A stretch of 46,812 bases of DNA. Origin: Bacteroides sp. (GTDB lineage Bacteria > Bacteroidota > Bacteroidia > Bacteroidales > Bacteroidaceae). This document shows positions 1 to 46,812 of this stretch, one piece after another (the stretch's first letter is position 1; the number at the start of each line of letters is the position of its first letter). The stretch is from the NCBI GenBank assembly GCA_017471925.1, contig JAFURM010000044.1, positions 1-46,812 on the forward strand. The letters are read 5' to 3'. The notes below the pieces were generated by a model. That model was not told the DNA's origin. It was given only the letters and a program-made list of their open reading frames with translations, and searched no databases. The translations under genes were made by a program, and so were the position numbers.

Positions 1-1
1 C

Positions 2-907
2 CCCATTATCGGGGATTCGGTACCTCAGGCACAGCGTCAGGATTGGAACGTCAGTTACGACCTGGGCGACTCGTGGCGGGAGGCCCGAAAGATAAAGGTG
101 AAGAATAGTTCTTTGTTTAAGGTTGATGTATTGGTTTACCCTGAATTATCCTTCAAGAACCTGATAATCACACAGATTTACCAGGTGCTGTTCAATCTGT
201 CACCGGCTGTGGAGGTCTCTTTCTGGAAGGGTATGAAACTGACGGCCCAAATGGTGATACCAGTCTATAATGACGGATATGGCGACAGGGCAGGAAAGAT
301 TCATCCGGGATTCCTCACGTTGCAACAGACGGTGAGGCTTCCCTATAACATCTGGGGTACCGCCACCATAGGCACCTACAACGGCAGTCGATACGGATTG
401 GACTTGAAGCTGTTTCGTCCGTTCAAGGACGAACGTTTCTCCGTAGAAGGCCGGATTGGGCTGACGGCAACCCAACGATGGGATGGCTTTGAGTGGGCAT
501 ACGGTACCAAGACGAGGGTGACCTGGAGTTTGGGAGGAAGTTTCTACTGGCCGAAGTACAACACGCAGGCCAGCCTGAAAGCCGAACAATACCTGCTGGG
601 CGAGAAAGGAGTGAGGTTTGACCTGATTCGTCATTTCCGCTACTGCTCTATCGGCTTCTATGCCATGAAGGCCGAAGGCGCGAACAGCAACGGCGGGTTC
701 AGGTTTCAGGTGGCACTTCCACCTTATAAATATAAGAGGAAAGGATATGTGCCTCGCGTGATGCCCTCCAAGAACATGGGTATCGCCTACAATGCAGGAA
801 ACGAGCAGTACTACTACAAGAGTTACCGCACGAACCCCAGCGAGAACATCATGCAGGCCAATAGTTTTAACCCATATTATATAAAATCGGAATTGTTGAA
901 TTATTAA
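2..907 (+). CDS. Putative YjbH-like outer-membrane beta-barrel protein, 5' truncated by window edge
   Basis: The frame is open from the first bases of the window, so the start lies outside it; the GTG at 98 is internal. About 301 residues are visible. They are rich in aromatic and alternating polar/hydrophobic stretches (for example GTATIGTYNGSRYGLDLKLF and TWSLGGSFYWPKY), as expected for amphipathic beta strands of an outer-membrane barrel. The tail is Tyr/Asn-rich. It resembles the C-terminal half of the YjbH-like exopolysaccharide-associated proteins found in Bacteroides, but I recognise this only loosely. The next gene begins 13 bp downstream on the same strand and is a lipoprotein, followed by an OmpA-family protein, so a joint role in the envelope or in surface polymer export is likely. 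The exact family is uncertain; that this is a real coding region is not. Confidence 0.6.
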   Translation, partial: PIIGDSVPQAQRQDWNVSYDLGDSWREARKIKVKNSSLFKVDVLVYPELSFKNLIITQIYQVLFNLSPAVEVSFWKGMKLTAQMVIPVYNDGYGDRAGKIHPGFLTLQQTVRLPYNIWGTATIGTYNGSRYGLDLKLFRPFKDERFSVEGRIGLTATQRWDGFEWAYGTKTRVTWSLGGSFYWPKYNTQASLKAEQYLLGEKGVRFDLIRHFRYCSIGFYAMKAEGANSNGGFRFQVALPPYKYKRKGYVPRVMPSKNMGIAYNAGNEQYYYKSYRTNPSENIMQANSFNPYYIKSELLNY

Positions 908-920
908 TTTTAAAATTGAG

Positions 921-2573
921 ATGAAAAAGAAAAGTTTCTTTAGCGGTTTCAGTGCAAAATTGGCATTTGCCGCAGTGGCTTTGTCCAGTGCCTTATTAAC
1001 TGGATGTTACAAAGATGAAGGATTGGATGTGATTGACCCCAACCAAAGCATCACACTCCCCGCAGCACAGTACACAGTGACCGGTACTGTATATGATGTT
1101 GATGGCGCTATTTTGAAGGATGCAAAAGTAACGGCCACCTCTGGCAAGGTTAGCGTTTCCAATGGTTCCTATACCATTACCATCACTGATGATAACAACA
1201 TCGCCAGCAGCATAGACGTAACAGCATCATGCGACAAATACGAATCACAGACTACGACAGTGAACATTGCTAAGCTGAAGCCTGGACAGGCCGCCGTATA
1301 CCCTGTCAGTTTCTTCCTGAAAGAAGCCAATACCAAGGAAGTACCCGTGAAGTATAACTTGAAGGTAACCGTATTGGAAGGTGAGAACATGACAGACATC
1401 ACTTCTGAAGCCACCATCAAGGTTTACGGAAGAGGCGCAACAGAAATTACCGACCTTACAGCATTGGAAGCCGGCTCTTATAAGATCAAGGCCAGTGCAG
1501 AAGGGTACACTTCTACCATCCAATACATCACGTTGGTTAAGGCAACCGAAAAGATTGAAGCTACTTCTACAGACGAATTTGTAGTAGAAGAATACACGGC
1601 CGAAATCGTATTGGTCAAGGAAGCTACCGGCACCGTAGTCATCAGCGGTGACCTGAAGTTCGGTGACCGTTGGATGTTGGCCAAGGTTGTACGCCTCTTC
1701 AACAGCAAGGGTACACAATTCTATGGCGAGGGCAACTCCAACACGTATGCCTACATGTTCAATGTACCCGAAACCGAATTCGTGGAAGAAGCTGCCACCC
1801 CCGACGTAACGACAAGAACAAGAGCAACTTCCACTGCCAAGTCGTTCCTGGCCAACTTCACCATCGTTGACGAGAACGGCATCGAGCTGAAGATGGAGCA
1901 GAAGATTGAGAAGCCCGCAGAGACAAGCACTCCCGAAGATCCGGGCCAAGGCGGTGAGGAAGAAAAAGCCAACATTGAAATCAAGATAGACTTCTCATTC
2001 AGCGTAGAAATCGCCAAGGAGACCATCAGCACGACTCCCGTTGCTACCAAGGACATCTTCGATCCCTATATCACCAACGCTGAGGAGACTGCCAAGACTT
2101 ACAGCTATACGGCTCCCATGCTGAAGGGTACGAAGTTCATCTCCGCATCTACCGTAAGCGACCTGCTTGACACGAAGACCGCTCTCGGCGCTGCCGTTGC
2201 CGTAGCCTTTGAAGAGGCCGTGAAGAACGTTGTGGTTGTGGAAAACTATGAGGAGACCAAGGTAGAAAACGCAGCTACCATCACCCTGCCTGCCTACACT
2301 GCCCTGAAGAGCGTCACTTCTTATCAGGAATTTGTAGAGTACGCCCTCACTCCGACTACCGTTTACTCCACGACTTCCATCAATGGTGTTGCCGCCGAGC
2401 CTGTAGCAGTCAGTGTAGAAGGTCTGGCTAACATCAAGGCCGTATACGAAGAGGCCGGTGTGGTAACAGTAAGCCAAGACGACATCGAGACCGAAAGCAT
2501 CGACCACGGCCATAGCCACTCTCACGGACATGGCACAGGTAATGCCGGTGGTGGTATTGTAGAAGCTGAGTAA
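921..2573 (+). CDS. DUF3869-type lipoprotein with His-rich C-terminal tail
   Basis: This 550-residue protein has a lipoprotein signal peptide: a basic start, a hydrophobic stretch, and lipobox LLTGC with Cys29. It is therefore probably anchored in the outer membrane. From about residue 50 it shows a carboxypeptidase-regulatory-like/Ig-type repeat (YTVTGTVYDVDGAILKDAKVT), followed by a second similar segment near residue 145. The middle and C-terminal parts match what I know as the DUF3869 family of Bacteroides lipoproteins; the function is unknown. The last ~25 residues contain DHGHSHSHGHG, a likely metal-binding tail. A Pro/Glu/Gly linker lies near residue 335. It sits between a putative barrel protein and an OmpA protein, consistent with an envelope assembly. 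A hairpin separates it from ompA. Confidence 0.8.
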   Translation: MKKKSFFSGFSAKLAFAAVALSSALLTGCYKDEGLDVIDPNQSITLPAAQYTVTGTVYDVDGAILKDAKVTATSGKVSVSNGSYTITITDDNNIASSIDVTASCDKYESQTTTVNIAKLKPGQAAVYPVSFFLKEANTKEVPVKYNLKVTVLEGENMTDITSEATIKVYGRGATEITDLTALEAGSYKIKASAEGYTSTIQYITLVKATEKIEATSTDEFVVEEYTAEIVLVKEATGTVVISGDLKFGDRWMLAKVVRLFNSKGTQFYGEGNSNTYAYMFNVPETEFVEEAATPDVTTRTRATSTAKSFLANFTIVDENGIELKMEQKIEKPAETSTPEDPGQGGEEEKANIEIKIDFSFSVEIAKETISTTPVATKDIFDPYITNAEETAKTYSYTAPMLKGTKFISASTVSDLLDTKTALGAAVAVAFEEAVKNVVVVENYEETKVENAATITLPAYTALKSVTSYQEFVEYALTPTTVYSTTSINGVAAEPVAVSVEGLANIKAVYEEAGVVTVSQDDIETESIDHGHSHSHGHGTGNAGGGIVEAE

Positions 2574-2589
2574 AAAACTATCCGGGCAC

Positions 2590-2628
2590 GGATGGAAGTC
2601 TCCTGCAAGCAGGCAGGGGCTTCCGTCC
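2590..2628 (+). other. Intercistronic hairpin between DUF3869 gene and ompA-like gene
   Basis: The left arm (2590-2606) and right arm (2613-2628) pair almost fully (GGATGGAAG with CTTCCGTCC, then CCTGC with GCAGG) around a short loop. No T run follows, so it is not a standard terminator. It could protect the upstream mRNA end or tune expression between the two genes. Confidence 0.55.
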
Positions 2629-2652
2629 CCCCACATAATAACAAGAACAACA

Positions 2653-3957
2653 ATGAAAAGAAAATCACTCATATTATCTTTACTGTTGTCGGGAGCCGTC
2701 ATGGCCTCTGCGCAAGACAAGGAGAAATACTATAGCGAGAAGGCTACAGACAACATCTTTGTCAGCGTGGGAGTGGGTGCGCAGGTCGTTACCAACCCGA
2801 GCAACTTCGACTATGGATTCGGGAAATCCATAACACCGCTGGTGAATATCTCAGTGGGAAAACTGTTCACCCCTGTTTGGGGCATCCGTGGCCAGATAGC
2901 CGGATGGTCGGGGAAACTGAATACGCAGTATCCGTTTGAGGAATACAATGCACACGTACCTGAGTACAACAAAATCATCGAAGCCTATAATAAAGCCGAA
3001 GGACTTACCGGAAACGATGCCGTGCCCCTCCGTGAGGAAATGGGATGGAACAAGCACAAGAAGACTTTCTTCGGTATCAATGCTGACGTGATGATGAATC
3101 TTACCAACTTGTTTGCCGGTTACCGTGAAGGACGCAAATGGGAGTTCATCCTCTTCGGCGGTCCCACGATTAACATTGCCAAGAACTGCTCCGGTTGGAA
3201 TATCGGCACAGAATTCCTTGCCGTAAACAATGAAGACGGTTCATTGACTTATCGCCCTATACTCAATCCCGAAGAGACCTACGCTACAGAGAGCAAGACC
3301 CGCCTCTTGGTAGGTGCAAGCCTGGGCTTGGGCGTGAAGTATAACATCAACAACTACTGGGCCATCGACCTGGAGACACGCGGCACAGTCACTCCCTCCG
3401 TCTTCGGTTCGCTGAGTGATGCCAACACAGAAGGCATCATGGGGCTGAATATCGGTGCCACCTATACATTCGGTGGCAAAAAATTCGTATCTTGCAGCGC
3501 GAAGATAGACAAGACGGCCATCAACGACGAGGTGAACAAGTATCGCGAAGAACTGGCACAGGCACAGACCGACCTGGCACAGACCAAGAACGCCCTGGCC
3601 AACGTTCAGCGTGAGACCAAGGAAGTGGTTAAGGAAATCGAAGTTGCCGGTCCTCGAGCCATCTTCTTCGCCATCGGTAGCTCCAAGATTGATGACTATG
3701 GCATGGTCAACATCCAGTTGGCAGCCAAGGTGCTGAAGGCTAACCCTGACAAGAAGTACAAGATTGCAGGCTACTGCGACAAGGCTACAGGTAGCTCTTC
3801 ATTCAATCAGAAGCTTTCCGAGAAACGCGCTCAGGCTGTTTACGATGCATTGGTTGCCGAAGGCGTAGACAAGGAGCAGCTGGAGCTCGTAGGTTTCGGC
3901 GGTACCGAGAACATGTTCAACAAGGACTACCTGAACCGCGTGGTTATTCTGGAATAA
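2653..3957 (+). CDS. OmpA family protein (N-terminal barrel plus OmpA_C peptidoglycan-binding domain)
   Basis: This 434-residue protein has a Sec signal peptide (MKRKSLILSLLLSG..ASAQ, cleavage after about Ala20). Residues ~25-280 are beta-barrel-like, ending with LNIGATYTFGGKKF. Residues ~290-330 form a heptad-like coiled linker (YREELAQAQTDLAQTKNALA). Residues ~335-434 form an OmpA_C domain with IFFAIGSSKID at its start, FNQKLSEKRAQAVYDAL in the middle and a C-terminal NRVVILE. Such domains bind diaminopimelate in peptidoglycan and tether the outer membrane. The gene lies 79 bp after the DUF3869 gene and is followed by a strong terminator, so it is probably the last gene of the operon. Confidence 0.9.
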   Translation: MKRKSLILSLLLSGAVMASAQDKEKYYSEKATDNIFVSVGVGAQVVTNPSNFDYGFGKSITPLVNISVGKLFTPVWGIRGQIAGWSGKLNTQYPFEEYNAHVPEYNKIIEAYNKAEGLTGNDAVPLREEMGWNKHKKTFFGINADVMMNLTNLFAGYREGRKWEFILFGGPTINIAKNCSGWNIGTEFLAVNNEDGSLTYRPILNPEETYATESKTRLLVGASLGLGVKYNINNYWAIDLETRGTVTPSVFGSLSDANTEGIMGLNIGATYTFGGKKFVSCSAKIDKTAINDEVNKYREELAQAQTDLAQTKNALANVQRETKEVVKEIEVAGPRAIFFAIGSSKIDDYGMVNIQLAAKVLKANPDKKYKIAGYCDKATGSSSFNQKLSEKRAQAVYDALVAEGVDKEQLELVGFGGTENMFNKDYLNRVVILE

Positions 3958-4005
3958 TACGAAATATCGCTTCACATGACGTGAAGTTCATACACAAACG
4001 TGACG

Positions 4006-4040
4006 AAAGGCCATCTCTGTGAAGAGGTGGCCTTTTTTTT
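4006..4040 (+). terminator. Rho-independent terminator after OmpA-family gene
   Basis: A 12-bp stem (AAAGGCCATCTC at 4006-4017 with GAGGTGGCCTTT at 4024-4035, one G:U pair) with a 6-nt loop is followed by T4033-4040. It is a classic intrinsic terminator and separates the envelope operon from nth. Confidence 0.92.
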
Positions 4041-4077
4041 GTGCGGACAAGATGGCATGGATTAACGCCGAAAGTTG

Positions 4078-4085
4078 TACCTTTG
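4078..4085 (+). promoter_or_regulatory. Bacteroides -7 box for nth
   Basis: TACCTTTG fits the -7 consensus TAnnTTTG and lies 21 bases before the ATG. No clear TTTG -33 element is present at the usual spacing. Confidence 0.6.
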
Positions 4086-4106
4086 CCCCCACATAATCAT
4101 AGCACT

Positions 4107-4781
4107 ATGCAAAAGAAAGAACGATATGAAAAGGTGCTGGAATGGTTCAGGGTCAACCGACCGGTAGCCGAGACCGAACTGCAGTATGAGAATCCGTTCC
4201 AACTGCTCGTTGCCGTGATACTCTCCGCCCAATGCACGGACAAGCGGGTGAACCAGACCACCCCTGCCCTCTTCCACGACTTCCCCACCCCCGAGGCGAT
4301 GGCTGCCACGACGCCCGAGGTCATCTTCGAATACATCCGCAGCGTCTCCTACCCCAACAACAAGGCCAAGCACCTGGTGGGCATGGCCCGCATGTTGGTC
4401 AGCACCTTTCAGAGCAGGGTGCCAGACACATTGGAAGAGCTCGTCAAGCTACCGGGCGTGGGACGCAAGACGGCCAACGTCATCCAATCCGTAGTGTACA
4501 ACAAGGCCGCCATGGCCGTAGACACCCACGTTTTCCGCGTCAGCCACCGCCTCGGTCTGGTAAGCGACAAGTGCACCACCCCGCTCAGTGTGGAGAAGGA
4601 GCTGACGAAGCATATTCCCGAGCAAGACATCCCCATCGCCCACCATTGGCTCATCCTCCACGGACGCTACACCTGCCTGGCACGCGCCCCCCAATGTGCC
4701 AACTGTGGTTTGCAATTGGCGTGCAAATTCTTCTGTCAGACACACAAAGTGAAGCAAGAGAAGAGGCGCGAGAAAGAATAA
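4107..4781 (+). CDS. nth: Endonuclease III (DNA glycosylase/AP lyase)
   Basis: This 224-residue protein removes oxidised pyrimidines from DNA and cleaves the abasic site. The helix-hairpin-helix LPGVGRKTANV carries the catalytic Lys (Lys121), followed by the catalytic Asp in AVDTHVFR (Asp139). The C-terminus has the 4Fe-4S loop Cys190-X6-Cys197-X2-Cys200-X5-Cys206. I place the start at ATG 4107 (MQKKERYEKV) because it matches the family's usual N-terminus and lies downstream of the -7 box; an earlier in-frame ATG at 4041 would start before that promoter. The gene is followed by pgk on the same strand with its own -7 box. Confidence 0.96.
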   Translation: MQKKERYEKVLEWFRVNRPVAETELQYENPFQLLVAVILSAQCTDKRVNQTTPALFHDFPTPEAMAATTPEVIFEYIRSVSYPNNKAKHLVGMARMLVSTFQSRVPDTLEELVKLPGVGRKTANVIQSVVYNKAAMAVDTHVFRVSHRLGLVSDKCTTPLSVEKELTKHIPEQDIPIAHHWLILHGRYTCLARAPQCANCGLQLACKFFCQTHKVKQEKRREKE

Positions 4782-4817
4782 ATGATGAAATCGTAGCGAG
4801 GAAATAGAAATAAACAC

Positions 4818-4825
4818 TAACTTTG
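4818..4825 (+). promoter_or_regulatory. Bacteroides -7 box for pgk
   Basis: TAACTTTG matches TAnnTTTG and lies 43 bases before the pgk start. A -33 TTTG is not evident. Confidence 0.6.
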
Positions 4826-4868
4826 CGCACACAAAAGCGAAATCGTAACACTTTTAAATAATAGAGAT

Positions 4869-6125
4869 ATGACTATTGATCAATTCAACTTTGCCGGTAA
4901 AAAGGCATTTGTCCGTGTGGACTTCAATGTACCTCTGGACGAGAACTTCAACATCACAGATGATACCCGTATGCGTGCAGCTCTGCCTACGCTGAAGAAA
5001 ATCCTGGCCGATGGCGGCAGCATCATCATCGGTTCACACCTGGGTCGTCCGAAAGGCGCAACCGAGAAATTCTCTTTGAAGCACATCCAGAAGCATCTCG
5101 AGGAGCTGCTGGGCGTTGAAGTACAGTTTGCCAACGACTGCATGGGCGAAGAGGCCGCCGTCAAGGCTGCCGCTCTGCAACCGGGCGAAGTGTTGCTGTT
5201 GGAGAACCTGCGTTTCTATGCCGAAGAGGAAGGCAAGCCCCGTGGCCTGGCCGAAGACGCTACAGACGAAGAGAAGAAGGCTGCCAAGGCTGCCGTTAAG
5301 GAGAGCCAAAAGGAGTTCACCAAGAAGCTGGCCTCTTATGCAGACTGCTACGTGAACGATGCCTTCGGTACCGCTCACCGTGCTCACGCTTCCACAGCCT
5401 TGATCGCCAAATACTTCGACAAGGACAACAAGATGTTCGGCTACCTGATGGAGAAAGAGGTGAAGGCCGTAGACAAAGTGTTGAACGACATTCACCGTCC
5501 GTTCACAGCCATCATGGGCGGCTCCAAGGTTTCTTCCAAGATTGAAATCATCGAGAACCTGCTGAACAAGGTGGACAACCTGATCATTGCAGGCGGCATG
5601 ACCTACACCTTCATGAAGGCACAGGGTGGCACAGTGGGCTGCTCCATCTGCGAAGAGGACAAGCTGGACCTGGCTCTCGACCTGCTGAAGAAGGCTCAGG
5701 AGAAGGGTGTCAACCTGGTACTGGCCGTAGATACCAAGGCTGCCGATTCGTTCTCCAACGATGCCAATACACAAATCGTTCCTTCCAACGAAATCCCCGA
5801 CGGTTGGGAAGGCCTGGACATCGGTCCCAAGACAGAAGAGATCTTCGCTGAAGTCATCAAGGGCAGCAAGACCATCCTGTGGAACGGTCCTACCGGCGTA
5901 TTCGAGTTCGACAACTTCACTCACGGTTCACGTGCCGTAGGCGAAGCTATCGTAGAGGCTACCAAGAACGGTGCATTCTCCCTCGTGGGCGGTGGCGACT
6001 CCGTGGCCTGCGTGAACAAGTTCGGCCTGGCCAGCGGCGTTTCCTACGTATCTACCGGTGGTGGTGCCCTGCTCGAGGCTATCGAAGGCAAGGTGCTTCC
6101 GGGCATCGCAGCCATCAACGAATAA
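4869..6125 (+). CDS. pgk: Phosphoglycerate kinase
   Basis: This 418-residue cytoplasmic glycolytic enzyme transfers phosphate between 1,3-bisphosphoglycerate and ADP. Family signatures run in order: [10 protein letters not shown] near the N-terminus, SHLGRPKG (3-phosphoglycerate binding), [22 protein letters not shown], the hinge-side GGSKVSSKI, and C-terminal nucleotide-site motifs [10 protein letters not shown] and [14 protein letters not shown] small insert, [14 protein letters not shown], falls around residue 140. Codon use is strongly biased toward a few codons (GGC, CTG, AAG), as expected for a highly expressed gene. A terminator follows at 6205-6245. Confidence 0.98.
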
Positions 6126-6204
6126 GCTGTATCAAAGGTGAATTAACTTACAAAAGCGGGCGTGAGCATCCCATGGCCCACGCTCCACAGATATTCAACA
6201 GAAC

Positions 6205-6245
6205 GAGGAGGGAGGCGCCCATACCGGCACCCCCCTTCTCTTTTT
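6205..6245 (+). terminator. Rho-independent terminator after pgk
   Basis: A 15-bp stem with two mismatches (left arm 6205-6219, right arm 6226-6240) has a 6-nt loop and is followed by TTTTT. It ends 15 bases before the next start codon, so the TPR gene is either read through or has a promoter overlapping this element. Confidence 0.75.
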
Positions 6246-6260
6246 ATATAAGGAAGGGAC

Positions 6261-8453
6261 ATGAACGAACAGACCATTCAGGAACAATACCTGCACATCA
6301 TACAGCTGCTGGAGCAGCAACGGCTGAAAGAGGCCCAGGCCCAACTGGAAGCCTACCTCTACAACTGCAACGACTGGACGCTGCGCACCCGTCTGGAGCA
6401 GGCCCAGGCCTCCTACCAATACATGCTGCAATACATGCGCCAAGGGGTGACCGATGTGGAGCGCCCGCAACTGTATGCACGCCTGTTGCGCACCACATGG
6501 GAAATAGCCGACCAGACCCGCCTGCACCTCCTGGATGGAGCCTCCTTCCGCTACTACAACAGCCTGCACCGCAACCGGCAGTCACTGGTCACAGGCGACC
6601 TGCCCGCCTGGCTGAAGACACTGGAGGGCTTCCCCGATGACATCGCCGTATGCCGCCTGATGCCCAACAACGAGGCTGCCCTCGAGGTCGCCACCAGACG
6701 ACGCGAAGAGGCCCACCGCAACCTGTTCCTCTCCATCTGGAGCAGCAGTGAATGGTCGGGCGGCGAATTTCAGGAGGCCCGGGAGTATCTGCACTCGGAG
6801 TTGCTTCCGGCCAATGACCTCTGCCTGATGGTCAGTGCAGTCACCCTCAGCCTGACGGAATGCTTCGACCTGCAGAAACTGACGTGGCTCCTGGATGCCT
6901 ATAGCCACGACGAGCAGCATGTCCGCCAAAGGGCTTTGGTGGGCATAGCCCTCACCCTGCACCTGCACCACAGGCGGCTCCACCTCTACCCCGAGGTGAC
7001 AGCCCGACTCTCCTGCTTGGACGAAGAGGGCAACTTCGGGAAAGCGTTGAACAGAGTCTACATCCAACTGCTCCGCAGCCAAGAGACCGAGAAGATAGAC
7101 AAGAAGATGCGCGAGGAGATAATTCCGGGCATGATGAAGAACATCGACCTGATACAGGGCATGAAATTCGGCCTTGACGAAAACGGGACTGAGGAAGAAG
7201 ACTGCGCCGCCGACTGGGAGGAGGTGATGGAGAAGACGGGCCTGGGCAACCAGCTCCGTACGATGACCGACCTGCAAATGGAGGGAGCGGACGTCCACAT
7301 GAGCAGCTTCAGCCAACTGAAGAAGTTCCCGTTCTTCAACAACTCCTGCAACTGGCTCTTCCCCTTCGACCGGACACACTCCGACATCATCCGTCTCTTC
7401 GGCCTCAACGGCAAGGAACGTCTCCTCCGGCTGATAACCACCGGCGGTTTCTTCTGCGATAACGACAAGTACTCCCTTTGTCTCATGCTGAACCAGGTGC
7501 CCCGGGAGCATCGCAACAGCATGATGAGCCAGCTGACGACGCCCGATGGCGAGGAGCTGGACGAGTCCCGAATGGCCGAACTGAGCAAGATGGCCAACCA
7601 GTCTTACGTCATCAGCAACCACTACATCCACGACCTTTACCGTTTCTTCAAGCTAAGTCCCAAGCACAACGAGATGCACGACATCTTCAAGGATGAGTTC
7701 CGGCTCTTTGACCTGCCCGTTCTGAGAGACATTCTCTACAAGCCCGCCTACCTGAAGGCCGTGGCCGACTTCCTGTTTGCCAAGGAGCATATAGGAAGAG
7801 CACTGGAGATTTACCGCCGGCTGACCGAGCTGGACGGGGTGAATGCCGACATTTATCAGAAGATTGGCTACTGTCTGCAGAGGGAGGAACGGTATGACGA
7901 AGCCATCGAGGCCTATCGCACGGCAGACGTCTTGAAGCCCGACCACCTGTGGACCATCCGCCATCTGGCCACTTGCTACCGCCGGAAAGGCGACTTCCGC
8001 AATGCCTTAGAGTGTTACACGAAGGCACAGGCCATGCAGCCGGAAAACCGGAACGTCATCTTCTTCACCGGCAGTTGCCTGGCCGAGCTGGGGCGTCACG
8101 ACGAGGCGTTACAGCAGTTCTTCCGCTTAGACCTGATGGAGGAGAACAATGTGAAGGCATGGAGAGCCATAGCCTGGTGCTCCTTCCTCTGCCGCAAGTA
8201 TGAGCAGGCCGTCAGGTATTACGAGAAGGTGCTCCAACAAGACCCGCGCCCCACCGACTTCCTGAACGCCGGCCACGCCTACTTAGTGACGGGCCGGACC
8301 GAACTGTGCGTGGAGCACTATAGCAAAGGATGCCTGAGAAGCGGCAACCGGGCCGAGTTCATCGAGCTGTTCCGCAAGGACGAAGCCATCCTGCTGCAGC
8401 ACGGCGTGGCACGCGAAGACCTGCCGCTGATTATGGATATGACGCTGATGTAA
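6261..8453 (+). CDS. Tetratricopeptide-repeat protein, function unknown
   Basis: This 730-residue protein has no signal peptide, so it is probably cytoplasmic. Residues ~500-700 contain consecutive TPR units (for example IYQKIGYCLQREERYDEAIEAYRTA, HLATCYRRKGDFRNALECYTKA and AIAWCSFLCRKYEQAVRYYEKV). TPRs form helical scaffolds for protein-protein contacts. The first ~480 residues are helix-rich and rich in Leu, Arg and Glu, with no motif I recognise. It is followed by the convergent maf operon with only 48 bp between stop codons. The gene is certainly real; I cannot assign a partner or process. Confidence 0.85.
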   Translation: MNEQTIQEQYLHIIQLLEQQRLKEAQAQLEAYLYNCNDWTLRTRLEQAQASYQYMLQYMRQGVTDVERPQLYARLLRTTWEIADQTRLHLLDGASFRYYNSLHRNRQSLVTGDLPAWLKTLEGFPDDIAVCRLMPNNEAALEVATRRREEAHRNLFLSIWSSSEWSGGEFQEAREYLHSELLPANDLCLMVSAVTLSLTECFDLQKLTWLLDAYSHDEQHVRQRALVGIALTLHLHHRRLHLYPEVTARLSCLDEEGNFGKALNRVYIQLLRSQETEKIDKKMREEIIPGMMKNIDLIQGMKFGLDENGTEEEDCAADWEEVMEKTGLGNQLRTMTDLQMEGADVHMSSFSQLKKFPFFNNSCNWLFPFDRTHSDIIRLFGLNGKERLLRLITTGGFFCDNDKYSLCLMLNQVPREHRNSMMSQLTTPDGEELDESRMAELSKMANQSYVISNHYIHDLYRFFKLSPKHNEMHDIFKDEFRLFDLPVLRDILYKPAYLKAVADFLFAKEHIGRALEIYRRLTELDGVNADIYQKIGYCLQREERYDEAIEAYRTADVLKPDHLWTIRHLATCYRRKGDFRNALECYTKAQAMQPENRNVIFFTGSCLAELGRHDEALQQFFRLDLMEENNVKAWRAIAWCSFLCRKYEQAVRYYEKVLQQDPRPTDFLNAGHAYLVTGRTELCVEHYSKGCLRSGNRAEFIELFRKDEAILLQHGVAREDLPLIMDMTLM

Positions 8454-8501
8454 GAGCCTTAGCCGGAAGAGGGGCAACGGTTACACGCTCCGCGCCGTCT
8501 G

Positions 8502-9083
8502 TTAGACCTTCAGCAGTTCCCGATAGAGACGCTGCACGGGCAGGCCCATGATGTTGAAGTAGCTTCCCGCAATGTTCTCCACCCCGATGAAGCCTATCCA
8601 CTCCTGCACGCCATAGGCACCGGCCTTGTCCAGGGGACGGTAGTTGTCCACATAGTAAGCAATCTCTTCCTCGCTCAGCTCGGCAAAGCGTACCTCAGTC
8701 TGTGCCGAGAAACTGCGTTGCCATTCGGTAGTGGTGAGACAGACGCCCGTGAAGACCTCGTGCGTGCGTCCCGACATGTCGCGCAACATCTGCATGGCCT
8801 CCTCCCTCCCGGCCGGCTTGCCCAGCACGCGGCCCTCTATCCAGACAATGGTGTCGGCCGTAATCATCAGTTCATCGGGTTGCAGCATGGCGCGATAGGC
8901 GTTGGCCTTCTCCACGCTGATGTATTGCGGGATGTCGGCCCCCTCCAGTTCGGGGGGATAGGATTCGTCCACGTCGGGCAGGGTGCGCACTTCATAGGCC
9001 ACGCCCAGTCCTGCCAGCAGCTCCTTGCGTCGTGGCGAGTTGCTGGCCAGTATGATGCGGTATTTCTTCAGATTGTCAAGCAT
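8502..9083 (-). CDS. maf: Maf-family nucleoside triphosphate pyrophosphatase
   Basis: This 193-residue cytoplasmic protein has the Maf signature ASNSPRRKELLAGLG at the N-terminus (phosphate-binding Ser-Arg-Arg), the metal-site TADTIVWIEGRVLGKP in the middle, and GRTHEVFTGVCL. Maf proteins hydrolyse dTTP/UTP or modified nucleotides to monophosphates and are linked to septum arrest in some bacteria. It is the last gene of the minus-strand operon, starting 27 bp after kdsC. Confidence 0.95.
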   Translation of the reverse strand: MLDNLKKYRIILASNSPRRKELLAGLGVAYEVRTLPDVDESYPPELEGADIPQYISVEKANAYRAMLQPDELMITADTIVWIEGRVLGKPAGREEAMQMLRDMSGRTHEVFTGVCLTTTEWQRSFSAQTEVRFAELSEEEIAYYVDNYRPLDKAGAYGVQEWIGFIGVENIAGSYFNIMGLPVQRLYRELLKV

Positions 9084-9110
9084 AATCGTGTGTCTGATAA
9101 GGTTTGTTTG

Positions 9111-9641
9111 TCACCAGCCGAAGGCTTTCTCGTCGGCCATCCACAGGCCGTGTACCTTGAGCACCTGCTCCACGATGTCGCGGCCACATCCATATCCGCC
9201 TTCGGCATGGGAGATGTAGCGGGCCACGGCCTTCACCTCGGGCGCGGCATCCTTGGGGCAACAGGGGAGTCCGCAGGCGCGGAGCACTTCGATGTCGGGG
9301 ATGTCATCGCCCACGTAGAGGATTTCCTCATCGCACAGGCCGTGCCTGTCGCGGAAGTCCCGGTAGTCGTGTATCTTGACGGAGGAGCCGATGTAGATGT
9401 CTTCGGCCGGTATGCCCAGGGAGAGGAAGCGTTTGCGCACCGCTTCGGTCCGCCCGCCGGTGATGATGCCCAGCTTCACGCCCATCTTGGCGGCCAGGTG
9501 GATGGAATAGCCGTCCTTGATGTTCACCGTGCGCATTGGTTCCCCCTCTACGCTCATGGGTATCACGTTGGCACTCAGCACGCCGTCCACATCGAACAGC
9601 AGAGCCTTTATTTTCTTCAGGTTGTAATTGATGGTACTCAT
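9111..9641 (-). CDS. kdsC: KdsC-type 3-deoxy-D-manno-octulosonate-8-phosphate phosphatase (HAD)
   Basis: This 176-residue HAD phosphatase dephosphorylates KDO-8-phosphate in lipid A/LPS core synthesis. HAD motif I is FDVDGVLS (nucleophile and acid/base Asp, ~residues 16-22), motif II lies in IITGGRT, and motif IV is [12 protein letters not shown]. It is a compact, cap-less type, as is usual for KdsC. I choose the ATG at 9641 ([10 protein letters not shown]); a further upstream in-frame start would run into the neighbouring DUF2520 gene. The gene lies 11 bp after the DUF2520 gene, so the two are co-transcribed. Confidence 0.93.
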
Positions 9642-9652
9642 AGTCAGTTGTT

Positions 9653-10444
9653 TTATGGGGTCAGGCGATGGATGCTGCGGCTCATCAGGCGATAGATTTC
9701 CTGCCACTGCGGCTCGTCGGCCAGCATCTCCAGATGATGCTTCATCACGTTCTTGTCATAGCGCACGGCCGGTCCTGTCTGTGCCTGTCGCGGCGGCAGT
9801 TCGTGCACCTTCCGCGCCGTTTCGTCTATCAGGGGCAGCATGGCGTCGAAGGAGAGTCCGTGCCGTTGCAGCACCTCGTCGGCCAGGGCATACATGTGGT
9901 TGCTGAAGTTGCAGGCAAAGACGGCGGCCAGGTGGAGGCTCTTGCGCTGCAGGGAGGTGGCTTCGCTCACCTTGTCGGAGAGCAGGGCGGCCAGCTCCAG
10001 CAGAGCCTCGGCATCTTCCCTGACGGCGGCCTCCACGAAGAGGGGCACCGTGCGGAAGTCCACCTCGCGCCGCTTGCTGAAGGTCTGCATGGGATAGAAC
10101 ACGCCATAGCGTTCCGCATGTCCCTGCCAGATGTCCATCGGCACGCTTCCGGCCGTGTGTACCCACAGGGCTTGCCTGCGTCCGCGGGTCATCTCGGGAA
10201 GCAATTCGGTCAGGGCCGCGTCGGTCAGGGCCACGACATAGAGGTCGGCCCCCTCCTTCAGTCCGGTCAGTTCCGTGGTCCAGTCGGCATCCACCTGCAG
10301 GGCTAGTGTACGGGCCGACTCCTCCGTGCGGCTATAGACCTGCAAGAGCTTCAGGCCGTGGCGGTGGAACGCCTTGGCCAGGTTGGTGGCCAGGTTGCCT
10401 GCCCCGACAAAGACCACCTGCCAATCCTTCACCGCGCGTCTCAT
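9653..10444 (-). CDS. Rossmann-fold DUF2520 family protein
   Basis: This 263-residue protein has an N-terminal dinucleotide-binding loop ([17 protein letters not shown], GxGxxA type) and a C-terminal all-helical DUF2520 part ([22 protein letters not shown]). The architecture resembles NADP-dependent pyrroline-5-carboxylate or ketopantoate reductases, but the substrate of this family is not established. The start is set at ATG 10444 because its ATG overlaps the TGA of the upstream gene (ATGA at 10444-10441), a typical sign of translational coupling. Confidence 0.88.
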
Positions 10445-10782
10445 CGTGTGGAGAGCCAATAGAGGATGATGCCCAGCACCAGCAGGGCCAGGGGCAGCAG
10501 GTAGGCCGACATGGTGCCTAACAGGGCGGATATCAGTCCGAAGTTCAGCACTAACCAGAGGCCGATGAGCACCAGTCCTACCGACTTGTCGTTCTTGAAC
10601 AGGAGGAAGATGACTGCCGTATAGAGCAGGAAGTTGTCCTTATTCATCACCCAGGGCAGACCGATGCTTGAGAAGTGCACCAGCTTGTCCAGCAGATAGA
10701 GGATGCCGAAGACTATCAGCGCAATGGCCGTAGCCTTGTAGGTGTCCCGGTTATTATTAGCCTTCGTTGCACTCACGGTCAC
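10441..10782 (-). CDS. Small membrane protein (about 3 TM segments)
   Basis: This 113-residue protein has hydrophobic spans at about residues 19-33, 50-80 (probably one or two spans) and 85-109. The start is a GTG whose bases overlap the stop of the nitroreductase gene (GTGA), and its stop overlaps the next start (ATGA), so it is coupled on both sides. The family (DUF5668-like/LiaI-like) is a guess only. It lies between a nitroreductase and a Rossmann protein in an operon that ends in kdsC and maf. Confidence 0.8.
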   Translation of the reverse strand: MTVSATKANNNRDTYKATAIALIVFGILYLLDKLVHFSSIGLPWVMNKDNFLLYTAVIFLLFKNDKSVGLVLIGLWLVLNFGLISALLGTMSAYLLPLALLVLGIILYWLSTR

Positions 10783-11315
10783 GCTCCTCCATATTTATTC
10801 AGGTGAATCTTCTCCCACTGCAGGTGCTCTTCGTTGAAGGGCTTGCGCTCCATGCCCTTGTGTCCTATGGCGATGATGCTCAGTACCTGCAGCTGCAGGG
10901 GAATGTCCAGCACGCCGTGCACATACTCGTCACTGCTCATGCCGGTGGCGGCATAACGCTCGCGCACCTGCACCCAACAGCTGCCCAGCCCCAGGTCTTC
11001 GGCCTGCAACTGCAGGTAGATGGAGGCGATGGCGGCATCCTCTATCCAGACATCACTGGCCAAGGGGTCGGCCGTGACCACCACGGCCAGTGCGGCATCG
11101 GCAATGAACTGTGAGGCCTGCTCCTTGCAGCGCGAGAGCTCTTTCAGCTTCTCCTTGTCGTCCACCAGGATAAACTGCCAGGCGTTGCTGCGCTTGGAGG
11201 TAGGGGCCATCAGGGCAGCCTTCATCAGGGCCACCACTTCGTCCTGTGTCAGGTTCTCGGGGGTAAACTTCCGCATACTGCGGCGTTTGGCTATCAAATC
11301 ACTGAAGCTTTCCAT
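10779..11315 (-). CDS. Nitroreductase family FMN-dependent oxidoreductase
   Basis: This 178-residue protein has the nitroreductase fold signatures: RRSMRKFTPENLTQDEV at the N-terminus (FMN phosphate contacts), MAAPTSKRSNAWQFILVDD-like sequence, and SIYLQLQAEDLGLGSCWVQVR near residue 115. Such enzymes reduce flavin-accepting substrates with NAD(P)H; the natural substrate is unknown. The ATG at 11315 (MESFSDLIAKRR) is chosen because it fits the family and lies 22 bp after the promoter -7 box. It is the first gene of a five-gene operon. Confidence 0.9.
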   Translation of the reverse strand: MESFSDLIAKRRSMRKFTPENLTQDEVVALMKAALMAPTSKRSNAWQFILVDDKEKLKELSRCKEQASQFIADAALAVVVTADPLASDVWIEDAAIASIYLQLQAEDLGLGSCWVQVRERYAATGMSSDEYVHGVLDIPLQLQVLSIIAIGHKGMERKPFNEEHLQWEKIHLNKYGGA

Positions 11316-11337
11316 ATCTAATCGTTTTAATGTGCTG

Positions 11338-11368
11338 CAAAGATAGTGCAAATCTCGGCATAATCAAA
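11338..11368 (-). promoter_or_regulatory. Promoter of the nitroreductase-kdsC-maf operon
   Basis: On the minus strand TTTG (11368-11365) is followed by exactly 19 bases and TATCTTTG (11345-11338). This is a full match to the Bacteroides housekeeping consensus TTTG-N19-TAnnTTTG, and the best promoter in the window. Confidence 0.85.
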
Positions 11369-11397
11369 CAAAAACGCCGCGACGCTACGCAACTTGC

Positions 11398-11508
11398 CCC
11401 ATAGAGGCGAGGGCCGATGCCCTATAGAGACGACAGGCGATGCGTATAGGCGTGAGGGGCAGAGCGTATAGGCGTAAGGGGCGGAGCGCATGGAGACGGA
11501 CTATTTTG
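11398..11508. repeat. Degenerate ~22-bp tandem repeat array (array 1)
   Basis: Five units begin at 11398, 11420, 11443, 11465 and 11487 (22, 23, 22, 22 bp). The two best, 11443-11464 and 11465-11486, differ at only two positions; shared words are CGTATAGGCGT and AGGGGC. The outer units are more diverged. The array lies between the divergent promoters of the nitroreductase operon and the GNAT gene. Confidence 0.75.
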
Positions 11509-11542
11509 CGAACAAACAGGCGGATTAATCAATTTAATTTTC

Positions 11543-11550
11543 TATATTTG
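11543..11550 (+). promoter_or_regulatory. -7 box directly ahead of the GNAT gene
   Basis: TATATTTG ends only 5 bases before the ATG at 11556, so transcription would start at or near the start codon (leaderless mRNA). No TTTG -33 at 19 bp spacing. Confidence 0.5.
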
Positions 11551-11555
11551 CGCCC

Positions 11556-12539
11556 ATGCCTCTGAAACTGACAACATATTACCGTGGCAGTCGGATTCCG
11601 GAGCTACCGGGAACCAACACGTTCCACTCCACCGAACTGTTCCGCGTCTACGAGGCGACGCCGGGCTATGAACCCATCCTGGTTGTCGCCAGCGAAGACG
11701 GGCGCCCGCTGGCCAAGCTGCTGGGCACCGTGCGCAAGGCTGTCCGGCTGTTCCCGCCGGGGCTCATCAAGAGGTGTGAAATCTATGACACAGGCGAATA
11801 CTTTGACGAAGCGGCCGACAAAGAGAGCATCTTTGCCGAGATGCTGCACCGACTCACCAGCGTGGCCCTGCGTCACGCCTTCCTCATCGAGGTGCGCAAT
11901 CTGGAGAATCCGATGTTCGGCTACAAGGTGTTCCGAGCCAACCGCTACTTCCCCATCAACTGGCTGCGCGTGCGCAACTCCCTGCACAGCCTGACGCGGG
12001 TGGAGGAACGCTACAGCCCTTCACGCGTGCGCCATGTGCGCAAGGGGCTGAAGAACGGTGCCGTCGTGCGCGAGGCCCGCTCGGTGCAGGAGATACAGGA
12101 GTTTGCCCGTATGCTCCACCGCATCTACTCCTCCAAAATCCGCCGCCACTTCCCCAGTCGTGACTTCTTCACCCACCTGGAGCAGCAGATGCTGCAAGGC
12201 AAGAACAGCAAGACCTTCATCGTGCTCTGCAAGGAGCGCATCATCGGGGGATGCGTCTGCATCTACTCGGGCGAGACGGTCTACCTGTGGTTCTCGGGCG
12301 GGATGCGCAAGCGTCATCCCCACCTCTACCCCGGCGTGCTGCCCGTGTGGAAGGCTATGGAGGATGCCAAGGAGCGCGGGTTCCACCACTTTGAATTTAT
12401 GGACGTGGGCCTGCCCTTCCGGCAACATGGCTACCGCGACTTCGTGTTGCGCTTCGGCGGGAAAGAGTTCGGTACCCGCCGCTGGTTCCGCTTCCGCTGG
12501 AACTGGCTGAACGGCCTGCTGAGCCGCTTCTATAAATGA
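11556..12539 (+). CDS. GNAT/FemAB-like N-acyltransferase
   Basis: This 327-residue cytoplasmic protein fits the GNAT_acetyltransf_6/FemAB-like group. Its C-terminal half (residues ~150-300) has EFARMLHRIYSSKIRRHFP, then KTFIVLCKERIIGGCVCIYSG and HFEFMDVGLPFRQHGYRDFVLRFG, typical of the duplicated-GNAT fold. Such enzymes transfer amino-acyl or acyl groups to cell-wall or lipid acceptors; the substrate here is unknown. It is a single-gene unit with its -7 box nearly abutting the ATG. A convergent amylase gene lies downstream beyond a REP-like palindrome. Confidence 0.82.
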   Translation: MPLKLTTYYRGSRIPELPGTNTFHSTELFRVYEATPGYEPILVVASEDGRPLAKLLGTVRKAVRLFPPGLIKRCEIYDTGEYFDEAADKESIFAEMLHRLTSVALRHAFLIEVRNLENPMFGYKVFRANRYFPINWLRVRNSLHSLTRVEERYSPSRVRHVRKGLKNGAVVREARSVQEIQEFARMLHRIYSSKIRRHFPSRDFFTHLEQQMLQGKNSKTFIVLCKERIIGGCVCIYSGETVYLWFSGGMRKRHPHLYPGVLPVWKAMEDAKERGFHHFEFMDVGLPFRQHGYRDFVLRFGGKEFGTRRWFRFRWNWLNGLLSRFYK

Positions 12540-12584
12540 TTCTACTTCTGCAAATAAAAGAATAGGTGTGTGTCAAATATTGAA

Positions 12585-12673
12585 TTTAGGCACGGATTAC
12601 ACGGATTTTCACAGTTGGATTATAACGTTCGGCTATAAATAATCTGTGTTTATCCGTGTAATCCGTGCCTAAA
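12585..12673. repeat. REP-like long palindrome, copy 1
   Basis: Perfect 22-bp arms (12585-12606 and 12652-12673; core GGCACGGATTACACGGAT / ATCCGTGTAATCCGTGCC) enclose a second pair, CACAG (12610-12614) with CTGTG (12644-12648). It lies between two convergent genes. A related palindrome is at 42127-42198 and an exact single arm at 42868-42889. Confidence 0.9.
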
Positions 12674-12737
12674 ATGTCAATGGCTTGATTTATAACACGC
12701 CCTTGCCCTTAATGACCTTCGGAGGCTGGCGCCTGCA

Positions 12738-15410
12738 TCAGAAAGAGGTGTAGACTACGAAGCTGTGGGCTGGTACGCTGACCTTGGCCCCTATCGTCTC
12801 GGCGGCACCGGTCATATAATCGTTCCAGGTACCCTCAGTCGCTTCCTTGGGCAGGGCAATCTCACGGGTGGCATTCGTGAAGTTGCCCAGTACCATCAGC
12901 TTCTTGCCGGTGACGCTCTCGGAATAGAGTGTACGGCCGTTCAGCCAGTTGCCGCTAAGGTCGGCCTTGGTCGTATTGTCAATCGTGTGTCCCGTATTGT
13001 TCACGCTCCAGCTGAAGGTCGCCTCATCGAAGAGTTCGGGATTATCGTTGCGCAGCTTCATCAACTTGCTGTAGACCTCATACAAGCCTTTGCGGTCGGC
13101 ATTCTCAAAATAGTCCCAGAGGATAGGCTTGCGGCCCGTGCGATGGTCCTCGCCTTCGACCACGACACCCGACTGATTGGCGTTGATGGAGATGTCATAG
13201 CCCAGCTCGCCAAACTGCCAGATCATCTTCGGACCGGGAACCGTCAGGAAGAAGGCGGCATTCACGCTCAGCTGCTTCATGCGATTGGTCAGGTTGGTCT
13301 GCAGGTCATAGTGTCCCCACATCACCTGCTTGTAACCCACGCGCTCCTCGTCGTGGCTCTCCATGAAGCCCACCCAGTTGGGCGTGCTCTTATAGAGATT
13401 GCTGAAGGAGCTGTTTTCGCCCCAGGCCATGCCCGACTGACAGTAGGCGTTGTTCAGGTTGTTCCACATGTGCAGACCGTCCTCGGCCAGTTCGCTCTCC
13501 TCGTTGGAAGCGCAGAAGTGTTCCAGCACGACAAAGGCATCGGGCTTCACCTCCTTGATGGCAGCGTTATAGTCCTTCAGGATGGCAATGCGGCTGGCAT
13601 CATAATTGCCGGCGGTAGCCTCTGTAGACTTGTTCTGCGTGAATCCTTTCGTCAGGTCGAAGCGGAAACCATCGATGTTGTACTCCTTCAGGAGGAACTG
13701 CAGGTTGCGCTTCACGAAGGTACGCACCAGGTCGCTTTCGTGATTGAAGTCGTGATATACACTGTAGGGATGGGGTGCAGAGACGTTGAACCAGGGGTTG
13801 TTCTTGGCCGTGCAGTTGCTGCTGCTGTCCCAATAGAGTTTGGCAAAGGGGTGTGCACCGGTAGCGTGATTGTACACCACGTCGAGGAGCACGGCCATAC
13901 CCTTCTCGTGACAGGCGTCGATGAACTCCTTGTACATCTTCTTTGTTCCGTATGCCTTGTCCATGGCGAAGAAGAAACAGGGGTTATAGCCCCAGCTGTC
14001 GTTGCCGTCAAACTCCTGCACAGGCATCAGCTCAATGGCGTTCACGCCCAGTTCCTTCAGGTAGTCCAGCTTGCTCATGGCACCGTTCAGGGTGCCGTCT
14101 TCCGTAAAGTCACGGAGATGGAGCTCGTAGATGACCAGGTTGTTGGGCTCGGCAATCTTGAAGTCAGCCACCTTCCAGGCATACGTGTCCTGCTGAATCT
14201 TGAAGGTAGAGACCACGCCACGTGCCCCTTCGGGATAGGTCATATCGTCACTGTAGGTAGAGGCCGAAATCCACTTGTCGTTGTCGGGATCCAGCACCTT
14301 CTCCGTGTAGGCATCTGCCAGGCGGGTAGCTCCATCGGCTTCCGTGCCCACATAGTATTGGAAGGCATACTCCTTGGAAGCATCCAGGCCCTTCAGCGTA
14401 ATCCACCAGCATCCCTCGGCCTCATCACGGTACATCTGCGACGTTTCGTCATTGGCCAGGGTCCAGTTGTTGAAGTCGCCCACCACATGGGCATACTCCT
14501 TGTGCTTGCCGTTCGTGTCCTTGTCATAGAGTACGAGGGTCACGGTGGAGTTGTCCACATAGTTGATGCCGTGCTGCAGTCCGCTCGGCATGGCGGCTTC
14601 CTTCACGGTGCCCGGCTTGAAGGCTTCATACGTGGCATCCTTCACGGGGATGAAGAGGTCTTGTGTCTGATAGTAGGCCGTGCTTCCGCTCTTCGTCTCG
14701 CCGCTGCGAATCACAATGCACACCTGAGTAATATGGACGTTTCCGCCAAACCATCCGCGAATCGTGGGGGTCAGGGAAAGGCTCCAGGCATTATCTTCCA
14801 CCTTCGTCATCTTGAACTTGGCTTCATTCTTGCCCCACTCCGTAATGACGTGCTCCCACGTATCCTCGGCACCGGTACCGATATGCACGTAGACATCACC
14901 GGTATAGCCATAAAGTTCCGAAGTCTTGTCGGCTTTATAATAGAAAGTCATCGCAGCATCGGCATCCGGCGTTTCGGGCGAGTAGCTCAGGCCCTCCTTA
15001 AGCGTCACGATCTCCTTGCCTTCGGCAGCCTGGGTCACCTTCAGTTGACGGCTGATGGTGCCGGTGACAAAGGTGATGGTGGCCGTACGTACGGCTCCGC
15101 TCTCGTTCTTGGTAGCAGAGATGGTGGCGTTCACCGTTCCGGCTTCGCCCTGAGACGGAGAGACGGTACACCACGGAGCATTGGAGACAACGGCCTTCCA
15201 ACTCTGTCCGCAGCTGAAAGAGACTGCCTGGAAGGAAGCCTCCTCCTCAAACGTAATGCCGTCATTGAAATAGGGTTCACTGCTCTCGGCAATGGTGAGA
15301 TAGTTCTGGAACTCACTGTCATCATCGCTACATGCCACGAAGCCCGACAGCAAGAAAAGGCACAACAACTGCCACAGGGCAGCATTCTTAAGTTTTTCCA
15401 TCCATTTCAT
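12738..15410 (-). CDS. GH13 alpha-amylase-family lipoprotein with BACON domain
   Basis: This 890-residue protein has a lipoprotein signal (LLSGFVAC, Cys27), so it is probably surface or outer-membrane anchored. A BACON domain spans about residues 55-130 (WKAVVSNAPWCTVSPSQGEAG..RTATITF). A beta-rich module follows (~135-255), then a CBM48-like E-set segment (HVVGDFNNWT, ~307-316), then the GH13 barrel. Catalytic motifs are present: region I DVVYNH, nucleophile Asp585 in GFRFDL, acid/base Glu630 in VVLEH, and Asp687 in ESHDEER. It should cleave alpha-glucans; WGYNP before region I is pullulanase/branching-enzyme-like, so the exact specificity is open. It has its own promoter and is separated from the GH2 gene by a terminator. 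Confidence 0.93.
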   Translation of the reverse strand: MKWMEKLKNAALWQLLCLFLLSGFVACSDDDSEFQNYLTIAESSEPYFNDGITFEEEASFQAVSFSCGQSWKAVVSNAPWCTVSPSQGEAGTVNATISATKNESGAVRTATITFVTGTISRQLKVTQAAEGKEIVTLKEGLSYSPETPDADAAMTFYYKADKTSELYGYTGDVYVHIGTGAEDTWEHVITEWGKNEAKFKMTKVEDNAWSLSLTPTIRGWFGGNVHITQVCIVIRSGETKSGSTAYYQTQDLFIPVKDATYEAFKPGTVKEAAMPSGLQHGINYVDNSTVTLVLYDKDTNGKHKEYAHVVGDFNNWTLANDETSQMYRDEAEGCWWITLKGLDASKEYAFQYYVGTEADGATRLADAYTEKVLDPDNDKWISASTYSDDMTYPEGARGVVSTFKIQQDTYAWKVADFKIAEPNNLVIYELHLRDFTEDGTLNGAMSKLDYLKELGVNAIELMPVQEFDGNDSWGYNPCFFFAMDKAYGTKKMYKEFIDACHEKGMAVLLDVVYNHATGAHPFAKLYWDSSSNCTAKNNPWFNVSAPHPYSVYHDFNHESDLVRTFVKRNLQFLLKEYNIDGFRFDLTKGFTQNKSTEATAGNYDASRIAILKDYNAAIKEVKPDAFVVLEHFCASNEESELAEDGLHMWNNLNNAYCQSGMAWGENSSFSNLYKSTPNWVGFMESHDEERVGYKQVMWGHYDLQTNLTNRMKQLSVNAAFFLTVPGPKMIWQFGELGYDISINANQSGVVVEGEDHRTGRKPILWDYFENADRKGLYEVYSKLMKLRNDNPELFDEATFSWSVNNTGHTIDNTTKADLSGNWLNGRTLYSESVTGKKLMVLGNFTNATREIALPKEATEGTWNDYMTGAAETIGAKVSVPAHSFVVYTSF

Positions 15411-15440
15411 GATTTAGATATTCAAAGTTTATACTTGCCG

Positions 15441-15448
15441 CAAATATA
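15441..15448 (-). promoter_or_regulatory. -7 box of the GH13 amylase gene
   Basis: On the minus strand TATATTTG (15448-15441) lies 30 bases before the ATG. No TTTG sits 19 bases upstream, which suggests the promoter may need an activator. Confidence 0.6.
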
Positions 15449-15477
15449 GGGAAAGAAAGGGAGACATCCGAAGAGGG

Positions 15478-15519
15478 GCAAAATGAAAAAGGCGCAAAGT
15501 TTATGAAAACGTTTGCGCC
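15478..15519 (-). terminator. Terminator of the GH53-GH53-GH2 operon, with embedded operator-like sequence
   Basis: TTTGCGCC (15512-15519) and GGCGCAAA (15491-15498) pair around a 13-nt loop. On the minus strand the hairpin is followed by TTTTTCATTTT, giving an intrinsic terminator 22 bp after the GH2 stop. The loop and right arm contain TGAAAACGTTTGCG (15504-15517), which matches the LacI-type palindrome at 20548-20561 in 12 of 14 positions. Confidence 0.8.
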
Positions 15520-15540
15520 CATCTCATAGAAGACGGTGTG

Positions 15541-18036
15541 TCATTCCACGCGGAGTGTCAGCTTGCCACCCTTCACGCCCTTGGCCTTGGCCTCGAGCAC
15601 CAGTTCGCCCGCCGCTTCACCGCTCTGCACGATGGCCGTCAGCTGGCCGCTGAAGGCATGCATCCGGGGCAGGTGGAAGAGATCCAGACAGGTGGCATCG
15701 CCATTGGCACCGGCACGGTAACTGCCCGCGCCCTTCACCTTGAAGTTCACCAGACGGTTATCCATGGGGCAGAGGTTGCCTTCCTTGTCCACCACGCGCA
15801 CCGTAACATAGGCCAGGTCCTTGCCATCGGCCGAGAGCACCGTGCGGTCGGCCACGAGTTCCAGGTGGTGGGGCTTGCCCGCCGTGCGTATGGTCTTCTC
15901 CTCCACGGCCTTGCCGTCGGCATCATAGGCCACCACCTTCAGTTCGCCCGGCTCATAGGTCACGTCCATCCACATCAGACGGTAGCGGCGCTGCAGCCAC
16001 AAGGGGTCTTCGCCTTTGCGCCGGGCCGCCTCGTCGGCCGTGAGCTTGCGCTGCTTGCCATAGCTCTTGCCGTTCACGAAAAGTTCGGCTTCGGGATAGT
16101 TGGTATAGACAAATACCGGAGTCACCTCTCCCTCGCGGCCCGTCCAGGTCCAATGGGGCAGCACATGCAGCGTGTTGGCCTGCTTGTTCCACAGGCTGCG
16201 GTAGAGGTAATAGCGGTCCTTGGGCAGGCTGGCCAGGTCGATGATACCGAAGACCGAGCTGTGGCTGGGCCATGCGTCGGTGTCATAGGGTGAAGGCTCG
16301 CCCAGATAGTCAAAGCCAGTCCAGACGAACTGCCCGATGGTCCAGTCGTAATCATCGGCCAGGGCAAAGTCTTCATCGGGCACGTTGGACCACGAACAGT
16401 GCTCCAGGTCATAGCCCGAAGACTGATGGTCTTCATACTTGGCATCGCCCCGCTTCTCCACGGGGAACTTGTAGACTCCGCGCGAGCTTACGGTGGAGGA
16501 GGTCTCCGAGCCGAGCACGATGTTCTGCGGCAGCTTGCTGTAGGCTTCCTGGTAGCGGTGGGCACGGTAGTTGAAGCCGGGTACGTCTATCATGGCGGCA
16601 AATCCGTTGGCCAATACGCAGGAGACCTGATCCATGCCACAGGTCACGGGGCGCGTGGGGTCTTCGCGATGGCAGATGTCCTGCAGGAAGGAGGCCACCT
16701 TGTAGCCCTCGGGGCTGCACTGTGTGGGCACCTCATTGCCGATGCTCCACATCACGACGCAGGGATTGTTGCGATAGTGGCGCAGCATGTTCACCATGTC
16801 TTTCTCGGCCCACTCGTCGAAGTAGCGGTGGTAGCCGTTCTTGCACTTGGCGATGTCCCATTCGTCGAAAGGCTCAATCATCATCATGAAGCCCATCTCG
16901 TCACAGAGTTCCACCAGTTCGGGTGCCGGCATGTTGTGGGAGGTGCGGATGGCATCACAGCCCATCTCCTTGAGCAACGTCAGCTGACGCCGCAAGGCCG
17001 CCACGTTGATGGCTGCACCCAGAGGACCCAGGTCATGATGGTTGCAGACGCCCTGAAACTTGCGATGCTTGCCGTTCAGGAAGAAGCCCTTGTCGGCCAC
17101 GATTTCAATGCTGCGGATGCCAAAGCGGGTGACGTATTCGTCCACCTGCCTGCCGTCTACATAGATTTTGGAAGCGGCCTTATAAAGATGGGGGGTCTCG
17201 GGCGACCACAAGAGCGGATGCTCCACCAGGAAGTTCTGCTCGAAAGGCTTGCCGTGGTTAATCTTCAGCGTATTGTCCTTCAGGGCCACGACCTTACCTT
17301 CGGGCGAAAGGATTTCGGTGACGATGCGCACATCGCTCGTGCCGGCACCCTCCACCGCCGTCTTCAGGCGGACGGAGGCATACGCTTCGTCCACATGGGG
17401 CGTGGTAATCTGTGTACCCCACACGGGCACATGCACCTTCTCCGTCACCAGCAGGTGTACATTGCGATACAGGCCCGCTCCCGGATACCACCGCGAAGAC
17501 TGCGGCCGGTTCTCCAAGCGCACGTAGAGGAGATTGTCACCGCCCTCCTCATTTATATAAGGTGTAGCATCCAGGTAGAAGGAGTTATAGCCGAAGGGCC
17601 AGAAGCAGGCCTCCTGACCGTTGATATATACTCGCGCCTCGCTCATGGCACCGTCGAAGAGGAGGGTCACCTGCTTGTCGGCCGGTGCCCGAAAGGTAGT
17701 GACATAGTTGCCCACCCCGACATAAGGCAGACCGCCCGTGCGGCCGGTCTTCACCGATGCCTTCTTTTCGAAGTTCTGCGTCACGGCCACGTTCTGCAGG
17801 TCATGATTGCGGTCGAAGGGTCCATAGATGGCCCAGTCGTGGGGCACCGTGACTTCGTTCCATCCCGCCTGTCGGTCTGTCTGCCACTCCGCCCAGGAGG
17901 ATGTCTTCTCCATCTGTGCGGTGGCATCGCCCTGCATGAACCACCAGTTCTTCTCCAAGAGAGTCTCCGTGCGCTGTGCCATGCTTGTACAGGCCAGGCA
18001 TGCAGCGGCTATACCTAATAATAATCGTTGCTTCAT
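15541..18036 (-). CDS. GH2 beta-galactosidase (periplasmic)
   Basis: This 831-residue protein has a Sec signal peptide (LLLGIAAACLACTSMAQ, cleavage after ~Ala20). The GH2 order is seen: sugar-binding jelly roll (~25-200, with WYPGAGLYRNV), Ig-like domain (~205-305), TIM barrel (~310-600) with acid/base Glu435 in SIGNEVP and nucleophile Glu511 in GSETSST, then a DUF4982-like and Ig-like C-terminus (~640-831). It should release terminal galactose from beta-galactosides; GH2 also includes other activities, so the sugar is inferred from the GH53 neighbours. It starts 5 bp after the GH53 stop and is the last gene of the operon. Confidence 0.92.
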   Translation of the reverse strand: MKQRLLLGIAAACLACTSMAQRTETLLEKNWWFMQGDATAQMEKTSSWAEWQTDRQAGWNEVTVPHDWAIYGPFDRNHDLQNVAVTQNFEKKASVKTGRTGGLPYVGVGNYVTTFRAPADKQVTLLFDGAMSEARVYINGQEACFWPFGYNSFYLDATPYINEEGGDNLLYVRLENRPQSSRWYPGAGLYRNVHLLVTEKVHVPVWGTQITTPHVDEAYASVRLKTAVEGAGTSDVRIVTEILSPEGKVVALKDNTLKINHGKPFEQNFLVEHPLLWSPETPHLYKAASKIYVDGRQVDEYVTRFGIRSIEIVADKGFFLNGKHRKFQGVCNHHDLGPLGAAINVAALRRQLTLLKEMGCDAIRTSHNMPAPELVELCDEMGFMMMIEPFDEWDIAKCKNGYHRYFDEWAEKDMVNMLRHYRNNPCVVMWSIGNEVPTQCSPEGYKVASFLQDICHREDPTRPVTCGMDQVSCVLANGFAAMIDVPGFNYRAHRYQEAYSKLPQNIVLGSETSSTVSSRGVYKFPVEKRGDAKYEDHQSSGYDLEHCSWSNVPDEDFALADDYDWTIGQFVWTGFDYLGEPSPYDTDAWPSHSSVFGIIDLASLPKDRYYLYRSLWNKQANTLHVLPHWTWTGREGEVTPVFVYTNYPEAELFVNGKSYGKQRKLTADEAARRKGEDPLWLQRRYRLMWMDVTYEPGELKVVAYDADGKAVEEKTIRTAGKPHHLELVADRTVLSADGKDLAYVTVRVVDKEGNLCPMDNRLVNFKVKGAGSYRAGANGDATCLDLFHLPRMHAFSGQLTAIVQSGEAAGELVLEAKAKGVKGGKLTLRVE

Positions 18037-18041
18037 ATCTT

Positions 18042-19145
18042 TTACTTGTCGTTATATGCTTCTGTCAATGCCTTCATGATGTCGCCGGCCTTGCCGTCAT
18101 CGCCAAATCCGCCCATGTTATAGGAGGGCCATCCCAAACCGTCGTAGCAGGCAGGCTTCCATCCGCCATACACCTGCGGCTCCCAATAGAAGACGCCCTT
18201 GCAGACCTCCTTGGCCTCGTTGTGCATCAAGCCCATGAAATGCCTCAGGGTATTGATAGCCTCCTGGCCGGTCTCCGGCTTCACGCCCACCTCGCTTATC
18301 ATCACGGGCAGCTGATAGGTGGAGGCCCACGTCTGTACGTTCCTCAGGGCCAGTTCGTTCATCTCCTTCCAGGACTTGTCCCGATGCATCTGGGGATAGT
18401 GGGAAAGGGCTATCATGTCTGTCTTTCCGCCTCGTTTGGCAAACTCGGCCAGCCACCAGGAGTTGGTCTCCGTGTCCCAGGCATTGTCGATGTGAATCAT
18501 CACCAGGGCCTGGGGACAAGCCGCCTTGGCTGCCTCGTAGCCGGCATTGCTCAGGGCTACATAGTTGTCCCATCCGCCCTCCACCGGACCTTCACTGTCA
18601 TAGAGCCGGCCCACGGGATGCAACATGCCGGGACGGGTCTCATTGCCCACCTGTATCCACTTGGGAGTGACATCGACGGCCTTCAAGGCATCCAGCACCT
18701 CCGTGGTGTGTCCGGCCACGGCCTTCTTCAATCCCTCTACATCCAATCCTTCCCAGTCGGCAGGAATCTCCTGACGGCTGGGGTCGGCAAACCAGTCGCT
18801 GTAGTGGAAGTCTATCATCACCTCCATACCCTGCGCCTTGGCACGCCGGGCGGCTTCCACCACACTCGCCTTGTCACTGCACTTAGCCTGATAAGGGCTC
18901 TTGGAAGAGTCTACCCACACCCTCAGGCGGATGGCATTGACTCCAGCCTCTTTCAACACTTCATAGCAATCGGCTTCCGTTCCGTCGGCCTTGTAGAAGG
19001 GTACGCTGTCGGCCTCCATTTCGGCCAGCCAACTGATGTCCGCACCTTTGGCAAAGTCTTCCGGTTGCTCCGCCGGCTTCTCCGCACACCGGGCGGCAAG
19101 CAGCATCAGGGCCGCAGCCCCTATCCATTGTATCATTCTGTTCAT
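18042..19145 (-). CDS. GH53 endo-beta-1,4-galactanase lipoprotein (second in operon)
   Basis: This 367-residue protein has a lipoprotein signal with Cys20 (LLAARC). The GH53 barrel starts with FAKGADISWLAEME and continues NAIRLRVWVD and MIDFHYSDWFADPS. The acid/base is Glu169 in IQVGNETRPG and the nucleophile Glu285 in VMISEVGV. The C-terminal KGVFYWEPQVYGGW motif is typical of the family. GH53 enzymes cut beta-1,4-galactan side chains of pectin (type I arabinogalactan). It lies 20 bp after a GH53 paralogue and 5 bp before GH2. The two paralogues share motifs but differ throughout, so the duplication is old or one copy was acquired. Confidence 0.94.
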   Translation of the reverse strand: MNRMIQWIGAAALMLLAARCAEKPAEQPEDFAKGADISWLAEMEADSVPFYKADGTEADCYEVLKEAGVNAIRLRVWVDSSKSPYQAKCSDKASVVEAARRAKAQGMEVMIDFHYSDWFADPSRQEIPADWEGLDVEGLKKAVAGHTTEVLDALKAVDVTPKWIQVGNETRPGMLHPVGRLYDSEGPVEGGWDNYVALSNAGYEAAKAACPQALVMIHIDNAWDTETNSWWLAEFAKRGGKTDMIALSHYPQMHRDKSWKEMNELALRNVQTWASTYQLPVMISEVGVKPETGQEAINTLRHFMGLMHNEAKEVCKGVFYWEPQVYGGWKPACYDGLGWPSYNMGGFGDDGKAGDIMKALTEAYNDK

Positions 19146-19165
19146 ACCTTATATATATAATGAGA

Positions 19166-20323
19166 TTAGTTTTCTGCAAACGCATCCATAATCACCGTGG
19201 GACGGCCATCGGCGGTGAAGGCACCCAGACGGTAGGGGCCGGGACGGCACTCGGGTTCCCAATAGAAGACACCCTTGCAACGGCCATTGGTATTCTCCTT
19301 GCATTGTTTCAGCAGGAGGGCCAGTTGCTGCTTGCCGCTGTTCAGCACAGTCGTAGAGGCCAGATTGCCCTTGTCGTCGCCACACTCCATACCGGTCTCC
19401 ACAATCATCACGTCACAGTTGTAACGGCTGGATACCTTCTTCACGTTGGCAATGCAGTCAGTAATGGTCTTCTCGGGGGTATAGGTGCTATTGGACTGCA
19501 TGGTCCAGTAAGGATAGATGGACATGCCTATCATGTCCCACTTGCCGCCGTTCTTCTTCAGCTCATCAAAGAACCAGGTATAGAGCCCCTCGTCGTAACC
19601 GTTATCCAGATGGACGATGACGATGGCATTGGGGAAGACCTCTTTTACGGCATTGTAGCCGGTGGTCACGAAGGCACCCAGATTGCCCCAGTTCATGGGG
19701 TACTTCACCACGTTATTCTCCGTCACATCCCATGAGGCACCGCTCAGGGCCTTGTCTTCGTCCCACAACATACCCGGACGTATTTCATTGCCCACCTGCA
19801 CCCATTTGGGCGTAACGCCTTCTGCCTTCAGGGCCTGAAGCACCTCCTTGGTGTGATTGGCCAACGCCTTCTTCAGATCGGCCAGGGCAAGTCCTTTCCA
19901 GGCGGCAGGCTTGTACTGTTTGGAGGGGTCGGCCCAGTCGTCACTGTAGTGGAAGTCTATCATCACGTCCATGCCCAATGCGGCCGCACGCTTGGCCTTC
20001 ACCACGACATCAGCCTTGTCGCACCACTTCGTGGGGTTCACCCACACACGCAGACGGATGGCGTTCAGCCCCAATTCCTTCATCAGGGCCGTACACTCGC
20101 GCTTCTCGCCTGCCTTATTGTAGAATTGATGTCCCTCGGCTTCCAGTTCGGTGACCCAGCTGATGTCTGCCCCTTCGGCAAACGTCGATTCGATTGGAGC
20201 GGGTTCCGGCTCGGGGGTAGGAGTGGGTACTACAGGTTCTTCGGAAGTGCTGCCACTTCCACCACATGCACAGAAGCAAAGGGCTGCTCCTGCCATCAAT
20301 AAGAATAGTCTCTTGAGTTTCAT
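19166..20323 (-). CDS. GH53 endo-beta-1,4-galactanase lipoprotein (first in operon)
   Basis: This 385-residue protein has lipobox CFCAC with Cys20 and then a Pro/Glu-rich spacer (TPTPEPEPAP) that would hold the enzyme away from the membrane. The GH53 motifs are FAEGADISWVTELE, NAIRLRVWVN and MIDFHYSDDWADPS; acid/base Glu180 is in VQVGNEIRPG and nucleophile Glu309 in VMIVETGME. The end, KGVFYWEPECRPGPYRLGAF, is the usual substrate-cleft loop. The long spacer suggests a surface-exposed enzyme, while the second GH53, without such a spacer, may work closer to the membrane; this is inference. It leads the operon from a promoter with TATCTTTG. Confidence 0.94.
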   Translation of the reverse strand: MKLKRLFLLMAGAALCFCACGGSGSTSEEPVVPTPTPEPEPAPIESTFAEGADISWVTELEAEGHQFYNKAGEKRECTALMKELGLNAIRLRVWVNPTKWCDKADVVVKAKRAAALGMDVMIDFHYSDDWADPSKQYKPAAWKGLALADLKKALANHTKEVLQALKAEGVTPKWVQVGNEIRPGMLWDEDKALSGASWDVTENNVVKYPMNWGNLGAFVTTGYNAVKEVFPNAIVIVHLDNGYDEGLYTWFFDELKKNGGKWDMIGMSIYPYWTMQSNSTYTPEKTITDCIANVKKVSSRYNCDVMIVETGMECGDDKGNLASTTVLNSGKQQLALLLKQCKENTNGRCKGVFYWEPECRPGPYRLGAFTADGRPTVIMDAFAEN

Positions 20324-20353
20324 AGTGTATTATTTAAAGATTCTACTACAACA

Positions 20354-20367
20354 TTTGCGCAAAGATA
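20354..20367 (-). promoter_or_regulatory. Promoter -7 of the GH53-GH53-GH2 operon, overlapping a 10-bp palindrome
   Basis: TATCTTTG (20367-20360 on the minus strand) lies 36 bases before the ATG; TTG at 20390-20388 is a weak -33 at 20 bp. The perfect palindrome TTTGCGCAAA (20354-20363) overlaps the end of the -7 box and the probable start site, where a bound repressor would block transcription. Confidence 0.65.
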
Positions 20368-20547
20368 GGGAACTTGGCGGAATTGCACAACTGTAAATCG
20401 CCAAAAACGCTTTTTTCTCCGGCTGTATGGGATATCGCATGAGTTTTTACGCCCCTGTCCGGAAATAATTTCTTCCAGGTCTTCGCGAAAAAAAGGAAAG
20501 GGGAAGGAGAGTAAAGGGAGAGAAGAAGGAGGAGAAAGAGGCATTCA

Positions 20548-20561
20548 TGCAAACGTTTGCA
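20548..20561. promoter_or_regulatory. LacI-family operator (perfect 14-bp palindrome)
   Basis: TGCAAACGTTTGCA is fully self-complementary, with the central CG and AAACGTTT core typical of LacI/PurR-type operators. It lies in the intergenic region shared by the GH53 operon and the lacI-type gene, 136 bp before the regulator's ATG. Confidence 0.8.
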
Positions 20562-20626
20562 CAAACTTTCCGGCCGTTATTGCGGTGAGGGACAGGACAT
20601 TCTCTGAGGCATCCGCTACTTTTGTA

Positions 20627-20652
20627 ACGCAAACAGTCATACGGATTTGCGT
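20627..20652. promoter_or_regulatory. Inverted repeat overlapping the lacI-type promoter
   Basis: ACGCAAA (20627-20633) and TTTGCGT (20646-20652) are exact inverted arms 12 bp apart. The right arm contains the -33 TTTG (20646-20649) of the promoter below, so binding here would compete with RNA polymerase. Confidence 0.6.
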
Positions 20653-20677
20653 ATAACCGGAAAATCAACTACCTTTG
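20646..20677 (+). promoter_or_regulatory. Promoter of the LacI-type regulator gene
   Basis: TTTG (20646-20649), a 20-bp spacer and TACCTTTG (20670-20677) precede the ATG at 20697 by 19 bases. This is close to the Bacteroides consensus of TTTG-N19-TAnnTTTG. Confidence 0.75.
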
Positions 20678-20696
20678 GCTGGAATAACAACATACC

Positions 20697-21701
20697 ATGA
20701 ACAAAACTCAGATTACCATCAAAGACATAGCACGGGCGCTGAAGGTCTCTCCCTCGACCGTATCGAGAGCACTGAAGGACAATCCGGACATCAGTCAGGA
20801 GACGCGCGACCTCATCCATGCCTATGCCAAAGAGCACAACTACAAGCCGAACTTCCTGGCCGTGAACCTGAGAGCCAGCCGAAGCAATACGATAGGCGTC
20901 ATTGTGCCCCAACTGGTACACCACTTCTTTTCGTGTGTGTTGAGCGGCATTGAGAAAGCGGCGGCCGAAGCCGGTTACAATATCCTGGTGGCACAAAGCA
21001 ACGAGTCGTGCGAGCAGGAGGTGAAAATCGTACACTCTTTCCTGGCTGCCCGCGTATGTGGAGTCATTGCCTCCTTAGCCAAAGACACGGCCCGCTATGA
21101 ACACTACGAGGAACTGCTGAACAACAATATCCCCATCGTATTCTATGACCGCATCTGCACCGGGCTGAAGACCGAGCGTGTAGTCGTGGACGACTATGCC
21201 GGCTCTTTCGCTGCAGTGGAATACATGATACAGACAGGATGCAAGCGCATCCACTTCTATGGTGCAGACCCGCACTTAGAGATTACCAAGAACAGACGCA
21301 ACGGCTATCTGGACGCCATGCGCAAATACAAGATGCGGGTCAGCGACGACATGATTCACCTGTGCGACACCCGCGAACGGGCCATTGCCATCACCCCCGA
21401 CCTATTGGAGGCTCCCGACGGGCCGGACGCCTTCTTCGCCATCAACGACGAGACGGCCTCCGGCATCCTGTATGCCTGCAAGCTGACGGGCAAACGGGTG
21501 CCTGAGGAGATTTCCATCTGCGGCTTCACCGATGGTGCCATCGCACAAAACACCGACCCCAAGCTGACCACCGTGGAGCAGCATGGTGACGAAGTGGGGC
21601 GCAACGCCTTCTGCATCCTGCGCAACAAGTTAGAGGGAAACGACAAGAACCTCAACAAGATAGTGAAGACGAACCTGGTGGTGAGGGGAACCACGAAATA
21701 A
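20697..21701 (+). CDS. LacI-family transcriptional regulator
   Basis: This 334-residue protein has an N-terminal LacI helix-turn-helix and hinge (ITIKDIARALKVSPSTVSRAL, then DLIHAYAKEHNYKPNFLAVNLR), followed by a periplasmic-binding-protein-like sugar domain (NTIGVIVPQLVHHFF to the C-terminus, with GFTDGAIAQNTDPKLTTVEQ). Such proteins are usually repressors released by a sugar or oligosaccharide. It is divergent from the GH53-GH53-GH2 operon and 39 bp ahead of a sugar MFS gene. With the 14-bp operator upstream, it most likely controls both directions. In Bacteroides glycan loci, hybrid two-component or sigma/anti-sigma control is more usual. Confidence 0.93.
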   Translation: MNKTQITIKDIARALKVSPSTVSRALKDNPDISQETRDLIHAYAKEHNYKPNFLAVNLRASRSNTIGVIVPQLVHHFFSCVLSGIEKAAAEAGYNILVAQSNESCEQEVKIVHSFLAARVCGVIASLAKDTARYEHYEELLNNNIPIVFYDRICTGLKTERVVVDDYAGSFAAVEYMIQTGCKRIHFYGADPHLEITKNRRNGYLDAMRKYKMRVSDDMIHLCDTRERAIAITPDLLEAPDGPDAFFAINDETASGILYACKLTGKRVPEEISICGFTDGAIAQNTDPKLTTVEQHGDEVGRNAFCILRNKLEGNDKNLNKIVKTNLVVRGTTK

Positions 21702-21740
21702 CGTAAAAGAGGAAACTAAAAACAAAGCATAGAAACAGAT

Positions 21741-23090
21741 ATGAAAACAAAACCTGATTTGAGTTTTTGGAAGCTATGGAACATCAGTTTCGGCTTCTTC
21801 GGCGTACAGATTGCCTACGCCTTGCAGAGTGCAAACATCAGCCGCATCTTCTCCACCCTGGGGGCTGACCCGCACAGCTTGAGTTACTTCTGGATTCTGC
21901 CTCCGCTGGCAGGCATCATTGTGCAACCCATCGTGGGCGCGGCCAGCGACAAGACATGGACAAGGTTCGGCCGTCGCATCCCCTACCTGTTCATCGGCTC
22001 GCTGATTGCCGTATTGGTGATGTGCCTGCTGCCCAACGCCGGCAGTTTCGGCATGGCGGTAAGCACGGCCATGATATTCGGTCTGGTGTCACTGATGTTT
22101 CTCGACACCTCCATCAACATGGCCATGCAGCCGTTCAAGATGATGGTGGGCGACATGGTGAACGAGAAGCAGAAAGGCCTGGCCTACTCCATACAGAGTT
22201 TCCTCTGCAATGCCGGTAGCCTGGTGGGTTATGTCTTCCCCTACCTATTCGCCTGGTTGGGCATCAAGAATGTCGCCGAAGCCGGTGTCATCCCCGACTC
22301 CGTCATCTACGCCTTCTATATCGGCGCAACCATCCTGATTTTCTGTGTCATCTACACCACCGTCAAGGTGAAGGAGATGCCCCCCGCAGAATATGCCGAA
22401 TACCACGGCATTACCGAAGAGCAGAAGAGCGAAAAGGTGAACATGCTGAAACTGCTGGTAAAAGCCCCGAAAGCTTTCTGGACCGTGGGACTCGTGCAGT
22501 TCTTCTGCTGGTTTGCCTTCATGTTCATGTGGACCTACACCAACGGCAGCGTAGCTGCCAATGCCTTTGACGCTCCCAGCATACTGAAGGAGGGCAAGAT
22601 GGTGCTCGACACGGCCAGCGCCCAATATCAGGACGCAGGCGACTGGGTGGGCATCCTGTTTGCCGTGCAGGCCATCGGTTCCGTATTGTGGGCCGTATGT
22701 ATTCCCATGTTCAAGAACCGCCGTTTCATCTATGCCTTGAGTCTGGTGTTGGGCGGCCTGGGCTTCATATCCACCTACTTCTTCCATGACCCCTATCTGC
22801 TGTTCATCTCCTTCCTGCTCATCGGATGCGCCTGGGCAGCCATGCTGGCCCTGCCTTTCACCATCCTGACCAATGCCTTGAGCGGCGGACACATGGGTAC
22901 CTATCTGGGACTGTTCAACGGCACCATCTGCATCCCGCAGATTGTGGCGGCCGCCCTTGGCGGCAGCATTCTCTCCCTCTTCACTCCCGAGGGCCAGCTG
23001 CCCCCTGAAATCAACATGCTGGTCATGGCAGGCGTAATGCTGATTATCGGTGCCTGCTGTGTCTACCTGATTAAGGAAGAGAAAAAGTAA
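21741..23090 (+). CDS. MFS sugar transporter, SLC45-like
   Basis: This 449-residue inner-membrane protein has about 12 hydrophobic spans. The loop between TM2 and TM3 reads SDKTWTRFGRRIPYLFIGS, typical of the SLC45/sucrose-maltose-type MFS group, with a long central loop (VKEMPPAEYAEYHGITEEQ) after TM6. It probably imports a mono- or short oligosaccharide with protons. Its position 39 bp after the LacI gene and close to galactanase genes suggests galactose or galacto-oligosaccharides, but maltose-type sugars are also possible because a GH13 gene is nearby. A strong terminator follows. Confidence 0.88.
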   Translation: MKTKPDLSFWKLWNISFGFFGVQIAYALQSANISRIFSTLGADPHSLSYFWILPPLAGIIVQPIVGAASDKTWTRFGRRIPYLFIGSLIAVLVMCLLPNAGSFGMAVSTAMIFGLVSLMFLDTSINMAMQPFKMMVGDMVNEKQKGLAYSIQSFLCNAGSLVGYVFPYLFAWLGIKNVAEAGVIPDSVIYAFYIGATILIFCVIYTTVKVKEMPPAEYAEYHGITEEQKSEKVNMLKLLVKAPKAFWTVGLVQFFCWFAFMFMWTYTNGSVAANAFDAPSILKEGKMVLDTASAQYQDAGDWVGILFAVQAIGSVLWAVCIPMFKNRRFIYALSLVLGGLGFISTYFFHDPYLLFISFLLIGCAWAAMLALPFTILTNALSGGHMGTYLGLFNGTICIPQIVAAALGGSILSLFTPEGQLPPEINMLVMAGVMLIIGACCVYLIKEEKK

Positions 23091-23109
23091 CACCTATTAA
23101 TAATAGCCT

Positions 23110-23151
23110 GCGGGCGTGCCACCGATGAAGAGGGCACGCCCGCTCTTTTTT
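23110..23151 (+). terminator. Rho-independent terminator after the MFS gene
   Basis: GCGGGCGTGCC (23110-23120) pairs perfectly with GGCACGCCCGC (23133-23143), and a run of eight T's follows after one C/T step. Confidence 0.93.
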
Positions 23152-23218
23152 CCGGCAAATAAGAACAGGAAAAGATAAATTCGAAACCTACTCTGACGAC
23201 ATATTCTGCGGAAAAGCG

Positions 23219-23226
23219 TATCTTTG
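23219..23226 (+). promoter_or_regulatory. -7 box for the DUF5063 gene
   Basis: TATCTTTG lies 27 bases before the ATG at 23254; no clear -33 element. Confidence 0.6.
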
Positions 23227-23253
23227 CGGCTGCAATGACAAGCTAAAGAGACA

Positions 23254-23901
23254 ATGAAGAAAGAAAGTCAAACTATATTTGACCGCAATGTGGTGGAATT
23301 TGTCACCGTTGCGGCAGAGTTCTGCAAGTTCCTGGAGCAGGCCGAAGGCATGAAGCGCACCGCCTTTGTAGACACAAGCCTGAAACTGCTGCCACTGCTC
23401 TACCTGAAGGCAGTCATGTTGCCCAAATGCGAAATGTTGGGCGAGGAAGCTCCCGAGACATTCGTCACCGAGGAGACTTACGAAGTGCTGAGAATCAACC
23501 TGTCGGGCATACTGGCCGACAAAGACGACTACCTGGACGTGTTCGTAAGCGACATGAAGTACAGCGACCAACCCATCACCAAATTCATTTCCGAAGACCT
23601 GGCCGACATCTACCAGGACATCAAGGACTTCATCTTTGTCTTCCAGCTGGGGCTGAATGAGACCATGAACGACTCACTGGCCATCTGCCAGGAGAACTTC
23701 ACCCTCTACTGGGGACAGAAACTGGTGAACACCCTGCGGGCCTTGCATGAGGTGAGATACGCCCCGAGCGAAGAGGAAGACGATGAGTTTGGAGAAGAGA
23801 CGTGCGACTGCCACCACGATGACTGCCACTGCGAGGGGGAAGAGCATGGACACGACTGTCACTGTGGCCAGCACCACCATCACCACCACGAACAAGCATA
23901 G
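23254..23901 (+). CDS. DUF5063-type protein with Cys/His-rich metal-binding tail
   Basis: This 215-residue protein has no signal peptide. Residues 1-170 are helical and match what I know as DUF5063, a family of unknown function found in Bacteroidota. After an acidic linker (SEEEDDEFGEE) comes a tail at about residues 183-215 with six Cys (184, 186, 191, 193, 202, 204) and more than ten His, ending in six consecutive His. This should bind several soft or borderline metal ions (Zn, Ni, Cu). The gene heads a cluster with an RNase D-like exonuclease (10 bp away) and an rRNA methyltransferase, suggesting a link to RNA metabolism. Confidence 0.85.
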   Translation: MKKESQTIFDRNVVEFVTVAAEFCKFLEQAEGMKRTAFVDTSLKLLPLLYLKAVMLPKCEMLGEEAPETFVTEETYEVLRINLSGILADKDDYLDVFVSDMKYSDQPITKFISEDLADIYQDIKDFIFVFQLGLNETMNDSLAICQENFTLYWGQKLVNTLRALHEVRYAPSEEEDDEFGEETCDCHHDDCHCEGEEHGHDCHCGQHHHHHHEQA

Positions 23902-23911
23902 AGACTGAACT

Positions 23912-24556
23912 ATGATTATCAGAAGAACAATCACCAAAGAAGAGATAACGGGGATGCCCAAAGTCGTCTTTCCCGGGAAAATACACGTGGTGAACACACC
24001 TTGGGAAGCCGAAACGGCTGTGACATACTTGAAGCAATATCCCCTGCTGGGCATCGACACGGAGACACGCCCCTCCTTCACCAAATGGCAGAACCACCAA
24101 GTGGCCCTGCTGCAAGTGGCCACACCGGAAGAGTGTTTCCTGTTCCGACTGAATCTGATGGGCATACCCCTGCCCGTCCTGCTGCTATTGGAGAATCCCC
24201 ACATCACCAAGGTAGGGCTCTCCCTGAAGGATGACTTCATGATGCTGCACAAGCGGGCACCCTTCGAGCCGCGTGGCATCGTGGAACTGCAGGAGTTCGT
24301 ACGCCCCTTCGGCATCCAGGAGATGAGCCTGCAGAAAATCTATGCCATCCTGTTCGGGGAGAAGATTTCCAAAGGGCAGCGGCTCTCCAACTGGGAGGCG
24401 CAGACACTGACCATACCCCAGCAGCAATATGCAGCGACAGACGCCTGGACCTGTATCAACATCTATCGGAAACTGCAGGAACTGGAAGCCAGCGGCGACT
24501 ATGAGATAGAAGAACTGCCCGATGAAACGGCCGACTCCACCATCCAACACTCATAA
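23912..24556 (+). CDS. 3'-5' exonuclease, RNase D-like DEDDy
   Basis: This 214-residue protein has the DnaQ-like DEDD fold: Exo I LLGIDTETRPSF (Asp and Glu metal ligands), Exo II in HITKVGLSLKDDFMML, and Exo III in QQQYAATDAWTCINIY (Tyr five residues before Asp, DEDDy type). It lacks the HRDC domains of full RNase D, as is usual for the short bacterial 'exonuclease domain-containing 2' group. It probably trims structured RNA 3' ends, although DNA cannot be excluded. It is 10 bp after the DUF5063 gene and 19 bp before the methyltransferase gene. Confidence 0.88.
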   Translation: MIIRRTITKEEITGMPKVVFPGKIHVVNTPWEAETAVTYLKQYPLLGIDTETRPSFTKWQNHQVALLQVATPEECFLFRLNLMGIPLPVLLLLENPHITKVGLSLKDDFMMLHKRAPFEPRGIVELQEFVRPFGIQEMSLQKIYAILFGEKISKGQRLSNWEAQTLTIPQQQYAATDAWTCINIYRKLQELEASGDYEIEELPDETADSTIQHS

Positions 24557-24575
24557 TGCAAAATCCAAGAACAAT

Positions 24576-25760
24576 ATGACCTATCGACTCTATCTGAAGC
24601 ACGGGAAAGAAGAATCCCTGAAGCGTTTTCACCCCTGGGTATTTTCGGGAGCCATTGCACGCATAGACGGCGAACCCGAGGAGGGGGAAGTAGTGGAAGT
24701 GTACACCGCCCAAAAAGAATTCATTGCCAAGGGACATTGGCAGATAGGCAGCATTGCCGTGCGGGTATTGACCTTCGACCCCGAGGAAGCCATAGACCGG
24801 GAATTCTGGAAACGCAAGCTGACGACCGCCTACGAGATGCGTCGCAGTATCGGTGTAGCCGACAGGAGTGACAACACCACCTACCGCTTGGTACACGGCG
24901 AAGGCGACAACCTGCCGGGACTCGTCATAGACATCTATGAACGCACGGCCGTGATGCAGGCCCACTCGGCCGGCATGCACCTGGTGCGCATGGAAATAGC
25001 CCAGGCTCTCCGCGAAGTGATGGGCGACACCATCGACAGTGTCTACTACAAGTCTGAGAATACCCTGCCCTTCAAGGCCGACCTCTATCCCGAGAACGGC
25101 TTCCTGACGGGCGACAACAAGAACAACATAGCCGTGGAGTATGGCCTGAAGTTCCACATTGACTGGCTGAAGGGACAGAAGACCGGCTTCTTTGTGGACC
25201 AACGCGAAAACCGTGCTCTTCTGGAGCGCTATGCCAAGGGACGCACGGTGCTGAACATGTTCTGCTACACCGGCGGTTTCTCGGTCTATGCCATGCGGGG
25301 CAACGCCAAGTTGGTGCACTCCGTGGACAGTTCGGCCAAGGCCATCGAACTGACCAACCGCAACATTGAGCTGAACTTCCCCGGCGATACGCGCCATGCC
25401 GCCTACGCAGAGGATGCCTTCAAATACCTGGAGCGCATGGGCGACCAGTATGACCTCATCATCCTGGATCCGCCGGCATTTGCCAAGCATCGGGATGCGC
25501 TGCGCAATGCCTTGCAGGGCTACCGCAAGTTGAACGCACGCGCTTTCGAGAAAATCAAGCCCGGCGGCATCCTGTTCACCTTCTCCTGCTCGCAGGCGGT
25601 CAGCAAGGAGAACTTCCGCACAGCCGTCTTCACCGCTGCCGCCCAGTCGGGACGCAGTGTACGCATCCTCCATCAACTCACCCAGCCGGCCGACCATCCG
25701 GTAAGCATCTACCACCCCGAAGGTGAGTATCTGAAGGGGTTGGTGCTCTACGTAGAGTAA
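24576..25760 (+). CDS. Class I rRNA (cytosine-C5) methyltransferase, RlmI-like
   Basis: This 394-residue protein has an N-terminal PUA-like domain (FHPWVFSGAIARIDGEPEEGEVVEVY), a linker domain with GFFVDQRENRALL, the SAM-binding motif VLNMFCYTGGFSVYAM, the acidic DSSAKAIELTNRNIELN, the catalytic-site motif DLIILDPPAFAKH, and Cys in FTFSCSQAV. This order is that of the RlmI family, which methylates 23S rRNA; the exact base is inferred from E. coli. The ATG at 24576 is chosen because the upstream in-frame ATG lies inside the exonuclease gene. Confidence 0.92.
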   Translation: MTYRLYLKHGKEESLKRFHPWVFSGAIARIDGEPEEGEVVEVYTAQKEFIAKGHWQIGSIAVRVLTFDPEEAIDREFWKRKLTTAYEMRRSIGVADRSDNTTYRLVHGEGDNLPGLVIDIYERTAVMQAHSAGMHLVRMEIAQALREVMGDTIDSVYYKSENTLPFKADLYPENGFLTGDNKNNIAVEYGLKFHIDWLKGQKTGFFVDQRENRALLERYAKGRTVLNMFCYTGGFSVYAMRGNAKLVHSVDSSAKAIELTNRNIELNFPGDTRHAAYAEDAFKYLERMGDQYDLIILDPPAFAKHRDALRNALQGYRKLNARAFEKIKPGGILFTFSCSQAVSKENFRTAVFTAAAQSGRSVRILHQLTQPADHPVSIYHPEGEYLKGLVLYVE

Positions 25761-25818
25761 ATAAAGCGAGCTATTTTCTTAAAAAGAATTAATAAACGGA
25801 AGAAAATAGAGAATTTCC

Positions 25819-25834
25819 TATGTTATATAACATA
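25819..25834. promoter_or_regulatory. 16-bp perfect palindrome upstream of the small-RNA promoter
   Basis: TATGTTATATAACATA is exactly self-complementary and ends 7 bases before the -7 box TACCTTTG (25842-25849). It occupies the place of the -33 element, which is otherwise missing, so it looks like the site of an activator or repressor. Confidence 0.7.
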
Positions 25835-25841
25835 AATCCAA

Positions 25842-25849
25842 TACCTTTG
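25842..25849 (+). promoter_or_regulatory. -7 box of the candidate small RNA
   Basis: TACCTTTG fits TAnnTTTG. Transcription would start near 25853-25856. Confidence 0.7.
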
Positions 25850-25852
25850 CAC

Positions 25853-25922
25853 CGTGTTTTTCATGGTATTAGATTTAAGGTTATGAAGATTGGCTGTCTG
25901 GGATAGATAGCCTTCTTTTTTT
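25853..25922 (+). ncRNA. Candidate small RNA of about 70 nt
   Basis: A promoter-terminator unit with no reading frame lies between two protein genes. After the -7 box there is a short stem (ACCGTG with CATGGT, 25851-25867), a 24-nt single-stranded stretch (25868-25891) and an intrinsic terminator, GGCTGTC (25892-25898) with GATAGCC (25906-25912) followed by a T-rich run to 25922. I have the impression that the middle stretch (TTTTTCATGGTATTAG) is conserved in other Bacteroides genomes, but cannot confirm it. It could instead be a leader of the nucleoside permease gene, but the terminator and a separate -7 box before nupG argue for an independent RNA. Confidence 0.6.
25892..25922 (+). terminator. 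Terminator of the candidate small RNA
   Basis: A 7-bp stem (one G:U) with a 7-nt loop, followed by TTCTTTTTTT. Confidence 0.8.
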
Positions 25923-25960
25923 ATATCCTCTTCCGTCGTGGTTTTATCCGATTATTTTTC

Positions 25961-25968
25961 TACATTTG
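25961..25968 (+). promoter_or_regulatory. -7 box for the nucleoside permease gene
   Basis: TACATTTG lies 22 bases before the ATG; no clear TTTG at 19 bp. Confidence 0.6.
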
Positions 25969-25990
25969 CGCGTTAATTAATCACAGTATC

Positions 25991-27265
25991 ATGAATATCA
26001 AGACTCGTTTAATCATTATGAGTTTCCTGCAGTTTGCCGTATGGGGGGCCTATCTCACCTCCATGGGAGGCTATCTGGCAAGCGTAGGAATAGGTGACAA
26101 CATCGGCTGGTTCTACTCCGTCCAAGGATTCGTTTCGCTTTTCATGCCCGGCCTGATCGGCATCGTGGCCGACCGTTGGATTCAGGCCCAACGCCTGTTG
26201 GGCTTCTGCCACTTTCTGGCAGCCATCGGCATGATAGTCGTGGGGCAGATTGGAATGAACATGGGCAACGAGGTCACCTTTGCACAAATATTCCCTTGGT
26301 ACACCATGAGCGTGGCTTTCTACATGCCTACGTTGGCCCTTTCCAACTCCGTTTCCTACAGTGCGCTGGAGAAGGCCGGCCTGGATACCATCAAGGCTTT
26401 CCCGCCCATCCGCATCTTCGGGACCATCGGCTTCATCGTCTCCATGTGGATAGTGGACCTATGCGGCCTGCAGCATACGCATGCCCAGTTCTCCATCTCG
26501 GCCGTATGGAGCCTCATCCTGGGATGGTATGCCTTCACTTTGCCCTCCTGCCCCATCAAGCCCCATGCCGAGAAGAAAGGTATTGTGGAAGCCTTGGGGC
26601 TGAATGCCTTCAAGCTCTTCAAGCAACGCAAGATGGCCCTCTTCTTCCTGTTCTCCATGATGCTCGGCGTCAGCCTGCAGATAACCAACGGCTATGCCAA
26701 TCCGTTCATCAGCAGCTTTGCCGCCGACCCGGCCTATCAGGATGCCTATTTCACCAGTCATGCCAACCTGCTGATTTCCCTCTCCCAATGTTCCGAGACG
26801 CTCTGCATACTGCTGATACCCTTCTTCCTGAAACGCTACGGCATCAAGCGCGTAATGTTGATTGCCATGGTGGCCTGGGCACTCAGATTCGGTTTCTTTG
26901 CCATCGGCAACCCGGGCTTCCCGGCCGTGACCTGGTTCATCCTCTCCATGATTGTCTATGGCGTGGCCTTTGACTTCTTCAACATTTCCGGCTCGCTGTT
27001 TGTGGACCAGGAGACCGACAGCGGCATACGCTCCAGTGCTCAAGGGCTGTTCATGATGATGACCAACGGCATCGGCGCCTCGCTCGGCATGATTGTGGCC
27101 CAAGGTGTCGTCAACGCCTATACGCACGGACAGGAGGTGGAGGGACAATTCTATACCGTAGGCGACTGGCCGACGGTGTGGCTCATCTTTGCCGCCTACG
27201 CACTGGCTGTAGGCCTGCTGTTTGCCTGGATATTCAAGTATAAGCACACCTCCGAAAAAGCATAA
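25991..27265 (+). CDS. nupG: Nucleoside:H+ symporter, MFS (NupG/XapB type)
   Basis: This 424-residue inner-membrane protein has ~12 hydrophobic spans. It matches the nucleoside:H+ symporter family: MSFLQFAVWGAYLTSMGGYL at the N-terminus, FSVQGF-like YSVQGFVSLFMPGLIGIVADRW in TM2, FPPIRIFGTIGFI, and FDFFNISGSLFVDQE near the end. It imports nucleosides for salvage. The rsmE start follows 3 bp after its stop, so the two are one transcript, probably extending to the DUF4836 gene and the ABC genes. Confidence 0.9.
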   Translation: MNIKTRLIIMSFLQFAVWGAYLTSMGGYLASVGIGDNIGWFYSVQGFVSLFMPGLIGIVADRWIQAQRLLGFCHFLAAIGMIVVGQIGMNMGNEVTFAQIFPWYTMSVAFYMPTLALSNSVSYSALEKAGLDTIKAFPPIRIFGTIGFIVSMWIVDLCGLQHTHAQFSISAVWSLILGWYAFTLPSCPIKPHAEKKGIVEALGLNAFKLFKQRKMALFFLFSMMLGVSLQITNGYANPFISSFAADPAYQDAYFTSHANLLISLSQCSETLCILLIPFFLKRYGIKRVMLIAMVAWALRFGFFAIGNPGFPAVTWFILSMIVYGVAFDFFNISGSLFVDQETDSGIRSSAQGLFMMMTNGIGASLGMIVAQGVVNAYTHGQEVEGQFYTVGDWPTVWLIFAAYALAVGLLFAWIFKYKHTSEKA

Positions 27266-27268
27266 GCC

Positions 27269-27970
27269 ATGCACGTATTCTATACCCCACACATACAAGA
27301 GCGTGCCGAGCTGCCCGAAGAAGAGGCCGTACACGCCCTGCGCGTACTGCGCCTGCAGCCGGGAAATGAAGTGACCCTGACCGACGGCACAGGAAACTTC
27401 TACCGCGCGGAAATCAGTACGGCCACCTCCAAGCGCTGTCTGGTTAACATTCTGGAGACCCTCCCGCAAGTCCCCCTTTGGCGAGGGCATCTGCACATCG
27501 CCATGGCTCCCACCAAGAACATGGACCGCACGGAATGGTTTGCCGAGAAGGCTACGGAAATAGGCTTTGACGAACTGACTTTCCTGAACTGCCGCTACTC
27601 CGAGCGGAAAGTCATCAAGACGGAACGCATACAGAAAATCTTAGTATCGGCCATCAAGCAATCCCTGAAAGCACGCCTGCCCCGCCTGAACGAGATGACC
27701 GACTTCAAACGCTTCATTGCGCAACCCTTCAACGGCCAGAAGTTCATCGCCCACTGCTATCCGGGCGAAAAGCCGCTATTGAAAGAGGTCATCCGGCCCG
27801 GTGAAGAGGTGCTGGTGCTCATCGGGCCCGAAGGCGACTTCAGCGAAGAAGAGGTGCAGACGGCCCTGCAGCACGGCTTCCAAGCCATCAGTCTGGGCCA
27901 ATCACGGCTGCGCACAGAGACAGCCGCCCTCGTGGCCTGCCACCTCATGAACTTATCCAACCAACTATAA
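27269..27970 (+). CDS. rsmE: 16S rRNA (uracil-1498-N3)-methyltransferase
   Basis: This 233-residue protein has an N-terminal PUA-like part (HALRVLRLQPGNEVTLTDGTG), then a SPOUT methyltransferase domain with APTKNMDRTEWFAEKATEIGF, VLIGPEGDFSEEEV and the C-terminal knot SLGQSRLRTETAAL that binds SAM. It methylates U1498 of 16S rRNA (E. coli numbering). It is translationally close to nupG (3 bp) and 18 bp before the DUF4836 lipoprotein gene. Confidence 0.96.
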   Translation: MHVFYTPHIQERAELPEEEAVHALRVLRLQPGNEVTLTDGTGNFYRAEISTATSKRCLVNILETLPQVPLWRGHLHIAMAPTKNMDRTEWFAEKATEIGFDELTFLNCRYSERKVIKTERIQKILVSAIKQSLKARLPRLNEMTDFKRFIAQPFNGQKFIAHCYPGEKPLLKEVIRPGEEVLVLIGPEGDFSEEEVQTALQHGFQAISLGQSRLRTETAALVACHLMNLSNQL

Positions 27971-27988
27971 CCAACGACAAGAAACATC

Positions 27989-29095
27989 ATGAACCTCCGA
28001 ACCACCCTTCACCTATTGCTTGGCCTGGCCATAGTCCTCTGCTTCCAAGCCTGTAGCGACACCCCCATAAAGACAGAATATACCCATGCCATCCCGGCCA
28101 ATGCCGAAGAGGTGGCCGTCGTCCACCTGAAAACGTTGGTAGAGAAAGCCGGACTGGCCGACGACAGCCACCGGCAGGAGAAACAGAAGTTGCTGGCCCT
28201 GCTGAGCAACGGCGGAAACGCCGACTTCGTGCAGCAGATGGAAAGCCTCATCAACAACCCGGACGAGACGGGTATAGACTGGGACATGCCCGTCTATTAT
28301 TTCAACGCCCCCACCCTGCGCACTCCGGCCTTTGTGGCCAAGGTCAATGACCTGCCCAAGCTGCGTAACCTGTTCAAGGCACTGGCCGAAGAGAACATCT
28401 GCACCGACATCTCCGAGGGAGATGGATATGGCACGGTGGAAATCAAGGAGAGCGGCCTGCTGCTGGCCTTCAATGACGGCACCCTGCTCACCGTCTGCAC
28501 CGACTCTCCTGCACAAGTGCGCAAACTGCACCCGGCCATCAAGAACCTGATGCAGCAGGGAGCAGACCAATGCATCCGCAACCATCCGCACTATGATGCC
28601 ATGATGCAGCAGAACGGAGACATCCGCCTGCTGGCCACGCCCGATGTCATACCGTTCAATCTGAGAGGGGTCTTGAACTGGCCGCAAGGCACTCCCATAT
28701 TGGGCTACCTGCTCTTTGAGAACGGACGCATCTATGCCAGCGTGCAACGGGCCGACTTCAGCGGTGAGACCGGCGAGAGTGCCCAGCCCTTCCATCCGCA
28801 AAACTCCAAGGAGTTGCAACAGGCCATGAGACGCATGATGAACGGACATTCCTTCAATATCGAGCTGACCACCGAAGAGTTGCTGACCCTGACCAATCTG
28901 CGGGTGATTATGGAATTTACACCCGACGAGCCGGAGGTGAACGCCATGTACCTGCTTGTCCAGAAGATTGAGACACTGAATGCCCGCGGAGACAATAACC
29001 GCACGCGGTTTACCGTCATCCTCCACGAGAAGAACGCCAACAGCCTGAAGCAGTTGATGGAGTTTGCCAAACAGTTTGCCGGTTTCCAATTGTAA
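27989..29095 (+). CDS. DUF4836-type lipoprotein
   Basis: This 368-residue protein has a lipoprotein signal with Cys22 (CFQAC). The start of the mature part, AIPANAEEVAVVHLKTLVEKAGL, is characteristic of a Bacteroidota family I know as DUF4836, whose function is unknown. It is shorter than many members of that family. No catalytic motif is seen. It lies between rsmE and an ABC ATPase gene (11 bp away), so it may be a cargo or partner of the ABC transporter; this is only suggested by position. Confidence 0.75.
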   Translation: MNLRTTLHLLLGLAIVLCFQACSDTPIKTEYTHAIPANAEEVAVVHLKTLVEKAGLADDSHRQEKQKLLALLSNGGNADFVQQMESLINNPDETGIDWDMPVYYFNAPTLRTPAFVAKVNDLPKLRNLFKALAEENICTDISEGDGYGTVEIKESGLLLAFNDGTLLTVCTDSPAQVRKLHPAIKNLMQQGADQCIRNHPHYDAMMQQNGDIRLLATPDVIPFNLRGVLNWPQGTPILGYLLFENGRIYASVQRADFSGETGESAQPFHPQNSKELQQAMRRMMNGHSFNIELTTEELLTLTNLRVIMEFTPDEPEVNAMYLLVQKIETLNARGDNNRTRFTVILHEKNANSLKQLMEFAKQFAGFQL

Positions 29096-29106
29096 ACAGA
29101 CACGCC

Positions 29107-29754
29107 ATGAACTGCATCCATCTCCGGCAGACCCTGCCACAAGCATTCGCCCACAACGACACCATCACCTCCGACGTATGGCACAAGGAGCTCCTGTTCC
29201 AACGCGGACAGCACTACCTGATAGAGGCCGCCTCGGGCACCGGGAAGTCCTCGCTCTGCAGCTACCTGTACGGCTATCGCGACGACTACCAAGGCATCAT
29301 CACTTTCGACGACCGCAACATCCGCTCACTCAGCAGCAAGGAGTGGACAGAGCTGCGATGCACCTCGCTCAGCATACTCTTTCAGGAGCTGCGCATCTTC
29401 CCCGAGCTGACCGTCCTGGAGAACATCCGGTTGAAGAACCGGCTGACCGGCTACAAAAGCAAGAAAGAGATTCTCTCTCTCCTCGATGCACTGGGCATTG
29501 CGGAGAAGGCAGACACCAAAGCCGGTCTGCTCTCCTATGGCCAGCAACAGCGCATGGCCTTCATCCGTTGCTTGTGCCAGCCCTTTGACTTCCTGTTCCT
29601 GGACGAACCCATCAGCCACTTAGACGATGGAAACGGAGAGTGCCTGAGCCGCATCCTGCTGGACGAATGCCAAGCGCGAGGAGCTGCTTTCATCGTGACC
29701 TCCGTAGGCCGGCACTTCAACGACATGACCTATGACCAAATATTAAGACTCTGA
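29107..29754 (+). CDS. ABC transporter ATP-binding protein, LolD/MacB-like
   Basis: This 215-residue ATPase has Walker A AASGTGKSSL (~42-51), Q-loop ILFQELRIF, signature LSYGQQQRMA and Walker B FLFLDEPISHLDD. The segment after Walker B reads AAFIVTSVGRHF, so the usual switch His (THD) is replaced; a His three residues further on may or may not compensate. The size and neighbour suggest the type-VII (MacB/LolCDE/FtsX-like) class, which moves lipoproteins or peptides by mechanotransmission. The permease gene starts 32 bp later. Confidence 0.88.
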   Translation: MNCIHLRQTLPQAFAHNDTITSDVWHKELLFQRGQHYLIEAASGTGKSSLCSYLYGYRDDYQGIITFDDRNIRSLSSKEWTELRCTSLSILFQELRIFPELTVLENIRLKNRLTGYKSKKEILSLLDALGIAEKADTKAGLLSYGQQQRMAFIRCLCQPFDFLFLDEPISHLDDGNGECLSRILLDECQARGAAFIVTSVGRHFNDMTYDQILRL

Positions 29755-29786
29755 CCCATCACCCACCCCAACCAACTTTCACAGCT

Positions 29787-31001
29787 ATGAACAGACTCGT
29801 CTGGAAACTTCTTCGCCGCCACATCAGCATAGGGCAGCTTTCGGGCTTCTTCCTGGCCAACCTCTTCGGTATGCTCATCATTCTTCTCGGTACCCAGTTC
29901 TATCACGACGTACTGCCGGCCCTGAGCGGCAAGGAGAGTTTCATGCAAAAGGAATATGTCATTGCCACCAAACGCATCAGCACCTTGGGCGGCCTGACGG
30001 GGAAAAGCAACACCTTCACCGCCCGGGAGATGGAGGAGATGGCCGACCAGCCTTTTGCCGGAAGTGTAGGCGGCTTCACGCCTGCCCTGTTCAATGTGTC
30101 GGCCAGCGTAGGCATCAAGGAGATGGGCGTCCACCTCTCCACAGCGATGTTCTTCGAAGCCGTGCCCGATGAATTCATAGACGTCGAACTGCAAAAGTGG
30201 GAGTATGACGAGAGCAGCCGCACCATTCCGATTATCATTCCGCGCAACTACCTGAACCTCTACAACTTCGGCTTTGCCCAAAGCCGCGGGCTCCCCAAGC
30301 TGTCGGACGGTCTGGTCAGCATGATTCAGATGGACATACGCCTGAGCGGCAACGGAACGGTGCAGCACTACAAAGGCAACATCGTGGGCTTCTCCAACCG
30401 ACTGAACACCATTCTCATCCCCCAGTCGTTCATGGAGAGAGCCAACCGTCACTTCGCCCCCGGAAAGACGGCCCACCCCTCACGGCTCATCGTGGAGGTG
30501 GAAAATCCGGCCGACTCCTCCATCAGCGACTACTTCACGGAGAAGCGTTACGAGACCGAAGGCAACAGTCTGGATGCCGGCCGGGCCGGACAGTTCCTGC
30601 GAATCCTTGCCAACATCGTCATTGGCGTGGGCTGTGTCATCTGCCTCCTCTCGCTCTACATCCTGATGCTCAGCATCTTCCTGCTGATACAGAAGAACAG
30701 CCAGAAGCTGGAGAACCTGCTGCTGATGGGGTATAGCACCCGCCAGGTGGCCCTGCCCTATCACCTGCTGACCGTCGGCCTGAACCTCCTGGTGTGGTTA
30801 CTGGCCACGCTTGCCGTCATGGGGTTGCGCCACTACTACACCGGACTATTCGACATGTTCCTGCTCTCACCCGCCGACGAGGGGAGTCTCCTTCCCTGTC
30901 TGAGCACCGGAGGAGCGTTGTTCCTCCTGGTTTCCCTGCTCAACATTGGGGTCATCAGCCGGAAAATCAAGGCCATTGGAGGGCAAAAGAAGAAGGCATA
31001 A
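29787..31001 (+). CDS. ABC transporter permease, FtsX/MacB-like
   Basis: This 404-residue inner-membrane protein has one N-terminal span (~18-40), a large periplasmic domain (~45-265), then three spans (~270-297, ~325-347, ~370-395). This is the 1+3 topology of MacB/LolC/FtsX permeases. The loop QKNSQKLENLLLMGYSTRQVALPY between spans 2 and 3 fits the coupling helix of FtsX-type proteins. It works with the adjacent ATPase. Substrate unknown. Confidence 0.88.
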   Translation: MNRLVWKLLRRHISIGQLSGFFLANLFGMLIILLGTQFYHDVLPALSGKESFMQKEYVIATKRISTLGGLTGKSNTFTAREMEEMADQPFAGSVGGFTPALFNVSASVGIKEMGVHLSTAMFFEAVPDEFIDVELQKWEYDESSRTIPIIIPRNYLNLYNFGFAQSRGLPKLSDGLVSMIQMDIRLSGNGTVQHYKGNIVGFSNRLNTILIPQSFMERANRHFAPGKTAHPSRLIVEVENPADSSISDYFTEKRYETEGNSLDAGRAGQFLRILANIVIGVGCVICLLSLYILMLSIFLLIQKNSQKLENLLLMGYSTRQVALPYHLLTVGLNLLVWLLATLAVMGLRHYYTGLFDMFLLSPADEGSLLPCLSTGGALFLLVSLLNIGVISRKIKAIGGQKKKA

Positions 31002-31004
31002 ATA

Positions 31005-31105
31005 CCCCGTTTCGTCCATACACGTGTGGTGCTTGGACGAGACATGTGTGGTCCGTCGTCCACACATGTCTCGTCCACGGACCGCACGTGTCCCGTCCAA
31101 CGGGG
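31005..31105. repeat. Four-unit 22-bp tandem array folding into a ~100-bp hairpin (array 2)
   Basis: Units at 31013, 31035, 31057 and 31079 are each exactly 22 bp and share ACAYGTGT and GTCC words. Neighbouring units are inverted, so 31034-31051 pairs perfectly with 31060-31077 (18 bp, 8-nt loop), 31021-31030 with 31081-31090 (one G:U), and CCCCGTT (31005-31011) with AACGGGG (31099-31105). It lies between the convergent ABC permease and metY genes. Confidence 0.9.
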
Positions 31106-31156
31106 ATAAAAGGGGCTTCAAAAACGAGGGCGCAAACCGTGCCTCAAACGCCCATG

Positions 31157-32437
31157 CTATGCCTGCAGCGCCTGTTCGATATCGGCAATGATGTCATCGG
31201 CATTCTCAATGCCCACGGAGAAGCGGATAAGGTCGGGACGCACACCGGCCTCCATCAGCTGTTCGTCACTCATCTGACGATGGGTGTGGCTGGCCGGATG
31301 GAGCACGCAGGTACGGGCATCGGCCACATGGGTCACGATGGCGGCCACCTGCAAGTGGTCCATAAAGCGGATGGCCACGTCGCGTCCGCCCTTCAGACCG
31401 AAGGAGATGACCCCGCATGAGCCATTAGGCATGTACTTCTGCGCCAAGTCGTAATACTTGTTTCCCGGCAGGCTGCAATAGTTCACCCACGCCACCTTCT
31501 CATTCTTCTCCAGATACTCGGCAATCTTCAGGGCATTCTTGCAGTGCTGGGGCATGCGCAAGTGCAGCGTCTCCAGGCCCAGGTTCAGCAGGAAGGCGTT
31601 CTGCGGACTTTGAATGCTTCCCAGGTCGCGCATCAGTTGAGCCGTCGCCTTGGTGATGTAGGCCATCTTGCCGAAGGCTTTGGTATAGGTCAACCCATGA
31701 TAGGACTCATCGGGAGTGCAGAGTCCGGGGAACTTGTCGCCATGGGCTTCCCAGTCGAAATTGCCGCTGTCCACGATGGCACCGCCCACGCTGGTGGCAT
31801 GGCCATCCATGTATTTCGTCGTGGAGTGGACCACAATGTCCGCGCCCCACTCGAACGGGCGGCAGTTGATGGGTGTGGGGAAGGTGTTGTCCACAATCAA
31901 GGGAACGCCATGAGCATGGGCCACACGGGCGAACTTCTCAATGTCCAGCACCTCCAGCGAAGGGTTGGAGATGGTTTCGCCGAACAGAGCCTTGGTGTTG
32001 GGGCGGAAAGCAGCGGCCAGTTCCTCTTCGGAAGCATCGGGGCTGATGAAGGTGACCTCTATGCCCAGCTTCTTCATGGTCACGCCAAAGAGGTTGAACG
32101 TGCCGCCATAGATGGCCGAGGAGCAGACGAAATGGTCACCGGCCTGACAGATGTTGAAGAGGGCGTAGAAGTTCGCAGCCTGGCCGCTGGAGGTCAGCAT
32201 GGCCGCAACGCCTCCTTCCAAAGCGGCGATTTTGGCAGCGACGGCATCGTTCGTGGGGTTTTGCAGACGGGTATAGAAATAGCCACTGTCTTCCAGGTCG
32301 AACAGTCGAGCCATCTGCTCACTGGTGTCATACTTGAAGGTTGTGCTCTGATAGATGGGGAGCACACGGGGTTCGCCTTTCCGGGGAGTCCACCCTGCCT
32401 GCACACAAAGGGTTTCCGGCTTGAAATGTTGAGACAT
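31157..32437 (-). CDS. metY: O-acetylhomoserine sulfhydrylase (PLP-dependent)
   Basis: This 426-residue cytoplasmic enzyme of the Cys/Met metabolism PLP family makes homocysteine from O-acetylhomoserine and sulfide (direct sulfhydrylation). Motifs: PIYQSTTFKYDT and YTRLQNPTNDAVAAKIAALEGG near the N-terminus, SSGQAANFYALF, cofactor Asp in LIVDNTFPTP, PLP-Lys in VHSTTKYMDGH, and the C-terminal HPASHTHRQMSDEQL with RFSVGIENADDII. The length and the insert after the PLP-Lys favour MetY over cystathionine gamma-synthase/lyase. It is a single gene on the minus strand, divergent from the amidase gene. Confidence 0.93.
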   Translation of the reverse strand: MSQHFKPETLCVQAGWTPRKGEPRVLPIYQSTTFKYDTSEQMARLFDLEDSGYFYTRLQNPTNDAVAAKIAALEGGVAAMLTSSGQAANFYALFNICQAGDHFVCSSAIYGGTFNLFGVTMKKLGIEVTFISPDASEEELAAAFRPNTKALFGETISNPSLEVLDIEKFARVAHAHGVPLIVDNTFPTPINCRPFEWGADIVVHSTTKYMDGHATSVGGAIVDSGNFDWEAHGDKFPGLCTPDESYHGLTYTKAFGKMAYITKATAQLMRDLGSIQSPQNAFLLNLGLETLHLRMPQHCKNALKIAEYLEKNEKVAWVNYCSLPGNKYYDLAQKYMPNGSCGVISFGLKGGRDVAIRFMDHLQVAAIVTHVADARTCVLHPASHTHRQMSDEQLMEAGVRPDLIRFSVGIENADDIIADIEQALQA

Positions 32438-32474
32438 AATGGTGTTGTTTTAAGTTTATTGTTCGTTTGAGTGG

Positions 32475-32482
32475 CAAAAGTA
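32475..32482 (-). promoter_or_regulatory. -7 box for metY
   Basis: TACTTTTG on the minus strand (32482-32475) lies 37 bases before the ATG and fits TAnnTTTG. Confidence 0.5.
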
Positions 32483-32494
32483 AAGAAAATAATG

Positions 32495-32502
32495 TAATTT
32501 TG
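32495..32502 (+). promoter_or_regulatory. -7 box for the amidase gene
   Basis: TAATTTTG lies 50 bases before the ATG at 32553 and fits TAnnTTTG; divergent with the metY box 13 bases away. Confidence 0.5.
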
Positions 32503-32552
32503 TCCACAACAAACCGTAAAATAGCGTCCCTAACGCCCCAAACAGTCACATC

Positions 32553-33560
32553 ATGAACAAGATATACCGCCTTTTGCTCCTCCTTCTCCTTGCCTTGCCC
32601 ACGGCGGCCCAAGAAAAGGCCGAGCGGGCCGAGCCCAAAGCCGGCGAGGGCATCACCGCCTTCCTGCTGCGTCATGGCCGGAAGGGGAAAGCCTGCCATG
32701 AAGCATTCCTGGAACTGAACAAGACAGTCTTGCGCGGCAAGGAGGAGTTGCGCCTCGGCGTGAGCTATCTCCTGCCTCCCCTGGAGGAGAAGGGGGGAAA
32801 GGCGGAAGCTGATGCTCCCCGAACACGCCAGGAGCCGCTCTTCGGCCAACAGCTGAAGCAGGTGGACATCACGGGAAACCGTCTGAAGGGAGCCTGCTTC
32901 TACATTGTCAGCGGGCATGGCGGTCCCGACCCCGGCGCCATAGGATATGTAGGAGGACGGGAACTGCACGAAGATGAGTATGCCTACGACATTGCGCTAC
33001 GCCTGGGTCGCAACCTGATGCAGCAGGGGGCCGAAGTGCGCATCATCATACAGGACAAGAAGGACGGCATCCGCGACGACAAATACCTGAAGAACAGCAA
33101 GCGAGAGACCTGCATGGGGCAGGCCATTCCCCTGAACCAGGTGGAGCGCCTGCAGCAACGCTGCGCCACCATCAATGAACTCTACCGCAAGGACAAGAAG
33201 AAGTTCAGCTATTGCCGGGCCATCTTTCTGCACGTGGACAGCCGGAGCAAGAATGCACAGGTGGACGTCTTCTTCTATCATGCGCCCGGAAGCGACCAAG
33301 GCGAACAGTTGGCCACCCGCATGAAGAAGACCTTCGAATCGAAATATGACAAGCACCAGCCCAACCGCGGCTTTGAAGGCACCGTCAGCGAGCGCAATCT
33401 CTACGTCCTGCGCTCCACCGCTCCGGTGGCCCTCTTCGTGGAACTCGGGAACATACAGAACAGCTTCGATCAACGGCGGTTTGTCATCAGTTCCAACCGT
33501 CAGGCCCTTGCCAAGTGGATGACAGAGGGATTCATCACCGACTTCAGCGACAGGAAATAA
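32553..33560 (+). CDS. N-acetylmuramoyl-L-alanine amidase with LysM-like domain
   Basis: This 335-residue protein has a Sec signal peptide (LLLLLLLALPTAAQ). A short LysM-like segment lies at about residues 31-77 (GEGITAFLLRHG ... ELRLGVSYLLPP). The Amidase_3 domain runs from ~115 to 330: zinc ligands His122 (VSGHGGPDPGA), Glu near 140 (ELHEDEYAYDIA) and His227 (IFLHVDSR), and catalytic Glu297 (LFVELGNI). It cleaves the amide between MurNAc and the stem peptide in the periplasm. It has a single-gene layout. The decayed fimbrillin gene runs toward it and reads into its antisense strand. Confidence 0.93.
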   Translation: MNKIYRLLLLLLLALPTAAQEKAERAEPKAGEGITAFLLRHGRKGKACHEAFLELNKTVLRGKEELRLGVSYLLPPLEEKGGKAEADAPRTRQEPLFGQQLKQVDITGNRLKGACFYIVSGHGGPDPGAIGYVGGRELHEDEYAYDIALRLGRNLMQQGAEVRIIIQDKKDGIRDDKYLKNSKRETCMGQAIPLNQVERLQQRCATINELYRKDKKKFSYCRAIFLHVDSRSKNAQVDVFFYHAPGSDQGEQLATRMKKTFESKYDKHQPNRGFEGTVSERNLYVLRSTAPVALFVELGNIQNSFDQRRFVISSNRQALAKWMTEGFITDFSDRK

Positions 33561-34568
33561 GCGGGCGTTTTTTTGCATTTTATCCGTATTAGGAAACCAC
33601 AGTTTTTGCATTTTATCCGTATTATGCAGAATAATTTCGTATATGGAAAAGCCACTGAATACGTCGTTGTCGCACACCCCATCTTCATCGCCCAATGGCA
33701 AGGCAAGCACGTATGCGGTGTACACCGAACCCTTCTGCACGGCGGTGCCGTTTTCGCCCAACAGCGTTGTAATCGCGGCATGAGTAGCTTGGCTGAAAGT
33801 GAGGTTTCCTTTATGATCGACAGTGGCCGACCGGGAGGCCACGGGCTGTGCATCGGCCAGCGACACCCGGACGCTCTTGATGGTGGTCATCTCTGCCGGA
33901 CGCTTGTTGGTGATGATGAAGCGGAAGGTGGCGGGGATGTGCCTGAACGCAAGCGATGCACTGCCGTCGGCAATGGTGCTCGTGGCATACATATACATAT
34001 AGTCGCGCAAGAACTCCGGCTTTTGCTTCGCTGCCTGCGTGAGTGTGTCGGGCATCGGCATGGTGGCACTGAAGGCTTCAGCACTGCCCGACACGGCAGA
34101 ACCGTTGTCTGCACAGAGCGGAGTGACGGCCACGACCGTGCAACCGTCATACTGACCGCTCGATAGCTTGTGTTCATAGGTCTCCACGGTCTCAAACGCT
34201 GCCCAGTGTTTGTCGTCGACATGCTGGCTGTGCGGCTTGACGTTGGCATAGGTGTGATGCTTTCCGGCAGTGCTTGCCAGGAGTGCGTCACTCACGAATG
34301 CCATCACCATCTCATCGCCCACCGTATTTGCGGGCGTATACTCCCACTGGAATATCAGGCTGCCCGAGCCTTTGTCGTCACTCCAGACAGCACGGGTGCC
34401 GGGCTCAACGCCCACACCTCCGCCAAAGGTCAAGTGATAGGCCTCGGCGGGTGTGGCAGGCACATCCGGCACATCGGGTACCATCGGCCCGTTCTCTTCA
34501 CTGCTGCAAGCGGCGAAAAGCCCGGCCGCGACAGTCAAAGTCAAGAGTATGCTATGTCTTGTCATCAT
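33561..34568 (-). pseudogene. Fimbrillin-family-like lipoprotein gene, C-terminus lost
   Basis: From ATG 34568 the product has a lipoprotein signal (LFAACSS, Cys21), a VPDVPDVPATPAEAY linker, then HLTFGG, a long beta-rich segment (SLAFRHIPATFRFIITNKRP, TTIKSVRVSLADAQ) and AYVLALPLGDEDG, as in fimbrillin/Mfa-like proteins. After about residue 310 the sequence becomes an 11-residue repeat (NTDKMQK twice) encoded by a duplicated 22-mer, and then the frame continues ~190 codons through the antisense of the amidase gene. The natural C-terminus, which fimbrillins need for strand exchange, is therefore gone. It may still produce a fused lipoprotein; I call it a pseudogene. It is preceded by a microprotein gene and a leader with a terminator. 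Confidence 0.7.
33570..33624. repeat. Direct repeat of 22 bp, 33 bp apart, at the fimbrillin gene breakpoint
   Basis: The same 22-mer (containing GCATTTTATCCGTATTA) occurs at 33570-33591 and 33603-33624, separated by GGAAACCACAG. The 33-bp period keeps the reading frame (11 codons). It marks where the fimbrillin homology ends. Confidence 0.85.
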
Positions 34569-34602
34569 ATCCAATCCGTTGAAAAGGTTATTGCCTAAGT
34601 TT

Positions 34603-34731
34603 CTAAGGCTCAGAATCATCGCTGTCCGGGCCATTGCCGGTTAAAGACTGCGCGAAACCGCGTTCCACTTCCACGACCTCCACGCGGGGAGCCTCGTAGT
34701 TTTCCATGTAGGTGAATTCTTTTTTGTTCAT
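34603..34731 (-). CDS. 42-residue microprotein upstream of fimbrillin-like gene
   Basis: The ATG at 34731 opens a 42-codon frame ending TAG at 34603: MNKKEFTYMENYEAP, then RVEVVEVERGFAQS, then an acidic end with DSDDSEP. Small proteins of the YEAP..EVVEVE type commonly precede fimbrillin or lipoprotein genes in Bacteroidota, in my experience, so I consider it real. The fimbrillin-like gene starts 34 bp downstream. The function is unknown. It is too short for routine gene calling. Confidence 0.65.
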   Translation of the reverse strand: MNKKEFTYMENYEAPRVEVVEVERGFAQSLTGNGPDSDDSEP

Positions 34732-34765
34732 CTTTGCTTGTTGTTAACGTTAATAATCAGGGAAA

Positions 34766-34811
34766 CAAAAAATGCCACCCGCCGCATCACGAAATGATGC
34801 AGCGGATGGCA
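34766..34811 (-). terminator. Leader terminator/attenuator ahead of the microprotein-fimbrillin unit
   Basis: Arms 34773-34789 and 34795-34811 form a 17-bp stem that on the minus strand has only two non-Watson-Crick pairs, both G:U. On the plus strand the same pairs are C-A mismatches, so the structure is built for minus-strand RNA. TTTTTTG follows (34772-34766). It lies 35 bases before the microprotein ATG. Confidence 0.8.
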
Positions 34812-34985
34812 CGTTTTGCAGCCGCTCTGAGCCGTTTTCTTGGCGGGAGGCCCGTTTCACCCCCCGATTATTTAGACACAACACATTGGCCGCCAATGCG
34901 TTATACGCGAGACTTTACACAGGAGATGGGGTATGTGGCCGATAGAGCTGTTGCATATTGTTTTTGTTTCGTCAAATTCTCGTTG

Positions 34986-34993
34986 CAAAAATA
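34986..34993 (-). promoter_or_regulatory. Candidate -7 box for the fimbrillin-like unit
   Basis: TATTTTTG on the minus strand. It would give a leader of about 215 nt up to the leader terminator. The leader includes a 13-codon frame starting at ATG near 34955 (MQQLYRPHTPSPV) and the palindrome CATTGGCGGCCAATG. Confidence 0.45.
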
Positions 34994-35088
34994 GGGAAAT
35001 CCCGGAAATATCAGGCATAGGGGGAGGCGTTTTTTTCGTTGCCGTTTGTTTCTTTTTACCCCCCTTTTGTTACCTGCCCCCCTCTTCC

Positions 35089-35188
35089 GGAACTACACGC
35101 GGTTTCCGCCGGAACTGCACGCGTTTATTCCAGAAATTGCGTGCAATTTCCAATGGAATTGCACGCTGTTCCGGAAGGAATTGCGTGC
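35089..35188. repeat. Five-unit 22-bp tandem array (array 3)
   Basis: The 12-bp core GGAATTGCRYGC recurs at 35089, 35111, 35133, 35155 and 35177, exactly 22 bp apart each time, as GGAACTACACGC, GGAACTGCACGC, GAAATTGCGTGC, GGAATTGCACGC and GGAATTGCGTGC. Units are linked by TTTCC-type spacers. Neighbours can pair, e.g. GCGTGCAATT (35140-35149) with AATTGCACGC (35157-35166). The rest of the 533-bp gap 34732-35264 holds the leader described above, a pyrimidine-rich stretch and the phosphohexomutase terminator. Confidence 0.92.
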
Positions 35189-35241
35189 AAAAAACAAGGG
35201 CTGAAAGTCCGCCTGTCAAACAAGCAAGCTTTCAGCCCTTG
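35189..35241 (-). terminator. Terminator of the phosphohexomutase gene
   Basis: CAAGGGCTGAAAG (35195-35207) pairs perfectly with CTTTCAGCCCTTG (35229-35241). On the minus strand the hairpin is followed by TTTTTTG. It lies 24 bp after the stop codon and abuts array 3. Confidence 0.9.
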
Positions 35242-35264
35242 GATATTTGTTATTTATCCGTTTG

Positions 35265-37010
35265 TCAGATGCCTAAGGAAGCCCTTACGGCCTGCACCTT
35301 CTCGTCGGCTTCGGCAGAAGCGGCGGCGTAGCACTTGGGACATCCCATTTCGCCCTTCACCTCTACATAGAACTTGATCTTAGGCTCTGTGCCGGAGGGG
35401 CGGACGGATATCTTCGTGCCATCTTCCGTGAAGTATTGCAGCACGTTGCTGGTTTCGGGCATCACGATGTCGCTCACGCAGCCCTCACCGTCAGTGGCCT
35501 TCAGGGTCTTGTAGTCCTTGGCCAGCACCACCTTGGAGCCTCCGATTTCCTTGGGCGGATTGGCACGGAAGTTCTCCATCATGGCCTTGATTTCATCTGC
35601 ACCGCTCTTGCCGGGCTTCACCACGTTCACCGTGGTTTCCTTGGAGAAGCCATATTCCACGTAGATTTCCATCAGGATGTCATAGAGCGTCTTGCCCTGG
35701 TCCTTGGCCCAGGCACAGATTTCGGCCAGCAGTGTGCAGGCAGAGACGGCATCCTTGTCGCGCACGAAGTCTTCGGCCAGGAAGCCATAGCTCTCTTCGC
35801 CACCGCCGATGTACTGCTGCTTGCCCTCGCTCAGGCGGATTTCGCGGGCAATCCACTTGAAGCCGGTGTAGCAGTCGCGCATCTCGATGTTGTTCTTGTC
35901 GGCCACGGCCTTGATGAGTTCAGTGGTCACGATGGTCTTCACGATGAAGTCCGTGTCCTTCATCTTGCCCATGGCCTTGCGGTTCTTGATGATGTAGTAG
36001 AGGAATATCAGGCAGGTCTGGTTGCCGTTGATGAGCACCCACTCGCCCTTGTCGTCCTTGCAGGCCATGCCTACACGGTCGGCATCGGGGTCGGTGGCCA
36101 TCACGATGTCGGCGTCGATGCTCTTGGCCAGGGCTATGGCCATGGAGAGAGCCTCGGCATTTTCGGGATTGGGGGAAACGACGGTGGGGAAGTCTCCGCT
36201 CTTCACCATCTGCTCGGGCACGCAGTGCACGTTCTCAAAGCCCCACTGCTTCAGTGCGCGGGGCACGAGCATCATGCCTGTGCCATGAATCGGCGTGAAG
36301 ACAATGCTGAGGTCCTTCTGACGCCGGATGACTTCGGGGTCGATGGAGATGGTGTGCACCTTGTCCAGATAGACGCCGTCCACGTCTTCACCGATGATTT
36401 GGATGAGTTCCTTGTTGCCCTCGAACTTGATGTCGGCAGCGGAGGCAATCTTGTTCACCTCGTCAATGATGCCCTTGTCGTGAGGGGCGAGCACCTGTGC
36501 GCCGTCGTCCCAATAGGCTTTGTAACCATTATACTCCTTCGGATTATGTGAGGCGGTCAGAATGATGCCGCTCTGACATCCCAGGTGTCGGATGGCGAAT
36601 GACATTTCGGGAGTGGGGCGCATGTCTTCAAAGAGATAGACCTTAATGCCGTTGGCCGAGAAGATGTTGGCCGAGATTTCCGCGAAGAGGCGGCTGTTGT
36701 TGCGGCAGTCGTGACCGATGCAGACCGAGATTTGCTCCAAGCCGGCAAAGTTCTTGTTCAGATAGTTGGAGAGTCCCTGCGTGGCCGCACCTACGGTGTA
36801 GATGTTCATGCGGTTGCTGCCTACGCCCATGATGCCGCGCAAACCGCCCGTACCAAATTCCAGGTCTTTGTAGAAGCACTCGATGAGTTCGGTCTTGTCT
36901 TCATTTTCCAACATGCGTTTCACCTCTGCCTGAGTTTCGGCGTCATAGGCCGGAGTCAGCCACTTCCGGGCCTTCTCAGTGACTTGCTTAATCAGTTCCT
37001 GATTTTCCAT
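35265..37010 (-). CDS. Phosphohexomutase (phosphoglucomutase/phosphomannomutase, PgcA-like)
   Basis: This 581-residue cytoplasmic enzyme interconverts glucose-1- and glucose-6-phosphate (possibly also mannose phosphates). Motifs: GTGGLRGIMG, phosphoserine loop TASHNPKEYNGYK (Ser154), metal loop DPDADRVG (~residue 320), sugar loop GGGEESYG, and phosphate loop RPSGTEPKIKF. The length fits the ~580-residue group typified by B. subtilis PgcA. The ATG at 37010 (MENQELIKQV) is chosen; a longer in-frame version would start close to the -7 box. It has its own promoter and terminator. Confidence 0.94.
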   Translation of the reverse strand: MENQELIKQVTEKARKWLTPAYDAETQAEVKRMLENEDKTELIECFYKDLEFGTGGLRGIMGVGSNRMNIYTVGAATQGLSNYLNKNFAGLEQISVCIGHDCRNNSRLFAEISANIFSANGIKVYLFEDMRPTPEMSFAIRHLGCQSGIILTASHNPKEYNGYKAYWDDGAQVLAPHDKGIIDEVNKIASAADIKFEGNKELIQIIGEDVDGVYLDKVHTISIDPEVIRRQKDLSIVFTPIHGTGMMLVPRALKQWGFENVHCVPEQMVKSGDFPTVVSPNPENAEALSMAIALAKSIDADIVMATDPDADRVGMACKDDKGEWVLINGNQTCLIFLYYIIKNRKAMGKMKDTDFIVKTIVTTELIKAVADKNNIEMRDCYTGFKWIAREIRLSEGKQQYIGGGEESYGFLAEDFVRDKDAVSACTLLAEICAWAKDQGKTLYDILMEIYVEYGFSKETTVNVVKPGKSGADEIKAMMENFRANPPKEIGGSKVVLAKDYKTLKATDGEGCVSDIVMPETSNVLQYFTEDGTKISVRPSGTEPKIKFYVEVKGEMGCPKCYAAASAEADEKVQAVRASLGI

Positions 37011-37062
37011 AAGAATACTGTTATTTAAAGTTATACATCTATTTCCATTAACTGTCAATATG

Positions 37063-37070
37063 CAAATATA
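37063..37070 (-). promoter_or_regulatory. -7 box for the phosphohexomutase gene
   Basis: TATATTTG on the minus strand (37070-37063), 52 bases before the ATG; no clear TTTG upstream. Confidence 0.55.
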
Positions 37071-37161
37071 GGGATTTAGTTTGAACTCCTGCCATTTAGT
37101 GAGATAAAAAAAACAACTTGGGAAGGATTACTTTGTCATCCCCACGCATCCGGACATCGCG

Positions 37162-38805
37162 CTACTCGGTAATCAGATAGCGTTCGCCCGTCTGCTTCAC
37201 ATATTCTTCCAGGAACTCCTTGGGGAATCCCGGACGGATGACCGGAGCGGGTTGGCCGATGGCGTTGCGCTCGAACTGTCCGTCCTTCACCCGCTTCACC
37301 ACGCCGTCGTTGAACTTCACGACGAAGAATTCGCCCAGGCGTTTCCAGGCATCGACGGTGCTCTGGGCCGAGAGTTCGGTGTAGTTGGTCAGGAAGGTCT
37401 TGGCCTTGGCGGGGTCTTTCTCCCACAGGCGCAGGGCGGCTGTCTCAATGCCCTCCTGTGCATCGCTGAAGGTGGTCTCCAGGCTGCTCTGCACAGCACG
37501 CACATCGGGCATCATCAGGTCGTAGCGGGGATAGACCATGTTGGCCACCCAGTTGTATATCCAGAAGGCCGACTTCCAGGAGAAGGTGACGTAGTCGGCT
37601 CCCTCCACACGGCTGTAGCACTGGGGCACCCTGTCCGTGCAGCAATAGACGGGGGTGAAGACGGTCATGTTGGCATCGTCGTTGCCAAACCAGAGCACGC
37701 CGCCCACGGGGTCGGGCATGGAGGAGCGCATCTGTGCCACGAAGACGAAGCCGCTCTGCTGGGTGGAGATGGGGCGTTCGTTGAAGTACTCCTTGCCCTC
37801 GTGCTTGAAGGAGAGAGGCGACAGGCGGTAGGGGGTGTGATAGGCTCCGGCGCCGAAGTCGTTGCTGATGTCTAACGGGGTGCCTTCATAGTGGTCGCGC
37901 ATGGCCTGGCGGATGTCCTGAACGGAAATCTTGCGGTTGGGCTTCAGATAGAGGGGCATGGGGGTGTCGCTCTGTCCCTGGATGTAGGGCAGGAACTCGC
38001 TGCCGCGGTCGGTGAACATGTTGTAGTAGCTCCACACGCGGGCCTCGCAATAGCGGCGTGCACCGAAGTCGAGCGGTGCATAGGCATTGGCGAAGCTGAA
38101 GTCCTTGTTCATGCCGTCGAAATACTTCTTCTCGCGGGCAAAGGAGATGACATCGGGGGAATAGAGGCAGTTCTCCTTGTCGTTCAGGTCGAAACGGTGG
38201 ATGCGGCTCTGGTTGGCATGGGCCGCGATGCAGTCGTCAGGGATGCGTATGGCCACCCACACGGCACCGCGCACGCCAGGTCCCTTGCCTATCATCTCCA
38301 TGATCCACACCTCGTTGGGGTCGGCAATGGTGAACGACTCACCGCTGCTGTAGTAGCCATACTCTTCCACCAGGCCGGTCATCACCTTGATGGCCTCGCG
38401 GGCGGAGGTGGAGCGCTGCAGGGCCAGGTAAATCAGGCTTCCATAGTCGATGACGCCGGTCGTGTCCACCAGTTCGGGCCGTCCGCCGAAGGTGGTCTCG
38501 GCGATGGTGAGCTGATATTCGTTCATGTTGCCGATGACGTTGTAGGTCTGGCGGGCCTGCTCAATCTGGCCGAGATACTTGCCCGTGTCCCACTCGTAAA
38601 CATCCACCATCGTGCCTTTCTTGTGGATGCCGGCAGGATAGTGATACAACTCGCCGAACAGACCATAGGAGTCGGCGGAATAGGAGACGATGGTGGAGCC
38701 ATCGGCCGATGCGTTCTTGCCCACGATGAGGTTGGTGCAAGCCAGGGAGCTTGCAACGGAGAGCGCGAGCATCAGGATAAGGGAAAAGATACTTTTCATG
38801 TTCAT
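37162..38805 (-). CDS. C69-family dipeptidase (PepD-like Ntn hydrolase)
   Basis: This 547-residue protein has a Sec signal peptide (IFSLILMLALSVASSLA). Cleavage before Cys23 would expose the catalytic N-terminal Cys of the mature enzyme (CTNLIVGKNASADGS), as in C69/U34 dipeptidases. Other family features are TIAETTFGG, EEYGYYSSGESFTIADPNEVWIMEMIG, and RIPDDCIAAHANQSRIHRFD. It is expected to cleave dipeptides in the periplasm. Two possible ATGs (38805 and 38799) differ by two residues. It lies 27 bp downstream of the M23 peptidase gene, so the two are probably co-transcribed. Confidence 0.93.
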   Translation of the reverse strand: MNMKSIFSLILMLALSVASSLACTNLIVGKNASADGSTIVSYSADSYGLFGELYHYPAGIHKKGTMVDVYEWDTGKYLGQIEQARQTYNVIGNMNEYQLTIAETTFGGRPELVDTTGVIDYGSLIYLALQRSTSAREAIKVMTGLVEEYGYYSSGESFTIADPNEVWIMEMIGKGPGVRGAVWVAIRIPDDCIAAHANQSRIHRFDLNDKENCLYSPDVISFAREKKYFDGMNKDFSFANAYAPLDFGARRYCEARVWSYYNMFTDRGSEFLPYIQGQSDTPMPLYLKPNRKISVQDIRQAMRDHYEGTPLDISNDFGAGAYHTPYRLSPLSFKHEGKEYFNERPISTQQSGFVFVAQMRSSMPDPVGGVLWFGNDDANMTVFTPVYCCTDRVPQCYSRVEGADYVTFSWKSAFWIYNWVANMVYPRYDLMMPDVRAVQSSLETTFSDAQEGIETAALRLWEKDPAKAKTFLTNYTELSAQSTVDAWKRLGEFFVVKFNDGVVKRVKDGQFERNAIGQPAPVIRPGFPKEFLEEYVKQTGERYLITE

Positions 38806-38832
38806 AAATCTATTTGTCTTTTTGATTGTTGG

Positions 38833-40548
38833 TTACCAGATAAAATCGTAGTGCTTCACCGTGGTGTTACCACACTCGTCGGTGACGGTCAGCTGCAGTC
38901 GGTGCTTTCCTCCGCGCTTCAGGCGTTGGGGGTCCAGGCGGCAGACCAGGCGGCCGTCGATGGCGTTCAGACGGCCGAAGAGGACGAAGCGGCCGTCTAT
39001 CTCGCCGCGGTAGGAGGTGATGCCGGTCTCCGCGTCCTTGGCCTTCACCGTGATGCGGCCGCTGCGTCCCCAGCTGTTCTGTCCGATGGGGGTGAGGCGG
39101 GGCGGCAGGGTGTCCACAGCCACGGTGTAGGTGCCCAACTCGCGTATGCGGGCTTTCATGAAACCGCCTTCGTAGCGTCCGCCCACGCTGTGCTTCCGCC
39201 CACGTTCATCCACGCGGGCCACATAGTATTTGGTGGAGTCAGCCAGCGGATGGCGCCGCAAGCCGATGCTCAGCTCGGCATAGTCATGCAGGGGCACACG
39301 GGCAGTGTGCAGACGGTAGGTGTAGGCCACGGCGGCACTGTCGACCGTCAGGGCATAGTCCAAGGGCACATCGTCATAGAGCAGGCCGCGCGGGATGTGC
39401 AGGGTGAGGCCCAGGTCCTGCAGGGTGTTCGGCCGGTCCCAGTGCAGGAAATGCTTGGCCCGATGTTCCGGAACGGCGGTCTCCGTCTTCTTTCCGTGTA
39501 TCGTGAAGGCCACGCGGGTTGTGTTGCCCAGGGCGTCGCTCAGGGTATAGCACAGGCGGTAGGGCCGCTCTTCGTCAATGGTGACCACGCCCCGGTTGTC
39601 GTTGGCAGCATGGAGCAGGCGCAGGCGGTTGCCTGGCTCAATGAAGGACTTCATGTATTGTCCCTCCGTCCAGGAGTTGATGTAGCGGTGTTCGTCGTAG
39701 GAGAAGCGGTCCACCACGCTGCGGCACACCTCTCGGCCGTCCACCTCGAGGATGACCGTGTGCACGCCATAGCGGTTGTGCACCCCGTTCATATAGTCAT
39801 AAGCCTTTATGCCGAAACCAATCTCGCCCCAAGCGGTCACGCTCTCTTTGGGGTGCAGGGGGAAGCGTTGCGGCACGGACTTACCGTTGACCGTGCCCCG
39901 TCCCCGCCGGGGGAACAGCATGAGGCCCTCGGCACGGGGCGGAGTGGTGTCGTCCAAGCGGCCGGCAAAAAAGGGGAGCGGGTCCACATAATCGCCCGTG
40001 GCCGTCTCGATGAGTTCCATGTGGAGATGGGGGCCGAAGGAGTAGCCCGTGTTTCCGCCCAGGGCGATGACCTCGCCGGCCTTCACCGGATATTCCCCCG
40101 GCCGGGCCTCGATGGTGACCTCCCAGTTCTCCTGATCATACTGCAGGGCCTCCACGCGGCGGGCCACGTCGCCCATGAAGGCACTGAGGTGACGGTTGAT
40201 GGCCGTGTAGCCGTTGTCATAGACCACGTCCAACACCAGACCCGAGCCGTGCGTCACCCTGATGCGCGACAGGTAGCCGTCGGCCAAGGCACGTATGGGC
40301 TTGCCGCTGACGCCGCCGGTCTTGAAGTCCAGGCCGCCATGGAAATGATCGGTGCGAATCTCGCCGAAGTTGCCCGACAGGAGGAGCGGACGCTCCACGG
40401 GTGACGCGAAGGAGATCGGCGCCTGCAGCGTGTCGGCCTGCGCATGGCCGCGCACCGTGGGAAGGACCGACAGCGTGCAGTAAAGGAGAGCCGGAGAAAG
40501 CCGCCTCCACACCTTATATATATATAGGGAGAGGGAATCACTCTTCAT
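38833..40548 (-). CDS. M23-family metallopeptidase (LytM-like)
   Basis: This 571-residue protein has an N-terminal hydrophobic signal (LSPALLYCTLSVLPTVRGHAQA). The LytM domain covers ~55-190: zinc ligands His70 and Asp74 in HFHGGLDFKT, His120 (INRHLSAF), and His176 in PHLHMEL. This should be an active glycyl/DD-endopeptidase acting on peptidoglycan. The C-terminal ~380 residues are beta-rich with Ig-like features and may bind the wall or a partner. The start overlaps the stop of the DUF4738 gene by 11 bp, so translation is coupled. Confidence 0.92.
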   Translation of the reverse strand: MKSDSLSLYIYKVWRRLSPALLYCTLSVLPTVRGHAQADTLQAPISFASPVERPLLLSGNFGEIRTDHFHGGLDFKTGGVSGKPIRALADGYLSRIRVTHGSGLVLDVVYDNGYTAINRHLSAFMGDVARRVEALQYDQENWEVTIEARPGEYPVKAGEVIALGGNTGYSFGPHLHMELIETATGDYVDPLPFFAGRLDDTTPPRAEGLMLFPRRGRGTVNGKSVPQRFPLHPKESVTAWGEIGFGIKAYDYMNGVHNRYGVHTVILEVDGREVCRSVVDRFSYDEHRYINSWTEGQYMKSFIEPGNRLRLLHAANDNRGVVTIDEERPYRLCYTLSDALGNTTRVAFTIHGKKTETAVPEHRAKHFLHWDRPNTLQDLGLTLHIPRGLLYDDVPLDYALTVDSAAVAYTYRLHTARVPLHDYAELSIGLRRHPLADSTKYYVARVDERGRKHSVGGRYEGGFMKARIRELGTYTVAVDTLPPRLTPIGQNSWGRSGRITVKAKDAETGITSYRGEIDGRFVLFGRLNAIDGRLVCRLDPQRLKRGGKHRLQLTVTDECGNTTVKHYDFIW

Positions 40549-41077
40549 AGGGTTCTTCCATCATTTCCTGTTTCTCTACAGTGATTTTTCCATCGGCAGC
40601 GATGGCCACGCTCAGGGGGACGTAGAGATCCGACTGGGGATAGCACAGGGTTACGGCATAGTGAATGGCCTGAGGGGTCACCTTGTCGAAGATGAATCCC
40701 TCCAGGATGGCATGTTTCAGGAAGTCCACGCTCACCCAAGGGGCAAAATAGTTCTTGGTGAAGGTCTTCTCCACCAGAGCCTTGCCACCCGAAAGCAGCT
40801 GCAAGGTAACCTCATTGTCCACGAAAAGTTCTCCCTGCTCGTTCTTCACGAGGGGGAGGTCGTTGTTGGGCCGCCGCGTCAGGATGGAGTGCCAGGTCTT
40901 CCCCTTGAAGGCAATCTCGTCACTCGCCGACACCGGCTCCATCTGCTGGGGAGGTCTGGTCTTTTCTCCATCCAGCATCAGGACGCGAATGCCGCTCTCC
41001 TCCTTTCCCTGTCGCGAGCCGCAAGCCGCCAACAACAGGAGCAACCCACCGGCCAGACATAAAATCAATCGTTTCAT
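40538..41077 (-). CDS. DUF4738-type lipoprotein
   Basis: This 179-residue protein has a lipoprotein signal with Cys19 (LLLLAAC). The mature part (WHSILTRRPNNDLPLVKNEQGELFVDNEVTL ... KNYFAPW) resembles a Bacteroidota family I know as DUF4738, of unknown function. I use the ATG at 41077, which gives the lipobox and follows the -7 box; an upstream frame extension carries no signal. It overlaps the M23 gene, so it may be a partner or substrate-binding factor for that peptidase. Confidence 0.8.
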   Translation of the reverse strand: MKRLILCLAGGLLLLLAACGSRQGKEESGIRVLMLDGEKTRPPQQMEPVSASDEIAFKGKTWHSILTRRPNNDLPLVKNEQGELFVDNEVTLQLLSGGKALVEKTFTKNYFAPWVSVDFLKHAILEGFIFDKVTPQAIHYAVTLCYPQSDLYVPLSVAIAADGKITVEKQEMMEEPYEE

Positions 41078-41102
41078 TGCGCAATCTTTGAATTTGAAAA
41101 GA

Positions 41103-41110
41103 CAAAGATA
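41103..41110 (-). promoter_or_regulatory. -7 box for the DUF4738-M23-C69 unit
   Basis: TATCTTTG on the minus strand (41110-41103), 25 bases before the ATG. Confidence 0.6.
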
Positions 41111-41147
41111 GCGAGATTTCATTGAATACAGAAATCTACTTCCAGTT

Positions 41148-41327
41148 TTAGAGTCTGTTTTGAATTTATTCCATTCTTTTATTATTCGCTTTCCATGAGT
41201 CTCTTTTCGGCTCTTTTGTCCGTTCTTTCTCGTCACATAGCCCGCTATGCTCCTTGAAAGAACAAACACAAAATATCTCGAAAAGAGTCCTCATAAAAAG
41301 GCTGAATAAATTCAAAACAGACTCTTA
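41148..41327. mobile_element. MITE-like element with 21-bp terminal inverted repeats and TTA duplication
   Basis: Exact 21-bp inverted ends (41151-41171 and 41304-41324; GAGTCTGTTTTGAATTTATT and complement) enclose 132 bp. TTA on both sides (41148-41150, 41325-41327) looks like a target duplication. The interior is also palindromic: GTTCTTTC with GAAAGAAC, and ATAGC-CC-GCTAT near the centre. It has no coding capacity, so it would need a transposase from elsewhere. Confidence 0.85.
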
Positions 41328-41334
41328 AGCGAAA

Positions 41335-41390
41335 AGTCTTCTATACAATTGATAGTTGACAGTTGATAATTGATAGTTGATAATTATTCC
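41335..41390. repeat. TTGATAGTTGATAATTGA-type short repeat, copy 1
   Basis: GATAGTTGA and GATAATTGA words alternate after AGTCTTCTATA. An inverted copy with the same order, including TATAGAAGACT, is at 42889-42942, and a shorter copy at 42664-42700. Confidence 0.7.
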
Positions 41391-41553
41391 CCTCTCATCC
41401 CTGCCTAAAAAACTATACTTCTCTTTTAAAATGTTAATGTTAAAGGCGAGCGTTAAACCAATGCTTTCCCGGGTTGTCATAGATACGTTGCAACACAATA
41501 GGTATTATAAACATAGAACGTATTAACATTTAAAAGAAAAGGAGAACAGAACA

Positions 41554-42090
41554 ATGAAAAGAATAGCAATGATGTTGATGGCCGCCTTCTTCGTAGGCGG
41601 AGTGATGATGGCCCAGCCGGGTCGTCGTGGTGAAGGCAAGATGCAAGACCCCAAGGCGCATGCCGAGCGCATGACCGAGCGCATGGCCAAGGAGTATGGC
41701 CTGGACGATGCACAGAAGGCGAAGCTCCTGGAGGTGAACATGGCCTGGGTCGAAAAGATGGGCAGCATGAGACCGCCGCGCGGCATGAAGAGACCCGCCC
41801 CGGAAAAGGCTTGCTGTGACTCATGCACGTGCGCCAAGGAGAAGAAAGGGGGCAAGGAGGCCAAGCGTCAGCCCAAGGCCGACAAGCGTCCCCAGCTGAC
41901 CGACGAACAGCGTGCGCAGATGAAGGCCGAGCGGGAGAAACGACAGACCGACATGCAGGCCGCCCGTCAGGAGTATGACGCACAGCTGCAGCAAATCATG
42001 ACGAAGGAGCAGTATGCCGCCTACACCAAGAAGATGCAGGAGCGCAAGGAGAAGGCCGGCAAGCGTCCCGACAGAGGCGAAAGAGAGTGA
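41554..42090 (+). CDS. DUF4890-type periplasmic protein (Spy/CpxP-like) with Cys cluster
   Basis: This 178-residue protein has a Sec signal (MKRIAMMLMAAFFVGGVMMAQ). The mature part is helical and strongly basic/Met-rich, with two copies of a KEYGLDDAQKAKLLEVN / LTDEQRAQMKAEREKRQ pattern, like Spy/CpxP chaperones and the DUF4890 family. An insert at residues 87-93 reads CCDSCTC, unusual for these families and suggestive of metal or thiol chemistry. A good ribosome site (AAAGGAGAA) precedes the ATG. It stands alone between repeat-rich regions. Confidence 0.82.
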   Translation: MKRIAMMLMAAFFVGGVMMAQPGRRGEGKMQDPKAHAERMTERMAKEYGLDDAQKAKLLEVNMAWVEKMGSMRPPRGMKRPAPEKACCDSCTCAKEKKGGKEAKRQPKADKRPQLTDEQRAQMKAEREKRQTDMQAARQEYDAQLQQIMTKEQYAAYTKKMQERKEKAGKRPDRGERE

Positions 42091-42126
42091 CGACAGCACT
42101 CAAGAATGCGTGTCATTCCACAGGTG

Positions 42127-42198
42127 AAGGCACGGATTATGCGGATTCCGCATTGCTTACAATGTAAACATTATTCGAATCCGCAAAATCCGTGCCTT
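42127..42198. repeat. REP-like palindrome, copy 2
   Basis: Arms 42127-42148 and 42177-42198 (AAGGCACGGATT .. GCGGATTC / GAATCCGC .. AATCCGTGCCTT) pair with one mismatch around GCATTG-ctta-CAATGT. The core is shared with copy 1 at 12585-12673, but the inner six bases differ. It lies 37 bp after the DUF4890 gene and may terminate it. Confidence 0.85.
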
Positions 42199-42452
42199 TG
42201 TCGTGTTCTGCCTGTTGCGCAACGTCGGTTGTCACCTGACAGTCCGGGGTTGCGCTTCGCTTGTCGTCGGGGTGTGAAGCGGACGAACTGTCTGTATGTC
42301 CTTGCTTCATGCCACGACAGGCGCGGATTCCTCTCAAAAAAACTGAAGTTTCAGGAAGTAGCGGAAAATATTCTTATTCACCTGTGTATGAAGCGATTAA
42401 GCCTCACTCTCAACTTTATCACACAAAAAACCTTACACCACCCAAGTGCTGA

Positions 42453-42627
42453 GCCGCTGAGCACCTCAGCGTTAAGCCGCTGAACACTCGAGTGCTCAGC
42501 GGCTGAGCTATATAACCACTCATTAGCTGAGCGCCACCACCACTCATTAGCTGAGCACTTCGGGGTTCGTTGCTCTCGCGACGAGGTACTCATTAGCGGA
42601 GTGCTACCACCGTTCAGCGGTTCAACA
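42453..42627. repeat. Degenerate ~23-bp tandem array (array 4)
   Basis: GCTGAG/GCTGAA/GCGGAG words recur at 42456, 42479, 42502, 42526, 42550 and 42596 (steps 23, 23, 24, 24, 46). They come with CATTAGCTGAGC, CTCAGCGG and TTCGGGGTTC words; inverted CTCAGC/GCTGAG pairs allow hairpins. The 851-bp gap 42091-42941 also holds the REP palindromes, short AT repeats and a small palindrome GTCGGCAAGCCGAC (42808-42821). I see no convincing gene in it. Confidence 0.75.
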
Positions 42628-42867
42628 TTTCGGGGTTCATGGAGGGGGATGCGGGCTTCCTTTTATAATTGATAGTTGATAGTTGATCATTGACAATTGG
42701 AAGCGGAGACCCAAATGACAAGATTTTTTCTTATGAAAATCTACGGGAATATACATTTCAGGCCGTGCGAAGTACATCAGTACTTACTTGTATAGACACC
42801 CCTCAGTCGGCAAGCCGACAGCTCTCTGTGCAGAAACACAGATTCCCGCAGAGAAACCCGTGTTTTC

Positions 42868-42889
42868 ATCCGTGTAATCCGTGCCTAAA
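42868..42889. repeat. Single REP arm, copy 3
   Basis: These 22 bp are identical to the right arm of copy 1 (12652-12673). I see no left arm within 200 bp, so this is a half element. It is followed directly by the AT-rich short repeat. Confidence 0.85.
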
Positions 42890-42933
42890 ATTATCAATTA
42901 TCAACTATCAATTATAGAAGACTGTCAATTATA

Positions 42934-42953
42934 GAAGACTGTCAACAGTCTTC
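42934..42953. terminator. Palindrome spanning the mfd stop codon
   Basis: GAAGACTGT (42934-42942) and ACAGTCTTC (42945-42953) pair perfectly with a 2-nt centre. The mfd stop (42944-42942) and last codons lie in it. Downstream on the minus strand is TATAATTGAC, AT-rich but not a T run, so termination is uncertain. Confidence 0.5.
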
Positions 42954-45900
42954 CATCACGCCGATTTCGCGCAGCACGCTGACGGCCTCCTCCACGCTAT
43001 GCACCTCTTTCACGAGCATGGAGCGCTTGTTGTTCTGCTCGCGGAGGTCGCAACGGCGGGTGTATTTCATCATGTAGGCAATCATCTTGCCGAAGGCCCG
43101 GCTCTGATAGTAGGGGCTTTCGTGGTTGGAGACGAAGAAGAGCGTCATGCGTCCGCCCTTCAGGAAGACCTTCTCCACACCGAGGCGGGCGGCCAGGCGA
43201 CGCAGGGCGACGATGCGCAACAGTTCCTCCGTCTCGGGCGGCACGGGACCGAAGCGGTCCTCTAACCGGCTGCGGAAGGCATCCACCTCCTTGTCCAGCA
43301 CCAGCGTGTCCAGCTCCCGATAGAGCAACATGCGCTCGCTGCTGCCGGTGACGTAGGTGGCAGGCAGCAACAGCTCCAGATCGCTCTCCACCTGACACTC
43401 TTCCACAAACTGCTCGCCGGTGATCTTGCCGCTGCCGTCGGCAGCCTGCTGCTCCTCGGCACAGAGGTCGGCAAACTCGTCGTTCTTCAGCTCGCGCACG
43501 GCCTCGGTGAGAATCTTCTGATAGGTTTCATAGCCCAGGTCGGCAATGAAGCCGCTCTGCTCGGCACCGAGCATGTTGCCCGCACCGCGGATGTCCAGGT
43601 CCTGCATGGCAATGTGTATGCCGCTGCCCAGGTCGCTGAAGTTCTCAATGGCCTGCAGGCGGCGCTTGGCCTCGGGGGTGAGCGAGGAGAGGGGCGGCGC
43701 CAGGAGGTAGCAGAAGGCCTTCTTGTTGCTGCGGCCCACACGACCACGCATTTGGTGGAGGTCGCTGAGACCGAAGTTCTGCGCCTGATTGATGATGATG
43801 GTGTTGGCGTTGGGGATATCTATGCCGCTCTCAATGATGGTGGTGGCCAGAAGCACGTCATAGTCGTAGTTCACGAAGTCCAGGATAATCTTCTCTAACT
43901 CGGCAGGCTCCATCTGTCCGTGGCCGATGCAGACGCGGCAGTCGGGAATGTTGCGCTCTATCATTGCCTTCAGCTCATAGAGGTTGCTGATGCGGTTGTT
44001 CACGAAGAAGACCTGTCCGTTGCGGCTCATCTCGAAGTTGATGGCATCGGTGATGACTTCGGGATTGAAGGTGTGGACCTCGGTCTGAATGGGGTATCGG
44101 TTGGGCGGGGGCGTCTGGATGACGGAGAGGTCGCGTGCTCCCATCAGGGAGAACTGCAGGGTGCGCGGTATGGGGGTGGCGGTCATGGTGAGGGTGTCCA
44201 CATTCACCTTCAGCTGGCGCAGCTTCTCCTTGACGCTGACACCGAACTTCTGCTCTTCGTCGATGATGAGCAGGCCGAGGTCCTTGAACTTCACGTCCTT
44301 GCCCAAGATGCGATGGGTGCCAATGAGGATGTTCACGTCGCCGTCGGAAAGGCCCTTCAGAATGGCACGGCTCTGTGCGGCCGTGCGGGCACGGCTCAGG
44401 TACTCCACGCGGCAGGGCAGTTCCTTCAATCGTTCCTTGAAGGTCTGGAAGTGCTGATAGGCCAGCACGGTGGTGGGCACGAGCACGGCCACCTGCTTAT
44501 TGTCGCAGGCAGCCTTGAAGGCAGCCCTGACGGCCACTTCGGTCTTGCCGAAGCCCACATCACCACACACTAAGCGGTCCATCGGACGCGTGCTCTCCAT
44601 GTCGGCCTTCACGTCGGCCGTGGCTTTGCTCTGGTCGGGAGTGTCCTCGTAGAGGAAGGAGGCTTCCAGCTCGCGCTGCAGGAAGCTGTCGGGACTGTAG
44701 GCAAAGCCTTTCTCCTCGCGCCGCTGCGAATAGAGCCTGATGAGGTCGCGGGCAATGTCCTTGATTTTAGTCTTCGTGCGCTCCTTCAGCTTCTCCCAGG
44801 CTCCGGTGCCCAGCTTGTTCAGGCGGGGCGGCTCGCCCTCCTTGCCCTTGTACTTAGAGACTTTGTGTAGGGAGTGTATGGAGACGAAGACGACATCCTC
44901 GTTCTGATAGACAATCTTCATCACCTCCTGCGTGGTGTTGCCGTTGGGGATGCGCACCAGTCCGGCAAAGCGGCCCACGCCGTGGTCGGTATGCACCACG
45001 TAGTCGCCCGGCGTAAACTGATTGAGTTCCTTCAGTGAGAGGGCCACCTTTCCGCTCCGTGCCTTGTCGCTCTTCAGGCTGTACTTATGGAAGCGGTCGA
45101 ACAGCTGATGGTCGGTGAAGAAGCAGAGGCGCATGGTGTCGTCGGCAAAGCCCTCATGCAGCGTGCGCTCCACCGGCGTGAAGGTGATGGCATCGCCCCG
45201 GTCCTGGAAGATGGCGGCGATACGGTCGGTCTGCTTCATGCTGTCACTACATATATATAAGGTGTAGCCCTCCTCGGCATAACGCTTGAAGCTGTCGGCC
45301 ACGAGGTCGAAGTTTTTATGGAAGATGGGTTGTGCAGCGGTGTGAAAGGTGAGCGTGGCATCGGGACGGCCCGTGGGCTTGTTGCCAAACTCCAGACGGC
45401 GAAAGTCGAGGGCACGTAGGGTAAACTCGCCACCATCTATCAGTTTGCCGTTCAGGGAGATGCTACCGTTCTCCTCGGACTCACGGGTAGCAATGGCCTG
45501 CGGGGTGAGCGACTCGTCGTGCACCGTCTGTATGCGTTCGCGTAGCCACAGGAAGTCGCGCATGGCCAGCACAGTGCCAGCCGGCAGGAAGTCCAGGAAG
45601 GAGATCATCCCCCCTGCCCCGCCCTGCTCCAGGCTGTGGCTGAGGTCGGGCACGATGACAATGCTTTCACGCTTTTCACGCGAGAGTTGGGTGTCCACCT
45701 CGAAAGAGCGCAGGCTCTCCACCTCGTCGCCAAAGAAGTCTATGCGGAAGGGATATTCGGAAGAGAAGGAGAAGACGTCGATGATGCTGCCACGTACGGC
45801 ATACTGTCCCGGTTCGTAGACATAGTCCACATATTCAAAGCCATAGGAGCGCAACACCTCCACGACAAACTGCATGTCCACATGTTCACCGCTGAGCAGT

Positions 45901-46334
45901 TTCAGGGTCTTCTCGCCCAACTCCTTGCGGCTCACCACCTTCTCGGCCAGGGCATCGGGAAAGGTGACCACACAAAGTTCCTCGCCCTCCTTTTGCAGGC
46001 GGCTCAGCACCTCGGTGCGCAACACTTCGTTGGCCGCATCCTTCTGCCCATACTTAATGGCACGGCGGAAGGAGGAAGGGAAAAACAGCACCCGCTCCGT
46101 CCCCAGCACCTGCGTCAGGTCGTGATAGAAATAGCCTGCCTCCTCCTGGTCGTTCAGGATGAAAAGGAAGGGACACGCCGCCCGCTGCACCAATACGGAC
46201 GAGTAGATTGAGGCGGCAGAGGCACACAGTCCTCCGCAATAGAGGTGTTTCAGGGAGGAATCCTCCAGGATGCGTAGCATGCCCTCCACATTGGGATGGG
46301 CCGCATAGCGTTGTTGCAGTTCAGTGATAGTCAT
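42942..46334 (-). CDS. mfd: Transcription-repair coupling factor
   Basis: This 1130-residue protein displaces RNA polymerase stalled at DNA lesions and recruits UvrA. Order of parts: UvrB-like N-terminal region (~1-330), the RNA-polymerase interaction domain (FTPGDYVVHTDHGVGRFAGL, CarD-like), the translocase with Walker A GDVGFGKTE and DEEQKFGV box, helicase motifs TMTATPIPRTLQFSLMGARD and ATTIIESGIDIPNANT, QMRGRVGRS, and a C-terminal TRCF domain. I use the ATG at 46334 with GGAG eight bases upstream; an in-frame TTG four codons earlier is less likely. The last codons sit in a repeat-derived palindrome. Confidence 0.97.
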   Translation of the reverse strand: MTITELQQRYAAHPNVEGMLRILEDSSLKHLYCGGLCASAASIYSSVLVQRAACPFLFILNDQEEAGYFYHDLTQVLGTERVLFFPSSFRRAIKYGQKDAANEVLRTEVLSRLQKEGEELCVVTFPDALAEKVVSRKELGEKTLKLLSGEHVDMQFVVEVLRSYGFEYVDYVYEPGQYAVRGSIIDVFSFSSEYPFRIDFFGDEVESLRSFEVDTQLSREKRESIVIVPDLSHSLEQGGAGGMISFLDFLPAGTVLAMRDFLWLRERIQTVHDESLTPQAIATRESEENGSISLNGKLIDGGEFTLRALDFRRLEFGNKPTGRPDATLTFHTAAQPIFHKNFDLVADSFKRYAEEGYTLYICSDSMKQTDRIAAIFQDRGDAITFTPVERTLHEGFADDTMRLCFFTDHQLFDRFHKYSLKSDKARSGKVALSLKELNQFTPGDYVVHTDHGVGRFAGLVRIPNGNTTQEVMKIVYQNEDVVFVSIHSLHKVSKYKGKEGEPPRLNKLGTGAWEKLKERTKTKIKDIARDLIRLYSQRREEKGFAYSPDSFLQRELEASFLYEDTPDQSKATADVKADMESTRPMDRLVCGDVGFGKTEVAVRAAFKAACDNKQVAVLVPTTVLAYQHFQTFKERLKELPCRVEYLSRARTAAQSRAILKGLSDGDVNILIGTHRILGKDVKFKDLGLLIIDEEQKFGVSVKEKLRQLKVNVDTLTMTATPIPRTLQFSLMGARDLSVIQTPPPNRYPIQTEVHTFNPEVITDAINFEMSRNGQVFFVNNRISNLYELKAMIERNIPDCRVCIGHGQMEPAELEKIILDFVNYDYDVLLATTIIESGIDIPNANTIIINQAQNFGLSDLHQMRGRVGRSNKKAFCYLLAPPLSSLTPEAKRRLQAIENFSDLGSGIHIAMQDLDIRGAGNMLGAEQSGFIADLGYETYQKILTEAVRELKNDEFADLCAEEQQAADGSGKITGEQFVEECQVESDLELLLPATYVTGSSERMLLYRELDTLVLDKEVDAFRSRLEDRFGPVPPETEELLRIVALRRLAARLGVEKVFLKGGRMTLFFVSNHESPYYQSRAFGKMIAYMMKYTRRCDLREQNNKRSMLVKEVHSVEEAVSVLREIGVMEDC

Positions 46335-46356
46335 AACGTTCTCCAAATTCAGGGTA

Positions 46357-46364
46357 CAAAAGTA
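46357..46364 (-). promoter_or_regulatory. -7 box for mfd
   Basis: TACTTTTG on the minus strand (46364-46357), 22 bases before the ATG. Confidence 0.5.
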
Positions 46365-46468
46365 GCAAAATCCTGCAGGATAACGAAATGATAGAAAATC
46401 TTAGCACTCCCACCAGCACATTAATGATTCTTAGAATCTGTGTTTATCAATTATTAGTCCCAAAGGCC

Positions 46469-46595
46469 TGAATGGAAAAGCCACTGAACTTTGACCCTTT
46501 TGGCCAAATAGAATTTGTCCCCTTTGGCTTTAATGTGATTGACCCTTTAAAGTCCTGGTGATAGGGGTCAATTTTATATTACCCTTTTTAATTCT
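46469..46595. repeat. IS21-type element end with terminal repeats
   Basis: TTTGACCCTTT (46490), TTTGTCCCCTTT (46514) and ATTGACCCTTT (46538) recur every 24 bp, as expected for the multiple terminal repeats of IS21-family elements. TGAATGGAAAAGCC at 46469 is a likely outer end, because these elements end in TG/CA. The exact boundary is inferred. Confidence 0.65.
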
Positions 46596-46812
46596 TTAGT
46601 TTTTCTTAGGCCTTAACTTACGCATACTTTCACCGTATAACTCTATGGTATGGGCTGTATGGATAATTCGTTCCAGAATAGCATCGGCTATTGTCGGGTC
46701 GCCCACCATGTCATACCAGCTGGATGATGGGTACTGCGAGGTTATGATGATGGATTTCCGTTCATGCCTGTCTTCAATGATTTCGAGCAGAATGGGACGT
46801 TCCTTGGCATCA
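46596..46812 (-). CDS. istB: IS21-family IstB ATPase, C-terminal part (cut by window edge)
   Basis: The minus strand encodes 71 residues ending in TAA at 46598-46596. The sequence has [18 protein letters not shown], then [15 protein letters not shown] and [13 protein letters not shown], the standard C-terminal motifs of IstB (DnaA-like AAA+ helper of IS21 transposition). The N-terminal Walker motifs and istA lie beyond the window. The frame is intact as far as visible, so the element may be complete and active. Confidence 0.93.

Follow-up and report, generated by a model that had tools for sequence, protein, structure and literature searches.

Dispersed families of intergenic elements with a step of about 22 bp in a Bacteroides genome and its congeners

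Bacterial MITEs in general are small, non-coding, multi-copy elements with inverted ends. BrickBuilt of Porphyromonas gingivalis (PMC4596501) is a MITE/minisatellite of 23-nt tandem repeats without spacers, present in 19 dispersed intergenic copies; its sequence was found only in P. gingivalis and P. gulae, long stem-loops are predicted from it, and the copies hold 1 to 22.8 repeats, with a unique leader/tail of up to ~300 nt and IS5-like terminal repeats. REP/BIME and the GTAG- and CGTC-tagged repeats (PMC3733652) are short dispersed extragenic palindromes in many families; most REPs occur alone or as head-to-head dimers and carry a terminal tetranucleotide tag on one side, clusters are frequent among the GTAG repeats, and CGTC repeats are reported in Bacteroidetes without a dedicated transposase. 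For the arrays described below, BrickBuilt is the closest known case, and the open-licence literature, searched at the level of titles and abstracts, yielded none that describes intergenic arrays with a ~22-bp period throughout Bacteroides.

Four arrays in the window

The window analysed here, the whole stretch of 46,812 nucleotides, is one contig (C22) of a Bacteroides assembly of 2.87 Mb in 59 contigs (89% complete). An initial annotation had described within it four intergenic arrays with a step of about 22-23 bp. We examined their periodicity by self-match at fixed lag, taking the best of lags 8-60 and comparing it with 2000 dinucleotide shuffles; gene borders were those of our own hexamer caller, not of a curated annotation. 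The features were as follows.

11398 to 11508, no strand assigned: array 1, ~5 degenerate units of 22-23 bp, clear palindromy absent
31005 to 31110, plus strand: array 2 with its ends, a family-2 element of four imperfect palindromes with centres every 22 bp
35085 to 35195, minus strand: array 3, a family-3 element of 22-bp units with a TGCACGCA-like core
42441 to 42560, plus strand: recurrent part of array 4, a family-4 element with units of ~23-24 bp around GCTCAGC-S-GCTGAGC
42561 to 42627, no strand assigned: remainder of array 4, degenerate, periodicity without independent support

The claimed step was borne out for arrays 1-3, each with a best lag of 22: array 1 gave 42/89 matches, equalled by 5/2000 shuffles, and arrays 2 (31013-31100) and 3 (35089-35188) gave 45/66 and 48/78 matches, each equalled by 0/2000, so that chance was rejected as the source of these three. 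It failed for array 4 taken whole (42453-42627), which is not one periodic array, since 245 of the 2000 shuffles equalled its best lag of 24 (54/151 matches); TRF divides it into two blocks, 42445-42506 (period 23) and 42502-42556 (period 24), and its first ~120 bp were found again elsewhere in the genome. All four arrays lie outside the genes called by the hexamer caller, in agreement with their placement between genes by the initial annotation; a 125-aa ORF at 42106-42483 in the mechanical ORF list overlaps the start of array 4 and was dropped by that caller. Array 1 occupies the divergent gap between ORFs at 10779-11351 (minus) and 11556-12539 (plus); array 2, whose ends are short, inverted and partly conserved, is in a convergent gap; and array 3 sits downstream of a phosphoglucomutase-like gene at 35265-37058 (minus). 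Arrays 2 and 3 are built of imperfectly palindromic units, in keeping with the description of their neighbouring units as inverted, and the statement that units are unrelated between arrays stands because own-genome searches with each array gave no match to the other three. A CRISPR array was rejected, the units being abutting and degenerate, versus identical repeats with unique spacers.

Other features were recorded in passing. The Bacteroidetes small RNA FopS (Rfam RF04319; 25854-25925, plus strand, above its gathering score) was the only match of the Rfam covariance models in the window, with none on the arrays; FopS was also found in the relative locus L118, and at ten other loci the arrays matched only microRNA models, far below gathering scores. 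A class of repeats with 7-bp units (TTGATAG/AATTATC type; TRF periods 7, 14 and 17) lies near array 4, at 41345-41385, 42665-42699 and 42889-42945, and also at other places in the genome. A 545-aa ORF on the minus strand (32997-34634) was without Pfam match and was dropped by the hexamer caller; paralogs of it, together with a conserved ~400-bp upstream flank, are present at C29:38746-39202 and C5:45508-46023. A further 22-bp hairpin-like family, of the GATTGCCAGTGAG type, occupies two genome places, L143 (the C29 paralog) and L152:13873-13915.

Dispersed families and a conserved register

Arrays 2-4 belong to multi-copy families, a membership beyond what the reading of a single window could show. 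Family 2 occupies at least 40 places in its own genome (40 of 48 candidates scored), copies L133 and L139 having surfaced later through TRF; family 3 occupies 8 places at E <= 0.05, and family 4 occupies 7 at E <= 1e-3, with profile matches as well; each count includes the window. Five family-3 profile matches are full-length, all of 102 bp, and three are shorter. For array 1, BLAST of its own genome gave no further place better than E 0.1, and a profile gave three weak relatives (L082:2370-2422, L035:1297-1359 and L068:1506-1553). At these three places the array-1-type units are separated from family-2 arrays by no more than about 30-140 bp, and the places look as if two array families adjoin. 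Family 2 had one weak match in 148 other genomes of the genus; family 5, taken from the locus of a relative, had 2-14 matches per genome in 9/12 genomes searched, a tenth (G012) matching only through 26 flank bases. There are many such families, each multi-copy within one species or clade. The proposal that length is fixed while sequence is free held in part: a step of ~22 bp is shared by unrelated sequences and is common in the genus, both by TRF and by a TRF-free census, but within one family the sequence is not free, the arrays being copies of dispersed elements.

Two families, 2 and 5, were analysed in detail; in both, the element consists of four imperfect palindromes with centres every 22 bp and inverted ends, and one of the two adds further 22-bp units outside. 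Family-2 similarity ends with the four 22-bp units plus the short inverted ends. Within the elements the register is gap-free at high substitution, and spacing is conserved far better than sequence. The alignment of 29 family-2 copies (L133, L137 and L139 included; L083, which is partial, and L088 excluded) held 386 mismatches to the consensus and zero gaps in columns 13-98, and that of family 5 (29 rows x 200 columns) held 1600 mismatches and zero gaps, both being built from copies that were retrieved because they resembled a single profile, a procedure that favours undamaged ones. The family-5 rows include orthologous copies, 19 rows being left at <90% identity, and exclude L234 (G126, inner units changed). 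Outer AT-rich units extend on both sides in 22-bp register, fading symmetrically. Two nearby non-coding control alignments held 8 indel events per 39 substitutions and 4 per 18. Slippage alone, one generating mechanism put forward by the initial annotation, is thus insufficient, since 29 dispersed copies with 386 mismatches show no gap while the controls show indels; a structural role for the two-turn step, suggested there also, or a binding role fits better.

With BrickBuilt, which belongs to an order-level relative, these elements share tandem 22-23-bp repeats without spacers, dispersal in intergenic copies, species-specific sequence and predicted long stem-loops. They differ in that the aligned families have about four units, against 1 to 22.8 repeats; one genome contains several unrelated families with this step, which is common to a genus. 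Where BrickBuilt has a unique leader and tail and IS5-like ends, family 2 has short inverted ends and G012 has a ~345-bp element round its array; aligned occupied and empty sites gave no clean junction indicating a target-site duplication. With generic MITEs, families 2 and 5 share small size, lack of coding, multiple copies and inverted ends, whereas the register here is conserved without indels. With REP/BIME they share short, dispersed extragenic palindromes in many families; unlike REPs, the units stand in phased clusters of ~four, and by eye no tetranucleotide tag is common to families 2-5, the CGTC of family 2 falling within paired arms. The RAYT transposase (Y1_Tnp, PF01797) was rejected as driver: none was found in this genome (G000, 89% complete) or in eight array-bearing congeners (G003, G007, G009, G014, G017, G020, G021 and G024); Y1_Tnp was present in 11/60 genomes of the genus, including the array-bearing G005 and G012.

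Period and orthologous sites across the genus

TRF reported a period of 21-24 for 23/50 intergenic arrays in this genome (83 kb intergenic, window excluded) and for 31/67 in 204 kb from 17 congeners (period 22 alone accounted for 18, and three of the 67 had period 44), compared with 2/17 in 80 kb from 13 genomes of other families in the order; congeners differed from the other families with a Fisher p of 0.011, to be read with the reservation that arrays from the same family do not count as independent. At least one such array was present in 12 of the 17 sampled congeners, and in this genome TRF-visible arrays of period 21-24 had a density of about one per 26 kb (23 in 589 kb). Sampling of this genome began with the first 20 kb of C1-C17 (13/30 arrays at 21-24) and was later extended to other contigs; leaving out L137, L151 and L152, which overlap places known from prior searches, gave 19/44, and the congener count minus six stretches holding a phosphoglucomutase match was 25/53. 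The commonest TRF period in this genome was 23 (11 arrays) versus 22 (8), and steps of 23 or 24 occur in several arrays. Of the outcomes that had been named as speaking against a preferred length, neither evenly spread periods nor absence of arrays in relatives without length preference was seen when this genome and its relatives were checked.

In the TRF-free census a best lag of 21-24 was found in 18/204 intergenic segments here, 33/397 in congeners and 2/160 in other families, against 0, 0 and 3 periodic segments after shuffling. Harmonics were seen at 44 and 46, and neither 11 nor 33 gave a peak, so that the step corresponds to two turns rather than to an arbitrary number of them. A period bias of TRF was rejected for periods 12-33, over which 46-56 of 60 planted arrays were recovered (recovery drops from 36 up), and shuffled intergenic pieces gave no TRF arrays for this genome and nearly none for the others; the E. 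coli control was one 50-kb stretch. In G005 an intergenic tandem array with a 41-bp unit in 5.7 copies was recorded (L180:1909-2141); according to PMC4596501, the repeats of P. gingivalis MITE464/PgRS are likewise of 41 nt.

Different sequences occupy one orthologous site. In the gap between the same two genes at a transporter site, 9 of 12 species had arrays of several sequence types, a proportion that is not a frequency because the species were hand-chosen from 110 genomes with a match, three of them for an apparently empty gap. Lag 22 or 23 was the best in 8/9 of these arrays.

G012: 23-bp units with a GATGAGCATC core, inside a ~345-bp element
G101, G106, G143, G162, G009 and G126: 22-bp units with a ACGGCCGTG core
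G001: 22-bp units with a CAC-N4-GTG core
G069: units of a different sequence, with 43 as the best lag and 22 as the second

Two inner units of G126 belong to the outer type, with the register unchanged. In G108, G122 and G097 the gap is 45-88 bp and the array is absent. Downstream of the phosphoglucomutase gene, arrays were found in G000, G007, G005 and G002 among 20 genomes (this one included); those of G005 and G002 are weaker (4/300 and 1/300 mononucleotide shuffles were as good), and G006 and G023 had low-complexity 21-bp rows only. No site conservation is therefore claimed there.

Gene context, pairing and explanations

Arrays are rarer in divergent gaps, which hold 7/64 arrays versus 80/324 of all gaps (p 0.014), and array 1, in a divergent gap, runs counter to this shortage. 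Family 2 is commoner in convergent gaps (14/28 versus 33/155, p 0.0037). A consensus palindrome test was passed at p <= 0.05 by 7/23 arrays of period 21-24 here and 7/31 in congeners; palindromes are therefore enriched and not required, since 14/54 arrays of period 21-24 pass compared with 1/30 at other periods.

One reading of these features is that the arrays form stacked RNA hairpins after transcription, for 3'-end protection, operon attenuation or bidirectional termination. The palindromic units of several families, the frequency of family 2 in convergent gaps and the long hairpin into which the family-5 consensus folds would suit it, but we consider it unlikely, as many arrays are non-palindromic and no Rfam family fits. 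Compensatory pairing was searched for in families 2 and 5 and the opposite was found: complementarity of adjacent half-arms by Watson-Crick pairs fell below the column-independent expectation, which disfavours selection for RNA hairpins, and with GU pairs allowed the deficit persisted in all tests but one (family 2 intra-unit, plus strand, not significant). Among distant arm pairs of family 5, arms 0-5 (z +3.5) and 2-7 (z +2.2) were positive, few among the many pairs tested, and no conclusion is drawn from them. The deficit between adjacent half-arms suggests that perfect palindromes are avoided in the arrays. Perfect palindromes are attacked by nucleases such as SbcCD, and this is perhaps the cause of the avoidance.

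A second group of readings concerns how the repeats arose. It is quite improbable that the arrays are traces of a replication or repair enzyme of the genus that makes ~22-bp tandem duplications, even though near-perfect two-copy duplications of 22-24 bp were seen in non-coding DNA (L012:16071-16116, L017:450-506, L135:2846-2889, L100:7426-7472 and L120:7802-7846) and unit number differs beside the paralogous flanks of array 3 (~5 in the window, 2-3 at C5, none clear at C34). Six of the 18 near-perfect (>=95%) intergenic arrays listed for this genome and its congeners have a period of 22-24, and to this extent the generating mechanism of the initial annotation keeps a footing. Dispersed families with a fixed, gap-free number of units speak against such a duplication step, as does the fact that the elements have ends and outer units in common, by which whole arrays were copied. 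We likewise hold it improbable that these are ordinary MITEs, mobilised by the transposase of an IS and merely carrying the 22-bp repeats along as passengers. G012 does have three ~345-bp copies, 90-93% identical, with the array central, and BrickBuilt has IS5-like ends (PMC4596501); however, family-2 similarity stops at the array ends, the comparison of occupied and empty sites was without clean target-site duplication, and passengers would be expected to lose register through indels.

We give about an even chance to the explanation that the arrays are dispersed, REP/MITE-like elements in which selection maintains the two-turn step via an oligomeric protein reading one face of the helix. The dispersed families, the period common in the genus, the gap-free register, the different sequences at one orthologous site and the shortage in divergent gaps are observed; the protein is inferred. 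Each ~22-bp unit would be a putative DNA site on one helix face, two turns from the next, and an oligomeric protein with touching neighbours would bind the phased units, so that the step would be kept. Copies may spread as non-autonomous REP/MITE-like elements, and may be tolerated, or used, away from promoters. Counting against this explanation are the divergent gap of array 1, the many non-palindromic arrays, the several steps of 23 or 24 and the bias of the gap-free alignments towards undamaged copies. A bolder form of it, which we put forward tentatively and regard as somewhat doubtful, is that what is inherited is the geometry rather than the sequence: units of 22 bp (~2 x 11) would stay in register while their sequence changes from one species or family to another, and the protein would read phased, deliberately imperfect palindromes.

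Should selection act on the register, an unrecognised class of element would be present in many intergenic gaps of the genus. Evolution would in that case be keeping the geometry of DNA while its sequence changes, leaving a sequence-independent signature that could be scanned for in any genome.
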